Origin: Pseudorhizobium banfieldiae
GTDB taxonomy: Bacteria; Pseudomonadota; Alphaproteobacteria; Rhizobiales; Rhizobiaceae
DNA length: 64,000 bases
Reading direction: 5' to 3'
Assembly (NCBI RefSeq): GCF_000967425.1
Contig: NZ_FO082820.1
Location: 558,001 to 622,000, forward strand
Of this stretch, positions 1-64,000 are shown one piece after another. Position numbers and translations under genes: made by a program. The notes beneath the pieces are model-generated. The model saw only the letters and a list, made by a program, of their open reading frames with translations. It was not told the origin of the DNA and ran no database searches. Every line of letters begins with the position of its first letter. Position 1 is the first letter of the stretch.

Positions 1-2
1 TG

Positions 3-509
3 GCCAACGAACCGAAGACCTTTGCCCGCAAGCGCGAGATGCAGATCGCGGAAGTTGCGAACGGCATCATCGATCCCGTGCTGGCGCGGCGCGCCGGCAT
101 CTCCACCGCCCTGCTGGGCTCCTGGGACGAGATCGCTGGCGAGGAATTTGCCGATTGCAGCCGCCCGGAGAAGATCGCCTGGCCCAGGCGCGATGCCTCC
201 GACGAGGCAGGCGGCTACCAGGCGGGTGTCCTGACGATCGCCTGCGAAGGTGCTCGGGCTCTCTTCCTAACCCATGCACAGGGGGAACTGATCGCCCGCA
301 TCAACGCCTTCTTCGGCTTCCCGGCGGTGCGCCAGATCCGCATCGTCCAGAAGCCCGTTTCCCATGCAGTCCGGCACCGGCGCCCTTTGCCGCCGCTGAA
401 GGGGGAGGCGGCGAGACGGCTGGAGGACATGATGGAGGGGATCGAAAACGAGGCGCTGAAGAAGGCGGTCACCCGGCTCGGCACAGCTGTTCTTCAAAAG
501 AAACGCTGA
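3..509 (+). CDS. DUF721 (DciA-like) protein, 5' end outside window
   Basis: The reading frame is open from the first bases (ANEPKTFARKRE...) and runs through the internal Met at 39, so the true start probably lies upstream and the gene is partial. About 168 residues are visible. The segment with GISTALLGSWDEIAGEEFA and the following β-rich region that ends near RINAFFGFPAVRQIRI are typical of the DUF721 family, whose better studied members (DciA) help load the replicative helicase. The tail (about 50 residues) is charged and probably helical. The neighbours DsbA-like, smc and ppdK fit the usual rhizobial order. Family assignment is good; a role in replication is inference from the family. Confidence 0.8.
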   Translation, partial: ANEPKTFARKREMQIAEVANGIIDPVLARRAGISTALLGSWDEIAGEEFADCSRPEKIAWPRRDASDEAGGYQAGVLTIACEGARALFLTHAQGELIARINAFFGFPAVRQIRIVQKPVSHAVRHRRPLPPLKGEAARRLEDMMEGIENEALKKAVTRLGTAVLQKKR

Positions 510-636
510 AACGTACAGGCGCTGTTCAGCTTCAGGCTGTCACAAAGCTTTGAAGAATTTCACGAAGCCATCCCTTGTTCGCTCCCGGGCGGCAGGATAC
601 GGATGGCGGCAAATTTGAAGTTAAGGCAGGTGTTCG

Positions 637-1335
637 ATGAAAAAGACCGAAGTCACCCTTACCCGGCGCGCTCTTCTCGGAGGCGTGGCAGCCACGACTC
701 TGGTCCTGGCCCTTCCGCTCGCCGCAACCGAAGCTTTCGCCCAGGAATTGCCGGAGTCCCAAGGCGACGTGGACATGGCGGAGGTCCTCAAGCCCGGCCC
801 ACTGCCGGAAATGGCGATCGGGGAAGAAAACGCCCCCGTCACCATCGTCGAATACATGTCGATGACCTGCCCGCACTGCGCGACCTTCCACAACAATACG
901 TTCGACGAGATCAAGAAGAACTACGTGGATACCGGCAAGGCCCGCTTCATCATCCGCGAGTTCCCTTTCGATCCGCGCGCAGCTGCGGCCTTCATGCTGG
1001 CGCGCTGCAATCCGACCAAGCCTGAAGAAGCGAGCACACCGGCACAGTATTTCCCGATGGTTTCAATGCTGATGAAGCAACAGGAAACCTGGGCCGAAGC
1101 ACAGGATGGCCGCGCGGCCCTGCTGCAGATGTCGAAACTGGCCGGTTTCTCACAGGAGACTTTCCAGGCCTGCTTGACGAACCAGAAACTTCTCGATGAT
1201 GTGAACGCGACGATGAAGCGCGGTGCCGACGAATTCGGCGTCAATTCGACGCCGACATTCCTCATCAACGGCAAGCGCTATGCGGGGGCCATGTCTGTTG
1301 AAAGCATGTCGGCTCTTATCGACAGCCTTCTCTGA
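637..1335 (+). CDS. DsbA-family thioredoxin-fold protein, exported
   Basis: This 232-residue protein starts with a signal that has a Tat-like twin-arginine (LTRRALLGG, about residues 8-16) followed by a hydrophobic stretch and a probable AFA cleavage site near residue 35. The mature part has a thioredoxin active site CPHC at residues 78-81 and the cis-Pro region STPTFLINGKRY near residue 205, as in DsbA/DsbG-type disulfide oxidoreductases. It should act on disulfides in the periplasm. The ATG at 637 follows a GCAGG ribosome site. It lies between the DUF721 gene and smc, which is the usual rhizobial order. Which substrate it oxidises or reduces cannot be told. Confidence 0.9.
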   Translation: MKKTEVTLTRRALLGGVAATTLVLALPLAATEAFAQELPESQGDVDMAEVLKPGPLPEMAIGEENAPVTIVEYMSMTCPHCATFHNNTFDEIKKNYVDTGKARFIIREFPFDPRAAAAFMLARCNPTKPEEASTPAQYFPMVSMLMKQQETWAEAQDGRAALLQMSKLAGFSQETFQACLTNQKLLDDVNATMKRGADEFGVNSTPTFLINGKRYAGAMSVESMSALIDSLL

Positions 1336-1355
1336 GCCCGTTCATGATGTGAGCG

Positions 1356-1377
1356 GCGGCCGCACCGGTGCGGCCGC
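1356..1377 (+). terminator. Perfect GC-rich palindrome between dsbA-like gene and smc
   Basis: An 11-base arm GCGGCCGCACC is followed at once by its exact reverse complement GGTGCGGCCGC, then by a T/C-rich run (TTCCTTCCTT). It sits 20 bases after the DsbA-like stop codon and about 20 bases before smc. The most likely role is a transcription terminator or attenuator for the upstream gene. The T tract is interrupted, so termination strength is uncertain. Confidence 0.6.
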
Positions 1378-1398
1378 TTCCTTCCTTCGGTGCGCGGC

Positions 1399-4300
1399 AT
1401 GAAGTTCAACAAGCTGCGCGTCCTCGGTTTCAAGTCCTTCGTCGAACCCACGGAATTCATCATCGAGCGCGGCCTGACCGGCGTGGTCGGCCCCAATGGC
1501 TGCGGCAAGTCCAACCTTGTCGAGGCGCTCCGCTGGGTGATGGGGGAAAATTCCTACAAGAACATGCGTGCGTCCGGCATGGACGACGTCATCTTCTCCG
1601 GCTCCGGAAACCGGCCCGCCCGAAATACGGCGGAGGTCATGCTCTTCCTCGACAATTCCGACCGGACCGCACCCGCCGCCTTCAATGATTCCGACGAGAT
1701 CCAGGTATCGCGCCGCATCGAGCGGGAGAATGGTTCGGTCTACCGGATCAATGGCAAGGAGGCCCGCGCCAAGGACGTCCAGCTCCTTTTCGCCGACGCA
1801 TCGACGGGCGCACGCTCGCCCTCCATGGTCGGCCAGGGCCGGATCGGTGAGCTGATCAACGCCAAACCGCAGGCACGCCGCCAGCTTCTGGAAGAGGCGG
1901 CCGGTATATCCGGCTTGCACTCGCGCCGCCATGAGGCCGAACTGCGACTGCGGGCAGCCGAAAGCAATCTGGAGCGGCTCGAAGACGTGACGGCGCAGCT
2001 GGAGAGCCAGATCGAAAGCCTGAAGCGCCAGGCGCGTCAGGCAAACCGCTTCAAGATGCTGTCAGCCGATATCCGCGCCCGCGAAGCCATGCTGCTGCAT
2101 ATCCGCTGGGCTCAGGCGACGGAGGCGGAGGCGGAAGCGAACACCGCTCTCAACCAGGCCACGATGGTAGTAGCCGAGAAGGCGCAGGCGCAGATGGAGG
2201 CGGCGAAGGTCCAGGCGATCGCCGGCCTGAAGCTGCCGGAACTGCGGGAGGAAGAAGCCAAGGCCGGAGCCGCGCTGCAGCGGATCCAGATCGCCCGCAC
2301 CCAGCTCGACGACGAGGCCGGTCGCCTCATGAAGCGACGCGACGAGCTTTCACGGCGCCTGCTGCAGCTGGCGGAGGATATCCGACGCGAGGAGCGCCTG
2401 GTTCAGGACAATGCTTCCTTTCTGACCAAGCTCGACGATGAGGAGGGAGAGATCAACGAACTCCTGGCCGAATCCGGCGCCGAGGCGGAGGATCTGCAAG
2501 AGGCCTTCCAGACGGCCGCGGCTGCGCTTGCAGAGAGCGAAAAGCTGTTCGCAGCGATCACGGCCGAGAAGGCGGAGGCGGCAGCGTCGCGTACGCAGCT
2601 TGAACGGCTGATCCGCGACATCAGCGAGCGTCACCATCGGCTCGACCGCCAGCGACAGGATGCCGAGGCGGAACTGCAGGCAATTGCCGGAAGACTGGCT
2701 GATCTAGACGATCCCGCCGAGCGTCGCGAGGCCGTCGAAGCAGCGGAGTTTGCCTTGGAAGAGGCTGGCGCGGCCGTGGAAGAGGCCGAGGGGGTACTTG
2801 CGTCCGCCCGCTCGTCCGAAGCCATGGCGCGTAAGCCCGTGGAAGCTGCGCGCTCGCGTCTGAACGCTGTGGAGACCGAAGCGCGGACCATCTCCAAGAT
2901 GTTGGCAGCCTCTGAAGCCTCCGGCGATTTTTCTCCCGTGGCGGAGGCCATTCGCGTCGACCGGGGCTATGAGGCCGCCCTAGGTGCGGCCTTGGGGGAT
3001 GATCTCGAAAGCTCGACGGATCCCGGCGCTCCGGCATATTGGACGAAGAACGGGGACGTTGAAGAGGATACGGCGCTGCCTGCCGGATGTGAGCCGTTGC
3101 TCCAACGCGCTAACGCGCCCCCAGAACTGAGGCGCCGTCTTGCCCAGATCGGCGTGGTTGCGCAGGAGGACGCTCTGCGGCTGATGCCGCAGCTGAAGCC
3201 CGGCCAGCGGCTGGTGACGCTGGAAGGGGCAGTCTACCGCTGGGACGGACATATCGCCGGATCCGAAGCGCCCGGAGCGGCAGCGCTCAGGCTCTCGCAG
3301 AAGAATCGTCTCGCTGAGTTGGAAGGGGAGATGGAAGAGGCGCGGATCGTCCTCGGGGATGCGGAGGAATCTCTCTCCGACGCCGCAGCCGGAATTGCCA
3401 CCGGCGAAGCTCGCCTCGCCGAGGCGCGGGATCGTAGTCGCATCGCGGGACGCCGGCTCGCGGAAGCGCGGGAGGCACTGGCAGCCGCCGAGCGGGCTTC
3501 AGGCGATCTCTTGCGTCGCCGAGATGTCGTTGCGGAGGCGCTGAGCCAGGTTCGCAGCCAGATCGACGAGGTGCTGCTCCAAGAAGAGAATACTCGGGTT
3601 GAACTGGAGGACGCCCCCGATCTGTCGTCGCTGGATGAGCGTCTGCGGGACCAGCAGGCGGCAGTAGCGACGGACCGGGGTGTCCTAGCCGAAGCGCGTG
3701 CCCGGTTCGAGGGGTTGAGCCGCGAGACGGAGGCGCGCCGGCGCCGGCTGACGGCGATCGCCCAGGAGCGTTCCGCATGGCAAGCGCGTGCGGCGAGCGC
3801 CGAGGATCATGTGGCGACACTGCGCGAACGCGAGGAGGAGGCGCGCGAGGAACTCGTCGACCTGGAGGCTGCGCCCGAGGAATTCGAGGAGCGCCGCCGC
3901 ATGCTTCTGACCGAGCTGCAGAAGGCGGAAGAGGCGCGGCGCGGCGCCGCCGATCGCCTTGCGGAAGCCGAGACGCGGCAGCGCGAAGCGGACCGGCTGG
4001 CAGCCACAGCGCTCTCGGAGCTTGCCGAAGCCCGCGAGAAACGAGGTCGCGCCGAAGAGCGGCTCGTATCTGCTGCCGAACGTCGTCACGACAGCGAGGT
4101 CGCGATCCAGCAGGCGCTCGGAGTAGCCCCGCATGAAGTGCTGCGGCTTGCCGGTCTGGCGCCGGGCGCAGAGCTTCCCGACATGCGCGAAATCGAGCGC
4201 GAGGTGGATCGCCTGAAGATGGAGCGGGAGCGGTTGGGCGCCGTAAACCTGCGCGCGGACGAGGAGCAGAAGGAGCTTTCGGACAAGCTAGACGCGCTGA

Positions 4301-4860
4301 TCCGCGAACGGGACGATGTCATCGATGCCGTCCGCAAGCTGCGCGGAGCGATCCAGAGCCTCAATCGTGAGGGGCGCGAGCGGCTGATCGCCGCCTTCGA
4401 CGTCGTCAATACCGAGTTTCAGCGGCTGTTTACCCATCTCTTCGGCGGCGGGACTGCCGAACTGCAACTGATCGAATCGGACGATCCGCTGGAGGCTGGC
4501 CTCGAGATCCTGGCCCGGCCGCCGGGCAAGAAGCCGCAGACCATGACGCTCCTGTCGGGGGGCGAACAGGCGCTGACTGCAATGGCCCTGATCTTTGCGG
4601 TCTTCCTCACCAACCCGGCACCAATCTGTGTGCTCGACGAAGTGGACGCGCCGCTCGACGATCATAACGTGGAACGCTACTGCAACCTGATGGACGAGAT
4701 GGCTGCCTCCACCGAGACCCGCTTCGTCATCATCACCCACAACCCCATCACCATGGCCCGGATGAACCGGCTCTTCGGGGTCACCATGGCGGAGCAGGGC
4801 GTTTCGCAGCTCGTATCCGTTGACCTGCAGACGGCCGAACTGTTGCGCGAGGCGGTCTAA
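1399..4860 (+). CDS. smc: Chromosome segregation ATPase SMC
   Basis: SMC forms a ring with ScpA and ScpB that compacts and segregates the chromosome. The ATG at 1399 gives MKFNKLRVLGF, the normal SMC amino end, so I prefer it to the GTG at 1390. Visible parts, in order: Walker A GPNGCGKS at residues 31-38; a long coiled coil rich in Glu, Ala and Arg; a hinge around residues 505-620 (GYEAALGAALGDDL); a second coiled coil; signature LSGGEQALTAMALIF; and Walker B with the D-loop (CVLDEVDAPLDD). The length of 1153 residues is normal for alphaproteobacterial SMC. All ATPase motifs are intact. Confidence 0.97.
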   Translation: MKFNKLRVLGFKSFVEPTEFIIERGLTGVVGPNGCGKSNLVEALRWVMGENSYKNMRASGMDDVIFSGSGNRPARNTAEVMLFLDNSDRTAPAAFNDSDEIQVSRRIERENGSVYRINGKEARAKDVQLLFADASTGARSPSMVGQGRIGELINAKPQARRQLLEEAAGISGLHSRRHEAELRLRAAESNLERLEDVTAQLESQIESLKRQARQANRFKMLSADIRAREAMLLHIRWAQATEAEAEANTALNQATMVVAEKAQAQMEAAKVQAIAGLKLPELREEEAKAGAALQRIQIARTQLDDEAGRLMKRRDELSRRLLQLAEDIRREERLVQDNASFLTKLDDEEGEINELLAESGAEAEDLQEAFQTAAAALAESEKLFAAITAEKAEAAASRTQLERLIRDISERHHRLDRQRQDAEAELQAIAGRLADLDDPAERREAVEAAEFALEEAGAAVEEAEGVLASARSSEAMARKPVEAARSRLNAVETEARTISKMLAASEASGDFSPVAEAIRVDRGYEAALGAALGDDLESSTDPGAPAYWTKNGDVEEDTALPAGCEPLLQRANAPPELRRRLAQIGVVAQEDALRLMPQLKPGQRLVTLEGAVYRWDGHIAGSEAPGAAALRLSQKNRLAELEGEMEEARIVLGDAEESLSDAAAGIATGEARLAEARDRSRIAGRRLAEAREALAAAERASGDLLRRRDVVAEALSQVRSQIDEVLLQEENTRVELEDAPDLSSLDERLRDQQAAVATDRGVLAEARARFEGLSRETEARRRRLTAIAQERSAWQARAASAEDHVATLREREEEAREELVDLEAAPEEFEERRRMLLTELQKAEEARRGAADRLAEAETRQREADRLAATALSELAEAREKRGRAEERLVSAAERRHDSEVAIQQALGVAPHEVLRLAGLAPGAELPDMREIEREVDRLKMERERLGAVNLRADEEQKELSDKLDALIRERDDVIDAVRKLRGAIQSLNREGRERLIAAFDVVNTEFQRLFTHLFGGGTAELQLIESDDPLEAGLEILARPPGKKPQTMTLLSGGEQALTAMALIFAVFLTNPAPICVLDEVDAPLDDHNVERYCNLMDEMAASTETRFVIITHNPITMARMNRLFGVTMAEQGVSQLVSVDLQTAELLREAV

Positions 4861-4870
4861 CCGGCGCAAT

Positions 4871-4885
4871 TGTTGCGTCGCAACA
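4871..4885. promoter_or_regulatory. Palindrome upstream of ppdK
   Basis: TGTTGCGTCGCAACA is a perfect 7+1+7 inverted repeat in the 106-base gap between the smc stop and the ppdK start. No T tract follows, so an operator for a dimeric regulator is more likely than a terminator. I cannot name the regulator. Pyruvate phosphate dikinase is a gluconeogenic step, so control by a carbon-metabolism regulator would make sense. Confidence 0.45.
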
Positions 4886-4966
4886 TAATCCAACCTTCAT
4901 GCGTTTTCAAAAGGCTGCAAAAGCTGTATTCGTCCTGAGACAAGCGAGGCGGGTGGAGAGCGTTTG

Positions 4967-7657
4967 ATGAAGAAGTGGGTTTACCGCTTCGGTGGAGGAA
5001 AGGCCGAGGGAGGCGTGGCCGATGTCGCGATGCTGGGCGGCAAGGGTGCCAACCTAGCAGAGATGGCAAGCCTTGGGCTTCCCGTTCCTCCCGGCCTGAC
5101 GATCGTTACCGACGCGTGTGCCTGGTATTTCGAGAACGGCAACACCCTTCCCGACGGGCTGAAGGAACAGGTCCTGGAGGGAATTTCCGCCATGGAGGCG
5201 GAGACCGGCAGGAGCTTCGGCGGCTCGACCCGTCCGCTCCTCCTGTCCATCCGCTCGGGCGCCCGTGCATCCATGCCCGGCATGATGGACACGGTCCTCA
5301 ACCTCGGACTGAATGACGAGACGGTTCAGGCGCTCGGCCACGATGCCGGCGACGCCCGTTTCGCCTGGGACAGCTACCGGCGCTTCATTCAGATGTATGC
5401 CGATGTCGTCATGGGACTGGACCATGAGGTCTTCGAGGAAATTCTCGAGGACGAGAAGGCCCGGTATGGCCATGAATACGACACCGATCTTTCCTCCGTC
5501 GAATGGCAGCACGTCGTCAGCCTGTACAAGCAGGTGATCGAGGAGGAATTGGGCGAGAGCTTCCCGCAGGATCCGCACGTGCAGCTCTGGCAGGCGATTG
5601 CCGGGGTCTTCTCGAGCTGGACCAATCCCCGCGCCACGACCTATCGCAGCCTCCACCGCATCCCCGAACACTGGGGCACGGCCGTCAACGTGCAGGCCAT
5701 GGTCTTCGGCAATCTCGGTTCCTCCTCGGCGACCGGTGTCGCCTTCACGCGCAATCCCTCCACTGGCAGGAAGGAGCTTTACGGCGAGTTCCTGGTCAAT
5801 GCGCAGGGCGAGGATGTCGTGGCGGGGATCAGAACCCCTCATTCGCTCACCGAGGAGGGGCGTATCTCCTCCGGCTCCGACAAGCCGTCGATGGAAAAGC
5901 TGATGCCGGACACGTTCCGCGAATTCAAGGCGATCTGCGCTCGGCTGGAAGCCCATTATCGAGACATGCAGGATCTCGAGTTCACGGTCGAGCGCGGCAA
6001 GCTCTGGATGCTGCAGACCCGTTCCGGCAAGCGCACCACGCGTGCCGCCCTGAAGATCGCCGTCGATCTGGTGGACGAGGGCGTGATTACGCAGGAGGAG
6101 GCGGTGTCGCGCATCGAGCCACCCTCGCTCGACCAGCTCCTGCATCCGACCATCGATCCCAAGGTCGAACGGGTGGTGTTGGGATCCGGCCTGCCCGCAT
6201 CCCCCGGTGCGGCGGCTGGGGAGATCGTCTTTACGGCAGAGGAGGCAGTGGAGGCCGAGGCTGCAGGCCGCAAGGTCATCCTGGTGCGGATCGAGACGAG
6301 CCCGGAGGACATCCACGGCATGCATGCGGCCGAGGCCATCCTGACGACCCGAGGCGGGATGACCAGCCATGCGGCCGTCGTGGCCCGCGGTATGGGCATC
6401 CCCTGCGTCGTCGGGGCAGGCACGATAAGGGTTGATCTGCGCAACGAGCAATTGCTGTGTCCCGGTGGCGTGATCCTCGGTCGCGGCGACACGATCACCC
6501 TCGACGGCTCGTCGGGGCAGGTGCTTCGCGGCAACGTGCCGATGATCCAGCCGGAGCTTTCCGGCGATTTCGGCCGCCTCATGGAATGGGCCGACAAGGC
6601 GCGCCGCATGTCCGTGCGCACGAACGCCGACACGCCGCAGGACGCCCGCTCGGCACGCTCCTTCGGCGCGGAGGGAATCGGTCTGTGCCGGACCGAACAC
6701 ATGTTCTTCGAGGGCGACCGCATCCAGGTGATGCGCGAGATGATCCTTGCCGAGGATGAAGCGGGCCGTCGCGAAGCGCTCGACCGGCTCCTGCCGATGC
6801 AGCGATCGGACTTCACCGAGCTCTTCGCGATCATGCATGGCCTGCCCGTGACGATCCGCCTGCTCGACCCGCCGCTCCACGAATTCCTGCCGAAGTCGGA
6901 CGAGGAGATTACCGAGGTGGCACGGGCGATGGATCTTGAGCCGGCCTTCCTGCGCCGCCGGATCGATGCGCTTCACGAGTTCAATCCCATGCTTGGCCAT
7001 CGCGGATGCCGACTGGCCATCTCCTATCCGGAAATCGCCGCCATGCAGGCGCGTGCGATCTTCGAGGCGGCCGTGGCTGCCGCCCGGTCGACGGGCGAGG
7101 CTGTCGAACTGGAGATCATGGTACCGCTGGTCGGGCTTCGTTCCGAACTCGACTACGTCAAGGACTGCATCGATCGGGTGGCAAGTGAGGTGAGCCGAGA
7201 GGCCGGCATGTCGATCAACTATCTTGCCGGTACGATGATCGAGCTGCCGCGCGCGGCCCTCCGGGCGCACGTGATTGCAGAGACCGCCGAATTCTTCTCC
7301 TTCGGTACGAACGACCTGACCCAGACGACCTTCGGCATGTCGCGTGATGACGCCGCGGCCTTTATCCCGACCTACCAGCGGAAGGGCATCCTCGACGAGG
7401 ATCCCTTCGTCTCACTGGATTTCGACGGGGTCGGCGAACTGATTCGAATCGCCGCGGAGCGGGGTCGTGCAACCCGCCCGAGCTTGAAGCTTGGTATCTG
7501 CGGCGAGCATGGCGGCGACCCGGCCTCGATCACCTTCTGCGAGCAGACCGGCCTCGACTACGTGTCTTGCTCCCCCTTCCGCGTGCCGATCGCCCGCCTT
7601 GCGGCGGCGCAGGCCGCGATCGCACAGCGAAGGGGCAGCGCAAGCCGAACCGGGTGA
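4967..7657 (+). CDS. ppdK: Pyruvate, phosphate dikinase
   Basis: PPDK interconverts pyruvate, ATP and phosphate with phosphoenolpyruvate, AMP and pyrophosphate. The ATG at 4967 follows the ribosome site GGTGGAGAG; the alternative TTG at 4964 is less likely. The 896 residues match the family length. The amino-terminal ATP-grasp part begins with LGGKGANLAEMASLG. The swivelling phosphohistidine domain carries TTRGGMTSHAAVVARG with the catalytic His near residue 468. The PEP/pyruvate barrel contains GLCRTEHMFF, SFGTNDLTQTTFG and GICGEHGGDP with the catalytic Cys near residue 845. The gene stands alone downstream of smc. All key residues are present. Confidence 0.97.
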   Translation: MKKWVYRFGGGKAEGGVADVAMLGGKGANLAEMASLGLPVPPGLTIVTDACAWYFENGNTLPDGLKEQVLEGISAMEAETGRSFGGSTRPLLLSIRSGARASMPGMMDTVLNLGLNDETVQALGHDAGDARFAWDSYRRFIQMYADVVMGLDHEVFEEILEDEKARYGHEYDTDLSSVEWQHVVSLYKQVIEEELGESFPQDPHVQLWQAIAGVFSSWTNPRATTYRSLHRIPEHWGTAVNVQAMVFGNLGSSSATGVAFTRNPSTGRKELYGEFLVNAQGEDVVAGIRTPHSLTEEGRISSGSDKPSMEKLMPDTFREFKAICARLEAHYRDMQDLEFTVERGKLWMLQTRSGKRTTRAALKIAVDLVDEGVITQEEAVSRIEPPSLDQLLHPTIDPKVERVVLGSGLPASPGAAAGEIVFTAEEAVEAEAAGRKVILVRIETSPEDIHGMHAAEAILTTRGGMTSHAAVVARGMGIPCVVGAGTIRVDLRNEQLLCPGGVILGRGDTITLDGSSGQVLRGNVPMIQPELSGDFGRLMEWADKARRMSVRTNADTPQDARSARSFGAEGIGLCRTEHMFFEGDRIQVMREMILAEDEAGRREALDRLLPMQRSDFTELFAIMHGLPVTIRLLDPPLHEFLPKSDEEITEVARAMDLEPAFLRRRIDALHEFNPMLGHRGCRLAISYPEIAAMQARAIFEAAVAAARSTGEAVELEIMVPLVGLRSELDYVKDCIDRVASEVSREAGMSINYLAGTMIELPRAALRAHVIAETAEFFSFGTNDLTQTTFGMSRDDAAAFIPTYQRKGILDEDPFVSLDFDGVGELIRIAAERGRATRPSLKLGICGEHGGDPASITFCEQTGLDYVSCSPFRVPIARLAAAQAAIAQRRGSASRTG

Positions 7658-7667
7658 GGCAGCCGCC

Positions 7668-8105
7668 TTAGTGGCTGGCAAAGACTTCGGTGCGGCCGTC
7701 CCTGCGGATGAGGTGAACGTCATAGGGTTCCGCGCCCGCACCTTCCATTCCCGGGGAGCCGACCGGCATACCAGGTGCCGAGAGCCCGATCGCGTCTGGG
7801 CGCTCGTCCACCAGGCGCTGCACATCGGATGCCGGAACATGCCCCTCGACGACATAGCCCGCAACGATGGCCGTATGGCAGGAGGCCGTGTCGGCGGTAA
7901 CGCCGGCTTTCGACTTCACGAGGTCCATCGTTTCAGGCGCAACGTTGGTAGCCGAAACCGCAAAGCCGTTTTCTCTCATGTGCGAGATCCATCCGCCGCA
8001 GCAGCCGCAGCCGGCATCCTTGAACACGCTGACGCTTGCCGAAAGTGCGACGGATGCAGAAAGCAGGCTGAAGGTTACGCTCAGGAAGAGGGTTCTTAAC
8101 GTCAT
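7668..8105 (-). CDS. DUF411 periplasmic metal-binding-type protein
   Basis: The start at 8105 gives a clean signal peptide (MTLRTLFLSVTFSLLSASVA). The mature protein has the DUF411 hallmark DAGCGCCGGWISHMRENGF and a later conserved SCHTAIVAGYVVEGHVP. DUF411 proteins are small exported proteins often found with copper or heavy-metal resistance genes, so the clustered Cys and His residues probably bind a metal. No copper pump or sensor is adjacent here. It is convergent with ppdK, with only 10 bases between the stop codons. The family is clear; copper binding is inference. Confidence 0.85.
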   Translation of the reverse strand: MTLRTLFLSVTFSLLSASVALSASVSVFKDAGCGCCGGWISHMRENGFAVSATNVAPETMDLVKSKAGVTADTASCHTAIVAGYVVEGHVPASDVQRLVDERPDAIGLSAPGMPVGSPGMEGAGAEPYDVHLIRRDGRTEVFASH

Positions 8106-8198
8106 GGCACGGCTCCAGAGAGTTGGGTCTGCCTCCGGATGAGGCGGATCTTTTTGTAGCTGCAACACAGCGAACGCTCCTTGCGCTGGCTCAAGCTG

Positions 8199-8468
8199 TC
8201 AGTCCCCGTCCTTGATGATGATGCGACGCTCGACATACATGGGCCCCCACATCGTGCTGGCCTGCCTGTCGAGCCAGCTGCGCATCTCCGCGCGGCGGTC
8301 GAGCTCGAGGTCGAGCAGGCATTGCGCCATCGCATCCGTCCCTGGCCTGAACCCGTATCCGGCACAGGTTCGCTCGTCGGCTGCCCGGCGTTCTTCCGGC
8401 GTCATGGTCTGGCAGGCCGCCAGCGGCATGCACAGGAGAGCAAGGACGATGCTCAGTGGTCGACGCAT
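8199..8468 (-). CDS. Small lipoprotein, unknown function
   Basis: This 89-residue protein has a lipoprotein signal (MRRPLSIVLALLCMPLAAC) with lipobox LAAC, so Cys 19 should be lipidated. The mature part contains ERTCAGYGF and AQCLLDLELDRR, a Cys-containing pattern seen in small hypothetical lipoproteins of Rhizobiales. I do not recognise a function. It lies between the DUF411 gene and the divergent DUF1499 gene. The start and signal are convincing, the role is unknown. Confidence 0.7.
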   Translation of the reverse strand: MRRPLSIVLALLCMPLAACQTMTPEERRAADERTCAGYGFRPGTDAMAQCLLDLELDRRAEMRSWLDRQASTMWGPMYVERRIIIKDGD

Positions 8469-8570
8469 GCAAAGCTCCAGATGCGGCGTTCAACGGAACG
8501 CGTTTCCTTATGAGGCGTCATGTTCTACACAGACAGGCATGCCGTCGCAAATCCAGGTGCCGCAAATTCC

Positions 8571-9476
8571 ATGACCATCCGCTATGTCCGGCCCGTTTCC
8601 CATTCCGCTTATGCCGCCCGTCGCATCGGCCTTGCAGCCCTGGTCCTGTTCGTGCTGGCCGTGCTCGCCCATCGCTTCGGGCCCCTGCGCACGCCCGACT
8701 TCCTGGCACTCGTCCTGATGTCCGCCGCCATTGCCGCCGCGGTCGTGCCGCTGGCGCTGGTCGGTCTGATCCGCCTCTGGCAGAAGGGTGCTGAGGGCGG
8801 CATGGCTTCGGCAAAGGCACTTGTCTATGCCGGCGTGCCACTTGGCTTCGTCGCTGCAGGGGCCGCTCTCTACCTGACACGGCCGCCGCTCAACGAGGTG
8901 AGCACGGATCTGGAGGATGTCCCGCCCTTCCTCTCGCGCCCGCAATACGACCAGCAGTGGTTGGCGACCGTGACGACAACACGAGCCGCTGAGCGCCAGG
9001 CACAGCTTGCTGCCTATCCCGGTCTCGCCGGCCGCCGTTACGAGGGGGCGCTCGATCGTGTACTCCAGGGGGTCGAGGCCGCGGCGATTTCAGCACGGAT
9101 CGACATTACCGACCGGAAGGGGGTGGAGTTGCCGGAGCTGCAGGACGCGCTCCCCGGTCAGGAGCCGCAACCGGACGAGGCGGTCGCCGAAGTCGGTGAA
9201 GTACCGATACCCCTGCCTCGGCCGGAGCCGGCTCTTCCCGGCATGGTCGCGTCGCTGGCGGATCAGGATGTCCTGCTGCAGGGTGAAACGGAGACGCTCG
9301 TCCTGGGGCTGCCCTTCGATATCGTCATTCGGCTGCGCGAGGATGTCGAAACCACCTTCGTGGATGTCCGGGTCGCCTCACGCTACGGCGCCCACGATCT
9401 CGGCATGAGTGCCGAGATCGCCGAAGACTTCCTCGATCGGCTCGACGCCGAACTTCTGGGGATAGCGGGAGGCTAG
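8571..9476 (+). CDS. DUF1499 membrane-anchored protein
   Basis: Starting at the ATG at 8571 (MTIRYVRPVSHSAYAARR) the protein has three hydrophobic segments in its first 100 residues, then a soluble domain. The carboxy end shows the DUF1499 pattern: a periplasmic-looking segment beginning YPGLAGRRYEGALDRVLQ, then FDIVIRLREDVETTFVDVRVASRYGAHDLG. DUF1499 proteins have no defined biochemical role. The gene is divergent from the small lipoprotein and convergent with the PRC-barrel gene. Confidence 0.8.
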   Translation: MTIRYVRPVSHSAYAARRIGLAALVLFVLAVLAHRFGPLRTPDFLALVLMSAAIAAAVVPLALVGLIRLWQKGAEGGMASAKALVYAGVPLGFVAAGAALYLTRPPLNEVSTDLEDVPPFLSRPQYDQQWLATVTTTRAAERQAQLAAYPGLAGRRYEGALDRVLQGVEAAAISARIDITDRKGVELPELQDALPGQEPQPDEAVAEVGEVPIPLPRPEPALPGMVASLADQDVLLQGETETLVLGLPFDIVIRLREDVETTFVDVRVASRYGAHDLGMSAEIAEDFLDRLDAELLGIAGG

Positions 9477-9505
9477 GGGAAAGCCTCGGCCCCGCATCCG
9501 AGGGC

Positions 9506-9922
9506 TCAGTCGCTGCCGAGGCCGAGCTTGTCGAGATCGACAGCCGCTGCGCCTTCGAGAACTTCGCGTGTGAGGGTGGGGGCCATCACCCGAATATCGT
9601 CACCTTCGCGGGTGATCTCCAGCGCGCTCCAGTCGACCAGGACATCCTTGTCGCCCATTCCAAGAAAGCCGCCGACCTCGACGGCGACCGCCGCGACCGT
9701 GCCGTCCAGGTTGAGGAGCACGTCCTCGATCTCGCCGATCTCTTCTCCATCCGCGCCGTAGATGTCGAGGTCATCGATGCGGCCGGCAAAGAGATAGCTG
9801 GGCGCCGCCCCCTGGACAGCATCCGGCAGCACGACGATGGGTGCCTGGATCGGAGCTTGGGCAAATGCTGCTCCGGAGAAAAGGGTAATGGCCGTCGCGG
9901 TCGCGATTAGGGTGGTCTTCAT
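9506..9922 (-). CDS. Exported PRC-barrel domain protein
   Basis: The start at 9922 gives a signal peptide (MKTTLIATATAITLFSGAAF, cleavage after AQA). The mature part is a single PRC-barrel: DLDIYGADGEEIGEIEDVL, then VAAVAVEVGGFLGMGDKDV and WSALEIT. PRC-barrels mediate protein or RNA contacts; exported versions are common in Rhizobiales and are thought to help stress or envelope functions, but no partner is known here. About 139 residues. Confidence 0.85.
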   Translation of the reverse strand: MKTTLIATATAITLFSGAAFAQAPIQAPIVVLPDAVQGAAPSYLFAGRIDDLDIYGADGEEIGEIEDVLLNLDGTVAAVAVEVGGFLGMGDKDVLVDWSALEITREGDDIRVMAPTLTREVLEGAAAVDLDKLGLGSD

Positions 9923-10021
9923 GCTTGCCTCATCTGTTCGCTTGGCGGCGCAGCCGGACAACTGCACCGGACGGCGGACAACGGCGCTTGGCGCCGGATG
10001 TTCCCGGAGGCTCAGCAGAGC

Positions 10022-10948
10022 TCAAGCGGGGAAGTAGGCGCCCTTCAGGGAGGGTGGTCCTTCCGTCGTCACCCGGCCCTTTTCGACCAGGTCTTCCAGA
10101 TGCGCCAGTACGGAAAGTGCGGCAGCGCCATGAAGCCGCGGGTCGGTTGTCGCATAGATCGCCTTCACCATGTCCGGGATCAGCCGGTCGCCCGATCTGA
10201 TCCTCTCGAGAACCGCCCGCTCGCGCATCCGCCGATGGGCGCGCAAGCCCCTGAGGAAGGATGCCGGTTCCCGCACCGGACCCCCGTGGCCGGGAAGGAA
10301 GAGGCGGTCGTCGCGGGCAAGCAGTTTTTCCAGCGACGCCATGAATTCCGCCATCGACCCGTCCGGTGGCGCGACGATCGTGGTCGCCCAGGCCATGACA
10401 TGGTCGGCGGAAAAGAGGAGGCCGGTACCGTCGAGCGCGAAGGCGGTGTGGTTGGCGGTATGGCCGGGCGTGTGGACGGCCGTCATCCGCCATCCATCGC
10501 CTTCGATCGCTTCACCGTCAGAGACCACGATGTCGGGCACGAAACTCGTGTCGGCGCTTTCGGCGAAGGGATTGGCCTCGCCCGCAAACAGCGGCCGCGC
10601 CGATCGGTGCGGCCCCTCCGCGACGATCGATGCGCCGGTCTCCTGCTTCAGCCGCCGGGAAAGCGGCGAGTGATCGCGGTGCGTGTGGCTGACGAAGATA
10701 TGCGTAACCTCCCGGCCCTTGAGGGCCGCCATCAGCGCCCGGAAATGCGCCTCGTCCTCCGGGCCGGGATCGATGACGGCGACCGAGGAGTCCCCGACGA
10801 TGTAGGTATTGGTACCGTGGAAGGTGAAGGGCGAGGGGTTGTTGACGGTGATGCGCTGCACGTTGTCGGCCACCGGCACAGCCTCCCCATGGGCCGGGTG
10901 GAAGGCAAGGTCGAATTCCGGTTGCCGCAGATCGTCATTCTCGGCCAT
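10022..10948 (-). CDS. MBL-fold metallo-hydrolase
   Basis: This 308-residue protein has the metallo-β-lactamase fold: metal motif SHTHRDHS near residues 94-101, then HTPGHTANH and FSADHVMAW, followed by LFLPGHGGP. The carboxy end is a winged-helix-like extension as in LACTB2-type hydrolases. The ATG at 10948 is preceded by AGGGAGAAT. It is a single gene between the PRC-barrel gene and tRNA-Gln. Substrate unknown; LACTB2 relatives cut RNA, while others hydrolyse thioesters. Confidence 0.88.
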   Translation of the reverse strand: MAENDDLRQPEFDLAFHPAHGEAVPVADNVQRITVNNPSPFTFHGTNTYIVGDSSVAVIDPGPEDEAHFRALMAALKGREVTHIFVSHTHRDHSPLSRRLKQETGASIVAEGPHRSARPLFAGEANPFAESADTSFVPDIVVSDGEAIEGDGWRMTAVHTPGHTANHTAFALDGTGLLFSADHVMAWATTIVAPPDGSMAEFMASLEKLLARDDRLFLPGHGGPVREPASFLRGLRAHRRMRERAVLERIRSGDRLIPDMVKAIYATTDPRLHGAAALSVLAHLEDLVEKGRVTTEGPPSLKGAYFPA

Positions 10949-11114
10949 GTATTCTCCCTGGCGCTGGAGCTTTTTGCTTCGCCTCGCTCTAGCACGAGCG
11001 CCTGGCGGAAATCTTCAAAAACGTCAGCCGGGATGATTGCCGCCGGAGCGAAGCTTTGCTAGAGCAACCGCACTCGCCGGCCAGCGACCCAATACGCGTC
11101 GCGGCCTGCCATGG

Positions 11115-11189
11115 TGGGGCGTAGCCAAGCGGTAAGGCAGCGGTTTTTGGTACCGCCATCCCCTGGTTCGAATCCAGGCGCCCCAGCCA
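11115..11189 (+). tRNA. tRNA-Gln (anticodon TTG)
   Basis: The acceptor arm TGGGGCG pairs with CGCCCCA and encoded CCA follows (11187-11189). The anticodon stem GCGGT/ACCGC encloses the loop TTTTGGT, which gives anticodon TTG, and the T arm CCTGG TTCGAAT CCAGG is perfect. The mature tRNA body is 11115-11186. A decayed phage-type integrase starts about 140 bases downstream in the same direction, the usual layout for an element integrated at a tRNA 3' end. Confidence 0.95.
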
Positions 11190-11327
11190 AGCCTCCTTTT
11201 TCAAGCCAACAACCCAGGTTTTTCGGCACTTCTTGCTTAGCTGGGAATCGAGATTCGCAGATTGTCTTACACGACTGTCGTATCGAAGTGGCCGCCATGT
11301 CCACTCACCCTTTAGAAAGGGTTTAGC

Positions 11328-11625
11328 ATGGCATCGATTCAGCACGTCTTCAAACGCGGTTCCGTCTACTGGTGGCGACGGCGTTTACCGATTGGTACCG
11401 GCCGCTGTGCTTGGGTGCGCGTCGAACTGAGCCTGCAGACCAAGGAGCTGGAGCTGGCAAGGTCGGTCGCCAGCGAGGTAACACTCGCTAGCCATCGCCT
11501 CTTGCCCGGCCTGATACGCACGATGTTCTCTGCCGAAGACGCCAAGCACATTCTCGCCGCCGCACCGTCAAACAAATGAACGCACGGATGCTGTTGTGGC
11601 AGATCTGGTTCAGCGGAGCCGTTAA
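11328..11625 (+). pseudogene. Truncated tyrosine-recombinase (integrase) remnant
   Basis: The frame from 11328 begins MASIQHVFKRGSVYWWRRRL and continues with LQTKELELARSVASEVT, which resembles the amino-terminal arm-binding part of alphaproteobacterial site-specific integrases. It stops after 83 residues at 11577. The next frame keeps a related-looking NERTDAVVADLV up to a stop at 11625, which points to a frameshift. The catalytic domain with the R...HxxR...Y residues is missing. Its place just downstream of tRNA-Gln suggests it once integrated an island there. Confidence 0.7.
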
Positions 11626-11730
11626 CAGCCCCCGATGTGATGGAGCGTTTCGCGGCGTCCGAGCGCACGGAGCTGGTTCCTCGCCAACCGTTGGAAGGAT
11701 GCGGGATTAGGCTCCCATCGGCGAGGTGCA

Positions 11731-12126
11731 TTAATCCAACGGCTTGTAGGCGATCACGTCTATCTCGACTTTCACGTCCACCATCATTGGAGACTGGACG
11801 GTGGAGCGGGCTGGCGGGTGGTCTATGAAGTGCTTCTGGAAGACCGCGTTGAAGCTTGAGAAGTCACGGGCGTCGTCGAGCCATACATTGACCTTCACCA
11901 CGTCCTCCAGCGTGCAGTCCGCAAGTTCGAGAACGGATCTGATGTTCTCGATCACCTGTTCGGTCTGCGCCACGATGTTGCCGACGATAACCTCGCCTCC
12001 GACCGTAGGAACTTGACCCGATACATAGACGAAATCGCCAGCACGGACGGCTTTGGCGAAGGGACGGCGCTGGCCGCCTGCCTGGCTGTCGGCGACGTCA
12101 TAGCGGATCAGTTTCTTGTTGGTCAT
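11731..12126 (-). CDS. RidA/YjgF-family protein
   Basis: Starting at 12126 (MTNKKLIRYDV) this gives 131 residues of a RidA-type protein: PFAKAVRAGDFVYVSGQVP, then TEQVIENIRSVLELAD, the VKVNVWLDD strand, and the end ARSTVQSPMMVDVKVEIDVIA, where the Arg is the substrate-binding residue of RidA. RidA proteins hydrolyse reactive enamines or imines made by PLP enzymes. It is the last gene of the ABC/metallopeptidase set, 43 bases after the ATPase gene, so it probably handles imines formed when the imported compound is broken down. Confidence 0.9.
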   Translation of the reverse strand: MTNKKLIRYDVADSQAGGQRRPFAKAVRAGDFVYVSGQVPTVGGEVIVGNIVAQTEQVIENIRSVLELADCTLEDVVKVNVWLDDARDFSSFNAVFQKHFIDHPPARSTVQSPMMVDVKVEIDVIAYKPLD

Positions 12127-12169
12127 GGAATGCGCTTTCTGTTTGGCAAGGCCGGGCGTCAAGACCGGG

Positions 12170-13975
12170 TCACAGCGTTTCCTGCACGAAGTGCATGGGT
12201 GAAACTTCACGATACGCCCGTTTGGGCGGGACGTAGTCAAAAGCGCGGACTGGGCTTTTGATCTCTTCTGAAAGTGGTGGGGCCATCTGGCCGCGCCGGG
12301 TCGGGTCCGGGATCGGCACCGCGGATATCAGCCGTCGGGTGTATGGGTGCTGGGGGTTTTCGAAGATAGCCGCCCGCGGCCCGATCTCGACAATCTCCCC
12401 GAGGAACATCACGGCTACCCGATGGCTCATACGCTCGACCACGGCCATGTCATGGGAGATGAACAGGTAGGCGAGGCCATGCTGCTGCTGCAGATCCAGC
12501 AGAAGATTGGAGACCTGCGCCTTGACCGACACGTCGAGGGCCGAGACAGCCTCGTCGGCTACGATGAATTTCGGTTCGAGCGCGAGTGCTCGCGCGATCG
12601 AGATTCGCTGGCGCTGGCCGCCGGAGAATTCATGCGGGTGCCGATCAGCCATTGCGGCGGAGAGGCCCACCTGTTCGAGAAGCTGCGACACGCGCAGCTT
12701 TGCCTCCTTGCGGCCCATCAGGCCATGGGCGAGGATTGGCTCAGCAATCGCGGAACCCACGGTGATGCGCGGATTAAGGGAGGCGAACGGGTCCTGAAAG
12801 ATCATCTGCGAGGAGCGGCGCATCTCACGCAACTCGCGGTTACCTGCTTTCGTGATATCCTGCCCGTCGATCACGATCGACCCGGCGGCTGGGGTGAGGA
12901 GCCTGATGATGGCGCGACCGGTCGTCGACTTGCCGCAGCCGGATTCGCCCACCAGCGCGAGTGTCTCGCCAGGGCGCAGGTCGAAGGACACATCTTCCAC
13001 GGCATGAACACGCCCGTTCGGAAGATCGAAACGGACCGCGAGGTTATCGACCCTGAGGATCGGTTCCACCGTCTGTGGAACCGGGTTCATTTGGATGCCA
13101 TCCGTCGCTTCTCCGGTTGCCGGATCGACCTCCGGGAACCGCCGCGGTGCGTTTGCAGCACCCATCGTGCCGAGCCGCGGGATGGATGCGAGCAGCGACT
13201 TCGTGTAGACGGCCCTCGGGTTGGCAAAGATTTCGTGCGTTGAACCGGTTTCGACCATGTCCCCGCGAAACATCACCACAGTGCGATCCGCAATCTCGGC
13301 GACGACGCCCATGTCGTGGGTGATGAACAGGATGCCCATGTTCTCCTCCCTCTGCAGTTCGCGCAGGAGGTGAAGGATCTCGGCCTGGATAGTCACGTCG
13401 AGCGCCGTGGTCGGTTCGTCGGCGATCAGCAGCTTCGGCCGGCAGGCGAGCGCCATGGCGATCATGACGCGCTGGCGCATGCCTCCGGAGAATTTGTGCG
13501 GGTATTCGTGCAACCGGGTCTTGGCGGCTGGAATGCGAACGCGTTCCATTAGCCGCAGGGCTTCGGCTTCCGCTTGCCCCCATGACAGGCCCCGATGCAG
13601 GACCAGGGCCTCGGCAATCTGGTTGCCGATGGTGAAGACTGGGTTGAGCGAGGTCATCGGCTCCTGGAAGATCATGCCGATGGAGCCGCCGCGGACGGAG
13701 CGCATCTGCTTGTCACTCATCTTCAGGACATCTGTGCCGTCGAGCAGAATCCGGCCTTCGATACGGGATCGTCCTGCAGGCAGAAGCCGCATGGTCGATA
13801 GCGCCGTGACGCTCTTGCCGGAACCGGATTCGCCGACGATGGCGACCGTTTCGCCGGCATCTACATGCAGGTTGATATCGCGGATAACAGCCTTCCATCC
13901 CTCAGTGGTCTTGAACGAGGTGGTCAGGTTCTCGACGGCAAGCACTGGCGGCGTCGTGGTCATGGCAGTGGTCAT
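12170..13975 (-). CDS. Peptide-type ABC transporter, double ATPase subunit
   Basis: This 601-residue protein fuses two ATPase domains, like a DppD-DppF fusion or GsiA. Domain 1 (about residues 10-265) has Walker A GESGSGKS, signature FSGGMRQRVMIAMAL and LLIADEPTTALDVTIQ. Domain 2 (about 310-570) has GESGCGKSTTGR, FSGGQRQRISIARAL and FIVADEAVSALDVSVK, and each is followed by the short oligopeptide-type tail. It energises the two permeases encoded just upstream; the ATG at 13975 overlaps the end of the second permease region by a few bases and follows AAGGA. Substrate unknown, probably a peptide or similar small molecule. Confidence 0.95.
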   Translation of the reverse strand: MTTAMTTTPPVLAVENLTTSFKTTEGWKAVIRDINLHVDAGETVAIVGESGSGKSVTALSTMRLLPAGRSRIEGRILLDGTDVLKMSDKQMRSVRGGSIGMIFQEPMTSLNPVFTIGNQIAEALVLHRGLSWGQAEAEALRLMERVRIPAAKTRLHEYPHKFSGGMRQRVMIAMALACRPKLLIADEPTTALDVTIQAEILHLLRELQREENMGILFITHDMGVVAEIADRTVVMFRGDMVETGSTHEIFANPRAVYTKSLLASIPRLGTMGAANAPRRFPEVDPATGEATDGIQMNPVPQTVEPILRVDNLAVRFDLPNGRVHAVEDVSFDLRPGETLALVGESGCGKSTTGRAIIRLLTPAAGSIVIDGQDITKAGNRELREMRRSSQMIFQDPFASLNPRITVGSAIAEPILAHGLMGRKEAKLRVSQLLEQVGLSAAMADRHPHEFSGGQRQRISIARALALEPKFIVADEAVSALDVSVKAQVSNLLLDLQQQHGLAYLFISHDMAVVERMSHRVAVMFLGEIVEIGPRAAIFENPQHPYTRRLISAVPIPDPTRRGQMAPPLSEEIKSPVRAFDYVPPKRAYREVSPMHFVQETL

Positions 13976-13977
13976 GA

Positions 13978-14841
13978 TCAGCTTTCCTTGGCCAGTCGTG
14001 GATCAACGAAGTCACGCAGGCCGTCTCCGAGCAACTGCAGCGAGAGAACCGAGAACACGATGGCCAGTCCCGGGAAGATCATCAGCCACGGGGCGTTGTT
14101 CATGTATTCACGGCCGGACGCGAGCATCGTCCCCCAAGTCGGCATGTCGGTGGAAACGCCGACGCCAAGGAATGAGAGGCTTGCTTCCGCCAGCATTGCC
14201 GAAGCAAAGACGAAGGTCGCCTGAACCAGGATGGGGGAGGCGAGGTTGAGCAGGACATGCCGGGCAAGGATCTGCCAGGTAGGCAGGCCCATGGCGACTG
14301 CCGCCTCGATATAGGGTAGTTCGCGCAGGACGAGCGTCGAGCCGCGTACAATCCGGGCGAGGCGGGGGGCATAGGTTATCCCGAGCGCGATGATGACAGT
14401 CGAAAGCGAGGGGCCGAGTGCAGCAACCAGCGCGATCGCAAGCAGGATGTCCGGGAAGGACATCATTGCATCGAGGAGGCGGGAGATGGGCGCATCCAGG
14501 CTGCGGAAGAAACCGGCGGCAACTCCCAGGATCACGCCGAGCACAGTCGAGATCGCGACGACGCCCAGACTGACGAGCAGCGAGACTCGCCCGGCGAAGA
14601 TCGCCCGCGAAAAGATATCGCGCCCGAATTCGTCGGTTCCAAACAGGTTGGTCATCGACGGCGGCTTCAGTTTGTTGACGATCGAGAGCTTGTTCGGAGC
14701 ATAGGGGGCAACCCATGGCGCAAGAAGTGCAGCCAGTATGACCACCACCAGGATGACGGTGCCGAGCAGCACCGCCCGGTTGCCGAACAGGCGGCGAAGG
14801 CCAGACACCAACGGCATGGAGACGGAGGCCATCGTGGTCAT
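13978..14841 (-). CDS. Peptide-type ABC transporter permease (DppC-like)
   Basis: This 287-residue inner-membrane protein has the DppC layout: an amino-terminal helix, the GTDEFGRDIFSRAIFAGRVSL segment, further transmembrane helices, and the ATPase-contact loop with YIEAAVAMGLPTWQILARH. The end is LLGDGLRDFVDPRLAKES, usual for this subfamily. The start overlaps the upstream permease stop by 4 bases (ATGA), so the two are translationally coupled. Confidence 0.93.
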   Translation of the reverse strand: MTTMASVSMPLVSGLRRLFGNRAVLLGTVILVVVILAALLAPWVAPYAPNKLSIVNKLKPPSMTNLFGTDEFGRDIFSRAIFAGRVSLLVSLGVVAISTVLGVILGVAAGFFRSLDAPISRLLDAMMSFPDILLAIALVAALGPSLSTVIIALGITYAPRLARIVRGSTLVLRELPYIEAAVAMGLPTWQILARHVLLNLASPILVQATFVFASAMLAEASLSFLGVGVSTDMPTWGTMLASGREYMNNAPWLMIFPGLAIVFSVLSLQLLGDGLRDFVDPRLAKES

Positions 14842-15788
14842 TGGCGCACCCGTGGATCAACGAGGATATAAAGCACGTCTACGATGAAATTGATGAGCAC
14901 ATAGATGGCGGCGACAACAAGCAATGTTCCCTGAATCACCGGGTAATCGCGCCTCAGTACTGCCGATACGACAAGGTTACCAATCCCGGGCAATCCGAAA
15001 ACGGTCTCCGTAACGACGGCACCGGCGACGAGCAGCGCGATCGACAGGCCGATGACGGTGATGATCGGGATCAATGCATTCTTCAGCGCGTGTTTCAGGA
15101 TAACGCGACCTTCACCCGCTCCCTTGGCCCGTGCGGTCCTGACATAGTCGTCACCGAGAACGTCCAGCATGGCGGCGCGGGTGAAGCGTGTGATCAACGC
15201 GGAGTTGACGACGCCGAGCGCCACTGCTGGCAGGACAAGATGGTGAAGACGGTCAAGGAAAGAGGTGTCGGGACCACCATAGCCGGAGGCGGGAAACCAG
15301 CCCTGGCCGACAGCGAATACCTGGATCAGGATCAGGCCGAGCCAGAAGCTCGGCACACTCGCCGCCACCATGGTCAAGGTAACAACGATCTGGTCGAAGA
15401 GTGTGCCCCGCTTGACTGCGGACAATATCCCGACCGGTAGGGCAATCAGGACGGCGATCAGGATTGAGAACAGGGTGAGGAAGAAAGTCGGCTCCGCCCG
15501 TGCGGCAAGTGCCGTCGTGACGGGTTGGTTGAGGAAGATCGACTGGCCGAGATCGCCCTGCAATATGCCCAGCACGAACTGGCCGTATTGCAGGAGGAGC
15601 GGCGCATCAAGCCCCAGACGGGTGCGCAGTTGCGCGATGTCTTCCGGGGTCGCATCGGATCCCAGCATGACCGCGGCAGGATCGCCAGGCGTTACGCGAA
15701 CGATGATGAAGACCACCGTCACGACAAGGGCGAGCACTATGGCCATTCCCCCCAGCCGTTTCACGAGTGCCTGAGCGATCCTTGCCAT
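14838..15788 (-). CDS. Peptide-type ABC transporter permease (DppB-like)
   Basis: This 316-residue inner-membrane protein has the DppB pattern: an amino-terminal helix, then RVTPGDPAAVMLG and a domain with LRTRLGLDAPLLLQYGQFV, five more helices, and the ATPase-contact loop DYVRTARAKGAGEGRVILKH. The end IVDVLYILVDPRVR is characteristic. It follows the binding-protein gene by 10 bases. Confidence 0.93.
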   Translation of the reverse strand: MARIAQALVKRLGGMAIVLALVVTVVFIIVRVTPGDPAAVMLGSDATPEDIAQLRTRLGLDAPLLLQYGQFVLGILQGDLGQSIFLNQPVTTALAARAEPTFFLTLFSILIAVLIALPVGILSAVKRGTLFDQIVVTLTMVAASVPSFWLGLILIQVFAVGQGWFPASGYGGPDTSFLDRLHHLVLPAVALGVVNSALITRFTRAAMLDVLGDDYVRTARAKGAGEGRVILKHALKNALIPIITVIGLSIALLVAGAVVTETVFGLPGIGNLVVSAVLRRDYPVIQGTLLVVAAIYVLINFIVDVLYILVDPRVRQ

Positions 15789-15798
15789 CAGTCAGTCC

Positions 15799-17316
15799 TT
15801 ACTTCTTCGGGCTCACGTTCCAGAAATGCGGCCAATAGGTAGGCTCATAACCTTCAACGCCATTGGCTAGACCGGAAACGGCGTTGAAGTTCCCCACCTT
15901 GTAGAGCGGAGCATCGTCATAGATGACCGTCTGGATGCCGTCCCAGGCCTCCTTCTTTGCCTCGTCGGTCGTAGCATCCATATAGGCAGCAACTGCCTTG
16001 GCCTTCTGCTCGGAGACATACCAGCCCGGATAGGTGTCGGTAATCGTGTTGATCGTCGTCGGATCGCCGGGGAAGTTGGAGTGGGTGATGAAGATGTCCC
16101 ATTCCTTCGGATCAGCGCGACGGGTCGTCAGCGTTGCCCAGTCCACCACCTGAAGGTCGACCTTGAAGCCCGCGGCTTCGAGATAGGCCTTTGCGACCTC
16201 GCCGATCTTGTAGTGGAACTCGTACTGGCGGCTGGTCATCAGGCGCAGTGGCGTGCCATCGTATCCGCCCGCTTCCAGAAGTTTTGCGGCAGCTTCGGGA
16301 TCGCCCTCACTATAGCGTTCGACGCCGGCTTCGGTGTGCCAGAAGGAGCTTTCCGGGAAGATCGAGGCATCAACGCTGAAGAAGCGGTCGTCGGAGAAGG
16401 CCGCCAGCATCATGTCGTTCGGATTGAGTGCGGCCTGAACTGCCTGGCGCAGTTCCTTTTTGACCAGAAGGCCTTCCTTCATGTTCATGTTCATCGACGC
16501 CCAGCCGGCATCCTTAAAGATCACGGGCTTGGCGCTGTCGCTTTGTTCTACACGCTCATAGGCGCTGACGGGAAGCGAATCCGCATAGTCGAACTGGCCC
16601 GAGATCAAGCCTTCGACGCGGGTATTGGCATCAGGCACGGGCACGAAGCGGATTTCCTTGGCGATCGCCTCACGCTTGCCGGCATAGTTGCTGACCTCTC
16701 CTTCCGGAGACGAATAGTCGTCAAAGCGGACGAGCTGGATGTATTGGTCGGGCTTGCGCTCCTTCAGTGCATAGGGTCCGGTGCCGACAAACTCGGTCAA
16801 GGTATCGGCGATCTTCTCGGACGGCAGGATGACCGAGGCCTGCGAGAGCGTTGCCAGCAGCGGCGCATAGCGCGACTTCAGCTTGATGACGACAGCGTGA
16901 TCCCCGTCTTCCGTCAGGCTGTCGACGATCTCGGCAACCTGCTTGCCCTTCGAATTGATCGCCATCCAGCGCTTCAGGGAGGCGGTAACGTCCTTTGCGT
17001 CGAAGTCGCTGCCATCGTGGAACTTTACGCCCTCGCGCAGCGGAATCCGATAGGTGAGACCGTCTTCCGACAAAGTGGGCATGTCCGCTGCGAGGAGCGG
17101 CACCGACTTCCACTGGGCGTCGTAGGTGTAGAGCGTCTCGAAAATGTGCTGGTCGATGGTCAGCACGATATCCGTCGGCGTCTGCATGACGTCGAGGGTT
17201 GGCGGTTCGCCGATCGTCGCGACGGTCAGTACGCCGTCGCTTGCCTGCGCCAGAGCCAGGCTGCTTGCGCCGGCCAGTGCCGCCAGCGTGATCAGAGCAA
17301 GTACATTCTTCTTCAT
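15799..17316 (-). CDS. Peptide-type ABC transporter substrate-binding protein
   Basis: The ATG at 17316 is well spaced from AAGAAGGGG and gives the signal peptide MKKNVLALITLAALAGASSL ending ALAQ; the two upstream Met codons lie in or before this ribosome site. The mature protein belongs to the SBP_bac_5 family (oligopeptide/dipeptide/nickel): TVATIGEPPTLDVMQTPTD, then the YRIPLREGVKFHDGSDFDAKDV hallmark region, and VGTGPYALKE. It delivers the ligand to the two permeases. The start of the operon M81 gene is about 60 bases upstream. Ligand unknown. Confidence 0.94.
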   Translation of the reverse strand: MKKNVLALITLAALAGASSLALAQASDGVLTVATIGEPPTLDVMQTPTDIVLTIDQHIFETLYTYDAQWKSVPLLAADMPTLSEDGLTYRIPLREGVKFHDGSDFDAKDVTASLKRWMAINSKGKQVAEIVDSLTEDGDHAVVIKLKSRYAPLLATLSQASVILPSEKIADTLTEFVGTGPYALKERKPDQYIQLVRFDDYSSPEGEVSNYAGKREAIAKEIRFVPVPDANTRVEGLISGQFDYADSLPVSAYERVEQSDSAKPVIFKDAGWASMNMNMKEGLLVKKELRQAVQAALNPNDMMLAAFSDDRFFSVDASIFPESSFWHTEAGVERYSEGDPEAAAKLLEAGGYDGTPLRLMTSRQYEFHYKIGEVAKAYLEAAGFKVDLQVVDWATLTTRRADPKEWDIFITHSNFPGDPTTINTITDTYPGWYVSEQKAKAVAAYMDATTDEAKKEAWDGIQTVIYDDAPLYKVGNFNAVSGLANGVEGYEPTYWPHFWNVSPKK

Positions 17317-17379
17317 GGTCATCCCCTTCTTGTGTTGCGTCGTCAATCAACCCGGCCGGCTTTCCTCCCGGCCGAAAGT

Positions 17380-18864
17380 TCAGGCATTATCCAGCCCCAG
17401 CGGGTCAGCCACGCGCGGCCAAAGCTCAAGGCTTGCTTTGAGGTAGGGCGTGATCGCCGGGTCGGTCGGATAGGAGGTCGGCGCGGCGATGTAGACGATC
17501 TCGGACGAGATCGGCTGGAAGCCGGCATAGAAATGGTTAGTCGACTTGATCAGTAGATATGACTTCCCGGAAAGTTCGACGCCCTGGTTGGTGAAGATGT
17601 CCGGTTCGTAGGTCTGGGTGCGGCTGGTGATCAGCAGGATATCGATGTTCGTGCCGACGGGGCGGATGACGGCGGTGCTTCCGAGCGTCACTCGACTGTT
17701 TTGAAAACTTTGCCAGCCGGCATCAAATACCTTTGCGACAGTGACGCGCAGGTCCAGCGGATCACCGCCTTCCGGCCCGGATTTGCCACCGATGCGCAGG
17801 TTGATCTGCGCCCCTTCTCCCGCCGCGTGGCAGAAGGTGACCGCGATTGGATCCCATATTGTTGCCACCGCGATGCCGTCCAATCCGCGTGTCATCATGC
17901 GGCGGAGGATGTGGGTCGCGTCACCGGCCACGCCGCCGCCGGGATTGTCCCAGATGTCGGCGATCGTGACCGGCTTGTCGTGATGAGCGGCGCGGATGGC
18001 GACCGCCTTATCCAGGCCGGTCTCGGTGTCGAACATGGGCATGGCGGTCGTCTTGCGCAGGCTGTAGAGCTCGCGCCCGAGCCGCGCGGCCAGCGCGTCG
18101 CCCTTCTCCTTGTCATTGTCGGTCACGACCACCATGCGCGTGCCCATGTCGGGCAGGTCGCCGGCCATGAAGCCGTGGATAACGGAGATCGACAGGATGC
18201 CGTCCCTGCCTTCCATTGCCTTGAGGCGGTCCACGAAGGACCGCATCGGCTCGCGGCTGGTCGGGAAAATGGTAATCATGCGGCAATCGAAGGTGGAGAT
18301 GACCGGCGTGATCTCACCGCGCAAAGTCCTCAACGCCAGGTCAACAACATGCTCCCCACGCTGTTCGAAATCCGTGTGGGGGAATTCCTGGAAGGCGGCC
18401 ATGATGTCGAGATTGGCGACCCGCAGCGCCGTCAGGTGGCTGTGCGGGTCGAACTCCGCAGCGATCAGCACGCCGGCGCCAACGATGTCTCGAATGCGGG
18501 AAAGCAGATCGCCTTCCGGATCGTCATAACCCTGGGCGGCCATGGCGCCATGCAAGCCAAGTACCACCCCGTCGACAGGCAAGGCTGCCTTCAGCTCTGA
18601 AAGGATCAGGTCACGCAGCGTCTCGTAGGTTTGTCGCTGGATCAGGCCGGCTGGTTCCGCCCAGCAGGAAGTGCCCTCGATGACAGTGAAGCCTTCTTCC
18701 CGGCTGCGACGGCGGAGGATCGGGACCACGGCGGAGCAAAGCGTGGGGGTATCCGGATGCTCGCCCGGCCCGGCATAGAAAGCCGCCTTGAAGGCATTCA
18801 TATCAGTGGGGACGGGTGAGAAGGTGTTGGTCTCGGTCGCCAGCGAGGCGGTAAAAATGCGCAT
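17380..18864 (-). CDS. M81-family metallopeptidase (MlrC-like)
   Basis: Starting at 18864 (MRIFTASLATETNTFSP, preceded by AGGA) this is a 494-residue member of the M81/DUF1485 family, named after MlrC, the enzyme that ends microcystin breakdown. Family features visible are the ATETNTFSP start, LGLHGAMAAQG, the likely metal site EFDPHSHLT followed by FPHTDFEQRG, and IWDNPGGGVAGDATH in the middle. The second domain (from about residue 300) is the MlrC carboxy-terminal domain. It is the first gene of the transport set, so it probably acts in the cytoplasm on the imported peptide-like compound. The true substrate is unknown. Confidence 0.9.
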   Translation of the reverse strand: MRIFTASLATETNTFSPVPTDMNAFKAAFYAGPGEHPDTPTLCSAVVPILRRRSREEGFTVIEGTSCWAEPAGLIQRQTYETLRDLILSELKAALPVDGVVLGLHGAMAAQGYDDPEGDLLSRIRDIVGAGVLIAAEFDPHSHLTALRVANLDIMAAFQEFPHTDFEQRGEHVVDLALRTLRGEITPVISTFDCRMITIFPTSREPMRSFVDRLKAMEGRDGILSISVIHGFMAGDLPDMGTRMVVVTDNDKEKGDALAARLGRELYSLRKTTAMPMFDTETGLDKAVAIRAAHHDKPVTIADIWDNPGGGVAGDATHILRRMMTRGLDGIAVATIWDPIAVTFCHAAGEGAQINLRIGGKSGPEGGDPLDLRVTVAKVFDAGWQSFQNSRVTLGSTAVIRPVGTNIDILLITSRTQTYEPDIFTNQGVELSGKSYLLIKSTNHFYAGFQPISSEIVYIAAPTSYPTDPAITPYLKASLELWPRVADPLGLDNA

Positions 18865-19038
18865 TCCAGTCCTGTCCGCATACACTCCGGCCTTCGCGCC
18901 ACCGCAATGGGGCGCGCTGCCGTCGGATCTTTGCCATGAAGCCGAGAGCTCTGATCATGCCTCTCTGGGCTGTGTTAGCCCCGGCGCATTCAGGATCTCG
19001 ATGTCCCGCTTTCTCAGTTCACCCACTCACCATTTCGG

Positions 19039-19052
19039 TGTAATTTATTTTC
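19039..19052 (+). promoter_or_regulatory. Candidate RpiR operator copy 1
   Basis: TGTAATTTATTTTC, 175 bases upstream of the M81 start. It matches the site at 19112 at 13 of 14 positions and the site at 20589 at 12 of 14. The shared consensus is TGwAATThATTTTC. RpiR proteins bind as dimers to AT-rich imperfect palindromes, so this is a reasonable operator candidate. Confidence 0.45.
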
Positions 19053-19111
19053 GCCATAATGCGTCAAAATGATTCGAAGTCAATGCTCCTTCCCGGTTTC
19101 CAGCAGGAGGA

Positions 19112-19125
19112 TGTAATTAATTTTC
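19112..19125 (+). promoter_or_regulatory. Candidate RpiR operator copy 2
   Basis: TGTAATTAATTTTC, exactly 73 bases from copy 1 in the same orientation. This spacing places both on the same face of the helix, which suits cooperative binding or looping by one regulator. Confidence 0.45.
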
Positions 19126-19379
19126 TTATCGAGCGAAATCGCGCATTATTTTCGTAAGGGGGAAGTGCTCGCAACTCGTTCCACGATAGGCGGAAGGGGC
19201 GTTACTGCTTTAAGATCATCAGCTTCCGGCAACTCAGGTGGGAGGTTGATCCAGAACGAGGCCTTGCTCGCCATGAAAAAGCAGGCCCGCAACAGGCCCG
19301 CCATTTTCGTGACGTTCGCTGGTTCTGGATGCCCGGCCCATTCGCTCAGATCATGAGGAAGCAAAAAATCTAAGGTGCT

Positions 19380-20468
19380 TCACCAGACAGTCCCGCGTGC
19401 ATCCACTTTCTCGACGCGCGTGACGATGCCTTTGCGGTGGAAGACCATCCGTTCGAAAAGATTGCTCACGACGCAGGTGTGGTTCGGGACTACCTTCACC
19501 ATTCTGCCAACCTGAGGGAAAGGCTCGATGCATTTTGAAAGATCGACCACCGCATGTTCCTCTGACAGCGAGACGATGCGGGCGCCTTCGAACCCATCGA
19601 TCGTACCGTAGTCGGTAAAGCCGAGGAGGTCGGACGTGAGGGCCTTGGAACCGCAATCCAGCACGGCCCGATCCTCTGCAGGCCGCGAAACCACTGTGGC
19701 AAGGACATGCATGGCAAGGTCATTGGCACTGCAATGACCGGCGCGGACCATGCTGCGGTCGTTATAGACATAGGTGCCCGCCCGATGTTCAGTAGCAGAT
19801 GGCACGAGATGGGCGGCGAACAGATCCGGAGAGCCGCCGCTGGAGCGGACGGGGCAGTTGATGCCCTTTCCCGACAGAAGCGCCATGGTGCGGGCCAGGA
19901 ACACTTCCACTTCAGCCGCTCCGCCGACGGCCGGGTAGGTCATGATCCCTCCAAAACGCAAGCTCGGCGCTGCCGCCACCTGTTCGGCAAGCAAGGCCGC
20001 GGCCTCCGGTGTCTGCACGCCACAGCGCCGGGCGCCGGTGTCGCATTCAATCAGCACCGTCAGCGGCTGATCGGCACTGAACGTGGAAGCGAGTCCAGCG
20101 ATGGTGACTTCGCTGTCCGCTACAACGGCAAGCTTCGCGACCCGTGAATTCAGAGCCTTCAGGCGGGCGAGTTTGGTGGGCCCCAGAATGTTGTAGGTAA
20201 TCAGGATGTCATCGAAGCCCGCCTCGGCAAATATCTCAGCCTCGGTCACCTTCTGGCAATTGAGACCAACCGCGCCAGCGTCCAACTGCTGGCGTGCAAT
20301 CGCCGCGATCTTGTGGGTCTTGATGTGCGGCCGGAACGCCTTGCCGTGCTGGTCGCAATAGGCCTGGGCGCGCGCGATGTTGGCAGCCAGTCGGTCCTCG
20401 TCGATCACCGGCATTGGGGTCGCAATCTGCTCAAGCGGTGTGCCGGCTTCCGGCCAGGGATAGTCCAT
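19380..20468 (-). CDS. D-threonine aldolase / D-serine dehydratase-like PLP enzyme
   Basis: The ATG at 20468 (MDYPWPEAGTPLEQIATP) follows GATGAGG. The 362 residues fit the fold-type III alanine-racemase-like family that holds D-threonine aldolase and DSD1-type D-serine dehydratase. The PLP lysine lies in RPHIKTHK near residue 51. The β-barrel part is followed by a domain with LDCGSKALTSDLLGFTDYG. The end contains PNHTCVVSN, whose His and Cys bind the divalent metal in this family. It should act on a D-β-hydroxy or D-amino acid in the cytoplasm. It is divergent from the RpiR gene and probably co-regulated with the M81/ABC set. The exact reaction is uncertain. Confidence 0.88.
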   Translation of the reverse strand: MDYPWPEAGTPLEQIATPMPVIDEDRLAANIARAQAYCDQHGKAFRPHIKTHKIAAIARQQLDAGAVGLNCQKVTEAEIFAEAGFDDILITYNILGPTKLARLKALNSRVAKLAVVADSEVTIAGLASTFSADQPLTVLIECDTGARRCGVQTPEAAALLAEQVAAAPSLRFGGIMTYPAVGGAAEVEVFLARTMALLSGKGINCPVRSSGGSPDLFAAHLVPSATEHRAGTYVYNDRSMVRAGHCSANDLAMHVLATVVSRPAEDRAVLDCGSKALTSDLLGFTDYGTIDGFEGARIVSLSEEHAVVDLSKCIEPFPQVGRMVKVVPNHTCVVSNLFERMVFHRKGIVTRVEKVDARGTVW

Positions 20469-20588
20469 GGTGAACCTCATCGGGAAATGGAGCGCCACAA
20501 TTGCGGCGGCAGTGATTGCTTTTATTTTCTTTCCAGCTGCGGATTTATTGATGGCTGCCCGTACTATGGTATCAAAAGCGGGGCAAAG

Positions 20589-20602
20589 TGAAATTCATTT
20601 TC
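20589..20602 (+). promoter_or_regulatory. Candidate RpiR operator copy 3
   Basis: TGAAATTCATTTTC, and with the next base TGAAA-N5-TTTCA, a palindrome. It lies in the divergent region between the PLP-enzyme gene (start 20468) and the RpiR gene (start 20649). It matches the two copies upstream of the M81 operon. A weaker match (10 of 14) ends at 20529. Confidence 0.5.
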
Positions 20603-20648
20603 AAATGATGCATTCCTCGAACCGCTGCCGAAGCATAGGAAGAATTGA

Positions 20649-21512
20649 ATGGACCTTTTTCACGCCCTTTCTGATGAGGAGGGCAGACTGTCCAGCCTGG
20701 AGGCGAAACTGGCGCAGTTTGCGTTGGAGAACGTCGATTTTGTCGTCAACTCCTCCATTGTGGAATTGGCCGATCGGGTTGGCGTCTCCCCCCCGACCGT
20801 GACACGTTTCTGCCGGCGGCTGGGTTGCCAAGGTTACTCCGACTTCAAAGTGCAACTCGCCAAGCTCGCCTATGTCGGATTGCGCTACCTTAAACCGGAA
20901 GTGCCCACGACCACGGTGGAGGAGGTGGCGCACGATATCGTCTCGAAGGCGCAGAACGCGCTGTTCGAACTGCATCGCCAGCTCGATCTTGTCGCCATCG
21001 AAAAGGCTGCGGACATATTGCGAAGGGCCGATTTCATCCAGGCGTTCGGAGGCAGCGGTAACTCGACGATGATCGTCAATGAGCTCTACAACCGCCTCTT
21101 CCGTCTCGGCTGTCGGATCAATGCTTCCAACGACCACGGCATGAACCTGATGTTGTCGGCTGCGGCACAGCCCGGAACAGTGATGTTCGGTTCGTCCTTT
21201 ACCGGCCGGGACATGGGTCTTGTCCATTGCCTGGAGCTTCTGCGGCAGAACGACATCCCAACGATCGTCATGACGCAGGCGGGCTCGCCGGTCGCCGTCG
21301 CTGCGGATGTCGTGATTGCGATCGAGATGCCGGAGGGCAAGAATATTTTCCGACCGACATCCACTCGCTATGCCTATCTTGCCGCGATCGACATACTGGC
21401 GAACATGGTCGCCTATGCCGATCGAAACAAGGCACTTAGATCTCTCCGCAGCATCAAGGGCGAACTGGTGCGCAACCGAGACGGAGACGACCGCCAGCTT
21501 CTAGGGGATTAG
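20649..21512 (+). CDS. MurR/RpiR-family transcriptional regulator
   Basis: This 287-residue protein has an amino-terminal HTH_6 domain (about residues 10-80, with SIVELADRVGVSPPTVTRFC and LGCQGYSDFK) and a carboxy-terminal SIS sugar-isomerase-like domain (about 115-250, QAFGGSGNSTMIVNELYNRL and SSFTGRDMGLVHCLELL). RpiR proteins usually sense a phosphosugar or amino-sugar derivative, though some respond to other small molecules. It faces away from the PLP-enzyme gene and shares a promoter region with a candidate operator, so it most likely controls the peptide/D-amino-acid block. Repressor or activator action cannot be told. Confidence 0.93.
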   Translation: MDLFHALSDEEGRLSSLEAKLAQFALENVDFVVNSSIVELADRVGVSPPTVTRFCRRLGCQGYSDFKVQLAKLAYVGLRYLKPEVPTTTVEEVAHDIVSKAQNALFELHRQLDLVAIEKAADILRRADFIQAFGGSGNSTMIVNELYNRLFRLGCRINASNDHGMNLMLSAAAQPGTVMFGSSFTGRDMGLVHCLELLRQNDIPTIVMTQAGSPVAVAADVVIAIEMPEGKNIFRPTSTRYAYLAAIDILANMVAYADRNKALRSLRSIKGELVRNRDGDDRQLLGD

Positions 21513-21859
21513 AGGTCACTTTCGCCGTATCTCAGTCCCCCTCGTCAGGTCTTGCGGTTTGATCGCGGCACTGCGGAGGCATCGTCAGCCTTGCGCCCGC
21601 AACTCGGTCATAGAGCTCTTCACCACAGATACCCGGTAGCGGACATTGCCCCGGAGGCCGCGTAACGTTGCCTGTGCGCTGCTAGCGCACGTAGCGATCG
21701 CAGGTGTCGTGTGACCGACAGGTTGCCGCGTGCGGAACATCCCTGGGAATCTAATCACGAGGGCGCATCGCCGCCAATCTCCACTACCCTCCGAAGTAGT
21801 GTCGTGGTAGTTTATGAAGGGGTGCTGGTAATCTTCGTCGATCTGCAAGGCGCGCTTTA
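21513..21859. other. Intergenic stretch without recognised content
   Basis: About 350 bases between the RpiR stop and the regulator fragment. I see no credible gene, tRNA or terminator. Base composition is less GC-rich than the flanking genes. Confidence 0.4.
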
Positions 21860-22680
21860 ATGCACCGTCCTGAAGGCATGCGTGCGAGATACAGACTGTA
21901 CCTTCTGGGCTCCTTTGCCCTGACGGATCGCACCGGTAGATCCCTCGCCCCGAAGTCGCAAAAAGCACAAGCGTTGCTGGCGATGCTCGCTTTGGCACGA
22001 CGAGGCTTACCTTCAAGGGTTTGGCTGCGCGACAAGCTCTGGAGCGACAGATCCGAAGAACACGCTTTCGCTAACCTCCGACAGACTCTGCTGGAAATTC
22101 GAAAAACGCTTGGCTCTGCACGTGCGCTCGTGCAGGCGGACAAGCTGAGCGTATGGCTGGACTTGGAGCAGGTGGAGCTGGATCTCCAACAGACTACGGC
22201 TTGGGAGAGAGCGAATGATCAACTCCTGGAGGGGATTGATGTCCGCGACCCGGAGTTTGAGGAATGGCTTAGGCTCGAACGGCAAATCTGGCAAACAGGG
22301 CTGCGACGTGTTGGAGGGCCCGCAATGCTAGATAGAGGCGACGCGGCGGGAAGTTCGGGGGAGCTTCGTCGTGAACATCGCCGTGCCACATCCCTGCCGC
22401 ATATGGAAAAAGTGCACCGTGGGTAGGCAGAAGCGCCCGCTCCAGCCGATCGAACTTGGTCGATCTGCGTCAGGTAGGAAAGGAGCGGATCAAATCAGAA
22501 GATTCAAGCTCCGCAATAGGCCGTCGGCGGACAATGGCCCTATCCGGAACGCGCTGCCAGTTTGAGCGGCATGGGTTGTGGGTGGAGGTGAAAGCGTTGT
22601 CGCAAATGCCTGAAGGCGTTCGCAAGGCACGCAGTATCTTCGTTGAACATAAACCTACTGCGTGCCTTCCGAGAAGGTGA
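21860..22680 (+). pseudogene. Broken SARP/BTAD-type transcriptional regulator
   Basis: The frame from 21860 encodes an OmpR-like DNA-binding domain as in SARP-type regulators: YRLYLLGSFALTDRTGRSL, then KSQKAQALLAMLALARRG, WLRDKLWSDRSEEHAFANLR and a BTAD-like start with LVQADKLSVWLDLEQVELDL. The frame ends after 188 residues at 22426, far short of a full regulator. A different frame further on (to 22680) carries LWVEVKALSQMPEGVRKARS, which could be a remnant of the effector part. I read this as a gene broken by a frameshift. An alternative is a short, functional regulator of 188 residues. Confidence 0.5.
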
Positions 22681-22684
22681 GTGC

Positions 22685-22927
22685 TTAGCGATTGCGATCG
22701 ACACCCTCGTAGTAGTCGCCGCTGTCGATCGTCCTGCTATCTGTCATCGGGCGCGGCAGGACCGGGTTGATGCCCTGGGTCGTGAAGAGGTCGACGCCCG
22801 GCATGTGTGCCGCACCAGTCGAGCCCCCCGCACCAGGATAGTACTCACCCTCGGCCGCAGATGCTGCGGTCCCAATGGCTGCAGTGGCGATGAATGCGAC
22901 TGCCAAGGTTGTGTTCGTGGTCTTCAT
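22685..22927 (-). CDS. Tiny exported protein with two YYxG motifs
   Basis: This 80-residue protein has a signal peptide (MKTTNTTLAVAFIATAAIGT, cleavage after ASA). The mature 56 residues begin AEGEYYPGA and end SGDYYEGVDRNR, so a (G)[DE]YYxG motif is present at both ends. ATG 22927 is preceded by AGGACAG. It is the last of three small exported genes on the minus strand that share this motif. I know no function for the family. Confidence 0.65.
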   Translation of the reverse strand: MKTTNTTLAVAFIATAAIGTAASAAEGEYYPGAGGSTGAAHMPGVDLFTTQGINPVLPRPMTDSRTIDSGDYYEGVDRNR

Positions 22928-23011
22928 TGTTCTGTCCTTTCGATTTGAATGCAGGGGCTGTCCTGCCCTGCGGTTGGGTTACTGGTTGAAGTCTTCGGGG
23001 TGCGATGTTGG

Positions 23012-23236
23012 CTACCGGATGTCCCTCAGGTCATCGTTCGGTAGACGGTTGTCTCTGGACGTCGGCATGCGCGGTATCCCCGAATGCTTCCATCGCGGGC
23101 CACCAGTGACCACGTGGTCAACGGGCATGAACCCCAGTGCAAGTTGCGTACCCCGGTAGTATTCGCCCTCGCTGGCGAATGCGATCGGCGCGCCTGCCAC
23201 AGCGAACAGGGCGGCCATCAATAGTGTCTTCGTCAT
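23012..23236 (-). CDS. Tiny exported protein with one YYxG motif
   Basis: This 74-residue protein has a signal peptide (MTKTLLMAALFAVAGAPIAF, cleavage after AS) and a mature start SEGEYYRGT that matches the start of the neighbouring small protein. The rest is rich in Pro, Arg and Asp. It follows AGGAGGAT. It lies about 85 bases upstream of the first one and is likely a paralogue. Function unknown. Confidence 0.65.
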   Translation of the reverse strand: MTKTLLMAALFAVAGAPIAFASEGEYYRGTQLALGFMPVDHVVTGGPRWKHSGIPRMPTSRDNRLPNDDLRDIR

Positions 23237-23306
23237 TGGTTTTATCCTCCTGCTTCATTCGCGGCCCTCACGGGCAGCTTGTTCCATGCTTGCAAGGCGG
23301 TGGGCG

Positions 23307-23522
23307 CTAAGGGGGAAGCGCCCCCTCGTAGTAGTCGCCGGCCTTATTTGATCCGAAGACCAGCCTTTCTCGTTTGGTAGCCGCGTCCCAGCCCTGCTGA
23401 TCGCGCTGCAGGCTGATCACCGACTGACTGGCCGGGTAGATCGCATCGCTCTCATGGCTGCCGCCACTCAACGCGATCCAGGCCATGAAAGCCGGAGCGA
23501 CCCGGTGGATCGGACTCATCAT
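23307..23522 (-). CDS. Tiny protein with carboxy-terminal YYxG motif
   Basis: Starting at 23522 after AAGGGAGAAG this is a 71-residue protein beginning MMSPIHRVAPAFMAWIALSG, a weak signal or membrane segment. It ends NKAGDYYEGALPP, which matches the carboxy-terminal motif of the protein at 22685. Together the three genes look like a small tandem family. Export of this member is less sure. Confidence 0.55.
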   Translation of the reverse strand: MMSPIHRVAPAFMAWIALSGGSHESDAIYPASQSVISLQRDQQGWDAATKRERLVFGSNKAGDYYEGALPP

Positions 23523-23729
23523 TGTTTCTTCTCCCTTCTTCCGTCTCGGCACCCGGTCCATATGGCCGTGTCGCCTTTGTTGTTGGTGGCAGCATCGCGC
23601 GCAGGCGTCAGCCGGGCGTGAAGCCAGCGTCAATGCCGCGTCAAAAAAGCGCAAAAGAGAAAGAAAAACGAAGGCACCGCGAAAGTCGGCGGCATCAGCG
23701 ACGCGTGTCGGAGCGCGCGGGCGCGACCC

Positions 23730-25760
23730 GTGATGGGTCGCTGCCGATCGAGACGATACTCGTTGGCGCTTCGACTAGTTCGCGAGGGGCGGCACGGCGC
23801 CGAAGGCGTCTTCGGCGGTTCCTACGGCTGGTCGAGCGCCGGGCGCTTCCACCATGCCCAGAGCCAGATCCACCGCTTCCTGAATATCGCCCTCGGCGGT
23901 TATGTCCGCTCCGTCAACAGCTATAGCGCCGGCGCTTCGGCGGTCATACTCCCGTGGATCCTCGGACCCTTCGAGGCGATGTCTCGCAACAATGTGACCT
24001 GGAGCCAGATCGAGGCGGAAACGGATGTGGTGCTGGCCTTCGGCGGCATGGCGCTGAAGAATTCCAATGTCGCGAGCGGCGGCGTCACCACCCATATCGA
24101 AAGGGGGGCGATGGCGCGCGCCGCGGCGCGGGGCTGTCGTTTTCATCTGTTCAGCCCGCTGCGCGACGATTTTCCGCCGGAAGCCGGCGCCATCTGGCAC
24201 CCGATCCGCCCCGGAACGGACGTCGCCGTGATGCTCGGCCTGTGCAACACCATGCTTGCGGAAGGCCTGCACGACGTTGAATTTCTCGAACAATATTGCA
24301 CCGGCTTCGACGTCTTTTCCGCCTATCTGGCAGGTGGTGAAGATGGCCAGCCCAAGACGGCCGAATGGGCAAGCGGCATTTCCGGCGTGCCGGCGCAAAG
24401 CATCGTGCGGCTGGCCCGCGAGATGACCGCCGGCCGCTCCCTAGTCACTGTGGCGCATGCGCTTCAGCGGGCCCGCTTCGGCGAGCAGCCGGTCTGGGCC
24501 GGCGCGGCTCTGGCGGCGATGGCAGGCCAGATCGGCCTGCCGGGCGGCGGCTATAATTACGCCCTCGGCACGATGGGCCATACGGGGCGGCGCATCAATG
24601 CCGTGCCGATCCCCACCCTGTTGCAGGGCAGGAACGGCGTTTCCAACTTCATTCCGGTCGCCCGCATCAGCGATATGCTGCTCAATCCCGGCGAGACCTA
24701 TCACTATGACGGCCGCGAGATGACCTATCCCGATATCAGGCTGGTCTATTGGGCGGGCGGTAATCCGTTCCACCATCAGGACCTGAACCGGCTGCGCTCG
24801 GCGCTGGCGAGGCCGCAAACCATCATCGTGCTGCCGGCGACGATGACGCTGGAGCGCGAGGATATCGGCGCAGCGGGGACCGATCCGAGACTGATTGCCA
24901 TGCGTAGGCTTGCGCCGGCGGTCGGCATGTCGCGCGACGACTACGCAATATTCGCCGATCTTTCGCGGCTGATGGGCAGCGAGGATGCCTTTACCGAAGG
25001 GCGTGACGCGCGTGAATGGCTGGCGCATCTCTACGAGCCGACGCGCATGGCGCTGGCGGAACGGGGATGGGACGCGCCGGATTTTGAGAGCTTCTGGGAG
25101 AGGGGTGAGCTTACCCTGCCTTCGGCGCCCGATGACGGCGGCATGCTGCGGGCATTCCGCCAGAACCCCCAAAGTGCGCACTTGCCGACGCCGAGCGGCC
25201 GTATAGAAATATTCTCCCGCACGATCGCCGATTTCGGCTATGACGATTGTCCGGGGCATCCGGTCTGGCTTGCGCCAGACGAAGTGCCCAACGAGGCGGC
25301 GCCTCTCGTGTTGATAGCCAACCAGCCGTCGACACGGCTGCACAGCCAGCTCGATTTCGGCGCCTACAGTCAGTCTTCGAAGGTCAGGGGCCGGGAGCCG
25401 GCGCGCCTCAATCCGCAGGATGCGGCGCAGCAGGGCATTCGCGACGGTGATATCGTACGGATCTTCAACGGTCGCGGCGCTTGCCTTGCCGGTGCGGTGC
25501 TGAGGGACGGCGTGATGGCGGGCATCGTCAATCTTTCGACCGGCGCCTGGTTCGATCCCTTGGATGTCGGCGATGGATCGCTCGGATGCGGCCACGGAAA
25601 CCCGAACATCCTGACCCGCGACATCGGCACGTCGAAGCTGGCGCAAGGATGCTGCGGTCAGGTAACCGTGGTGGAGGTCAGCCGCTATGATGGCGAACTC
25701 CCGCCCGTCCGGGCTTACGATCCCCCGTCCACCGAATTGGCCACAGTCCGGACAGCATAG
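23730..25760 (+). pseudogene. 5'-truncated molybdopterin oxidoreductase (BisC/TorZ-like)
   Basis: From about 23757 the frame matches the biotin-sulfoxide/TMAO/DMSO reductase family: GVFGGSYGWSSAGRFHHAQS (the region that holds the Mo-ligand Ser), FGGMALKNSNVASGG, GQIGLPGGGYNY, VYWAGGNPFHHQDLNRL, and the carboxy-terminal cofactor domain with NQPSTRLHSQLDFG. Full members have about 90 more residues at the amino end, including the first substrate and cofactor segments. Here the first 10 or so codons are unrelated to the family and start at a GTG in Arg-rich sequence. I read it as a gene cut by recombination. A translated but inactive protein is possible. Confidence 0.65.
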
Positions 25761-26093
25761 GCGCGGCTTCAGACCTGTCTCGGGTTGCCTTACCACCCAA
25801 ATAACAGGGAAGGATCCCAGCGGTGTCGGGATATTGATGTCCTTCCAGCCGCATGCCGTCATTCTCGCCTAAGGTGAAACGACTGTCAGCTAGTCGGAGA
25901 AAGCAATCGGGACCAGATGGTCCGCTTCCGGCCCCGAAGTGGTCGTCAGTGGATACAGCGGAGATCATTTCCGCTTCCCCTCCCCGGGGGGGAGGAAGAG
26001 AGACGCAACTTCCTCAACCCTGCCACTAGGCAGGCCGTTGCCGTTGCTGCTTGGTCGCCCTTCGGGTGCTTGCGGTCGCGGCACCTGCACGAT
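25761..26093. other. Intergenic stretch with one hairpin
   Basis: About 330 bases with no credible gene. At 25974-25998 CTTCCCCTCCCC is followed directly by GGGGGGGAGGAAG, a strong GC hairpin, but no T run follows. It could end transcription of the convergent flanking genes. Confidence 0.4.
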
Positions 26094-26927
26094 TTATCTG
26101 AGAGCGGAAAGAAGATAGGCGAAGGAGTGGCTGAGTTCTCTAGCCGGATCAGCCGATGCGTGGACGGCCGGTGAGAAGGCTTCATAGGAGAAGGCGCCTG
26201 CATAACCTTGCGCCATCAGATTCTGCATCTGAGCGAGGTTGGCCAGCTGGTCTTCCTCATCGATCAATTTGCGGTGCTCGTCACGCATCTCTTCGGCTGT
26301 GAGCTGCTGCTCCGACATACCGGAGACGTGCACAATGCCCGTGTATTCTGGAAAGAACTCGCGTTCTGCGGCGAGGTGATGGTGGAAGGTATCATGGACT
26401 AGACGGAAGTACTTTTCGCCCCCTACTGCTTCGATCGCCTCCAAAGCTTCGCGCTTGTATCGCAGCGAGGAGGTTATGAAACCGAGCGGCTCGATCAGTG
26501 CGCGAATGCCGGCCTCGGCCACCATTGGCAGGATGGCGGCGAGGGAGGTCCTTAGATGAACTGCGCGCTCGTTCGAACTATAGGCTGGCGCATCGTTTCG
26601 GGGGATGAGGCTGATGCTTTCCGCCCCGCTTCTTTCCGCTCTTGCGATGAGCGAGCGAACCTTGTCCGCCATCTCGGGACTCCAGGCGTTGAAGCCGTAC
26701 ACCTCAGAGAGACCCAGAAGGCGGACGTCTCTTTCGCGGGCATAGGCGCCGATTGCGGCCGGATCTTCTCCATCGAAGAATGGGCGGTGGCTGAGCTTCT
26801 TCTCGATGAGATCATTACGTAGTTCGACACCGACGCAGCCTAGCTCCGCGGCTAGATCGATCAGGCGCCTACAAGTGAGGTGAGGTGCAGTTATATGGTT
26901 CAGCGCGAATTGAATAGACATTCTCAT
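26094..26927 (-). CDS. TIM-barrel sugar-phosphate isomerase/epimerase family (IolI-like)
   Basis: The start at 26927 (MRMSIQFALNHITAP) follows GGAAG. The protein of 277 residues has the AP-endonuclease-2-like TIM barrel of IolI/IolE-type proteins: ELGCVGVELRND, LGLSEVYGFNAW, ALIEPLGFI with a metal-binding Glu, LVHDTFHHHLA with metal-binding Asp and His, and GIVHVSG. IolI isomerises 2-keto-myo-inositol, but family members act on many sugars, so the substrate is open. It stands alone on the minus strand. It may or may not relate to the inositol-phosphate synthase gene 12 kb away. Confidence 0.8.
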   Translation of the reverse strand: MRMSIQFALNHITAPHLTCRRLIDLAAELGCVGVELRNDLIEKKLSHRPFFDGEDPAAIGAYARERDVRLLGLSEVYGFNAWSPEMADKVRSLIARAERSGAESISLIPRNDAPAYSSNERAVHLRTSLAAILPMVAEAGIRALIEPLGFITSSLRYKREALEAIEAVGGEKYFRLVHDTFHHHLAAEREFFPEYTGIVHVSGMSEQQLTAEEMRDEHRKLIDEEDQLANLAQMQNLMAQGYAGAFSYEAFSPAVHASADPARELSHSFAYLLSALR

Positions 26928-27425
26928 CTTTAGCTTCCCGGTATGAGTAGACCATAGACCGCGGCTGCAATGACCCGTCAATCGAAGATGCTGCCGATCC
27001 TGCAGTAAGGAGATCTGAAATGGCTCGAGAGGATAGAATTTGTCATCCACAGGCTCTCAGGCACATGCAGATCGAACGGTAGGAAGAGCTGTCCAAGCGT
27101 GAACGCCCATTCGCTCCGGTGTCGTCACAAGCTCACGCCAGACTCGCCGGCACTGGCACGGATGTCGATCTCGACACCCGAGACGTTATCGAAAAAGATC
27201 GCTAGGGGGGCTGCTCCGACGTCAGGCGGACTCTTCGGCCTCTACGTCACGCACGGCGGGATGGATGGGACCATGAGGGCACTGCGGGAGAGCACGTGGC
27301 GATACTGATCTTTTGTATGAGTGATGACGATTTGTTCGAACTCTTCTATGGCGGTTGATGACACAACGCTGATAGATAATATCGCGCATTGGATGCAGGG
27401 GGCCTGCGGCTAGGGGGGGAATTTA
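26928..27425. other. Intergenic stretch, nothing recognised
   Basis: About 500 bases between divergent genes. A 69-codon plus-strand frame (27099-27308) has low-complexity composition and no recognisable features, so I do not call it. The stretch should carry promoters for the isomerase gene and for the amidohydrolase-P450 pair. Confidence 0.4.
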
Positions 27426-28562
27426 ATGACTTGGTTGAGGCAGCAGTCGCCTTATTTTGCGCGGCTGAGGACAGAAATTGCCGGATTGGGGGGAATGTTC
27501 AACGCGCATCTGCATCTGGATCGCGCTGGAACGCTTGATGATCGCTACATGGCGCATGCCGATCTTCGGATATTGTCAAATTCGCATATTTCTCTTCAGA
27601 AGAAGCATCACCTCATCAACGCGATCCATGCCGGACCTGCCTATCAGGCCGAGGATCTGGATGTCCGGGTGAATGAGGCGATAGATGTCATGGTCGCCGC
27701 CAATACCATTCGTGCCGACACCATGGTGGATGTGACCGACGACATCGTCAGCACGTCTGCGTTGGAAAAACTCAAGGAGATCAAGGACAGGCGAAGCGGG
27801 GAGATCGATCTTCGCATTGCTGCCTATTCGCCACTGGGATTTATCGACCGTGAGCCCGGCCGCTGGGCCGTTTTCGAGGAGGGCGCCAAAATCGCCGACT
27901 TCCTGGGCAGCTTGCCCGAGGCAGACGACAGGGTTGATTATCCGGATCACATCGGCTTCGAAGAGCATTGCGTGCGTATGCTTGATCTAGCCAGGCGGCT
28001 TGGTCTCATGCTCCATGTTCACACCGACCAGCGGAACGAGGCGAGCGAGCGGGGCACGGAGCGTCTGATCGAAATTGTGCGAAAGCATGGCGGGCCGGCT
28101 TCCCCCGACGGGACGCCCATGATTTGGGCTGTGCACATGATATCCCCGTCATCCTATGAGGACGATCGTCATGAACGCTTGGTGGAGGGATTGCTGGAAT
28201 GCAATATCGGTGTAATTTCCTGCCCGTCGGCGGCGATCGGCATGCGCCAGCTGCGGCCGCTCTATGCTCCGACACACAATTCGATACCGCGCATCCTCGA
28301 GCTTGCTGCCGCCGGCGTCCATATTCGGCTAGGGTCTGACAACGTTGCCGATATCTGTTCGCCGAGCACGACTGCTGATCTTGTCGACGAAGTCTTCATG
28401 CTATCGGCTGCAATCCGTTTTTATGAGATATCGGTCTTGGCGCGCCTGGCCTCGGGCCAAAAGCTCACCTCCGACGAATGCGATATCGTGAGGGAGCACC
28501 TGATGAAGAACGCTCAAGAGATTGCGAAGGTCATGAATGCAAGGGCTCAACCGTCTCTTTGA
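27426..28562 (+). CDS. Amidohydrolase-superfamily protein (cytosine-deaminase-like)
   Basis: This 378-residue protein has the metal-dependent hydrolase barrel: NAHLHLD near residues 26-32 (HxH), LGLMLHVHTDQRNE near residue 200 (metal His), IWAVHMISP, and HIRLGSDNVADI with the metal Asp near residue 305. These match cytosine deaminase/atrazine-hydrolase-type enzymes that deaminate or hydrolyse ring compounds. It overlaps the P450 gene by 26 bases, so the two are probably translated together. The substrate is unknown and its link with the lipid cluster is not clear. Confidence 0.85.
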   Translation: MTWLRQQSPYFARLRTEIAGLGGMFNAHLHLDRAGTLDDRYMAHADLRILSNSHISLQKKHHLINAIHAGPAYQAEDLDVRVNEAIDVMVAANTIRADTMVDVTDDIVSTSALEKLKEIKDRRSGEIDLRIAAYSPLGFIDREPGRWAVFEEGAKIADFLGSLPEADDRVDYPDHIGFEEHCVRMLDLARRLGLMLHVHTDQRNEASERGTERLIEIVRKHGGPASPDGTPMIWAVHMISPSSYEDDRHERLVEGLLECNIGVISCPSAAIGMRQLRPLYAPTHNSIPRILELAAAGVHIRLGSDNVADICSPSTTADLVDEVFMLSAAIRFYEISVLARLASGQKLTSDECDIVREHLMKNAQEIAKVMNARAQPSL

Positions 28563-29796
28563 GCGATTGCGCGGTCGCTCGGAAGCAGATGCTCTCCCGC
28601 TGGAAGCTCCGCTAGATCTGCTCGATCCATCATTCGTGTGCGATCCCTATACAATCTACAGACGATTGCGAACGCATGACCCCGTTCATCGTAGCCGCAA
28701 CGGCGGATGGATTCTGACGAGGCATCGCGATATCGTTTCGGCGCTTGGCGATCCGTCCCTCGGCAATGCTCCCTCACGTTACTCCGTGGTCGCGCCGCGC
28801 AATCGGGGCCGCTATGTCTGCGCAAATGTCGCGCAGAACATTCTGCCCTTCTTGGACAAGCCTGAGCATGTGAGGCCCCGCAGGATACTGTCTCGGGTCC
28901 TGAGCACGCACATGAAAGACAATCCTCTCGACATTGCACAAATTGCGCGCCAGTTGCTCGATCCGCAGCTTGCCCGCCGCCAAATGGACGCTATCGCCGA
29001 TTTCGGCACGCCGCTATCCGCTGAGGTCATGTGCCGAATGCTGGGCATCCCAGCACCTGATCGCGACCGAATGCTCGAATACAGCCACTACTTTTTCTTC
29101 CTGTTCGCGCCGATCCCCTCCGACCAAATCCGCCAGAAAGCCGACGAGGCCCTGACTGCGTTCAGAGGCTATTTTGCCGACCTGGTTCAGGAGCGACGGC
29201 GGAAGCCCCAGGCAGATCTTATCTCCCTTCTGCTAAGTGCAGAAGATGAGGGGGAACGCCTTTCAGACTGCCAGCTTGTCGATAACTGCATGCTTCTCTT
29301 TTCCGACGGCGTTGAAAATGTGGATGCGGGGATAGCCAATATACTTCTGGCTCTGGGCAGACATCCCGCGGAAATGAAACGCCTGAGAGACGCACCGGAG
29401 CTTATCGCAAACGCCGTTGCTGAAGGGCTGCGCTACGACTCCCCGGCCCAGTTGATCGCCAGGGTCGCCCGCGACGATGTCGAGATCGGCGGTCAGACGA
29501 TAAAGCGGGACAGCACGGTGTTCCTGGCGCTGGGATCGGCGAACCGGGATCCCGCGGTTTTTGCCGATCCTGATCGTTTCAATATCTCGCGGAACACCTC
29601 GCCGCTCCTCAGTTTCGGAAAAGGGGGGCATTCGTGCATCGGAGCGTCTCTGGTCCGCTCACAATCCGTGGAGGCCGTGCGGTCGCTACTGCAGACGACG
29701 ACCGTCGTCGAGGTCGACCAGGATGGTCTGGAATGGCTTCCGCGCGTCGGTCACCGCTGGTTGAAAACCCTACCGATCCGTCTTTTTCCTTCATGA
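28537..29796 (+). CDS. Cytochrome P450
   Basis: This 419-residue soluble bacterial-type P450 has EGLRYDSP (the ExxR motif) near residue 295 and the haem site FGKGGHSCIGASLVR near residue 365, with the axial Cys. The I helix reads SDGVENVDAG where most P450s have AGxETT, so the usual oxygen-activating Thr is replaced. It could hydroxylate a fatty acid or ring compound. Its stop codon abuts, on the opposite strand, the stop of the acyl-AMP ligase (TCATGA), so the two genes are tightly convergent. Confidence 0.93.
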   Translation: MQGLNRLFERLRGRSEADALPLEAPLDLLDPSFVCDPYTIYRRLRTHDPVHRSRNGGWILTRHRDIVSALGDPSLGNAPSRYSVVAPRNRGRYVCANVAQNILPFLDKPEHVRPRRILSRVLSTHMKDNPLDIAQIARQLLDPQLARRQMDAIADFGTPLSAEVMCRMLGIPAPDRDRMLEYSHYFFFLFAPIPSDQIRQKADEALTAFRGYFADLVQERRRKPQADLISLLLSAEDEGERLSDCQLVDNCMLLFSDGVENVDAGIANILLALGRHPAEMKRLRDAPELIANAVAEGLRYDSPAQLIARVARDDVEIGGQTIKRDSTVFLALGSANRDPAVFADPDRFNISRNTSPLLSFGKGGHSCIGASLVRSQSVEAVRSLLQTTTVVEVDQDGLEWLPRVGHRWLKTLPIRLFPS

Positions 29797-32649
29797 ACGC
29801 CAGTCGGGTGCGAGCGGGATAACGAGCCTGCGCAAGCCGGAACGCCCCGCACCGCCAAACCAGCAAATGCCGTCTTCCACGAGATCGATGTCCAGGAACA
29901 TTGGAAGGTTCCGCATCGGCACCTTGATCTGAAGTTCCATGATGGCAGTTGCCGATGGTTTTATTTCCTTTCCAAGGGGCAGTCTGGCATCCAATGCGTA
30001 GCCGTGGGATTTGTCGAGGCTACGCCAACGCGTTGCCAGAATGATCCCGCTTTTCTCGGTCGGCTCCCAAGGAACAGGGCTCGTATTGGTTATGGCGACC
30101 TTGATGGATCGGCGACTGCCCTGCCGCATGAATGTCGGCACTTGCGCGCGAATGGTCGAGGCGAAGCACCGCCGGTCCAGCCTCTTCATCGGCTGCAAGA
30201 GGCGCGAATTTGCCGAAGGTTGGGACAATTCTACCCTCTCAAACTCCTTCTCCAATTGCTGCGTAAAGTCGTCGACATAAGGCGGCTTATGCAGATCGTC
30301 GTGGTCGGCGGAGCTGTAAAATACCGAGATCGGGCCGGAATAATATTTCGCCCATGCCCGTTCCGGCTGGTCATTGAGATCGTAGGCACAGAACCATCCC
30401 CGCTTACCCCAAAACAAAGCAAGTTCGCCATCATAGGGTTTGGCAACGAAGCGATCCTGAAGGCACAGAAGCGAGACCGCATGCCCCGATGCCTTCAGCA
30501 TCGTGGCGATCTCGAAAGCGACGACGCCGCCTTGGCAAAATCCTCCGATCAGGTAGGGGCCTTCGGGCTGGATGCCAAGGATCTCCGAAACATAATAGCG
30601 CGCCAGCTTCTGGGTGTTCTCGTCACTTTTCACGCGTGTATTCGACAAGGAACTGAGAATGTAGAAGGGGCGATCGGGATCCAGTCCTTCGGAAAGGCAT
30701 TCGAACTGCCACATGCTCTGGCAGACCCAGAAGAAGGCGCGCTTTTTGCCAAACGTGTTTCTGCCCAGCACAAGCGAGTCGTCCCTGCGCTTGCCGCGCC
30801 AAGCCGCAGTCGCCAATCTTACGGCAGAATAAATTTCGGGTGCAAGTCGTCGCTTCGCGCTTTCGCAGGATACCCGCGCGCTTAGAACCTGTTCCATTTC
30901 ACGCAGCGTCGGCGCATCGAACAACGCTGAAACCGGAATGTCACGGCCAAAGCGTTCCTCCAGCAAGAGTGCCAGATTGGTTGCGCTGAGAGAGTCGCCG
31001 CCAAGGTCGAAAAAATTGTCTTCCATCCCGATGACCGGCACTTTCAACACGCTCGTCCACATCGCCGCCAGCGTTTTCGCTAAAGGAGACGCTGGAGCGA
31101 TGTGAGATCTGGCCTGGACCGTGGCACCAGCAAGTTCCGGCAATGCACGCCGATCAAGCTTTCCGCTCGGCACACGGGGAAGTTTGTCGAGGAAAATCAC
31201 CGTGCGGGGGATCTTGAAGTTTGCCGTGCGACCGCGCAAATGATCGATGATGTCGCTTGTCTCCAGCGTCGTCCTGTCACGCGGTACGACAGCAACTGCG
31301 ACTTCCTCGCCAAGCGAAGGGTGGGGCATGGCAAATGCGGCGGCCTCGGCGATGTTGGGGTGGTCGGAAAGGATCATGTCGATCTCTTGAGGCGATATTT
31401 TCTCGCCGCCGCGATTGATGATGTCCTTGAGCCGTCCCGTCAGGAACAAAAAGCCTTCGTCATCAATGAAGCCTTCATCGCCGCTGCAAAGCCAATCCCC
31501 CCTGAAAGTATCGCGGCTGACGGCTGCGTCTCCCTCATAGGCCGACATCACACTCGGTCCGCTTATCAGCACCTCGCCTCGTTTGCCGGCCGTGACTTCG
31601 TTCCCGAGTGAATCGCAGATCATGACCTGCGGTCCGAATGGAACTCCAACGGAGCCGGGCTTCAATCTCAGCCGATCGAGCGGCGTACTGGTAATCAGAC
31701 CGGCCGTCTCGGTCATGCCGAACATCGGGACGAGCCGGGTGCCAAATTTGTCCTCGAATTCCTCCTGCAATCTTGTCGGCAGCGGCTGCGAGACGGCGCG
31801 GATGAAGCGTAGATCTCGGAACAATCGCGCATCCTCGCCCGTGGCGCCATGGGCGAGAAGGTCGCGCAATACGGTCGGTACCGCTTGCGACCAAGTGGGA
31901 TGGAAGTGCTGGAGGCCTCGGAAGAAAGCCTCGGAGGAAATGCCCCCTGCAAAGGCCGTGGATCCGCCTGCGTAAAGGGGAGCCAGCAACAGGTCAACCA
32001 GTGCGCCAATATGGAACATGGGCATCATGTTCAGGCAGATATCTGCTGGCCCAAGTTCGATGGAGCGCGCCACGTTCCAAGCCGAACTGATCAGGTTTTC
32101 CGCGCTGAGCGGTACCCTCTTCGGCGTCCCGGTGGAGCCGGAGGTTTGGAGCACGAGCGCGGTCGAGGACCGCAAGCCGGCATCGGGTGTGTCTGCTGCA
32201 ACAGTCCGTCGCTGCGGTTTGTGGGGGGCCAGCCTGAAGGCGCCGGTGGGTCCTGCCAGGGGGACAAGCTGCAGGATTGGAATGTCTAGGGCGATAGCCG
32301 CCGCTGTCGCATCCGCCATGATTGTCGTGTCGGTGATGAGGTGAGTGACGCCCGATTGGACAAGTAAACGCTTTGTCTCGTCGAGCGCATAGGCGGGGTT
32401 CAGCGGCACCGAAGTTGCGAAAGACGCGACTGCGAGAATTGCCACTGCCGTTTCTGGCCGGTTTGGTAAAATCGTCGCGATCCTGGATCCCGGCTCGACG
32501 CCATGCTCGACGAAATGCGCGTGCACGGTATCGATAATCTGCAGCAGTTGGCTGACTGATGTGTCGGCTCTGTCGTGCGATCTGAGCGCAATCTTTTGCG
32601 GCGCAGTCTGACTGAGGTCTCTCAAGGGATCGAGGATGTCTTTGCGCAT
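29791..32649 (-). CDS. Acyl-AMP ligase - carrier protein - thioesterase - Ig-like fusion
   Basis: From the ATG at 32649 (MRKDILDPLRDLSQ) the protein has 952 residues in four parts. An adenylation domain (1 to about 510) has LQTSGSTGTPKRVPLS, FGMTE, CSGDEGF, GRLKDIINRGGEKI and the catalytic Lys in VPSGKLDRRAL. A carrier domain (about 530-605) has DNFFDLGGDSLSATNL with the phosphopantetheine Ser. A thioesterase-like domain (about 650-830) has GGFCQGGVVAFE, where Cys replaces the usual Ser nucleophile. An Ig-like end (about 840-952) has NTSPVPWEPT and DIDLVEDGICWF, as in domains attached to some glycosyltransferases. It probably activates an acid as adenylate, loads it on its own carrier and releases or transfers it. 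It ends a four-gene minus-strand operon. Confidence 0.9.
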   Translation of the reverse strand: MRKDILDPLRDLSQTAPQKIALRSHDRADTSVSQLLQIIDTVHAHFVEHGVEPGSRIATILPNRPETAVAILAVASFATSVPLNPAYALDETKRLLVQSGVTHLITDTTIMADATAAAIALDIPILQLVPLAGPTGAFRLAPHKPQRRTVAADTPDAGLRSSTALVLQTSGSTGTPKRVPLSAENLISSAWNVARSIELGPADICLNMMPMFHIGALVDLLLAPLYAGGSTAFAGGISSEAFFRGLQHFHPTWSQAVPTVLRDLLAHGATGEDARLFRDLRFIRAVSQPLPTRLQEEFEDKFGTRLVPMFGMTETAGLITSTPLDRLRLKPGSVGVPFGPQVMICDSLGNEVTAGKRGEVLISGPSVMSAYEGDAAVSRDTFRGDWLCSGDEGFIDDEGFLFLTGRLKDIINRGGEKISPQEIDMILSDHPNIAEAAAFAMPHPSLGEEVAVAVVPRDRTTLETSDIIDHLRGRTANFKIPRTVIFLDKLPRVPSGKLDRRALPELAGATVQARSHIAPASPLAKTLAAMWTSVLKVPVIGMEDNFFDLGGDSLSATNLALLLEERFGRDIPVSALFDAPTLREMEQVLSARVSCESAKRRLAPEIYSAVRLATAAWRGKRRDDSLVLGRNTFGKKRAFFWVCQSMWQFECLSEGLDPDRPFYILSSLSNTRVKSDENTQKLARYYVSEILGIQPEGPYLIGGFCQGGVVAFEIATMLKASGHAVSLLCLQDRFVAKPYDGELALFWGKRGWFCAYDLNDQPERAWAKYYSGPISVFYSSADHDDLHKPPYVDDFTQQLEKEFERVELSQPSANSRLLQPMKRLDRRCFASTIRAQVPTFMRQGSRRSIKVAITNTSPVPWEPTEKSGIILATRWRSLDKSHGYALDARLPLGKEIKPSATAIMELQIKVPMRNLPMFLDIDLVEDGICWFGGAGRSGLRRLVIPLAPDWRS

Positions 32650-32711
32650 CTTACTACCGCCCGATCCATCTGAATTCGTGTCGAGACATTGCAGACGCCA
32701 CGACCTGGGTG

Positions 32712-33521
32712 TCACGCATGGCTTGCTCCGATCCAGGGGCCTACAAAACGGATGGCGTCCGTTCTTGAACTCAGCGGCACGATTGCCTCCGGCACATTCT
32801 GAAACTTCACGTTCGTCGGTAGCTGATAGCCGTCGAATAGCCGGAAACCCGAAGGTACAGCGATCGTGGCGTCTGGACCGGGACCGCGTACCCATTCCAG
32901 CTGGCCCGTCGGCTGTACCATGATCTCGATCGACTGAGTTAATTCGCCTGATGTCATGGTGGCGCGGGCAGCCGTATCGCTTATCTCCTGCCAGATCACC
33001 CCATTGCGCGGCAGCAGCCCTGCTGGCGCCCAAAGGGCAGCGTCTATCCCCATGCGCTCGAACAGTACGGTCACAGAAGCGCCGCTGCTGCCAAAGGGAA
33101 ACATCTTCCAGCACCAAAACCGCAGACACGCACGTCCTTCGTACACGAGTGAGTTTCCCGAAAACAATGCGAGGCTGTTCTTGGAATAATAGCGCGAAAG
33201 CGAGCCGTGAGGGGCCGCAAGGATCTGATAGGTCGTGACTTCAGCAGGAGGTCGATGGCCTATCGATATCTTAGCGGTGCTCTTCACTTCCACCACGGTT
33301 CGGAGCGGCGTACCCGGCCGTATCGCAAAGAGGAAGAACCGACGTGCGGCAACCGGCAGGCCGGCCACCATCGTCTCATCGAAGCTCTCGTCATGCCAGG
33401 GAGTCTTGCTGGCCAGAGCCGCCCAGGTGGAATCGTCTTCGTGCAGTTGCTTCAGCCGCTGCCATGCCAAGATGGCCAAGGCGAGCAAGGGGAAGATAAG
33501 TAGAGACAGGAGCATCAGCAT
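32712..33521 (-). CDS. Membrane-anchored protein, DUF6544/DUF6920-like
   Basis: This 269-residue protein starts with a hydrophobic helix (MLMLLSLLIFPLLALAILAW). The rest is soluble and β-rich, with ARRFFLFAIRPGTPL, NSLVYEGRACLRFW and LPTNVKFQNVPE. The pattern resembles the DUF6544/DUF6920 group, which I assign only loosely. It overlaps the lipid-kinase gene by 7 bases and precedes the acyl-AMP ligase gene, so it belongs to the lipid operon. It could be a periplasmic-side binding or chaperone protein for the lipid, but that is a guess. Confidence 0.65.
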   Translation of the reverse strand: MLMLLSLLIFPLLALAILAWQRLKQLHEDDSTWAALASKTPWHDESFDETMVAGLPVAARRFFLFAIRPGTPLRTVVEVKSTAKISIGHRPPAEVTTYQILAAPHGSLSRYYSKNSLALFSGNSLVYEGRACLRFWCWKMFPFGSSGASVTVLFERMGIDAALWAPAGLLPRNGVIWQEISDTAARATMTSGELTQSIEIMVQPTGQLEWVRGPGPDATIAVPSGFRLFDGYQLPTNVKFQNVPEAIVPLSSRTDAIRFVGPWIGASHA

Positions 33522-34438
33522 CGCAGAGCCAATGCCTGCGGCAGGATTTCATAGGTGGCCGGCAGGCGGCCGGGCGCCTCGCCGTCCAGATCCAGTAGCA
33601 CCGGCTCGCTCTGCCCGTCCAGGGGCTCGACCCTGATGCGTCGCCCGCGCCGGATCGAAATGGCCGGATGATCACGATGTCCTCCGGAATAGACGAGGAG
33701 CAGATTGCGAAGCAGAGCCAGTTTCGATGTATGCTGCAGGGTGACGATGTCAAAAAGCCCGTCATCGAATTCTGCATCGGGAGCGATCTGCATCCCGCCG
33801 CCGAAATAGCGGCCATTGGCAACGGCAACGAGCACAATCGGAGCTGTGACCGCCGGATCATCATCCACCATCATGCCTATCCTTTGAGAGCGGAATGCAG
33901 CTAATGCGCCAATGGTCGCTGCGAGAAACCGCGCCTTGCGGGGCAGGAAACGAGAATGCGTCGTATTGACGATGCGATCGATCTGGCCCGACACGCCAAA
34001 GCTCCCGATGTTGGCGAAGAGCCGCGACTTTTGATTGCCGTCGTCATCGAAATAGATGACGCGACCCAGATCAATCCTGCGGGTAGCCCCCGAGACGATC
34101 CGATCTATGCTGTCCATGCCAGTGGAAAGGCTGCGAACGAAATCCGAACCAGTCCCGAGCGAGACCACGGCGAGCGATACGTGTGTAGACATCTTCCCGT
34201 CCGCATCGCAAAAGCCGTTGACCACTTCGTTCAGGGTTCCGTCGCCCCCGACGGAAATGACCAGGTCCGCACCCGTCCGAATCGCCTCGCGGGTGAGGAT
34301 CGACGCATGACCAGGTGCTGCCGTCTCCGCGGAAGCAAACGGACCGATGTGCTCTGCCAGACGCTTGGCAAGCCTTGGCCATCTTTTCTTGACGCGGCCG
34401 CCGCCCGCCTTCGGGTTGATGACGACAAATACGCTCAT
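33515..34438 (-). CDS. Diacylglycerol-kinase-family lipid kinase
   Basis: This 307-residue protein is of the DagK/YegS/BmrU family: NPKAGGGRVKKRW at the amino end, SVGGDGTLNEVVNGF near residues 63-77 (the nucleotide site) and LGTGSDFVRS near residue 93, then a β-sandwich domain with PDAEFDDGLFDIVTL. These enzymes phosphorylate the hydroxyl of a lipid such as diacylglycerol, or ceramide in Caulobacter. In this cluster it could phosphorylate a glycerolipid or the special lipid product. Cytoplasmic, peripheral to the inner membrane. Confidence 0.92.
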   Translation of the reverse strand: MSVFVVINPKAGGGRVKKRWPRLAKRLAEHIGPFASAETAAPGHASILTREAIRTGADLVISVGGDGTLNEVVNGFCDADGKMSTHVSLAVVSLGTGSDFVRSLSTGMDSIDRIVSGATRRIDLGRVIYFDDDGNQKSRLFANIGSFGVSGQIDRIVNTTHSRFLPRKARFLAATIGALAAFRSQRIGMMVDDDPAVTAPIVLVAVANGRYFGGGMQIAPDAEFDDGLFDIVTLQHTSKLALLRNLLLVYSGGHRDHPAISIRRGRRIRVEPLDGQSEPVLLDLDGEAPGRLPATYEILPQALALRC

Positions 34439-34499
34439 CGCATGCGACCGCTATCGTGTGAGCCTGCGATGTCAATCAGGGCACCCAGTCGTTCGTCGG

Positions 34500-35810
34500 T
34501 CACCGGGCGAACGCCTGTTGTTTTCGCTGCGGGTCTGGAAAATACCCGTCAAGGGTAGCAACGATCGACAAGGCGGTCTGCTGCCAAGTCGGACAGGGAT
34601 ATTCTTGCCGGATGATCTGTTCTTTATCAGCCACAAGATCGGGGTTGAAAATAGCGGCCTCGATTAGTTCATAAGCGCCTTCGGTATCCCCCGGTTCGTG
34701 ATAGTCGATGAAGCGCCCACCGACCTCTGGCAGGGACGTGGCGCTCGAGGCGATGCAATAGCGACCGTAATAAAGGCTTTCGGACACAGGCAGTCCCCAG
34801 CCTTCGCAGAAGCTGGGAAAAACGGTGAAAAGTGAGTTTCTGTAATAGCTCGCCAATTCCTCGTCGGAGAGGTTTTCGATAACCCTGATTTTTCCGTCCA
34901 ACGATTTGCTGGTGTTCAGCGCCCGCCGGAGATCGGCGATCTCCCAGCCAAACTTACCGGCAAAGACAAGTTGAGGCACGGCGCCGGCGCCGTGCCTGTC
35001 GACCAATTTCTCCCATACCCGGAAGAGCAGCATGTGGTTCTTGCGAATCTCGATCGTCGATACGTAGAGGACATGCGAGCGGTGCTCGAGCGGAAGGTCA
35101 GGCCGCGGGAGGTTCGTCGGAAAGCCTGCACCGAATGGGATGACACGTGTGTCCGGCACTGGCAAATTCTGTTCGCCAAGATAGTTGGCCAGGGCTTCAG
35201 CCGAGCTTTGGGACGGTGTCAGCACCAGGTCCCATACTCCTGTCATGTCGTGCAACCATTTGGTGAAATTGGGAATATGCCCAGGAGCCACAAGATGAGG
35301 ATGACTGACCGGAAGAACATCGTGCACCAGCAGGCCGAAGCGGACTCCATATCTCGCCTTGAGGAAAGCAATCGCTTTGCCGAAGTCCCGATGGCTCCAG
35401 GAAGCACCGAGGTTGAGCAGGACGTCTCCCTCCCGGATCATCGATGCAAAGCGCTGCCTTCCGTTAGTATTGCCGAGTCGCGCCTTCACGGCGGCCGTTA
35501 ACCGCGTGCCGAGATAACGTTTCACCTTCAGGAGACTAACAGGCCAGCGCCTCGTCTTCTGGCGGTGAAGAAACTCGTTACCGTCGGTGAGTCGCGCCAC
35601 CTCCTCGTAACTGAGCACTTCCACCTGTTCGCCTCCGGCGCCGACCCGGCACAAGAGGACGCGGCCGGGATAGGCGTCGACGAGCCATGGCAAGATCTGT
35701 GCCTGGACGCGGCCGATGCCGGTCGGCGTGACCGACCAGTCGAAATACCGGATAAAGTCATCGACTTCGATCCAGATCCGAAAGCCGTCACTTGATGAGG
35801 AAACATCCAT
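34500..35810 (-). CDS. Glycosyltransferase family 4
   Basis: From the ATG at 35810 (a TTG at 35825 is the other option) this GT-B-fold enzyme has about 436 residues. Visible family parts are TPTGIGRVQAQIL near the amino end, DVLPVSHPHLVAPGH, VLYVSTIEIRKNHMLLF, and the carboxy-terminal donor site EGWGLPVSESLYYGR, an E-x7-E motif. It should add a sugar at the cytoplasmic face. It is the first gene of the minus-strand operon (GT, lipid kinase, DUF, ligase) and is divergent from the Wzm gene. Donor and acceptor are unknown. Confidence 0.9.
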   Translation of the reverse strand: MDVSSSSDGFRIWIEVDDFIRYFDWSVTPTGIGRVQAQILPWLVDAYPGRVLLCRVGAGGEQVEVLSYEEVARLTDGNEFLHRQKTRRWPVSLLKVKRYLGTRLTAAVKARLGNTNGRQRFASMIREGDVLLNLGASWSHRDFGKAIAFLKARYGVRFGLLVHDVLPVSHPHLVAPGHIPNFTKWLHDMTGVWDLVLTPSQSSAEALANYLGEQNLPVPDTRVIPFGAGFPTNLPRPDLPLEHRSHVLYVSTIEIRKNHMLLFRVWEKLVDRHGAGAVPQLVFAGKFGWEIADLRRALNTSKSLDGKIRVIENLSDEELASYYRNSLFTVFPSFCEGWGLPVSESLYYGRYCIASSATSLPEVGGRFIDYHEPGDTEGAYELIEAAIFNPDLVADKEQIIRQEYPCPTWQQTALSIVATLDGYFPDPQRKQQAFAR

Positions 35811-35936
35811 GCGGGAGGTATTCAACTGTTGGTAAACCCATCATGGCTGTAGCCGATGGGATGTCCCAAAGCTAGATGTTTGTTATGGCGTTTTCCGCAT
35901 ACGGCGGGAAGAATGATTCAGCATAAAGAAACGTGA
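35811..35936. promoter_or_regulatory. Divergent promoter region, GT4 and Wzm
   Basis: About 125 bases between two divergent operons of the lipid cluster. It must hold promoters for both directions. It is AT-richer near 35870-35935. I cannot place -35/-10 boxes with confidence. Confidence 0.4.
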
Positions 35937-36758
35937 ATGATGTCGATGCGCGCCCGCAAATTCTTTGAGCCATTCAGGTCAATTTGGCACAATCGCGAGC
36001 TTTATCGTCGCGTCTTGCTGCGAGACATCCAGTCTTCTTTCCGCGGCAGCGCGCTGGGCCTCGCCTGGATCGTCGTTATTCCACTTGTGCTTGTTGCCAT
36101 TTACACTTTCGTTTTTGGCGTGGTTCTCAATTCGACTTGGATCGCCGCTACCGGCTCACCCTTCGAGGTGCCGTTGATTTTCTTCACCGGTTTAACCGTG
36201 TTCGGCTTCTTCATGGAAATCATCGGTCGCGCGCCCAACTATATTCGCGACAACCGGATCTATGTGACGAAGATCATATTTCCGCTCGATATACTGGGCT
36301 GGGTTCTCGTCGGAACGGCCTTTTTCAAGCTCTGCGTCAACCTGCTGCTTTTGCTTGGTTTCTTGGTCTTCGTGACAGGCAGGATCCCTTCGGGGATGCT
36401 CCTGCTTCCGTTCCTGCTGGTGCCCTTCGTGTTGCTGACCCTGGGCATAGCCTGGATCCTCGCTGCCATCGGCGCCTTCGTTCGAGATTTGTCGCATGTC
36501 CTGCAGGCGCTTGGGCCCATCATCATGTTTCTCAGCCCGGTCTTCTATTCGGTGCAGCAGGTGCCGGAAATGTTCCAGACCCCATACTTCCTGAACCCGT
36601 TGACCTATGTGCTTGAGAGTCTGAGAAACCTTCTCTTTTTCGGGCAAGCATTCTCAATTCACTCCTACATCATATACTGTGGTGCAGCGGCAGTGGTCTT
36701 CCTCGCCGGCTTTTCCTTCTTTCAAAAGCTGCGGCCGGGATTTGCCGATGTCATCTGA
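35937..36758 (+). CDS. Polysaccharide/glycolipid ABC exporter permease (Wzm-like)
   Basis: This 273-residue inner-membrane protein is of the ABC-2/TagG/Wzm type: an amino-terminal amphipathic region (HNRELYRRVLLRDIQSSFRG), then about six helices and LSPVFYSVQQVPEMFQ in the last periplasmic loop. It forms the channel for a glycan-lipid that is driven out by Wzt. Three closely spaced ATG codons are available; I used the first. Its end overlaps the first Wzt gene by 11 bases, so the genes are coupled. Confidence 0.93.
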   Translation: MMSMRARKFFEPFRSIWHNRELYRRVLLRDIQSSFRGSALGLAWIVVIPLVLVAIYTFVFGVVLNSTWIAATGSPFEVPLIFFTGLTVFGFFMEIIGRAPNYIRDNRIYVTKIIFPLDILGWVLVGTAFFKLCVNLLLLLGFLVFVTGRIPSGMLLLPFLLVPFVLLTLGIAWILAAIGAFVRDLSHVLQALGPIIMFLSPVFYSVQQVPEMFQTPYFLNPLTYVLESLRNLLFFGQAFSIHSYIIYCGAAAVVFLAGFSFFQKLRPGFADVI

Positions 36759-38058
36759 GCCCTACATCAGAGCCTCTGGCCTCGGTAAGCGATTCAGGCT
36801 CTATGACCGTTCATGGCACTATTTTTCCAACCTCGCCTTCGGCACAAGCTTCGGTCGCGAATATCGGGCACTGGCCGAGGTAAACCTTGACCTGAGACCT
36901 GGAGACTGCCTTGGCATCGTCGGCCGCAACGGGGCGGGTAAGTCGACCCTTCTTGAACTGATCTGCGGCATTCTCACGCCAAGCGAAGGGACGATCGAAA
37001 CGAGAGGACGAATTGCAGCGCTCCTGCAGTTGGGCGCCGGTTTCAACCCCGATTTCACCGGACGCGAGAATGTCTTCCTAGCAGCATCGCTTTATGGTTT
37101 GTCCGGCGCGGAGGTTGCGGAACGGTTCTCGGCAATCGAGACATTCGCGGGCATCGGCTCTTTCATCGAGCGGCCGGTCCGCGAATATTCGAGCGGTATG
37201 TATGCAAGGCTCGCGTTTTCCGTCTGCGCCCATGTCGATGCCGATATTTTCGTCGTGGACGAGGCGCTCGGCGTGGGTGACGTCAAGTTCCAGCAGCAGT
37301 CGATGAAATTGCTGCGGGGTTTTCGCCGAAAAGGCATCGTGCTGTTCGTTTCTCACGATGAACACGCTGTCGCTGCATTGTGCAATCGGGCGATCTGGAT
37401 AGATGCAGGCCGCATCGTGGCCTCGGGCGCGACGAAAGAGGTTCTCTATCGCTATCGCCGCGATATCTCTCAGCGAACGGGGGAAGACCGCAGTTTCATC
37501 GGATCGGATGAAACGATCAAGCTTTCGGAAGCGTTCGGCCCTGATCTCTCAACGCTTCCGGCACCGCCTTTCGACCCCAATGATGTGCCACCGGTCGATC
37601 AGCAAGGCGTGATCGATAAGGTTGCCCTTCAGCTTGCGGATGGGTCGCAGCTGCGCTCGGTAGAAGGAGGGGAACATCTCAGCCTCAGGGTTGCGTGCCG
37701 CTCATGCGCCCCGATCGACCTGCCGCATCTGATCTTCGTCCTGCGCGATCCGATGGGCCAGATCGTTTTCGCGGGCGATAGCCGTGCGGCCGGCGTGGAC
37801 CCGATAAATGGCATGCAACCTGGCGACCACATCGATTGCAAATTCGATTTCATGCTCCCTTATCTCCCCACGGGCAGCTATCCGATAGAGGTTTTCTTTC
37901 TTTCCAGCGCGGACGAGTGCATCGCCTGTCATGACCACATCGAGATCGCAGCCGTGATCGAGGTGCTGTCCAACCACGTCTCCAGCGGGATCGCCAATCT
38001 CAGGATGGAGCGAACGCTGCTTATCGTTGAGCCGGAGAGCGCCTGTGGTGACGGGTAA
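36748..38058 (+). CDS. Wzt-like exporter ATPase 1, with carboxy-terminal glycan domain
   Basis: The start at 36748 (MSSEPYIRASGLGKRFR) overlaps the Wzm stop. The ATPase part (about 1-245) has Walker A GRNGAGKSTLL, FTGRENVFL, signature YSSGMYARLAF, Walker B FVVDEALGVGD and FVSHDEHAV. The last about 150 residues form a β-sandwich Wzt-type domain (with LPHLIFVLRDPMGQIVFAGD, and YLPTGSYPIEVFF), which in O-antigen exporters recognises the finished glycan end. The total is 436 residues. Confidence 0.93.
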   Translation: MSSEPYIRASGLGKRFRLYDRSWHYFSNLAFGTSFGREYRALAEVNLDLRPGDCLGIVGRNGAGKSTLLELICGILTPSEGTIETRGRIAALLQLGAGFNPDFTGRENVFLAASLYGLSGAEVAERFSAIETFAGIGSFIERPVREYSSGMYARLAFSVCAHVDADIFVVDEALGVGDVKFQQQSMKLLRGFRRKGIVLFVSHDEHAVAALCNRAIWIDAGRIVASGATKEVLYRYRRDISQRTGEDRSFIGSDETIKLSEAFGPDLSTLPAPPFDPNDVPPVDQQGVIDKVALQLADGSQLRSVEGGEHLSLRVACRSCAPIDLPHLIFVLRDPMGQIVFAGDSRAAGVDPINGMQPGDHIDCKFDFMLPYLPTGSYPIEVFFLSSADECIACHDHIEIAAVIEVLSNHVSSGIANLRMERTLLIVEPESACGDG

Positions 38059-39391
38059 GACACTGATCGAGGTCAGCGGTGTCGGAAAGAGATATCGCGA
38101 GGGCGCGAGCGCCATGAAGATCTTGGCGGGCCTCTTGGGCGTCGGAGCTGAGAAGCAAGGACGGTGGGTGCTCCAGGATGTCAGCTTTTCGATCAATAGC
38201 GGCGAAGCGCTGGGCGTCATCGGCCGCAATGGTGCAGGAAAGTCGACGTTGTTGCAGATCATGTGCGGCACACTGACGCCCAGCTGCGGATCGGTCGCGT
38301 CCTCCGGACGTGTCGCGGCAATGCTCGAACTCGGGGCGGGATTCAATCCGGAATTTACGGGGCGGGAGAACGTGTTCCTGAGCGCATCGCTCTATGGTTT
38401 GAGCGATCGCCAGATAAAGGCCCGATTTCGCCAGGTCGCGGCCTTCGCCGATATAGGGGAATTCATGGACCGGCCCGTCAGTGAATACTCCAGCGGAATG
38501 TACGCACGTTTGGCCTTCGCCGTATGCGCGCATGTCGATGCGGACGTTTTGATCATCGACGAGATTTTAGGGGTCGGGGATGCCGCCTTCCAGCTGAAGT
38601 GCCGCCGCTTTCTCGACTCTTTCCTTCAACATGGAGCGATCGTGTTTGTCTCCCACGACGAACACGCTGTTTTATCATTGTGCAACCGTGCGATCTGGCT
38701 CGAACATGGCCGCCCCATGGCACAGGGAGCGCCCAAGGATGTTCTGCGCCAATATCGACAGGCGCACGACGTCAACTTTGGTGCAGTCGAGAAAGCCGTA
38801 GGCAGTGCGGCCCCTGCGGTGGACCCCGCCCGCTTCGACTTTTGCGGGCAGGGGACGAACCCGGTTACCGTCTCCGGTTTTCTGACCGAGGCTCCCTGGC
38901 ACGGTCACGGCGGCGTAATCATTGAGGACGTCTATATGTCCGACCGGGAGGGAGCGAGGCTCGAGCGGTTGCAGGGCGGGCAGATTGTCGCCTTGCACAT
39001 GAAGGGAAGGGCGGAGCGTCAGATTTCGCGGCCCATCGCGGGCTTTATCTTCCGCAATGCATTGGGCCAGAACCTGTTTGGCGACAACACCTTCCTTCAA
39101 TACCAGCATGAACCCCGAGAAATGGCCGCAGGGGCGTCGTTTCATGCGGCACTTGAGTTTCGTCTGCCTTGCCTTCCGCTTGGAACCTATACAATCGCGC
39201 CGTCGCTCATCGACGGCACGCAGAAGAGCCATATCCAGCTTTGCTGGATTGAGGAGGCGCTCGTGCTGACCGTTCACGAGTCGCCGGTGAGCCTCGGATT
39301 GGTAGGCGTTCCTATGCGGGTGACGGCAGCGCTGCGGAGCGACCGTTCGCATGATCTGGCCCATGTTGCGCACCCTGCGCAAACGCGTTAA
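38048..39391 (+). CDS. Wzt-like exporter ATPase 2, with carboxy-terminal glycan domain
   Basis: I chose the GTG at 38048 because it overlaps the first Wzt stop by 11 bases and follows CGGAGAG; TTG 38027 and GTG 38045 are alternatives. The ATPase part has GRNGAGKSTLL, FTGRENVFLSASLYGLSD, YSSGMYARLAFAV, LIIDEILGVGD and FVSHDEHAV. The carboxy part (from about residue 265) has VIIEDVYMSDREGARLE and LPCLPLGTYTIAPSL, again a Wzt-type β-sandwich but divergent from ATPase 1. The two probably form a heterodimer with a single kind of Wzm. Confidence 0.92.
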   Translation: MTGKTLIEVSGVGKRYREGASAMKILAGLLGVGAEKQGRWVLQDVSFSINSGEALGVIGRNGAGKSTLLQIMCGTLTPSCGSVASSGRVAAMLELGAGFNPEFTGRENVFLSASLYGLSDRQIKARFRQVAAFADIGEFMDRPVSEYSSGMYARLAFAVCAHVDADVLIIDEILGVGDAAFQLKCRRFLDSFLQHGAIVFVSHDEHAVLSLCNRAIWLEHGRPMAQGAPKDVLRQYRQAHDVNFGAVEKAVGSAAPAVDPARFDFCGQGTNPVTVSGFLTEAPWHGHGGVIIEDVYMSDREGARLERLQGGQIVALHMKGRAERQISRPIAGFIFRNALGQNLFGDNTFLQYQHEPREMAAGASFHAALEFRLPCLPLGTYTIAPSLIDGTQKSHIQLCWIEEALVLTVHESPVSLGLVGVPMRVTAALRSDRSHDLAHVAHPAQTR

Positions 39392-39457
39392 CGGCTCAAG
39401 TACACTCGATCGCTTCCCAGTCGGCGAAGCGTGCCAAGCATTCATCAGAGGGCTTCG

Positions 39458-40552
39458 ATGATCAGGTTAGCCATTGTGGGGGTTGGCAACTGCGCCAGTT
39501 CCCTGGTTCAGGGAATAGCATACTGCCGGACCCACGGAGCTGATGCTGCGGGCGTACCATTTCCCGATCTCTGCGGCTATTCTCCGGCAGATGTCGAAGT
39601 GGTGGCCGCCTTCGACATCGACAGGCGCAAGGTGGGCCTGCCGCTGGCAGAAGCCATATTTGCTGCACCCAACAACACCCAGCGCTTTTTTCGCGAGGTC
39701 CCCGATAATGATGTTACGGTCGCTGCGGGGCCGGCGCTCGACGGCGTGTCCGCCATGATGCGCAATAGCGAGGCTGAGGCGAGTTTTCAGCCGATCGTGG
39801 AGCGGCCGATCACGGTCGCCGACATCGCAGCGGTGTTGAAGCAGGCACAGGCGCAAGTGGTTATCAGCTTCCTGCCGGTCGGCTCGGAACTTGCGAGTGA
39901 ATTCTACGCGCAATGCGCGATCGAGGCAGGCGCTGCCTTTGTCAACGGCATCCCCGTATTTCTGGCGAGCAGGCAGAGCTGGGCGCGTCGTTTTGAGGCG
40001 GCTGGGCTGCCGGTTCTCGGCGACGATTTCAAGGCGCAGATCGGCGCGACGATCGTACATCGTGCATTGGCAAATCTTTTCAAGATTCGAGGCGCCGAAC
40101 TCGATCGCAGCTATCAACTCAATGTTGGCGGCAATACCGACTTCATGAACATGATGGATATGGATAGGCTTACCAGTAAGCGCATCTCAAAGACGGAGGC
40201 TGTGCAGAGCGCAGTCAAGGCGCGGCTCGACGACAACAATGTGCGCATCGGGCCGTCCGATTACGTGCCATGGCTGATGGATCAGAAGGTCGCCTACATC
40301 CGGCTCGAAGGCCGTCTGTTCGGCGGTGTCGCAACCAATGTGGAACTGAGGCTGTCGGTCGAGGATTCCCCGAATGCTGCGGCCATGGCCCTCATCGCCA
40401 TCCGGTGCGCCAGGATTGCGCTCGACCGTGGGGTGGCGGGGGCAATCCCGGACGTATGTGCGTTTCTTTTCAAGCATCCGCCTGTGCAGATGGACGATCA
40501 AACTGCAGCCGAGAAGCTGACGGCGTTTGCTTCTCAAGGCAAGGGCAGTTGA
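39458..40552 (+). CDS. ino1: myo-Inositol-1-phosphate synthase (L-myo-inositol-3-P synthase)
   Basis: MIPS converts glucose 6-phosphate to inositol phosphate with NAD. The ATG at 39458 follows AGAGGG and gives MIRLAIVGVGNCASSLVQGI, the Rossmann loop. Family hallmarks are GDDFKAQIGATIVHR, YQLNVGGNTDFMNMMD (residues 226-241), KRISKTEAVQS and PSDYVPWLMDQKVAY. The 364 residues fit the short type known from Actinobacteria and Archaea rather than the 500-residue eukaryotic type. It sits between the Wzt and the Lpt-like genes, so inositol phosphate is very likely used for the cluster's lipid. The assignment is firm. Confidence 0.96.
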   Translation: MIRLAIVGVGNCASSLVQGIAYCRTHGADAAGVPFPDLCGYSPADVEVVAAFDIDRRKVGLPLAEAIFAAPNNTQRFFREVPDNDVTVAAGPALDGVSAMMRNSEAEASFQPIVERPITVADIAAVLKQAQAQVVISFLPVGSELASEFYAQCAIEAGAAFVNGIPVFLASRQSWARRFEAAGLPVLGDDFKAQIGATIVHRALANLFKIRGAELDRSYQLNVGGNTDFMNMMDMDRLTSKRISKTEAVQSAVKARLDDNNVRIGPSDYVPWLMDQKVAYIRLEGRLFGGVATNVELRLSVEDSPNAAAMALIAIRCARIALDRGVAGAIPDVCAFLFKHPPVQMDDQTAAEKLTAFASQGKGS

Positions 40553-40572
40553 TTTTCACGGACTGAAGCAGC

Positions 40573-41295
40573 ATGACCGCCCTTACCGCCGAACGGCTTC
40601 ATATGCGCTACTCGCACCAGTCCGTGGTGAATGATATCAGCATGACGATCCATGGGGGCGAGTTCGTCGGCCTGTTTGGTCCCTCCGGTTCCGGCAAAAG
40701 CACAATCTTCAAAATGATCATCGGCGCGAGCAGGCCTACTGCCGGCCGCGTCCTGCTGGATGGGCGGGATCTGACCGACGTCCCGATCGATGCCCGCGCC
40801 CGTCTGGGACTGGGCTATGTGCCGCAAAATCCGCAGCTTTTCAGCAGTCTGACAGTTGAGCAGAACATTGCCATTGCTGTGGAGGCGAACGAGGCGGATC
40901 GCGGCCGCCGCGAAACTTCAGTTGATTCGCTTTGCAGAATGTTTGATCTCGGACCGCTCAGATATACGCGGGTGGCGGCGTTGTCCGGAGGCGAGCGCAG
41001 GCGTTGCGAAATCGCGTTCGCGCTTGCGGTTCGCCCCCGCTTTCTCTTGCTTGACGAACCCCTGACCGGTCTCGATCCTATCGCTTCCGATGAGATCCTG
41101 CATATGCTGACGACGTTCGTGTCGCAAGGCATCGGCATCCTGCTGACGGAACACAAGGTCCGCAGCGCACTGTTCGTGGTAGATCGGTCCTACGTCGTGA
41201 ACCGGGGCAACGTCATCGCCGAAGGCACGGCGCAGAAAATAATCGAAAACGAAAGCGTGCGAAGATCCTTTCTCGGCACCGACTTTCCGCTATAG
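40573..41295 (+). CDS. LptB-like ABC ATPase
   Basis: This 240-residue ATPase resembles LptB, the motor of lipopolysaccharide extraction: Walker A GPSGSGKST at about 37-45, Q-loop YVPQNPQLFSSLTVEQNI, signature LSGGERRRCEIAFAL, Walker B LLLDEPLTGLDPIASDEI and the switch LLTEHKVRSAL. LptB proteins have GVDPIA and DHNVRETL at the last two places, so this is a divergent paralogue. The genome should have a separate housekeeping lptB. It precedes the LptF/LptG-like genes by about 100 bases and should energise them. Confidence 0.9.
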   Translation: MTALTAERLHMRYSHQSVVNDISMTIHGGEFVGLFGPSGSGKSTIFKMIIGASRPTAGRVLLDGRDLTDVPIDARARLGLGYVPQNPQLFSSLTVEQNIAIAVEANEADRGRRETSVDSLCRMFDLGPLRYTRVAALSGGERRRCEIAFALAVRPRFLLLDEPLTGLDPIASDEILHMLTTFVSQGIGILLTEHKVRSALFVVDRSYVVNRGNVIAEGTAQKIIENESVRRSFLGTDFPL

Positions 41296-41395
41296 TAGCC
41301 AATGCAGCAGGGCGATTGCAGTGACTATGCCACGGCAGGCTGTCTGTGAACGGCCCTTACAAAATTCACGTGTCAAGTGAACTGGACGCCGGCGT

Positions 41396-42514
41396 GTGAT
41401 CCCCATCGGTTATCTTCTAAGATCGACGCTGGAAATCACCGGATACTATATTCTGGTGACAGCTCTTTTATGCTTGATCTACCTGATCGAGAAGTTCGCC
41501 GCGCTGGTCGCGATAGCCGTGGACTACGACATCAGTCTCGATACCTTCTTTTCCTTGATGCTGTTCACTTTGCCGACCATGGTCGATCTCGCCTTGCCGC
41601 TCGCTTGTCTCGGTGCAATCTACTTCTGGCTGCTGAATGCCCGCGAAAAACGTGAAATGCTTATCTTTGCAAGCACCGGGGTGGGCCCCGCCCTTATCGG
41701 CCTCACAGTGCTTCTCGCTACGACGGGCGCCGTTCTTCTTTCTCTGCTTTTTGCGGGCTTCATCAAGCCTGCGGCCAATTACAGCTTCCGCTCCACTCAA
41801 CAGTCCGCAGAAAACCAGGTCCTGTCAAAAGGCATTCCCGGTGGCGCCTTTTATTCGCAGGAGGGCAAGGTTCTCTATGCACGGTCGCTCGACAACACGC
41901 CATTGCGGGAGATCCGCCTGTTTGGCTTCTCCGGTGACAGACTTGACCGCGTGATCTTCTCCAACTGCGCCTCCATCCAGGTGAAGGAAGGCTCCGTCAA
42001 CGCCGAGCTTTGCAAGGCGCATATCTACATGCTCCAGACCAACGCCTCAGCACCTTTAGCTGAGCCGCGCATGGTCAAGGTCGACGCTGGGCCGTCCCGA
42101 TACCAATTCAGCATGGAATCTGTTTTTAGGAAGATCGACGAGGGATATGCTTCGGAGTTGAGCCTTAGCGAACTTGCTCGCCGGGGGTGGATCGAAAGCG
42201 GTGAGTATTCGCAAGCTGCCTTCTCGCGGCTCTTGGCGGCTCTGACTTGCCTGGTGGCAGGTGCGGTGGCAGTCGTCTGTGTCGCCTTCACAAGCGCGGC
42301 AACCAAGGTCTTCACCTTTCCCATCGCCTGCGCCAGCATTATGGTCGTAGCGATCTTCAACAATACTATCGCTTCCGTCTACGGTCCCCTCGCCAGGGTT
42401 CCGTTCTTGTTGGCGGCCGGAGCGATCGGGGCTGCGATTGCCGTGTTCCTGACTATCGGTCTGGTTCACCGAAACCATGATCGTCTCGTCACACCCCAGA
42501 TGGCGAAGACCTGA
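41396..42514 (+). CDS. LptF/LptG-family permease 1
   Basis: This 372-residue membrane protein has the LptF/G (YjgP/YjgQ) plan: three amino-terminal helices (YYILVTALLCLIYLIEKF, then LFTLPTMVDLALPLACLGAI), a periplasmic domain of about 150 residues with FYSQEGKVLYARSLDN, and three carboxy-terminal helices. The start codon at 41396 is GTG. The LptF/G pair makes the inner-membrane gate that extracts lipid from the outer leaflet. It is translationally coupled to the next gene (overlap TGATG). Confidence 0.88.
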   Translation: MIPIGYLLRSTLEITGYYILVTALLCLIYLIEKFAALVAIAVDYDISLDTFFSLMLFTLPTMVDLALPLACLGAIYFWLLNAREKREMLIFASTGVGPALIGLTVLLATTGAVLLSLLFAGFIKPAANYSFRSTQQSAENQVLSKGIPGGAFYSQEGKVLYARSLDNTPLREIRLFGFSGDRLDRVIFSNCASIQVKEGSVNAELCKAHIYMLQTNASAPLAEPRMVKVDAGPSRYQFSMESVFRKIDEGYASELSLSELARRGWIESGEYSQAAFSRLLAALTCLVAGAVAVVCVAFTSAATKVFTFPIACASIMVVAIFNNTIASVYGPLARVPFLLAAGAIGAAIAVFLTIGLVHRNHDRLVTPQMAKT

Positions 42515-43752
42515 TGGAGGGCGCGGAAGCAACCGAGAGGGCCGTTGCGAAAGGCCGTTCCCTGAAACGACTTCCCATCATAGGGTCCTATTCCCGCTAT
42601 ATGGTCGGGCGCCATGTCTGGCATATCCAGATTGTTCTCATCGTCTTGGTGTGCATTGCTCTGGCTGTCGACATATCGCCTTGGGTCGGATCGGTTTGGT
42701 CCAATGCCGTAGGAAGGGGTGTGATCCCGGCCGTCGCCGCTAGTTTCCGTTTTTCGCTCTATCGTGCACTCGACATCACCGCTCAGGTGTTCCCGATCGC
42801 CTGTGTTCTAGGAATGCTATGGACGGAGGCGGTGCATAGCAGCACGGGGCGGCGGCTGATGATCATGACGACCGGAAAGTCTTTCGTCCGCGCCGCAACG
42901 CCACTGCTGATCGTTGCACTCGCCGCAACCGTGATCCAGTTCAGCCTCGACAACTATCTCAGACCGTCGGCGGTGATGAAGCTGATTGAGGAAAAACTCG
43001 GTTCCTATCACGACTACGTCGATAGAAGCATGCCGAACGGTTCTGTGTGGCTGGCGCTTGGAAGTGACATCCTTCGCGCCAAGATCGATTCAGCTGATCC
43101 CGATATCCTCAGGGAGGTCGAACTCTATCACTTTAGCAAGACCGCCCTCCATGCTATCACTGCGGCAGCTGTAGCGCAGCCCGCAGCGGGCGGGAGTGCG
43201 TCTTCTTGGGTCCTGCTCGACGGGCGCATGTGGGAGTTCGGCGAGGATACAGGGGGCTCCCTCGCGGCTTTTGCTAGACGCTTCGAACGGCAGGAGATCG
43301 AGTTGCCGGTCGATCCTCTTTGGCTGAGTTACCGTCAGCTCGAGCCAAAATATCTACCTGCCGCTGTCCTCGGTGCGCTTGCTAAGTCTGCGGATATCCC
43401 GTCCGATCAACATAATTATGCAGCCTGGCAGCAACTAAGAAAGGCTCAGGCTTTCGTCCCCGGAATGCTTGGCTTGTTGGCTGCCGCAGTCTGCTATGTC
43501 GTCAGTGCCCGGTTTTCGCTCGCCATTGCGGCAATGGCGTCACTTGCCCTTGGCTACCTCGGATTCGCAGCGATGCGACTCATGACTGTGATTGCCGAAC
43601 ATGCCATTTTGCCATCCCACATAGCCGCCTGGGCCCTTCCGACCATCCTGCTGATCTGTTGTGCCGCCGCCTTCTGGCAGCTGGCAAAACCGGATCGTGC
43701 CTTCCCCAGGAAAATCTTGAACAAGATCAAGCCTCAACCCGCTTTGCCGTAA
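42514..43752 (+). CDS. LptF/LptG-family permease 2
   Basis: This 412-residue membrane protein has the same plan as its neighbour: three helices at the amino end (from about residue 40, HIQIVLIVLVCIALAVDISP), the periplasmic domain (about 150-310, with WVLLDGRMWEFGEDTGG) and three helices at the end with RKAQAFVPGMLGLLAAAV. ATG overlaps the previous stop by one base. It should pair with permease 1 and the LptB-like ATPase. Its end overlaps the convergent glycosyltransferase gene by 26 bases. Confidence 0.88.
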   Translation: MEGAEATERAVAKGRSLKRLPIIGSYSRYMVGRHVWHIQIVLIVLVCIALAVDISPWVGSVWSNAVGRGVIPAVAASFRFSLYRALDITAQVFPIACVLGMLWTEAVHSSTGRRLMIMTTGKSFVRAATPLLIVALAATVIQFSLDNYLRPSAVMKLIEEKLGSYHDYVDRSMPNGSVWLALGSDILRAKIDSADPDILREVELYHFSKTALHAITAAAVAQPAAGGSASSWVLLDGRMWEFGEDTGGSLAAFARRFERQEIELPVDPLWLSYRQLEPKYLPAAVLGALAKSADIPSDQHNYAAWQQLRKAQAFVPGMLGLLAAAVCYVVSARFSLAIAAMASLALGYLGFAAMRLMTVIAEHAILPSHIAAWALPTILLICCAAAFWQLAKPDRAFPRKILNKIKPQPALP

Positions 43753-46700
43753 GACTGGGTACAGGTGGGTCGGACGAATGGAGCAGGATAGGAGGGGATG
43801 AGCAGAGGAGGTGTCGCTTCAACTGCTCTGCACTTTCTTCCCAAGTCAGCCATTTCATCAGCCTGGAATCCGGGATCCGGTTTCGCTGTTTCAGCTGCAA
43901 CCAGGCCCTGATCGTCTCGCTGAGCCTTGTGGCATCGGAATCGGCATCAAAGTAGAAGGCATGATCGCCTGCGACTTCCCGGAAGACGGGTATGTCTCTG
44001 GCAATGATGGGCAATCCCTTTGACGCCGCCTCGATCAAGGGCAGGCCGAAACCTTCGCCGTGGCTGGCGGCGATAAGGCATGTGGAAGAGGCGTAGATCT
44101 GATCGAGATACTCATCGGACGCGTCCTCGATCCATGTCAAACGCCGATCTCTCTCTGGATGTTTCCGCAGTCTTCTGATCAACGCTTCCAGCATCCAGCC
44201 CGCCTTTCCGACGACGACCAACTGCTCCTTGCCGCCACCGGCCCAAATGCGTTCGAAGGCCGCCAGTATGTCCGAATGACCTTTGCGCGGCTCCACCGTA
44301 CCCACCATCAGAAAGGAAGGGGCCCGGCGCAGCCGCTGGAGAACGCGATAGGCATTGCGCGGCAGGCCTTTGCTGGGGCTGGAGGCAACCAGGTCCGCGC
44401 CGTGATGGGAGTGGCAGATCACAAGCTCGCCAGTCCCGCGGCCGCCATTCTGCGCATGCCATGCTGCAAGCTCGAGTGCGACGGTGCTGGAAACGCAAAT
44501 GGCACGGTCAGCCTCCGCCACGACCTCAAGCCAGGCGTGATGGGTGACCGCGGCATGTGCGGGAAAGAATTGCGGAAACTTTAGGGGGAGGAGGTCGTGG
44601 ACCATGAAATTCACGCTGACGCCATGGTCACGCAAGGCGCGGTAGGTCAAGCGATTGCGGATCACCGCCTGGTGCTCGAGATCCGGCATGAAATAGACGT
44701 CGCCACTTCGAACTTCGATCGGCTCGTCCTGAAGCTTCCTTGCCGGAATCCCCAAAAGATTGCTGGTAAAGCTTCTGGCGTAGCGAAAACCCTTGCCGCT
44801 CGCGTAGACCGGCTCTACTCGAAAGCCTTCCGGCGGCCGCGTGAGCAGGGCGTTCAAGAGCGCACGTACAGCACGCTCAATTCCTGTCTTGATATCTCTC
44901 CTGGCGACGGCAGTTATGTCGATGAACAGCTGCCGCTTAGCAAGGGCCGGCTGAACAGAGAGCGCCGCGCAGGCCGCGATCGCTTCGCCGGCGTCTTTTT
45001 CCGCTGGCGGGACGATGGCCGCGAGGCTTGACGCAAGCCTCGGCAAGCGATTACGCGGTCGGCTTGTGAAAGCCTCGATCGCATCGCGGTACATCGCTGA
45101 AATCGAGGCTGGCGCGTGGTTCATGCGGACGTGTCTGGAGGCACTTGCCGCAATCCTCACTCTGAATGCTTTGTCCGCCCGCATCTTCTCCAGTGCCTCG
45201 ATGAGTTCCCGATCGTCAAAGGCATCCGGCAGCATGTAAACGGCATCATCCGGCAGCTCGCGCATGCTCCCATGTGCATTGACGATCAGCGGCACGCCGG
45301 AATTCATGCAATCGAGGACCGTCCCCGAGGTCTCTCCGCGCGACAGCGCCCGCAGCTGGATCGCCAGATCGGATGCAGCCAGGTACTTGCGAAACGTCTC
45401 TTCGTCGACCCAGCCGGTCATCCGCACAGGTACCCTGCAGTTCCCGGCTTCGATCGTCTCCAGGATGCGGCGGCCGTAATATCCGCCCTCATTGGCGCCG
45501 ACGAAGATCAAGGTGTTGTTTTCGTCGGTCGACAGGCTCGATGCCAGCCATGCATCGAGAAGCCGGTGATTGAGCTTTGTCGGCCCAATGCCGCCAAAGC
45601 TGCAGGCGACGAATGCCGACGCGGCGAGATCAAGCTCCCGTCTTGCCGCTGCCCGCTCCGGGATGGCCGCCGGAGCCCGTAGATGCGGGATAACCTCGAT
45701 CTTGCGTTCCGCATCCGGTCCAAACCAGGCGCCGGCCAGGGCCCTGGAGGATTGCGCATGAACGATCACGCCGCTTGCGCGCTCCAACACGCTGCCGCTG
45801 CAAGGGTAGCGCCAGATGACATCCGTGGGGTTTTTCTCGAAGTGCCGTTCTTTCGCTGCTGCATAGCCGTGCGATGAATAGAGTTCGCGCGTCCACAGGC
45901 CCCGGGCATACTCGGAGGAGTCCATATGTGAGACGACGCCAGACAGAAAGAAATCATGCAGGACCACGACGCCCGGATGTTCGTCGAGCAACGCGAACAT
46001 GTGCTGGTGAAACCGAGAGTTACCGAAGTGATAGAGAATCCGGTCGTAGCGCGCGGCATTGTCCGCGAAGTATTTCAGATTGCGGATCGAACAGTGTTGG
46101 TTGATCCATGGATCGACGACCTGCGCCTGGTCGACGACCACATCGATGTCATAGTGTGCCGAAAGCGCTGGTACCAGCTCCGCGCAGTAGAAGCTGATGC
46201 CGCTTTGCTCGGGCGGCAGTGGCGTTACGAGTGCGAGGGTCGGTTTCGCTTGTTCCCCGGGCTCAGCTGCGTCACGTTTGAGAACCGCCAATTCCTTGAC
46301 GATCCACGGCAGGGCGGCATCGTCTGTCGGGAGCGATACAATCCTGCGGCGCTCAATGCGGGCTGAGCAGGCGAGCGCGTTCACATCCGCATCTTGCGAG
46401 GCGAAAACCACGGAGGCTCCCGAAAGCGATCTCCTGGCGGTCTGGCTTGCCGGGAGGGAAGTGCAACGGCTGTGCAAATAGACCGCAGTTGGAATGTCTG
46501 CGAGACGATCGGCGCTGAAGACGATGTCGTCGGCACTTCCATCGAGCGGGAGAGGCACGAAAACGAGATCAGCGTCGAGGCCTGCCAGGAAGCCCTCGCG
46601 GATCAACTGGGCGACGGAAAGCTGCCACGCGTGCGGCGCCCATCCGGAGCGAACGTGTTTGACAGAGTACCAGAGGCGAATGCCGGCGCGTGAAAACAAG

Positions 46701-46879
46701 GGGTCGAACTTCGCCCTGATCTCGGGGATCCGGTCCGGCATCAAGCCACTTAGAGCCAGGAGAACTTCGTGCTGCGCCCAAGCCGAAGCAAGCCCTCCTA
46801 TCAGCTCTTCTAACGCCTTGCGAGCGGCTTCATCAATCTTCGCCGACTGCAGCGCCTGTCCATCGATCACAATGCGCAT
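43727..46879 (-). CDS. Large glycosyltransferase with two GT4 domains
   Basis: This 1050-residue protein starts MRIVIDGQALQSAKIDEAAR. The first about 210 residues are GT-B amino-terminal-like. The first catalytic unit (about 215-620) has TPLPPEQSGISFYCAELVP, VVVLHDFFLSGV, CSFGGIGPTKLNHRLLDAW and RGETSGTVLDCMNSGVP. The second (about 670-1035) has RRDIKTGIERAVRALLNAL, VHDLLPLKFPQFF, MVGTVEPRKGHSDILAAF and EGFGLPLIEAASKG, an E-x7-E motif. Two-domain GT4 enzymes such as WbdA-type make repeating or alternating linkages in ABC-exported glycans, which fits the Wzm/Wzt genes here. Linkages unknown. Confidence 0.9.
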   Translation of the reverse strand: MRIVIDGQALQSAKIDEAARKALEELIGGLASAWAQHEVLLALSGLMPDRIPEIRAKFDPLFSRAGIRLWYSVKHVRSGWAPHAWQLSVAQLIREGFLAGLDADLVFVPLPLDGSADDIVFSADRLADIPTAVYLHSRCTSLPASQTARRSLSGASVVFASQDADVNALACSARIERRRIVSLPTDDAALPWIVKELAVLKRDAAEPGEQAKPTLALVTPLPPEQSGISFYCAELVPALSAHYDIDVVVDQAQVVDPWINQHCSIRNLKYFADNAARYDRILYHFGNSRFHQHMFALLDEHPGVVVLHDFFLSGVVSHMDSSEYARGLWTRELYSSHGYAAAKERHFEKNPTDVIWRYPCSGSVLERASGVIVHAQSSRALAGAWFGPDAERKIEVIPHLRAPAAIPERAAARRELDLAASAFVACSFGGIGPTKLNHRLLDAWLASSLSTDENNTLIFVGANEGGYYGRRILETIEAGNCRVPVRMTGWVDEETFRKYLAASDLAIQLRALSRGETSGTVLDCMNSGVPLIVNAHGSMRELPDDAVYMLPDAFDDRELIEALEKMRADKAFRVRIAASASRHVRMNHAPASISAMYRDAIEAFTSRPRNRLPRLASSLAAIVPPAEKDAGEAIAACAALSVQPALAKRQLFIDITAVARRDIKTGIERAVRALLNALLTRPPEGFRVEPVYASGKGFRYARSFTSNLLGIPARKLQDEPIEVRSGDVYFMPDLEHQAVIRNRLTYRALRDHGVSVNFMVHDLLPLKFPQFFPAHAAVTHHAWLEVVAEADRAICVSSTVALELAAWHAQNGGRGTGELVICHSHHGADLVASSPSKGLPRNAYRVLQRLRRAPSFLMVGTVEPRKGHSDILAAFERIWAGGGKEQLVVVGKAGWMLEALIRRLRKHPERDRRLTWIEDASDEYLDQIYASSTCLIAASHGEGFGLPLIEAASKGLPIIARDIPVFREVAGDHAFYFDADSDATRLSETIRAWLQLKQRNRIPDSRLMKWLTWEESAEQLKRHLLCSSPPILLHSSDPPVPSLTAKRVEA

Positions 46880-47688
46880 TATTCTCTGCCGGCTTTTTCC
46901 ATGGGTAGCATCTCTGCGTGAATGCGTCTCGCGCGCGGCGACAGGAGCGGCATCAGAACCGGCTTGTCTGCGGGATGGAGAAGGCGATCCGTACCATCCA
47001 CCAGCTGCTCAGTAAGCTGTCGCAGAAATACCTCCTTCTCCAGTCCGGCGGGGATCGGCTCGAGGATTTCGACGATGATCCTCCCGGGATGCCGCAGCCA
47101 GGACTTGTTCTGCCAATAGAGCCCGGAGTTGTGGGCCACGGGCACGCAAGGGAGCTCGAGCCGGCCATAGAGTGCGCAGACACCTCGGCGCAAAGGGGGC
47201 ATATCGGCCGTGCCGCTTCTCGTTCCGGACGGGAAGATCAGGATGCTTCTGCCGGCCCTCGCCTGACGCCTGGCCTCCTCAAAAGACAGTTTCACCGCCT
47301 GAACATCGCCGGAGCGATGGGCGGGGATATGGGCGTTTTTCTTAACGATGGCACCAACAAGCGGATAGCGAAGGATTTCCTCCTTTATGAGGATGGCTGG
47401 ATTGTCGAAAATCACTTGGAAAAACAGGTTCTCCCAGGTCGACTGATGCGCTGCCGCAATCAGGACCGGCCCCGCGGGCATGTTTGGCGCCCCCATGACT
47501 TCGAAGGTCAGGCCGCAAATATGCTTCAGGAGGAACAGGATGCTGTGAAGATAGGCCTTCACGACCGGCCAGCCCACCCGCAGAGGCAAGACGATCAAGG
47601 GCGTTGCCAACAGGAACGCAACCGACAGCAGCATCGCTGCCATGTAAAAGATGATGTTTCTGAAAAGCAGCAGGAGACGATCGGGCAC
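46879..47688 (-). CDS. PlsC-type lysophospholipid acyltransferase
   Basis: This 269-residue protein has an amino-terminal membrane segment (about residues 8-32) and the acyltransferase motifs AAHQSTWENLFF near residue 78 (the H-x4-acidic catalytic pair), FPSGTRSG near residue 152 and LPCVPVAHNSGLYW. The form is that of alphaproteobacterial 1-acyl-glycerol-3-phosphate acyltransferases. It probably transfers an acyl chain to the cluster's lipid, for instance from the local ACP. Its stop overlaps the start of the large glycosyltransferase by one base, so they are co-translated. Confidence 0.9.
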   Translation of the reverse strand: MPDRLLLLFRNIIFYMAAMLLSVAFLLATPLIVLPLRVGWPVVKAYLHSILFLLKHICGLTFEVMGAPNMPAGPVLIAAAHQSTWENLFFQVIFDNPAILIKEEILRYPLVGAIVKKNAHIPAHRSGDVQAVKLSFEEARRQARAGRSILIFPSGTRSGTADMPPLRRGVCALYGRLELPCVPVAHNSGLYWQNKSWLRHPGRIIVEILEPIPAGLEKEVFLRQLTEQLVDGTDRLLHPADKPVLMPLLSPRARRIHAEMLPMEKAGRE

Positions 47689-47848
47689 GGTCCATTATTC
47701 CGAAAGGGAAGGCATCTGTGTTTCGAACCGATTTCAATCTGTCAATGACTTCGTTTTCAAGTGCATCGGACGGTGCAACGGGACGGGCGGCATATTGCGT
47801 GAATGCAACGGGAATAGTAATGGCTAAATAATAGAGTTTGCAGGAAAG
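47689..47848. promoter_or_regulatory. Divergent promoter region, PlsC and ACP operons
   Basis: 160 bases between the acyltransferase and the ACP gene. The right part (47810-47845) is AT-rich, with ATGGCTAAATAATAG and the ribosome site CAGGAAAG before the ACP start. No clear operator was found. Confidence 0.4.
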
Positions 47849-48133
47849 ATGATGACTGAATCGGATATTGGTACCACGTCGGACCTGATGCAGGAGGTAA
47901 TCGACATCGTTGCAGCAGAGGCGATGATCGATCGCGACAAGCTCTCGGCCACGGCGCGCCTTGACGAACTAGATATCCAATCCGCCGACTACGTCATGAT
48001 CCTAATGGCAGTGGAAGAGCGATTCGGCGTCTACATCTCCATCGACAGCGGGTTCACCGAGGCCGAAACGGTCGGTGATCTCGTTCGTGCCGTTGCGGCG
48101 AAAATCGCCGAAGGGTCCGGAGCTGGCGCGTGA
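47849..48133 (+). CDS. Acyl carrier protein
   Basis: This 94-residue acidic helical protein has the four-helix ACP pattern, with the phosphopantetheine Ser in LDELDIQSADYVMILMAVE (near residue 48). The motif DIQS replaces the usual DSLD, typical of specialised ACPs outside fatty-acid synthesis. The first two ATG codons are both possible; the second has better spacing from CAGGAAAG. Its stop overlaps the ketosynthase start by 4 bases. It is likely the acyl donor for the local ketosynthase and acyltransferases. Confidence 0.92.
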   Translation: MMTESDIGTTSDLMQEVIDIVAAEAMIDRDKLSATARLDELDIQSADYVMILMAVEERFGVYISIDSGFTEAETVGDLVRAVAAKIAEGSGAGA

Positions 48134-49353
48134 ACCGTGTCGTCGTGACGGGCATGGGCGCGGTGTCCGCATGCGGGCTCGGCGTCGACCGACTCTGGGA
48201 GGCGGCAAAGAATGGAATATCGGGCGTCTCGCCTGTGAATTTCCTCCCGTCGGAGCGCCAACTTGTCAGGCAGGCTGCAACTCTGTCCGACGAGGTCGTC
48301 GAGGACGTGTGGAAGGGTGCCAAGCCTCGCATGCAGGATCGCGTCACTGCCATCGCCTTGGCGGCGGCGCAGGAGGCGGTGACGCAGTCCGCTCTTGCTG
48401 CCGATGATTTTGGCGCCGATTGCGGCGTCGTCGTGGGTTCGGGCTTTGGCGGCGCGGAAACGACCACCAGAAACATGACGGATTTCATCCGCGATCCGGG
48501 GGGGCGGCTGGATCCGATGAGCATTCCGAAGATCATGACGAATTCACCGGCGTCCTGGATTAGCATGCATTTCGGGACTCGCGGCGCGACGATGTGCATA
48601 TCGACTGCCTGTGCATCGGCCACCCAGTCGATCGGCATTGCGGCGCAGATGATACGCCAGGGCATGCTCAGCCGCTGCATAGCCGGCGGCAGCGAGGCCT
48701 TGATCGTGCCGAGCGTATTTCGAGCGTGGGAACTACTGAGGGTGATGACGGCGGGCAAGTGTCGTCCCTTCTCCGCAGACCGGGACGGCATGGTGCTGGG
48801 CGAGGGGGCTGGGATCGTCGTGCTGGAATCGCTTCGTTCCGCCACGGACCGCGGTGCCGAAATACTGGCCGAAGTCGCCGGCTACGGTTCGACCAGCGAT
48901 GCCAGCGACCTGTTGAGGCCCGACCCGCGAGGCGCGCACGACAGCATGGTGGCGGCGATAAGGGATGCGGCCCTCGACACGTCCGACATCGCCTATGTGA
49001 ACGCCCACGGCACCGGCACGGTGGCCAACGAGGTTTCCGAAAGCGAAGCATTGCGGAACCTGTTTGGAAACCGGCTCGGCGACGTCCTCGTGTCTTCCAC
49101 CAAGCCTATCCATGGCCATGCGCTGGGTGCTGCCGGCGCCATAGAGTTTATCGTCACGGTGAAGGCGTTGCGCGAGCGGCTTGCGCCTCCGACAATCAAC
49201 TTTACGAGCATTGACCCGAAGCTTGGCATAGACCCTGTGGCCAATATAGCCCGGGCATTTGATGGCGCGGCCGATGCCTGCCTTTCAAATTCCTTTGCCT
49301 TTGGCGGCATAAATGCCTCGCTACTGGTAAAACGTTTCGCCGCCCCGGTTTGA
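48130..49353 (+). CDS. β-Ketoacyl-ACP synthase (FabF-like)
   Basis: This 407-residue condensing enzyme starts with a GTG that overlaps the ACP stop (GTGA). It has the KAS II triad: Cys in STACASATQSIG near residue 160, His in NAHGTGT near residue 297, and His in HGHALGAAGAIEF near residue 330. It should elongate acyl chains carried on the neighbouring ACP. Its position with ACP and MaoC genes, away from the primary fab genes, indicates a special fatty acid. Confidence 0.95.
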   Translation: MNRVVVTGMGAVSACGLGVDRLWEAAKNGISGVSPVNFLPSERQLVRQAATLSDEVVEDVWKGAKPRMQDRVTAIALAAAQEAVTQSALAADDFGADCGVVVGSGFGGAETTTRNMTDFIRDPGGRLDPMSIPKIMTNSPASWISMHFGTRGATMCISTACASATQSIGIAAQMIRQGMLSRCIAGGSEALIVPSVFRAWELLRVMTAGKCRPFSADRDGMVLGEGAGIVVLESLRSATDRGAEILAEVAGYGSTSDASDLLRPDPRGAHDSMVAAIRDAALDTSDIAYVNAHGTGTVANEVSESEALRNLFGNRLGDVLVSSTKPIHGHALGAAGAIEFIVTVKALRERLAPPTINFTSIDPKLGIDPVANIARAFDGAADACLSNSFAFGGINASLLVKRFAAPV

Positions 49354-49358
49354 GCGCA

Positions 49359-50156
49359 ATGATCCCCATAGCGCCTCGTCGCGCGCGAATCGACGAAGAT
49401 GCGGCGCGCAGCATGTCCATTGTCTTGGCCCAGACAATCGGATTGGACGTCTCAGGGGTTTCGGCAACAATACCCTTCATCTATCCCTTGCGTATTGTCG
49501 CCGAGACGGCTTCCGCGCAGATCCGGCACCATGTCGACGTGACCAACGGCCAGATCGCCATTCATGAGTCGCAGTCGATCAGATGCGAGCGCGTCCTCGT
49601 GGCCGCCGACGACCTGACGGCCGCAGGGGAACTCAAGGCCGATGACGCCATGGTGAGCATCTCCTTGAACGCCGAAACGGTTGGAGGCGGACCGGCATTC
49701 TCTTCGGCTACGAGGCTTCGGGTGGTGCCTGCGGCGGCATTGATCGGCGAGACTGCCACGGCCAAGATACGCCCGACCGTAAACGCCGTCGCACCAGTTA
49801 TTGTGTCGCAACGGGTGACATCCGATCTCGTCTTGGCCTATGCGCAGGCCGCAGGCGACTTTAACCCCCTACACACCGACATACAGTTCGTCCGTTCCCT
49901 TGAAATACCGGAACGTGTCGTGCCTGGAATGCTGCTGGCCGGGTTGGCTGAGCCGGTAGTTGCGCATCTTGGCTTGGGACATTTGCTGGAGCTCAGGACC
50001 CGTTTTCTGGCGCCGTGTTTCGTCGGCGAACGCATCAGCATCACGGTTTTGGACGTGCAAGCCATTCCGCAGGCCACGCGTAGGCTCCGCATTGCCATTG
50101 CACTGCATGAAGGACCTCTCGTCTGCATCAGTGATGTTAGCTTGAGGGATGACTAG
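49359..50156 (+). CDS. MaoC-type hydratase/dehydratase
   Basis: The ATG at 49359 (MIPIAPRRARIDEDAAR) lies just after the ketosynthase stop. The 265 residues hold two hot-dog domains; the second (from about residue 145) has the catalytic YAQAAGDFNPLHTDIQF with Asp and His, then ERVVPGMLLAGL. MaoC enzymes hydrate enoyl thioesters or dehydrate 3-hydroxyacyl thioesters. Together with the ACP and ketosynthase this makes an elongation mini-set, but no ketoreductase or enoyl reductase is nearby, so those steps must be shared with primary metabolism. Its stop codon shares CTAG with the convergent small gene. Confidence 0.9.
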   Translation: MIPIAPRRARIDEDAARSMSIVLAQTIGLDVSGVSATIPFIYPLRIVAETASAQIRHHVDVTNGQIAIHESQSIRCERVLVAADDLTAAGELKADDAMVSISLNAETVGGGPAFSSATRLRVVPAAALIGETATAKIRPTVNAVAPVIVSQRVTSDLVLAYAQAAGDFNPLHTDIQFVRSLEIPERVVPGMLLAGLAEPVVAHLGLGHLLELRTRFLAPCFVGERISITVLDVQAIPQATRRLRIAIALHEGPLVCISDVSLRDD

Positions 50157-50560
50157 GCCTTGGAGCGCCTTGCGATCTGCGCCCCGCTCTTGTTGTTAAG
50201 GTAGATGATGGCCCCCAACAGTGCGACGGCGACGGTTGTCGTCAGAATGCTCGGCAAAATTGCTGTCATTGCTCCGTTGATCTTGACGTTGTGAAAGATG
50301 GCATAGCCAAACAGCAACGGCACCGTGATGCCGATCAAAGGTATCCGTCCAAAAAGCTGGATAAAGTTGAACTTTACGCCGTCGCGCCCGAGTAATCTGA
50401 CCGTGACGCCGAAGAAAAGCCCGAAAAAATTGATCACGGCAAGGATCAGGACTGAGGCCAGGACGAAGCAGAAAGCGATAAGCCAGAGCGTCGGGTGACG
50501 ACGTCTGGAGAGATTGGCAGGCGCCTGCTCACCGAAAGACTCAAACATTAGAGATATCAT
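50153..50560 (-). CDS. Small membrane protein, unknown
   Basis: This 135-residue protein has three hydrophobic helices: about 27-52 (LIAFCFVLASVLILAVINFF), 70-90 (RIPLIGITVPLLFGYAIF) and 100-122 (ILPSILTTTVAVALLGAI). I recognise no family. The Met at 50560 or at 50548 could start it. It lies between the MaoC gene and two glycosyltransferases and may belong to the lipid cluster, for example as an accessory transport or transferase subunit. Confidence 0.6.
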   Translation of the reverse strand: MISLMFESFGEQAPANLSRRRHPTLWLIAFCFVLASVLILAVINFFGLFFGVTVRLLGRDGVKFNFIQLFGRIPLIGITVPLLFGYAIFHNVKINGAMTAILPSILTTTVAVALLGAIIYLNNKSGAQIARRSKA

Positions 50561-50603
50561 GTAGCTATCACTTTTATCGCTGAGCGCCTCACTGCACTAG
50601 CTC

Positions 50604-51470
50604 TTACCAGTGACCAGCAAACGCATTCAAGGTGATTTCGTCGTTCTGGCCCGACTTGTTTATCCCGCTGGTCAGCGAGGCGCGTAGCGAACTTGGTGTC
50701 TCAAGGGGTAGTTCATCGGCGACGACCACCAGACGCGGTATACCGGCCCGTGCGAGATGACCCGATATCCAGACATCGTCAACCCAGCGCGCCTCGGCAG
50801 GTGCGTCGGAAAAATCGTGGACGTCTTCTCCCGGCGCACCCGGCGGCAGCAGATAGCCCCAAGTTCCGAAAAGCACGTCCACCGGCGTGGGCGTATCTAC
50901 GCCCGTCGCGAATATATGGAGAAGGTCAGGAAAGCGCACGCCTTGTGCAAGCTGAACGCCGCGGAACCCCAAGGCAGCTCCGGGAGCAAGGCGATGGGCT
51001 GCAAGCAGCGTTTCGATGAACCGGTGGGGATAGATGACGTCATCGTCGACCACAATCAGGACAGAGCCGGCCTCCAGCTTGAGTGTCGGGAGCAGTTTCG
51101 TGGCGGGCCCTTCATCGTCGCAGCGAACCACATCGATGCCTGCTGGCAAATTCATCGTTTCCAGCTTGGGATATGGTTCACCGCGTCGAGTTGCCCGTGG
51201 AAGTGCAAGTACGATCCGGTCCGCCGGCTCTGACTGATCGAGAAGACCGCGCAGCACGGCCGCGAGCGTCTTTGCGCGAGCGGGGACGGTCGTCAGCGTC
51301 ACCACGACGCGCTCGTTTCGGGGCGTGGGTGGTTTCCGGCGCGGCTGCCGCAGGTGAAGCCTTGCGGCCCGCCAGATTGTCGTCGCCAGCGTGGCGGGGC
51401 CGATATTTCTGAACCGAGATATGGCTCGCTGGGCTTCGATGGTAAACCGGTTGCTGGTGTGAGCATCCAT
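50604..51470 (-). CDS. GT-A-type glycosyltransferase
   Basis: This 288-residue protein has the pattern of small nucleotide-sugar transferases: VVVTLTTVPARAKTLAAVLRG near residue 55, DEGPATKLLPTL, and the metal-binding VVDDDVIYPHRFIE near residue 142 (DDD), followed by GFRGVQL and, near the end, ADELPLE. It has no clear membrane helix and should act at the cytoplasmic face. Its start lies one base after the GT32-like stop, so the two are in one operon. Sugar and linkage unknown. Confidence 0.82.
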   Translation of the reverse strand: MDAHTSNRFTIEAQRAISRFRNIGPATLATTIWRAARLHLRQPRRKPPTPRNERVVVTLTTVPARAKTLAAVLRGLLDQSEPADRIVLALPRATRRGEPYPKLETMNLPAGIDVVRCDDEGPATKLLPTLKLEAGSVLIVVDDDVIYPHRFIETLLAAHRLAPGAALGFRGVQLAQGVRFPDLLHIFATGVDTPTPVDVLFGTWGYLLPPGAPGEDVHDFSDAPAEARWVDDVWISGHLARAGIPRLVVVADELPLETPSSLRASLTSGINKSGQNDEITLNAFAGHW

Positions 51471-51471
51471 G

Positions 51472-52263
51472 TTACGAGACCTGGCGGAAGCATCCGCCGA
51501 ACCCTGCCTTGGTCAGCGTGGAATCGAGATAAGAAGCGGGAAACGGATTTGGCCAGCGATCGCGCTCGATCCATCGACGAGCGATGGATCGGCGCGCCGG
51601 GGACGATTTCCAGCTGCCGAAGAAGTGATGGCGCGCGTGAATATTGGCATTCAGTGGCCAGATATCCGGGTAATGCCGCGGCGGCATCAACACGATCTGT
51701 GCAAGAGCTGCGATGTCGGTGCGGGGCTTCTCAAAGAAAAGCCTGGTCAGCATGTGCGGTCCCGTCAGGTCCTCGATCTCGGATCGGTCGATCCTCGGTC
51801 GCATGCGCACTAACTCGATCGATCTTTCGATTGCCTCCCAGAGAAACGAGTGGCCGCTCTCGGCCGCGAAGATACAATTGGCGATCTGAAGGGGCTTTGG
51901 ATAGGAGAGTTCTCTTTGCCGTCTCGATGAAACATGCGCCTCGATCGAGAAAATAGCCGGAGCGATCGACAATAATGGCTGCATCGGTCGAACGCATTCC
52001 ATATCTATATCGGCATAAATGCCGCCGTCGCGGTAGATCACGGCATAACGGAAGAAATCTGCGCGCATGACGGGATATGGAAAGCTGAGGTAGTCGTCCA
52101 GAAACTGCGGTGCGACCTCGGCCACCACCTCGGTGCACTCGTCGTCGTCAAATAGGCTGTGGACGAAATCGGGGTTGTTTCCTGTCCAGCTCTGCTGCAG
52201 CCTTCGCGCCTCCGAAGGCAGGCTCTTCGAGCGCCATGTCTGGCTAACGCGCTGGGGTATCAA
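51472..52263 (-). CDS. GT32-like glycosyltransferase (DXD sugar-binding type)
   Basis: The TTG at 52263 follows AGGA by eight bases and gives IPQRVSQTWRSKSLP, the normal start of this family; a longer frame starts at 52296. The core MRADFFRYAVIYRDGGIYADIDMEC carries the conserved Arg/Asp pair and the DID form of the DXD motif, as in OCH1/capsule-type GT32 enzymes. About 263 residues. It should add one sugar to the growing glycan, in the same operon as the GT-A gene. Confidence 0.85.
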   Translation of the reverse strand: MIPQRVSQTWRSKSLPSEARRLQQSWTGNNPDFVHSLFDDDECTEVVAEVAPQFLDDYLSFPYPVMRADFFRYAVIYRDGGIYADIDMECVRPMQPLLSIAPAIFSIEAHVSSRRQRELSYPKPLQIANCIFAAESGHSFLWEAIERSIELVRMRPRIDRSEIEDLTGPHMLTRLFFEKPRTDIAALAQIVLMPPRHYPDIWPLNANIHARHHFFGSWKSSPARRSIARRWIERDRWPNPFPASYLDSTLTKAGFGGCFRQVS

Positions 52264-52296
52264 GATTAACGTCCTGCAAGGGCTAGAGATTGGCAA

Positions 52297-52471
52297 TTGC
52301 CGTCATCTTGCACGAATTTGCCGCAAGGCAAAGCATCGGAGTTTGAACAGCCTTGCCAATCCAGCCTGTACAAGTCTAGAAACAGGATAAGGTTAAGGGG
52401 GACGCCTTTTCCCGTATAACATCAACTCCAATGCGGGCGTCGGGTCTTGGCGCTGCCGAGAACGCTCGATA
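52297..52471. promoter_or_regulatory. Divergent promoter region, GT32 and phosphatidyltransferase operons
   Basis: About 175 bases between two divergent transcription units of the lipid cluster. No operator or terminator was recognised. Confidence 0.35.
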
Positions 52472-53248
52472 ATGTTCGATGCCTTCCAACGTTTGATCAT
52501 GGCAGACGCTGCCACCACGCGCTTCCTGATCATTTTCATTGGCTTCATGACTGCTATCTATGCGGCGAACGCCGTCTACGTTCTGGTTGGGCCGAAGCCG
52601 GAACCCAAGAAGAGTAGAGGCGAGAGCCCTGGTCCATCCACGATCCAGCGTACTGCCAAAACCGCTATCAGCCGCTTCGCCGGCTGGGTCGCATCGCAAA
52701 GCATTACGCCGAACCAGATCACCCTCGTCGGTCTCGTGCTGGTCTTCATGAACTGTGCGCTGTTTGCCTATCACAAGAACACCTTCCTGTTTGGCACCAG
52801 CCTCATCGTCGCCTATCTCTTTGACACCCTGGATGGCGTGGTTGCACGTGCCCAGGGGACGTCGACACGCTTCGGTGGTTATCTGGATGCGGTCGTCGAT
52901 CGCTACCAGGAGATTGCAACCTACCTGGTTATCGGCTGGGTCCTCGATCAATGGCTGGTGGCTTTCCTGGTCATTACGGGATCAATGCTTACCAGCTATA
53001 ACAAAGCCCGCGCCGCCATCGAGATTCCGGTCGATAACAAGGGTTGGCCGGATCTTTTGGCCAAGCCAGCTCGATTGTTTTTCCTTTGTCTCGCACTTAT
53101 CGGCGATGCAAATCTACCATGGCTTTTGCCAGGCATGCTTTGGGCGCTGGCCTTCATGACACATTTCACCGCCCTGCAGCGCATCATTCGGGCCTATCTG
53201 CTCATCCGACAAGCCGAAACCCTCGGCAGCCTCGAGCGTGAGGGCTGA
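52472..53248 (+). CDS. CDP-alcohol phosphatidyltransferase (probable phosphatidylinositol-phosphate synthase)
   Basis: This 258-residue membrane enzyme has an amino-terminal helix (TRFLIIFIGFMTAIYAANAV) and then the family core. The full catalytic motif D-x2-DG-x2-AR-x8-G-x3-D-x3-D is present as FDTLDGVVARAQG followed by RFGGYLDAVVDR near residue 130. These enzymes replace CMP of CDP-diacylglycerol with an alcohol. With an inositol-phosphate synthase in the same cluster and a PgpA-type phosphatase 3 bases downstream, inositol phosphate is the most likely alcohol, giving phosphatidylinositol phosphate. Choice of alcohol is inference; glycerol 3-phosphate is the alternative. Confidence 0.9.
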   Translation: MFDAFQRLIMADAATTRFLIIFIGFMTAIYAANAVYVLVGPKPEPKKSRGESPGPSTIQRTAKTAISRFAGWVASQSITPNQITLVGLVLVFMNCALFAYHKNTFLFGTSLIVAYLFDTLDGVVARAQGTSTRFGGYLDAVVDRYQEIATYLVIGWVLDQWLVAFLVITGSMLTSYNKARAAIEIPVDNKGWPDLLAKPARLFFLCLALIGDANLPWLLPGMLWALAFMTHFTALQRIIRAYLLIRQAETLGSLEREG

Positions 53249-53251
53249 GCG

Positions 53252-53761
53252 ATGGCGGAGGTAGCAGCGCCATACGCACCGGTAAAGCCTTCCTTTTCCG
53301 CGATGGTCTCGGCGCCACATCAGATGCTGGCCATGGTGTTTGGCTTCGGCCTTTTCCGTGTGTGGCCGGGGACATGGGGCACCCTTGCCGGAATAGGCCT
53401 ATTCGTCGCGTTACAACCGATCCCGCTTGCCGCCCGGGTGTTTGTCTATGTGGTGCTCATCGTCGCCAGCGCCTGGGCCTGTCAGAAAACCGGCGAGGAT
53501 CTGAGTTCCCCCGACCATAATGCGATGGTCATAGACGAGACGCTCGGCATGAGCCTAACCCTCGAATTCGTCGCCCCTGGAATGGCGATCGGAGCTGTCT
53601 CGTTCTTGCTTTTCCGTTTCTTCGACGCCTACAAGCCGTGGCCCATCGATTTCGTCGACCGGAAATGGAAAGGCGGATTTTTTGTCATTCTCGATGATCT
53701 TCTCGCCGCGCTGTACACGATCCTCGCGGTTCGCTTTCTCGTTGCACCGCTTCTTGCTTGA
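53252..53761 (+). CDS. PgpA-family phospholipid phosphatase
   Basis: This 169-residue inner-membrane protein has PgpA motifs: GFGLFRVWPGTWGTLAG near residue 32, HNAMVIDETLGM near residue 88, FRFFDAYKPWPIDFVDRKW near residue 118 and FFVILDDLLAAL near residue 142. PgpA removes the phosphate from phosphatidylglycerophosphate. In Bacteroidetes a PgpA-type enzyme turns phosphatidylinositol phosphate into phosphatidylinositol, which fits the context here. It follows the phosphatidyltransferase by 3 bases. Confidence 0.92.
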   Translation: MAEVAAPYAPVKPSFSAMVSAPHQMLAMVFGFGLFRVWPGTWGTLAGIGLFVALQPIPLAARVFVYVVLIVASAWACQKTGEDLSSPDHNAMVIDETLGMSLTLEFVAPGMAIGAVSFLLFRFFDAYKPWPIDFVDRKWKGGFFVILDDLLAALYTILAVRFLVAPLLA

Positions 53762-53766
53762 TCGAC

Positions 53767-54507
53767 ATGGAAGCGCGTGAGGGTTCGTCCAAGGAAATAG
53801 AAGTATACCTTTCGGTCGATGTAGAACCGGACTGCCCGCCCTATCTGTGGACCTGGCGCGGCATCGAGGAAGGGATGCCGAAGCTGATCGACCTGTTCAC
53901 GGAGGAGAAAGTGCTTGCAACTTTCTTTGTTACCGGGGACACGGCCTCTCGCTATCCGCAGATGGTAGAATGCCTTGTCGAGAACGGGCACGAGATCGGC
54001 TGCCATGGCTTTAGCCATCATCCGTTCAGAACCTTCGATGAGGAGCGCGCAATGTTTGAGGTGGCCTACACGAATTCGCTGCTGCGCAAGTTCGCTCCGG
54101 TCACGTCCTTTCGCGCACCTTACCTCCAGCTGCCTGAAAGGTTTCTCCCCTTGCTAGCGGCAGATGGCATCAGGACTGACTCTTCGCGCGCCAAGTACAA
54201 ATTCTGCGACAAACCGAATACGTCTGCACCGACCGTGCAGCGTCTTCCCGTTTCCGCGACGTCAAGTATCCTACGATTGCCGTCCTTCGTACGAGACCCA
54301 TTGTTGAGGTGGTTGCGGAGCCCTGTTGTTTTATTCGTGCATCCTTGGGAATTCGTTGATCTGACGCGACATCCGATCCGCGTCGATTGTCGATTTCGGA
54401 CGGGAGATCCTGCGCTTCGGGATCTTCGCGATGTTATCCGTGTTTTGCGGGATGCCGGGGCGGCTTTTCGGCTGGTGCAAGACTTCAGGGAGGCGAAGGG
54501 GAACTGA
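53767..54507 (+). CDS. Polysaccharide deacetylase (NodB-type)
   Basis: From the ATG at 53767 the protein has 246 residues with the NodB fold: the metal and base site LSVDVEPDCPPY near residue 15, IGCHGFSHHPF near residue 79 (HxxxH), SFRAPYLQLPE near residue 116 and LFVHPWEF near residue 192. It removes an acetyl group from an N-acetyl sugar. There is no signal peptide, so it acts in the cytoplasm, probably on a lipid-linked sugar made by the GT4 enzyme that is convergent with it. It follows the PgpA-type gene by 5 bases. Confidence 0.9.
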   Translation: MEAREGSSKEIEVYLSVDVEPDCPPYLWTWRGIEEGMPKLIDLFTEEKVLATFFVTGDTASRYPQMVECLVENGHEIGCHGFSHHPFRTFDEERAMFEVAYTNSLLRKFAPVTSFRAPYLQLPERFLPLLAADGIRTDSSRAKYKFCDKPNTSAPTVQRLPVSATSSILRLPSFVRDPLLRWLRSPVVLFVHPWEFVDLTRHPIRVDCRFRTGDPALRDLRDVIRVLRDAGAAFRLVQDFREAKGN

Positions 54508-55714
54508 ACCCGTGACTCTCGCGGTAAAGCGCGATGTGTTCCGCCGCCAGCGCCTGCCAATCGTAACGGGCGAGACCAGGATCGGCCATGGCAAGCTTTT
54601 GCAGCCTCTGCGGGTCTGCCGCGAGCGCCGTAATCTCGCCTGCTAACTCCATGTCGTTCTTTACAAGAATCCCCGAAACTCCGCTATGAACAAAGTCCGC
54701 GATGCCGGTCCCTTCCATGGCAAGCACCGGTAGGCCGGCTGCTCTTGCTTCCAGTGCGGCGATGCAAAACGCTTCCTTGAGAGACGGCATCACAAAAAGA
54801 GAGCTTTCTGCGTAAAGCGATCTCAGCTCCTCGCGCGAAAGCCACCCCGCCAAAAGGATCCGGTCCTGAAGTCCTGTTTTTGCGATACGCTGCTCAAGTC
54901 GAGCGCGCAGCGGCCCATCTCCGGCGATCGTCAGCGTAAGGTCGATACGTCTGCTGGAAGCTTCCGCGGCACTTTCAGCGAAGGCATCGACGAGTGCGAT
55001 GCACCGCTTGCGCGGCTGTAGTCGCAAGGCCGAAACAAGCCGCAGTTGCCCCCCGCCCTGCGCGCGCCGCAGTCCTTCAGCGTGCCAGAGGCCGTGCTCG
55101 AAGCCGTTCGGTAGAACCCGCACTGGGACTTTCGGCATCGCTGTGCGTATCTGGCCGGCGACGAGATTACTGACCGCGGAGAGAATTAATCTGCCCTTGC
55201 ACCAGCCGGTCGCTCGCTCGATGACAGACAGCAGGAGCGGAAGCTTCCGCATGACCGAGTGAAAGGTGACCACGATCGGCAAGTCGAGGAACCGTGCCGC
55301 CGGCACGGCCGCAAGGCACAAGGGTGCGACGATGCTGGGATGAATGTGAATGGTATCATACCTACCCTCAGCAAAACTGTCTCGGAGCTTTCCGACCAGT
55401 TGTGGCGACGCCGCAAGCTCGACTATGGGTAGTCTGAAGCAATCGATGCGGTCTATCGGCACTCCGTCGATCTCAGGCGGACCAGGAAAGCTTGTTACGA
55501 TCACGGGCTCGATGCCCTGTTGCTGCAAGTTCTTGGCCAGGGCAAGGAGATGCATCTCGATCCCGCCTTGGCGGGGCAGACACCAATCGCTGACCAAGGC
55601 AACTCGTTTTGGCCCAGAGCGGGTTAAATCATGCTGACGGTTGGGGTGAGGGCGCTGCTGTAGGATGACTAGCACCTGAACTGAGGGTGAACGTGTTATA
55701 AGGCCGCCTTCCAC
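54485..55714 (-). CDS. Glycosyltransferase family 4 (PIG-A/PimA-like class)
   Basis: This 409-residue GT-B enzyme has RVALVSDWCLPRQGGIEMHLLA (from about residue 37, so a later start such as the region before RSGPK is possible), IVVTFHSVM, VRVLPNGFEHG and the E-x7-E donor site KEAFCIAALEARAAG. The GG[IV]E.H start is shared by lipid-acting GT4 enzymes such as PIG-A, which puts GlcNAc on phosphatidylinositol. It overlaps the deacetylase gene end by 23 bases on the opposite strand. Action on inositol lipid is inference from the cluster. Confidence 0.88.
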   Translation of the reverse strand: MEGGLITRSPSVQVLVILQQRPHPNRQHDLTRSGPKRVALVSDWCLPRQGGIEMHLLALAKNLQQQGIEPVIVTSFPGPPEIDGVPIDRIDCFRLPIVELAASPQLVGKLRDSFAEGRYDTIHIHPSIVAPLCLAAVPAARFLDLPIVVTFHSVMRKLPLLLSVIERATGWCKGRLILSAVSNLVAGQIRTAMPKVPVRVLPNGFEHGLWHAEGLRRAQGGGQLRLVSALRLQPRKRCIALVDAFAESAAEASSRRIDLTLTIAGDGPLRARLEQRIAKTGLQDRILLAGWLSREELRSLYAESSLFVMPSLKEAFCIAALEARAAGLPVLAMEGTGIADFVHSGVSGILVKNDMELAGEITALAADPQRLQKLAMADPGLARYDWQALAAEHIALYRESHGFSSPSPP

Positions 55715-55950
55715 CCCGTCAAGAGTAGGTATGCTTTGCGTTTTCGGGAAATTGCCGTCAGCAACACCCCTTGCCGATTCGAAAGCTGCGACGTGACGAG
55801 GTCGTCGCTTTCTTCAGCGCATTTGCCGCCGCCTTGCCTGATCGGAATCGAAGCATGCGCGAGTGGACACCACTAGACCCTGGTACTCTAGGGGGCTGGG
55901 TCACGAGGTTCGGCTGATGCCGGCGTCTTACGTCCAACCATTCGTTAAGC

Positions 55951-56280
55951 GAGGACGACGGGCTGATCTGCATGGCGACAGCCAGTATGCTAGAGGAGCT
56001 GGAGTATGACTTCTCTAAAGCGGGCTCGGTGGAAGAGGCACTCCCGATCCTGGAGCGAGAGGAGGTCGATATTGTTGTGACCGATCTTGGACTTCCTGGG
56101 ATGTCAGGCGAGGATTGCTGTCGGGACGTGCGTCGACGCTGGCCGCAGATTGGGTTGGTTCTCGCGACAGGAGCAGCCCCTGGCCTCGTGCTGGAAGATG
56201 CGTCACGCACAGCTTTGTTGACGAAACGCCATGGGGTGGAGCAACTAAGGGCGGCGCTGAAAGCTGTGCTGAACCATTAG
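55951..56280 (+). pseudogene. Receiver-domain protein lacking its first strand
   Basis: The frame EDDGLICMATASMLEELEY matches the first acidic turn and helix 1 of response-regulator receivers, and VTDLGLPGMSGEDC holds the phospho-Asp. The conserved Lys region is LLTKRHG and the end QLRAALKAVLNH. The hydrophobic first strand before EDD is missing, and no ATG precedes it in frame; the first ATG is at 55972. It is either the end of a broken hybrid histidine kinase or of a stand-alone receiver. It probably is not functional. Confidence 0.6.
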
Positions 56281-56468
56281 CTCAGGCGGCGTGAGGTGCG
56301 AACATTGCTCAACGTTGATCAAGTTGCCGTTCGTCTAAAGAAAATTCACCACCAGTCAGGATCGGGATGTCCATCCCGGCGGGTGCAGCAACCTGCACTT
56401 GCCAACCCGGTTAACGGATGGCACTGCAGCGTCGCTGCGAGCTTACAAAACAACATGAGGATGCTGCC

Positions 56469-56975
56469 GTGGGAGCGGAGATTTGGTCAACGCTGGTCAG
56501 TGAGTTCTCGGATGTTCCAGACGTGTCTACCATTACACGCATCACGGTGCGCCTGGCACTTGCGGCGGTGCTCGGCGGGATCCTTGGATACGAGCGCGAA
56601 CTGAAGGGAAGAAGCGCAGGCGTCCGGACGCACATGCTGGTGGCCGTCGGTGCAGCACTTTTCGTACTAGGTCCTTTGCAAAGCGGCATGGAGATCGGAG
56701 ATCTGTCCCGCGTGCTGCAGGGCATTGTGCAAGGAATCGGCTTCCTCGGTGCGGGCGCGATCATGGTTCGTGCAGCGCGGCGGGAGGTCGAGGGTTTGAC
56801 GACGGCAGCGAACATTTGGGCGACGGCCGGGATCGGAGTGATAGCGGGTCTGGGATTGGAAGCGACCGCCGTCCTGTCAACCTTCGTGGTCTTGATCATT
56901 CTCGCGGCAGTACCCGCTATGCTTCCAAAGCTGTCCGCGAAGAAATCAGGCCCGAACGAGTCTGATCCAAGTTGA
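56469..56975 (+). CDS. MgtC/SapB-family membrane protein
   Basis: I prefer the GTG at 56469 (GAEIWSTLVSEF), which follows GAGG; an ATG at 56418 is the longer option. The protein of about 168 residues has the MgtC pattern: RLALAAVLGGILGYERELKGRS, RTHMLVAVGAALFVLG, QGIGFLGAGAIM and GLTTAANIWATAGIGVIAG. MgtC proteins are inner-membrane proteins tied to magnesium starvation and inhibition of ATP synthase; family members outside pathogens are of less clear role. Confidence 0.9.
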   Translation: MGAEIWSTLVSEFSDVPDVSTITRITVRLALAAVLGGILGYERELKGRSAGVRTHMLVAVGAALFVLGPLQSGMEIGDLSRVLQGIVQGIGFLGAGAIMVRAARREVEGLTTAANIWATAGIGVIAGLGLEATAVLSTFVVLIILAAVPAMLPKLSAKKSGPNESDPS

Positions 56976-57104
56976 GCAGATACATCGTCCCGATATCGCA
57001 CTCCGTCAGCTACGACCTAGAAGCCGGATTAGGTGCTTCGAAGGCAAATGCCTCCCGCTTCACCATTTAATGGTCGCCTGTGACATCTCCGGGGGAGGGA
57101 TGCT

Positions 57105-58040
57105 TTAGTCCTTCAGAACGCCCATGACTATGAGTCCTGCCGCAGTCACGAGGGCGCCGAGGATGACCGCTGGAGCAGCCCACCCGTGCCCCAGAAGCCC
57201 CTCGAGTACGATAACGAAGCTGGGCGTCAGATATCCATAACCAAGGACTTTGGCAGCCGGTAGACGCATGGACGCGTACTGAAGCAGTAGGAAGGTAAAG
57301 GCGGTCGTCACGATGGAAAGGTAGGCAAGGGTGGCCCACACCGACAGTGGCAGCGCTCTAAACTCCAGCGAGACCAGTTCGCGTGCACCCGTCGGCACCA
57401 GCCATGGCACCGTGAACACGATGATCCAGAAACCGAACAATACGGGGTTCTCCCCCCGGGACAGTTTTCTCAGCAGCGGCACGTAGGCTGCATGGCCGAT
57501 CACACCAGCCAGAAAAATCAGTTCGCCACGCCCGATGTCGAACGAAAGCAGTGCCTGTACGTCGGCGCGAAATATGACCCAGATGGCACCAAGACCTGCC
57601 GTGACAAGGGCAACCAGGACGTCCGGTCGAGTCCGTTGGCCGATGAACATCAGCGCAAACCCTGCGCTGATCAGCGGCATGAGGGTGAAGACTGCTCCTG
57701 TCTGGACCGGGCTGGTGAACTCCAGCGCGATGAACATCGTGAGCATGTACGTTGCAATGAGACCGCCGAGAACCGCGTATCTCCAGATGGCTTGAGGCAG
57801 CGCGAACGGAACCCTCATGATCCAGAACGTCAGAACGCCCATCACTGCCACCGTCATGAGGTAGCGCATCAATGTCAGCGGCCCGGCGTCCAGATGTTGC
57901 GCCGCCATGCCGCCAAACGAGAATGATCCCGCGATGAGTGCGGCGAACAACAGCATGGCGAGATGAGCAAGCAGCTTCTCACGTCCTTGAGCATGGACGC
58001 TGGAGAGCGCAGGAGCGGGGGAGGGACCGGGCGGGGGCAT
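57105..58040 (-). CDS. EamA-family (DMT) transporter
   Basis: From Met 58040 (MPPPGPSPAPAL) this is a 311-residue membrane protein with ten predicted helices in two EamA repeats: first GSFSFGGMAAQHLDAGPLTLMRY near residue 40, second GVIGHAAYVPLLRKL near residue 180, and TAFTFLLLQYASMRLPAAKV. DMT transporters export metabolites or amino acids. No neighbouring gene tells its substrate. Confidence 0.88.
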   Translation of the reverse strand: MPPPGPSPAPALSSVHAQGREKLLAHLAMLLFAALIAGSFSFGGMAAQHLDAGPLTLMRYLMTVAVMGVLTFWIMRVPFALPQAIWRYAVLGGLIATYMLTMFIALEFTSPVQTGAVFTLMPLISAGFALMFIGQRTRPDVLVALVTAGLGAIWVIFRADVQALLSFDIGRGELIFLAGVIGHAAYVPLLRKLSRGENPVLFGFWIIVFTVPWLVPTGARELVSLEFRALPLSVWATLAYLSIVTTAFTFLLLQYASMRLPAAKVLGYGYLTPSFVIVLEGLLGHGWAAPAVILGALVTAAGLIVMGVLKD

Positions 58041-58649
58041 GACCTGAGCAGATACCAGACGAACGCTTGCGGATAAATGCCCGAGCACGCGTTGTCGTGG
58101 AATGATAACGAGGGAGGCGCACAGGGAGTCTCACAACGGAAATGATTTCCTCTTCGCGCCCCCGCATTTCCGAGCTGAAAGTCGGCTTCTCGAAATCCCA
58201 CCGCGGAAGCGGACAGTCCGCTCTCGGCTCCAAAAACTAGCCCTTCCGCAAAATAGAAGCTGACCGCTCAAGTAGTTTTTAGCGAGTACAGAGGCTGAAC
58301 GACGGGGTAAGAGGTTCGAATCCCATCACCCGCTGGATGTCAGACCGACCTGCTAGAGATGCTCAAGCTGCCAGGAAATGAACATATCGCCCAGCCCACT
58401 TGCGTTGATCGACATTGGCAGGCGTGATGCGGTCGAGTTAGGTTGACTCGGCGATGATTGCCGAGGCCACCTGATATTCTGCGGCGTGCCGAGGGGGCGA
58501 GATGCAAAAGCACGAGTCTCAACGACTTTTGGCACGAGATAAAATTCGGTGCGGGCAGGTCAACAGCGGCAGCGTTGCTAGGCATGCCGTGCGCGGCATC
58601 TTTCCACTTCACCCGAAAATTTGAACGAGGAGGCACCGAAGCGCACTCG
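58041..58649. other. Intergenic stretch with a tRNA 3'-end-like fragment
   Basis: About 600 bases with no convincing gene. At 58311-58334 GAGGTTCGAATCCC continues into ATCACCCGCT, which looks like the T loop and acceptor end of a tRNA (the ACCCGCT end is typical of tRNA-Gly), but no 5' half is present upstream. It could be the leftover attachment site of an integrated element. Short frames here show no protein features. Confidence 0.35.
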
Positions 58650-59615
58650 TCAATGTTGAAGCTCCACATCCTCTCGTCCACGACGATGTGAGCCTTGCCA
58701 CTGTCCTGTCGCGATCAGCTGTGTCAGCGTAGTCTTCACCGTCTGTGCCAGCTCATTCGTCAACCAGGAGCCCCGCATTTCACGGCGCCGGACCATGGCG
58801 AACACGCTGATCAAAGGCGGGCGATCAAGAAAGTACGCCTGCAGTTCTCCCCTCTCGACCTCCTGCTGGACGCTTGCGTAGGTGGTGACTGTAAAGCCTT
58901 GTCCGTAGCGGATGAGCGCCTTGATCAGCGTGATGCTGTCGACCTCGCTGCGGATTTGCAGACGCACGCCGAATTGCTTTGCCGCGTTATCTAGCATGCG
59001 CCTGTTCGCGTGAGGCAAGGCCGGCATGATCAGGGGGATATCGGCGAGATCACCGACGGAAATCGACTTCTTGATCGGTGGCAGGTTGCCGTGCGCCGTT
59101 TTTCCCGGTCCGATCAGAACTGTCTGCTCATAAGAAATGGGCTCGATATCAAGCTCCGGCAGCGACACGGGATTGTGCAGGACGGCTAGGTCGATCCGCC
59201 GGTCAAGGACCCATTCATGCAGTGATGGACTGCTCCCTTCCAGCAGTCGAAGCGAGATTTGCGGCCAAACCTTCAGGTAGTGATCGACGATAGGTGGGGC
59301 GAGTGCCGCACCTGCCATCGGCGGTAAGCCAAGCACGACGTTACCGACCGCCATGTTCTCGGTTCCAGATATGTAGTCTCGGGTGTCGTCGGCCATGCGC
59401 AAAAGCGCCTCGGCCCGTTCCATCAACATGAACCCGGCTTTGGTCACTTGCACCCCCCGGCCGCTGCGTTCAAGCAGTTGCGCGCCGAGCTGCTGCTCGA
59501 GCTTCTGAAGCTGGCGCGTAATGGCCGGCTGGGCGATGTGAAGTTCCTCCGCCGCAGCCGAAATGCTACGTGCACGGACCACCGCCACAAAATATCTCAG
59601 CGCGCGCAAGTCCAT
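58650..59615 (-). CDS. LysR-family transcriptional regulator
   Basis: The ATG at 59615 (MDLRALRYFVAVVRARS) is six bases after GGAGG. The winged-helix part (residues 1-60) has ISAAAEELHIAQPAITRQLQKLEQQLG. The effector domain (about 90-290) includes GNVVLGLPPMAGAALAPPIV and DLAVLHNPV. Length 321 residues. It is divergent from the TRAP operon and almost surely controls it in response to the transported substrate or a product. Confidence 0.94.
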   Translation of the reverse strand: MDLRALRYFVAVVRARSISAAAEELHIAQPAITRQLQKLEQQLGAQLLERSGRGVQVTKAGFMLMERAEALLRMADDTRDYISGTENMAVGNVVLGLPPMAGAALAPPIVDHYLKVWPQISLRLLEGSSPSLHEWVLDRRIDLAVLHNPVSLPELDIEPISYEQTVLIGPGKTAHGNLPPIKKSISVGDLADIPLIMPALPHANRRMLDNAAKQFGVRLQIRSEVDSITLIKALIRYGQGFTVTTYASVQQEVERGELQAYFLDRPPLISVFAMVRRREMRGSWLTNELAQTVKTTLTQLIATGQWQGSHRRGREDVELQH

Positions 59616-59709
59616 CGGCATCCTCCAAACAAGCCATACCGAAATGTTCATAGACTGTCTTTGGGTTCGCAGAAAGCACCTCTCGCTGCGGACGTCAAAA
59701 AGGTGGCCT

Positions 59710-59726
59710 GATATAGCCGGTATATC
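59710..59726. promoter_or_regulatory. Small palindrome GATATA-N5-TATATC
   Basis: GATATAGCCGGTATATC lies between the LysR start and the TRAP genes. Its arms ATA and TAT fit the T-N11-A style of LysR binding sites, so it may be the LysR recognition box. Confidence 0.4.
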
Positions 59727-59805
59727 GGCACGTAAGCGATAATCATGCTTGCGTCTATTCCGGAGATGGTGATGGCCTCCGCACGAGAAGCGTTAGGAAA
59801 CTGAC

Positions 59806-59834
59806 CTGATCCATGCCGAAACGGTATGGATCAG
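59806..59834. promoter_or_regulatory. 13-base inverted repeat upstream of the TRAP operon
   Basis: The arm CTGATCCATGCCG is followed by AAA and then CGGTATGGATCAG. The arms are complementary at 12 of 13 positions, and the odd pair is G-T. It lies about 87 bases before the TRAP binding-protein start. Such a long dyad could be an operator for a second regulator, or a hairpin in the leader RNA. Confidence 0.5.
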
Positions 59835-59920
59835 TATAGAAACTCGGTATTTGCGTCGCGTCCTCAGCTTGGGCATTTTTCAGCTATCCGGGGGAGGCCG
59901 GACGCAAAGGAGGATTTTCA

Positions 59921-60928
59921 ATGAAGTTAACAAAGCTAACGGCCATGGCCTCTGCCATGGTGCTCTGGGCGGCCGCAGCCAATGCGGAAACCTACACCTA
60001 CATCACCTATAAGCCGCAAGGCGCCAATGATGCGCACGCAAACAGCCTGCAATGGCTGGTGGATGAGTTCAAGAAGCGAACCGGCGGAAAGCATGAGATC
60101 CAGATGTTCTGGGGCGGCTCGGTTGCTGCGGTGGGTGAAACTCCCGACGCATTGGCAAGCGGTGTAGGTGATATGGGGGACATCGTCACACCCTATTTTC
60201 CCGATCAGTTCCCGCTGAATAACGCGATTGGGTTCTTCATTCCGCAGCCGCTTGATAGTGCCGGGGTCGCCGAGGCAATGGTCAACTGGCATGCCACCTA
60301 TCCGCAGTTCGCCGAGGAACTAGCGCAGGACAACCTGCATGCCTTCAGTTTTCGGGCCTTGGAAAACTATGGACTTCTGTGCAAAGAGCCGGTCGATTCC
60401 CTTGACGATCTGAAAGGCAAGCGCATTCGCTCATACGGTTTCGCCTATCCGGCTCTGATCGAGGCAATGGGTGCGACGCCCGTCTCCATTACAACCTCGG
60501 ATACCTACGAAGCTCTGGAGCGCTCGATTGTCGACTGCGCACCTATTGGTCCCGCGCTGGCCCGTGGCTTCAAGTATGACGAGGTTGCCAAGTACTACAT
60601 CGAGATCCCCTTCGGGGCGTCTTTCGGCCATCTGCTGACTATCAATCTCGATACCTACAAAGGAATGGATGAGGAGACCCGGGCAACGCTCGATCAGCTG
60701 GGTAAGGACTATATGGTCGAATACGGCCGTATGCTCGCAGATGACGAGAAACGCGTCCGCGATCTCTGGAATGGCGACCTTGGCGTCACGGTCACGCCGT
60801 TCCCGGCCGAACATTTGAAGCCGATCCTCGAAGATCCGAAGGTGAAGGCCGTTCGCGAAGAGTGGCAGGCCAAGGCTGAGGCAGCAGGACTTCCGGTCGA
60901 CAAGATTGTTTCCGACCTTCAGTTCTGA
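59921..60928 (+). CDS. TRAP transporter substrate-binding protein (DctP family)
   Basis: The start follows GGAGG. The signal peptide is MKLTKLTAMASAMVLWAAAA, with cleavage after NA. The mature protein has the DctP fold: WLVDEFKKRTGGKHEIQMFW, GVGDMGDIVTPYFPDQ, and the ligand-clamping region KGKRIRSYGFAYPALIEAMG with the conserved Arg. It delivers an organic acid or similar solute to the DctQ-DctM pair encoded downstream. 335 residues. Confidence 0.94.
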   Translation: MKLTKLTAMASAMVLWAAAANAETYTYITYKPQGANDAHANSLQWLVDEFKKRTGGKHEIQMFWGGSVAAVGETPDALASGVGDMGDIVTPYFPDQFPLNNAIGFFIPQPLDSAGVAEAMVNWHATYPQFAEELAQDNLHAFSFRALENYGLLCKEPVDSLDDLKGKRIRSYGFAYPALIEAMGATPVSITTSDTYEALERSIVDCAPIGPALARGFKYDEVAKYYIEIPFGASFGHLLTINLDTYKGMDEETRATLDQLGKDYMVEYGRMLADDEKRVRDLWNGDLGVTVTPFPAEHLKPILEDPKVKAVREEWQAKAEAAGLPVDKIVSDLQF

Positions 60929-60987
60929 GCGATAGCTGGGACCGCGGCTGGCCGCGGTCCCGCATTTTGTCGAATAGGACAAGTCTC

Positions 60988-61509
60988 ATGTTGACCCTGT
61001 CTCGCATACGGACCGGCTTTGGCTGGCTCCTGACAACTTTTGCCTGGATATCGAGCGCCGTCGCCTTTTGTGTGATGGTTCTCGTCGTGGCAAACGTGGT
61101 GAGCCGTTATGGCTTCAATATGCCGATTGCCGGCACCTTGGAACTCACGGAAGGAGCGCTGCCCCTCATCATCTTCCTGTCGCTGGCCATCACCCAATAC
61201 CACGGTGGGCATATTCGCGTGACATTGATCACGGACCGGGCACCGGAATCCATAGCGCGTGCGCTCACCATCTTCGCGCTCCTCGCCGGCGCGCTGCTAT
61301 TCGGCTGGGCGACTTGGGCGGGTTGGCTTTCAGCTGAAAAGTCGTTCGCCATCGGCGAGATGAAGCGGGGCTCAATTCGATATCCGGTCTGGCCTATCAA
61401 GTATGCCGTCTCCGCCGGGATGGCGCTCCTGACTGTGCAGTTCCTGATCGACGCGCTCTGGGTCGCATCTGGACGGCAACTTCCCCATGAACTCCCGGAG
61501 GACGCATGA
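60988..61509 (+). CDS. TRAP transporter small permease (DctQ family)
   Basis: The ATG at 60988 is eight bases after AGGA; the earlier TTG at 60967 is less likely. The 173 residues form four helices with the DctQ-type NVVSRYGFNMPIAGTLELTE between helices 1 and 2. It couples to DctM and is needed for transport. Its stop overlaps the DctM start (ATGA). Confidence 0.9.
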   Translation: MLTLSRIRTGFGWLLTTFAWISSAVAFCVMVLVVANVVSRYGFNMPIAGTLELTEGALPLIIFLSLAITQYHGGHIRVTLITDRAPESIARALTIFALLAGALLFGWATWAGWLSAEKSFAIGEMKRGSIRYPVWPIKYAVSAGMALLTVQFLIDALWVASGRQLPHELPEDA

Positions 61510-62813
61510 GCAATATAGCGATCGGCCTGATCGGTACCCTGTGCCTCTTTGCCGGGATACTTTTAGGCATCAACGTAATGGTCGTCCTCGGTCTGGTGGG
61601 AGCCTTTGGGCTGGCGGCCCTGGTCGGCTTCAAGGCTGCCACAGCGCTCCTGTCTACCGTCTTCTTCGAGACAACCCACTCCTTCCACTTCTCGGTAATC
61701 CCGCTCTTTCTTCTCATGGGCTTCTTTGCCATGCGTGCGGGGCTTGGCGAGGACCTGTTCGAAGCGACAACGAAGTGGATGGGCAATCTCAAGGGCGGGC
61801 TTGCGATCTCGACGACGCTGGGGGCGGCAGCATTTGGGGCGGCATCCGGTTCGTCCGTCGGGACCGCGACGGTCTTTACCAAGCTCGCCTTACCGCAGAT
61901 GCTCGATCGGGGCTACGACAAGAGCCTTGCCTCTGCGTCCATCGCGATTGCGGGTACGCTTGCGGTGATGATACCGCCGTCTGCTCTGGTCGTCGTCTAT
62001 GGTATCCTGACGGACAGCTCGATCGGCGCGCTTCTCATTGCGGGCTTCATCCCGGGTATTGTCTTTGCGCTCATGCTTTGCCTGGCGATCTGGCTTACGG
62101 TGTTGCGCCGCCCCGAACTCGCTCCCGTTGATCGTAAGCGTTACTCGCTGCGCGAAAAGATCGTGTCGCTCCGCCTCGCGGGGCCGCTTGTCTTCATCAT
62201 TATCTGCATCGTCGCAGGCCTCTATGTCGGCATCTTTACACCAACTGAGGCGGGAGGCGTGGGAGCCGGACTGACCTTCCTGCTGGCAATCTTGCGCCAT
62301 CGCGGTCTGCGCGGTGTCAAGCTGGGCGAGACGCTCATGGAGACGGTCCGCACCTCCGCCATGATCTTCGCGATCCTGATTTCCGCGCTCCTGTTCTCGA
62401 AGTTCCTTGCGCTTTCGGGGGTAACGAACGCTCTGGGCGGCTTTCTGACGGGGCTTGATGTGGCGCCCTGGGTCGTCGTGGTGCTGATCTCGATCATCTA
62501 CCTCGCGCTTGGTATGATGATGGATGCGCCTGCGCTGCTCGCCGTGACATTGCCGATCACGCATCCCGTCATGATGGATCTCGGCTATGATCCTATCTGG
62601 TTCGGCGTCTTCGTTGTTCTGCTGGTCGAGATTGGCGCTGTAACACCTCCCGTCGGTATCAACTGCTTCGTCGTTCAGGCGGCATCCGGTGGACGCGTCA
62701 AGCTGGAGCATGTTTTCCGCGGCCTGGTCCCGTTCGTCCTGGCGGGATTTGCAATGCTGGTGCTGCTGTATCTCGTGCCGCAGATCGCCCTCTTCCTTCC
62801 TTCGAGGATGTAG
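61506..62813 (+). CDS. TRAP transporter large permease (DctM family)
   Basis: This 435-residue inner-membrane protein has about twelve helices and the DctM signatures: PLFLLMGFFAMRAGLGEDLF, SVGTATVFTKLALPQML, IPPSALVVVYGILTDSSIGA, and near the end LVEIGAVTPPVGINCFVVQA. It is the sodium-driven channel subunit. The three TRAP genes are complete and in the standard order P, Q, M. Confidence 0.95.
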   Translation: MSNIAIGLIGTLCLFAGILLGINVMVVLGLVGAFGLAALVGFKAATALLSTVFFETTHSFHFSVIPLFLLMGFFAMRAGLGEDLFEATTKWMGNLKGGLAISTTLGAAAFGAASGSSVGTATVFTKLALPQMLDRGYDKSLASASIAIAGTLAVMIPPSALVVVYGILTDSSIGALLIAGFIPGIVFALMLCLAIWLTVLRRPELAPVDRKRYSLREKIVSLRLAGPLVFIIICIVAGLYVGIFTPTEAGGVGAGLTFLLAILRHRGLRGVKLGETLMETVRTSAMIFAILISALLFSKFLALSGVTNALGGFLTGLDVAPWVVVVLISIIYLALGMMMDAPALLAVTLPITHPVMMDLGYDPIWFGVFVVLLVEIGAVTPPVGINCFVVQAASGGRVKLEHVFRGLVPFVLAGFAMLVLLYLVPQIALFLPSRM

Positions 62814-62816
62814 GCC

Positions 62817-63467
62817 GTGACGGATCTGCATTTACTTTGGAACGACCCGTCGGTCCCAATTGTGCTGCGCTCGACGATCACCTCTCCATTCGGCCGAAAG
62901 GTGCGCATCGCGGCCCAGGCACTCGGTCTCAGCGGGCGGATCATTCGCCGCGATGCTGATACAAGGGATGCAGCCGACGACCTGCGTTGCCAGAACCCGC
63001 TCGGCAAGATGCCCTGCCTGCTGATCGCTGGGGAGGCGTTCTACGACAGCGGCGTTATTCTTGAGCTGTTCGATCTGCTGGCGGGTGGCGCGAGGTTGCT
63101 GCCCGGCATTTCGCAGCCACTCGAGCGTAGCCGCGCCTTGACCCGGGCCCGGCTCGCAGACGGGATCGCGGAGGCCGCCCTGCTGATGGTTTACGAGGAC
63201 CGTTTCCGCGAACCAAGTCAAAGGTCAGAGGTCTGGATGGGCCATCAACGCGGCAAGATCGAACGAGCGCTTGCCGCGTTTGAGCAGGCGCCGCCCCAAA
63301 CTGAACGCATCGATATCGTCAATATCGGCCTGGGCTGTGCGCTGGGTTACCTCGATTGGCGCCAGCCAGTGGAGTGGCGAGATACCCATCCGAACCTTGT
63401 GGCCTGGCTCAATCAGTTTTCCGCCGCAGTACCCGCCTTCCAACAGACAGAAAGCAAAGCCGCATGA
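62817..63467 (+). CDS. Glutathione S-transferase-family protein
   Basis: Starting at the GTG 62817, three bases after the DctM stop, the 216 residues show an amino-terminal thioredoxin-like half: TSPFGRKVRIAAQALGL (the S-P-F site of the Ser/Cys GST type), NPLGKMPCLLI and FYDSGVILELFD, which bind glutathione. The carboxy half is helical. It lies in the TRAP operon and may help detoxify or isomerise the imported compound or a product, as maleylpyruvate isomerases do. Confidence 0.9.
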   Translation: MTDLHLLWNDPSVPIVLRSTITSPFGRKVRIAAQALGLSGRIIRRDADTRDAADDLRCQNPLGKMPCLLIAGEAFYDSGVILELFDLLAGGARLLPGISQPLERSRALTRARLADGIAEAALLMVYEDRFREPSQRSEVWMGHQRGKIERALAAFEQAPPQTERIDIVNIGLGCALGYLDWRQPVEWRDTHPNLVAWLNQFSAAVPAFQQTESKAA

Positions 63468-64000
63468 ATTGGCCGCCACAGCGCCTCAGCGCACCTGACC
63501 CGCAATTCTACTCGCAGCAGCAGCGTCAGATCCACGACACGATCAGCGCCGGTCCCCGCGGCGGAGTGCGTGGCCCGCTGGCTGTTTGGCTGCATCGGCC
63601 GGAACTTGCGGCTCGGGCGCAGGATCTCGGTCGCTACTGCCGTTACGATACGAGTCTTGCACCGCATCTCTCCGAACTCGCGATCCTCATCACAGGACGC
63701 GTCTTCAGCTCGGAATATGAGTGGCAGGCGCACAAGGGGCCCGCTCTTGCCGCAGGTATCGCGCCCGACATCATCGACGCCATCCGAACGGATAACCGGC
63801 CAGTCTTCGATGATCCGGAACTGGAGGTCGTTCACGACGTCGCACGCGCGGCCCACGAGAACCGCCGGCTGGACGATGCGCTTTATGCCCGCGCCGCCGA
63901 CGTGCTGGGCGAGCAGCGGCTCGTCGATCTCGTTGGCCTCCTCGGCTACTACACGCTGATTTCCCTGACCATCAATATCTTTAGCATCCCTCCCCAAGGC
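63464..64000 (+). CDS. Carboxymuconolactone-decarboxylase-family protein, cut by window end
   Basis: The ATG at 63464 overlaps the GST stop by 4 bases (ATGA). The frame MNWPPQRLSAPDPQFY... is open to the last base, giving at least 179 residues; the stop lies outside the window. It has the CMD pattern: LGRYCRYDTSLAPHLSELAI, SSEYEWQAHKGPALAAGI and the end LVGLLGYYTLISLTINIF. Members are either ring-opening lactone decarboxylases or AhpD-like reductants; there is no CxxC here, so the former or a relative is more likely. It belongs to the TRAP operon. Confidence 0.88.
   Translation, partial: MNWPPQRLSAPDPQFYSQQQRQIHDTISAGPRGGVRGPLAVWLHRPELAARAQDLGRYCRYDTSLAPHLSELAILITGRVFSSEYEWQAHKGPALAAGIAPDIIDAIRTDNRPVFDDPELEVVHDVARAAHENRRLDDALYARAADVLGEQRLVDLVGLLGYYTLISLTINIFSIPPQG

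What the first reader, a model, noticed from the sequence alone, without database searches (positions are those of the whole stretch)
27426..55714. Large cluster that looks like a complete pathway for an inositol-containing glycolipid
Seen directly: in about 28 kb there are an inositol-phosphate synthase, a CDP-alcohol phosphatidyltransferase, a PgpA-type phosphatase, a lipid kinase, PlsC acyltransferase, ACP, ketosynthase, MaoC, a ligase-carrier-thioesterase fusion, P450, five glycosyltransferases, a deacetylase, a Wzm/two-Wzt exporter and an Lpt-like ATPase with LptF/LptG-like permeases. The operons meet in convergent or divergent pairs with almost no spacer, which suggests one co-inherited unit. 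I know of no described Rhizobiales system with this combination. Inference: it makes and exports a lipoglycan built on phosphatidylinositol.
Basis: partly seen in the sequence, partly recalled or inferred. Interest (0 to 1): 0.95.

Follow-up and report, generated by a model that had tools for sequence, protein, structure and literature searches.

The report
Inositol-glycolipid factory with its own exporter
The chromosome of a likely rhizobial bacterium carries a block of 21 genes, 20 of which lie in the same order in another genome, that likely builds a sugar-decorated inositol lipid and is predicted to move it outward with a second set of lipopolysaccharide-export-like proteins, which would be an unexpected extra surface lipid for this kind of bacterium.

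Summary
The listed genes are present; motifs checked are intact. The conserved unit is narrower than claimed: 33,515-55,714 (21 genes), 20 of them collinear at 30-66% protein identity in a Phyllobacteriaceae MAG. The amidohydrolase, P450, ligase-carrier-thioesterase and DUF6544 genes (27,426-33,521) are not beside it there. The PIP synthase keeps the CDP-alcohol motif and all four inositol-phosphate-binding residues. Of 297 genomes of the order, 18 have this synthase and 17 of these have the same MIPS clade. All 14 such loci read hold MIPS, synthase and PgpA; 15 other MIPS loci hold no PgpA, LptF or LptG. The genome has another LptF/LptG pair, so the cluster pair is a second set; its LptG-like protein is predicted to have the LptG fold. 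The only serine-palmitoyltransferase relative found is 5-aminolevulinate synthase, so the anchor is likely phosphatidylinositol, not an inositol ceramide. Best reading: likely synthesis, glycosylation and export of a phosphatidylinositol-anchored glycolipid, a new combination of known modules (Bacteroidetes/actinobacterial PI synthesis, BshA/PimA-like glycosylation, Lpt-like export). No product has been measured. In its genus the synthase occurs in 1 of 57 genomes.

The parts
33515..34438 (-). YegS/DgkB-type lipid (diacylglycerol) kinase; left end of the conserved block
   Evidence: PF00781+PF19279, TIGR00147 over cut-off, GGDGT motif, best solved relative DgkB 82 bits; 45% identical in L137
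34500..35825 (-). GT4-family glycosyltransferase
   Evidence: PF00534; 51% in L137
35937..36758 (+). Wzm-like ABC-2 permease
   Evidence: PF01061; 56% in L137
36679..38058 (+). Wzt-like ATPase 1 with Wzt_C domain
   Evidence: PF00005+PF14524; 48% in L137
38027..39391 (+). Wzt-like ATPase 2 with Wzt_C domain
   Evidence: PF00005+PF14524; 48% in L137
39431..40552 (+). myo-inositol-1(3)-phosphate synthase, the only one found in the genome
   Evidence: PF01658; TIGR03450 400.8 bits, below cut-off 638; single match in genome; M. tuberculosis Ino1 360 bits over residues 7-366; clade 100/100 with other cluster MIPS
40573..41295 (+). LptB-like ATPase
   Evidence: TIGR04406 LPS_export_lptB 267.8 bits, over cut-off 240; 42% in L137
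41396..42514 (+). LptF-like permease
   Evidence: PF03739; TIGR04407 90 bits, below cut-off 230; 30% in L137
42514..43752 (+). LptG-like permease with periplasmic beta domain
43727..46879 (-). 1050-aa protein with two GT4 domains; the only block gene missing from L137
   Evidence: PF00534 x2; the only match in L137's genome is the other GT4
46879..47688 (-). PlsC-type acyltransferase (HX4E variant)
   Evidence: PF01553; HX4E in 8 of 8 aligned rows, window included
47849..48133 (+). acyl carrier protein
   Evidence: PF00550; carrier serine in 15 of 15 aligned rows, window included
48130..49353 (+). FabF-like ketosynthase with intact Cys-His-His
   Evidence: PF00109/PF02801; active-site alignment
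49350..50156 (+). MaoC-like dehydratase
   Evidence: PF01575; GDFNPLH motif
50153..50560 (-). 135-aa hydrophobic protein of unknown family
   Evidence: no family at E 0.001, only a chance-level Pfam match; homologs in the L137 and G071 clusters and nowhere else among the regions; two database relatives besides its own copy
50604..51470 (-). GT2-like putative glycosyltransferase; marker of the cluster
   Evidence: EpsD model E 1.8e-4; 20 of 20 genomes with >=84 bits are carriers
51472..52296 (-). DXD-type glycosyltransferase (PF04488)
   Evidence: 52% in L137
52472..53248 (+). phosphatidylinositol-phosphate synthase (CDP-alcohol phosphotransferase)
   Evidence: PF01066; motif present; S175, K178, R201, R237 = MtPIPS S132, K135, R155, R195
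53252..53761 (+). PgpA-type phosphatase, likely PIP phosphatase; the only PgpA found in the genome
   Evidence: PF04608
53758..54507 (+). NodB/PF01522-type de-N-acetylase, likely acting on a GlcNAc residue
   Evidence: HX3H and RxPY motifs; 56% in L240 next to PgpA
54485..55714 (-). BshA/PimA-like GT4, likely first glycosylation; right end of the conserved block
   Evidence: best single-sequence PDB match PimA 57 bits, family profile BshA-type 112.6 / PimA 103.7 bits; 44% in L240
27426..33521 (.).
   Evidence: present; none directly beside the block in L137; a weak P450 match (30%) about 16 kb away and a weak ligase match (27%) in the other flank

Best explanation
The block 33,515-55,714 likely encodes synthesis of phosphatidylinositol, its decoration with sugars, and export of the resulting glycolipid by a dedicated second LptB/LptF/LptG-like transporter. 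Predicted steps: MIPS turns glucose-6-phosphate into inositol-1-phosphate. The PIP synthase joins it to CDP-diacylglycerol and the PgpA-type phosphatase removes the phosphate to give phosphatidylinositol. The ACP, ketosynthase, MaoC, PlsC and lipid kinase would supply a special acyl chain and phosphatidic acid for this anchor. The BshA/PimA-like GT4 with the de-N-acetylase would add a first sugar (likely GlcNAc, converted to GlcN), and the other glycosyltransferases would extend the glycan. The LptB/F/G-like proteins would extract the glycolipid from the inner membrane, and the Wzm/Wzt1/Wzt2 transporter would move the longer glycan across it. Shown here: gene content, motifs, inositol-phosphate-binding residues, conservation as a unit, a second LptF/G pair, no serine palmitoyltransferase found. 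Inferred: order of steps, sugars, acyl chain, substrate of either transporter, final location.
Against: No lipid measured. Curated cut-offs are missed for MIPS (400.8 vs 638), PIP synthase (87.8 vs 170; 117 vs 180), PgpA (102.5 vs 226) and LptF (90 vs 230). Of 14 type-I loci, 9 have both LptF and LptG, 2 have LptF with no or only a weak LptG, 3 have neither in the stretch read. PgpA was not seen in the stretches read of L140, L141, L143, L145-L148, G373 and G490 (most stretches end within 10 kb of MIPS), so it is not universal in the wider family. Type-II MIPS lies outside the clade and type-II synthase-like proteins lack two of the four residues. Wzm and two Wzt were seen only in the window type. 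No LptC, LptA or LptD gene was recognised in the block. The PgpA may also serve phosphatidylglycerol synthesis. Glycosyltransferase substrates cannot be read from sequence.
Confidence: 0.66

Rival explanations
1. The cluster makes an inositol phosphoceramide-type sphingolipid, as in Bacteroides, rather than a phosphatidylinositol glycolipid.
For: Related clusters carry a serine-palmitoyltransferase/BioF-like enzyme (8 of 14 order type-I loci, 542-680 bits; one member scanned, below the cut-offs of all models it matched). In type II a PAP2 protein matches the phosphoinositol dihydroceramide synthase model NF052609 at 125.6 bits, below its cut-off 480.
Against: The window block has neither gene; the only alpha-oxoamine synthase found in the genome is 5-aminolevulinate synthase (667 bits, over cut-off).
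Confidence: 0.08
2. Two neighbouring systems: an ordinary Wzm/Wzt polysaccharide export operon beside a separate small PI-lipid module, with no single product.
For: Wzm was not found in the type I and II loci read, which keep the inositol genes; MIPS also lies near Wzt- and GT-like genes without a PIP synthase match in two Erythrobacteraceae loci (L184, L185).
Against: The two sets follow each other in the same order in L137, with Wzt2 directly before MIPS in both.
Confidence: 0.17
3. The product is a variant LPS or lipid A-like glycolipid and the inositol goes into its core or polymer as a decoration.
For: The LptB-like protein passes the LPS exporter model; KS/ACP/MaoC resemble acyl-chain tailoring sets.
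Against: No lpx-type gene was recognised in the block; a PIP synthase makes a lipid, not a sugar nucleotide; another LptF/G pair exists in the genome.
Confidence: 0.07

Closest known systems
Bacteroidetes inositol lipid cluster (BT_1522-BT_1526; PMC9246714)
   Same: MIPS, PIP synthase with the DX2DGX2AR...GX3DX3D motif, PgpA-type PIP phosphatase
   Different: The window lacks the PAP2 PI-dihydroceramide synthase and no SPT was found; it adds glycosyltransferases, acyl-chain genes, Lpt-like and Wzm/Wzt exporters. Related alphaproteobacterial types I/II share DUF4833 and, in type II, a PAP2 protein with Bacteroidota clusters
Actinobacterial PI / PIM / lipoarabinomannan pathway (recalled)
   Same: Two-step PI synthesis (passages of PMC4634129); closest MIPS structure is M. 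tuberculosis Ino1; PimA among the closest structures of the GT4
   Different: Gram-negative setting, Lpt-like exporter, de-N-acetylase; the other PIM-pathway genes were not specifically searched
LptB2FG lipopolysaccharide extractor
   Different: Second set in the genome, LptF below its curated cut-off, no LptC/A/D recognised in the block, sits with inositol-lipid genes
Eukaryotic GPI first steps (PIG-A then PIG-L; recalled)
   Same: GT4 plus de-N-acetylase beside PI synthesis
   Different: The deacetylase is PF01522, not the PIG-L type (recalled as LmbE-like); no PIG-A domain match was listed for the GT; sugar unproved

Membership tests
PIP synthase (two-step bacterial PI synthesis) | Motif DX2DGX2AR...GX3DX3D | tested here: met
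   Present in the window protein and in all 28 rows scoring >=158 bits, window included; motif from PMC9246714 section 6
PIP synthase (two-step bacterial PI synthesis) | Inositol-phosphate-binding residues S132, K135, R155, R195 (MtPIPS numbering) | tested here: met
   Aligned to chain 6h5a, residues from passages of PMC4634129; conserved in 20 of 20 type I/III proteins; type II 8 of 8 have K to R and A at R195
PIP synthase (two-step bacterial PI synthesis) | Curated equivalog cut-off NF045883 | tested here: not met
   87.8 bits against 170; hence called by residues and context, not by the model
PIP synthase (two-step bacterial PI synthesis) | Enzymatic activity with inositol-1-phosphate | not testable with these tools
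   -
LptB2FG LPS exporter | LptB ATPase | tested here: met
   TIGR04406 267.8 bits, cut-off 240
LptB2FG LPS exporter | LptG fold with periplasmic beta domain | tested here: met
LptB2FG LPS exporter | Curated LptF cut-off TIGR04407 | tested here: not met
   90 bits against 230; so filed as 'works like', not as an LPS exporter
LptB2FG LPS exporter | LptC/LptA/LptD partners in the locus | tested here: inconclusive
   No such Pfam match among the block proteins scanned; shared partners elsewhere not excluded
Bacteroidetes PI-dihydroceramide pathway | SPT in the genome and PI-DHC synthase in the cluster | tested here: not met
   Only ALAS found with an SPT/BioF-like query; no PAP2 match in the block
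Mycobacterial PIM pathway | PI mannosyltransferase PimA | tested here: inconclusive
   PimA is the best PDB match of the single GT4 (57 bits) but BshA-type chains lead for its family profile (112.6 vs 103.7 bits)

The most novel reading that the evidence does not exclude
A Gram-negative bacterium that keeps an ordinary Lpt set also builds a second, LPS-independent surface lipoglycan on phosphatidylinositol: a GPI-like glucosaminyl-phosphatidylinositol head made by a GT4 plus de-N-acetylase, a privately tailored acyl chain, and a private LptB2FG-type extractor, inherited as a module scattered through Alphaproteobacteria.
Probability: 0.3. Interest if true: 0.92.

Novelty: new variant of a known kind. 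Interest (0 to 1): 0.73.

Why it matters
If right, inositol lipids in Proteobacteria gain a gene-level pathway and a test strain, and LptB2FG-type extraction is not restricted to LPS: a paralogous set would serve a different anchor. It would join Bacteroidetes-type inositol lipid synthesis with an outer-membrane export route, and the three cluster types let one ask which lipid parts (ceramide or diacylglycerol, GlcN or other sugars) the transporter needs. The patchy spread (synthase in 1 of 57 genomes of the genus) suggests a trait gained or lost as a unit, perhaps a surface adaptation.

Tried and rejected
Whole 27,426-55,714 as one unit: rejected for the left 6 kb, which the only same-type relative read lacks beside its block. 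Inositol ceramide for the window: set aside because only ALAS was found. The 135-aa protein as a GtrA-like protein like BT_1524: no profile similarity (shallow alignments), and its structure model is too poor to use (pLDDT 51.9). MIPS alone as a marker: rejected, because 67 of 297 genomes have a MIPS match and the 15 control loci lack PgpA, LptF and LptG. PimA as the identity of the GT4: weakened when the family profile ranked BshA-type chains first. Rows left out of the control count: two loci of a remote MIPS-like class (G253 contig 110 and G152, 222-223 bits), which also lack synthase, PgpA and LptF/G. An empty-site comparison of the insertion was not done. A repeat scan gave only short matches and one 103-base repeat between the two Wzt genes. 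Literature: listings showed no paper on such an alphaproteobacterial cluster (open-licence library only; one search gave PMC9246714); two papers looked up by DOIs recalled from memory were not held.
Full report
1. What is there. The window is C1:558001-622000 of a 4.58-Mb genome with three contigs. Contig 2 (322,264 bases) shares a 13.3-kb stretch at 99.8% identity with a plasmid of arsenite-oxidising bacterium NT-25. From recall, not from a call, this fits Pseudorhizobium banfieldiae NT-26 (Rhizobiaceae); I treat the name as likely, not shown.

2. Borders of the unit. One locus, L137 (PAPF01000041.1, a Phyllobacteriaceae MAG), has the window's arrangement. Reading on into its contig (L240), the order lipid kinase, GT4, Wzm, Wzt1, Wzt2, MIPS, LptB, LptF, LptG, PlsC, ACP, KS, MaoC, 135-aa protein, GT2-like, DXD-GT, PIP synthase, PgpA, deacetylase, GT4 is the same as in the window, at 30-66% identity. 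Only the 1050-aa double-GT4 protein is missing; its sole match in that genome is the other GT4. So 20 of 21 genes from 33,515 to 55,714 are conserved. The four genes to the left are not found beside it; weak P450 (30%) and ligase (27%) matches lie elsewhere in the flanks read.

3. The inositol part. MIPS is the only one found in the genome and aligns with M. tuberculosis Ino1 over residues 7-366 (360 bits). The PIP synthase keeps the catalytic motif and, aligned with chain 6h5a, the four residues that bind inositol phosphate in MtPIPS (S132, K135, R155, R195; passages of PMC4634129). In the window these are S175, K178, R201 and R237, kept in 20 of 20 proteins of its clade. In the eight type-II proteins the position of K135 is R and that of R195 is A, so those may work differently. 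The PgpA next to the synthase is the only PgpA found in the genome. In Bacteroides the same trio is needed for phosphatidylinositol, with the PgpA-type protein as the likely PIP phosphatase (PMC9246714, sections 6 and 10 read).

4. Conservation as a system. In 297 genomes of the order, MIPS matched in 67, of which 17 score >=470 bits and the next 417. The synthase scores >=138 bits in 18, the next 54; 17 are shared (the 18th, G149, is fragmented and 71% complete). Of the 16 other genomes with this MIPS I fetched 14 loci (plus one more stretch for G072); G230 and G330 were not fetched. Profile searches (profiles were iterated on these same regions) found synthase and PgpA in 14 of 14; both LptF and LptG in 9, LptF with no or only a weak LptG in 2 (G071, G221), neither in 3; CdsA-like and SDR genes in 13; and KS at >=600 bits in 6, with G114 showing a KS only within a 2209-aa frame. 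The 15 control loci are MIPS outside that clade and outside family f20 (13, two same-genus ones): 0 have PgpA, LptF or LptG and one (G041) has a weak synthase-like match (72 bits). Two of the 15 are short contigs (8.0 and 14.7 kb). A second variant (type II: family f20, 12 genomes; 8 loci read) has MIPS from another part of the tree, a synthase-like protein, GT4, deacetylase and GT2-like protein in 8 of 8 and PgpA and LptF/G in 7 of 8. In the reverse direction, the GT2-like protein at >=84 bits marks 20 genomes, all carriers of one or other type; 7 more at <=56 bits include one carrier. In a 60-row MIPS tree the 18 grouped synthase-associated rows lie on one side of a 100/100 branch and the window pairs with L137 at 99/98. 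MIPS and synthase distances correlate (r 0.79). In the class, 4 of 385 genomes pass E 1e-15; two of them, G490 and G373, have MIPS, SDR, CdsA-like and FGGY-kinase neighbours, G373 also LptF/LptG, but no PgpA in the 40 kb read. Named loci of the MIPS clade include Stappia sediminis, Aestuariivirga litoralis and Shimia. In the window's genus 1 of 57 genomes has the synthase at E 1e-20. The P values ignore phylogeny.

6. Lipid and glycan. The only relative of serine palmitoyltransferase found in the genome is 5-aminolevulinate synthase, so the anchor is likely a glycerolipid. Lipid kinase, PlsC and KS/ACP/MaoC have intact motifs, PlsC as an HX4E form shared by 8 of 8 rows; a dedicated acyl supply is inferred. 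The GT4 at the right border resembles PimA best as a single sequence and BshA slightly more as a family. BshA transfers GlcNAc and is followed by a deacetylase (recalled), which suits the adjacent PF01522 enzyme. The sugar is a hypothesis.

7. Against. Curated cut-offs are missed for MIPS, synthase, PgpA and LptF. The Wzm/two-Wzt set was seen only in the window type. LptF/G is not universal among the loci, and PgpA was not seen in the Rhodobacterales-type stretches L140, L141, L143, L145-L148 and G373, nor in G490 (most stretches are partial). No chemistry is known. The listings of searches gave no description of such an alphaproteobacterial cluster.

8. Verdict. A real, patchily distributed, conserved gene unit, likely for a phosphatidylinositol-based glycolipid with its own Lpt-like transporter. 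Known modules, new combination.

Noticed in passing
L244 (NZ_CP155750.1, Sphingomonas parapaucimobilis plasmid), 13141-15808: CDP-alcohol phosphatidyltransferase, MIPS and an NTP transferase in a row: looks like the alternative CDP-inositol route proposed for Prevotella in PMC9246714, here in a sphingomonad.
   Followed up: no
L184 and L185 (Erythrobacteraceae): MIPS near Wzt2-, GT_a- and double-GT-like genes but without a PIP synthase match in the stretch read.
   Followed up: no
L245 8986-10275; L246 9441-10268: DUF4833 is fused to (Spirosoma) or beside (Hymenobacter) the PIP-synthase-like protein in Bacteroidota clusters and recurs in alphaproteobacterial type I and II clusters: a candidate unknown inositol-lipid protein.
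   Followed up: partly
L119:1055-2875 (G242) and L120:16489-18384 (G329): In these type II clusters the synthase-like domain lies in frames of 606 and 631 aa, and the type II proteins lack the R195 equivalent, so the acceptor may not be inositol phosphate.
   Followed up: partly
window 27426-33129: AMP-ligase/carrier/thioesterase protein beside a P450 and an amidohydrolase-like protein: a possible separate small biosynthetic set; the long GTG start of the ligase frame overlaps DUF6544.
   Followed up: no
window 53252-53761: The cluster PgpA is the only PgpA found in the genome; either phosphatidylglycerol synthesis uses another phosphatase or this one does both jobs.
   Followed up: partly
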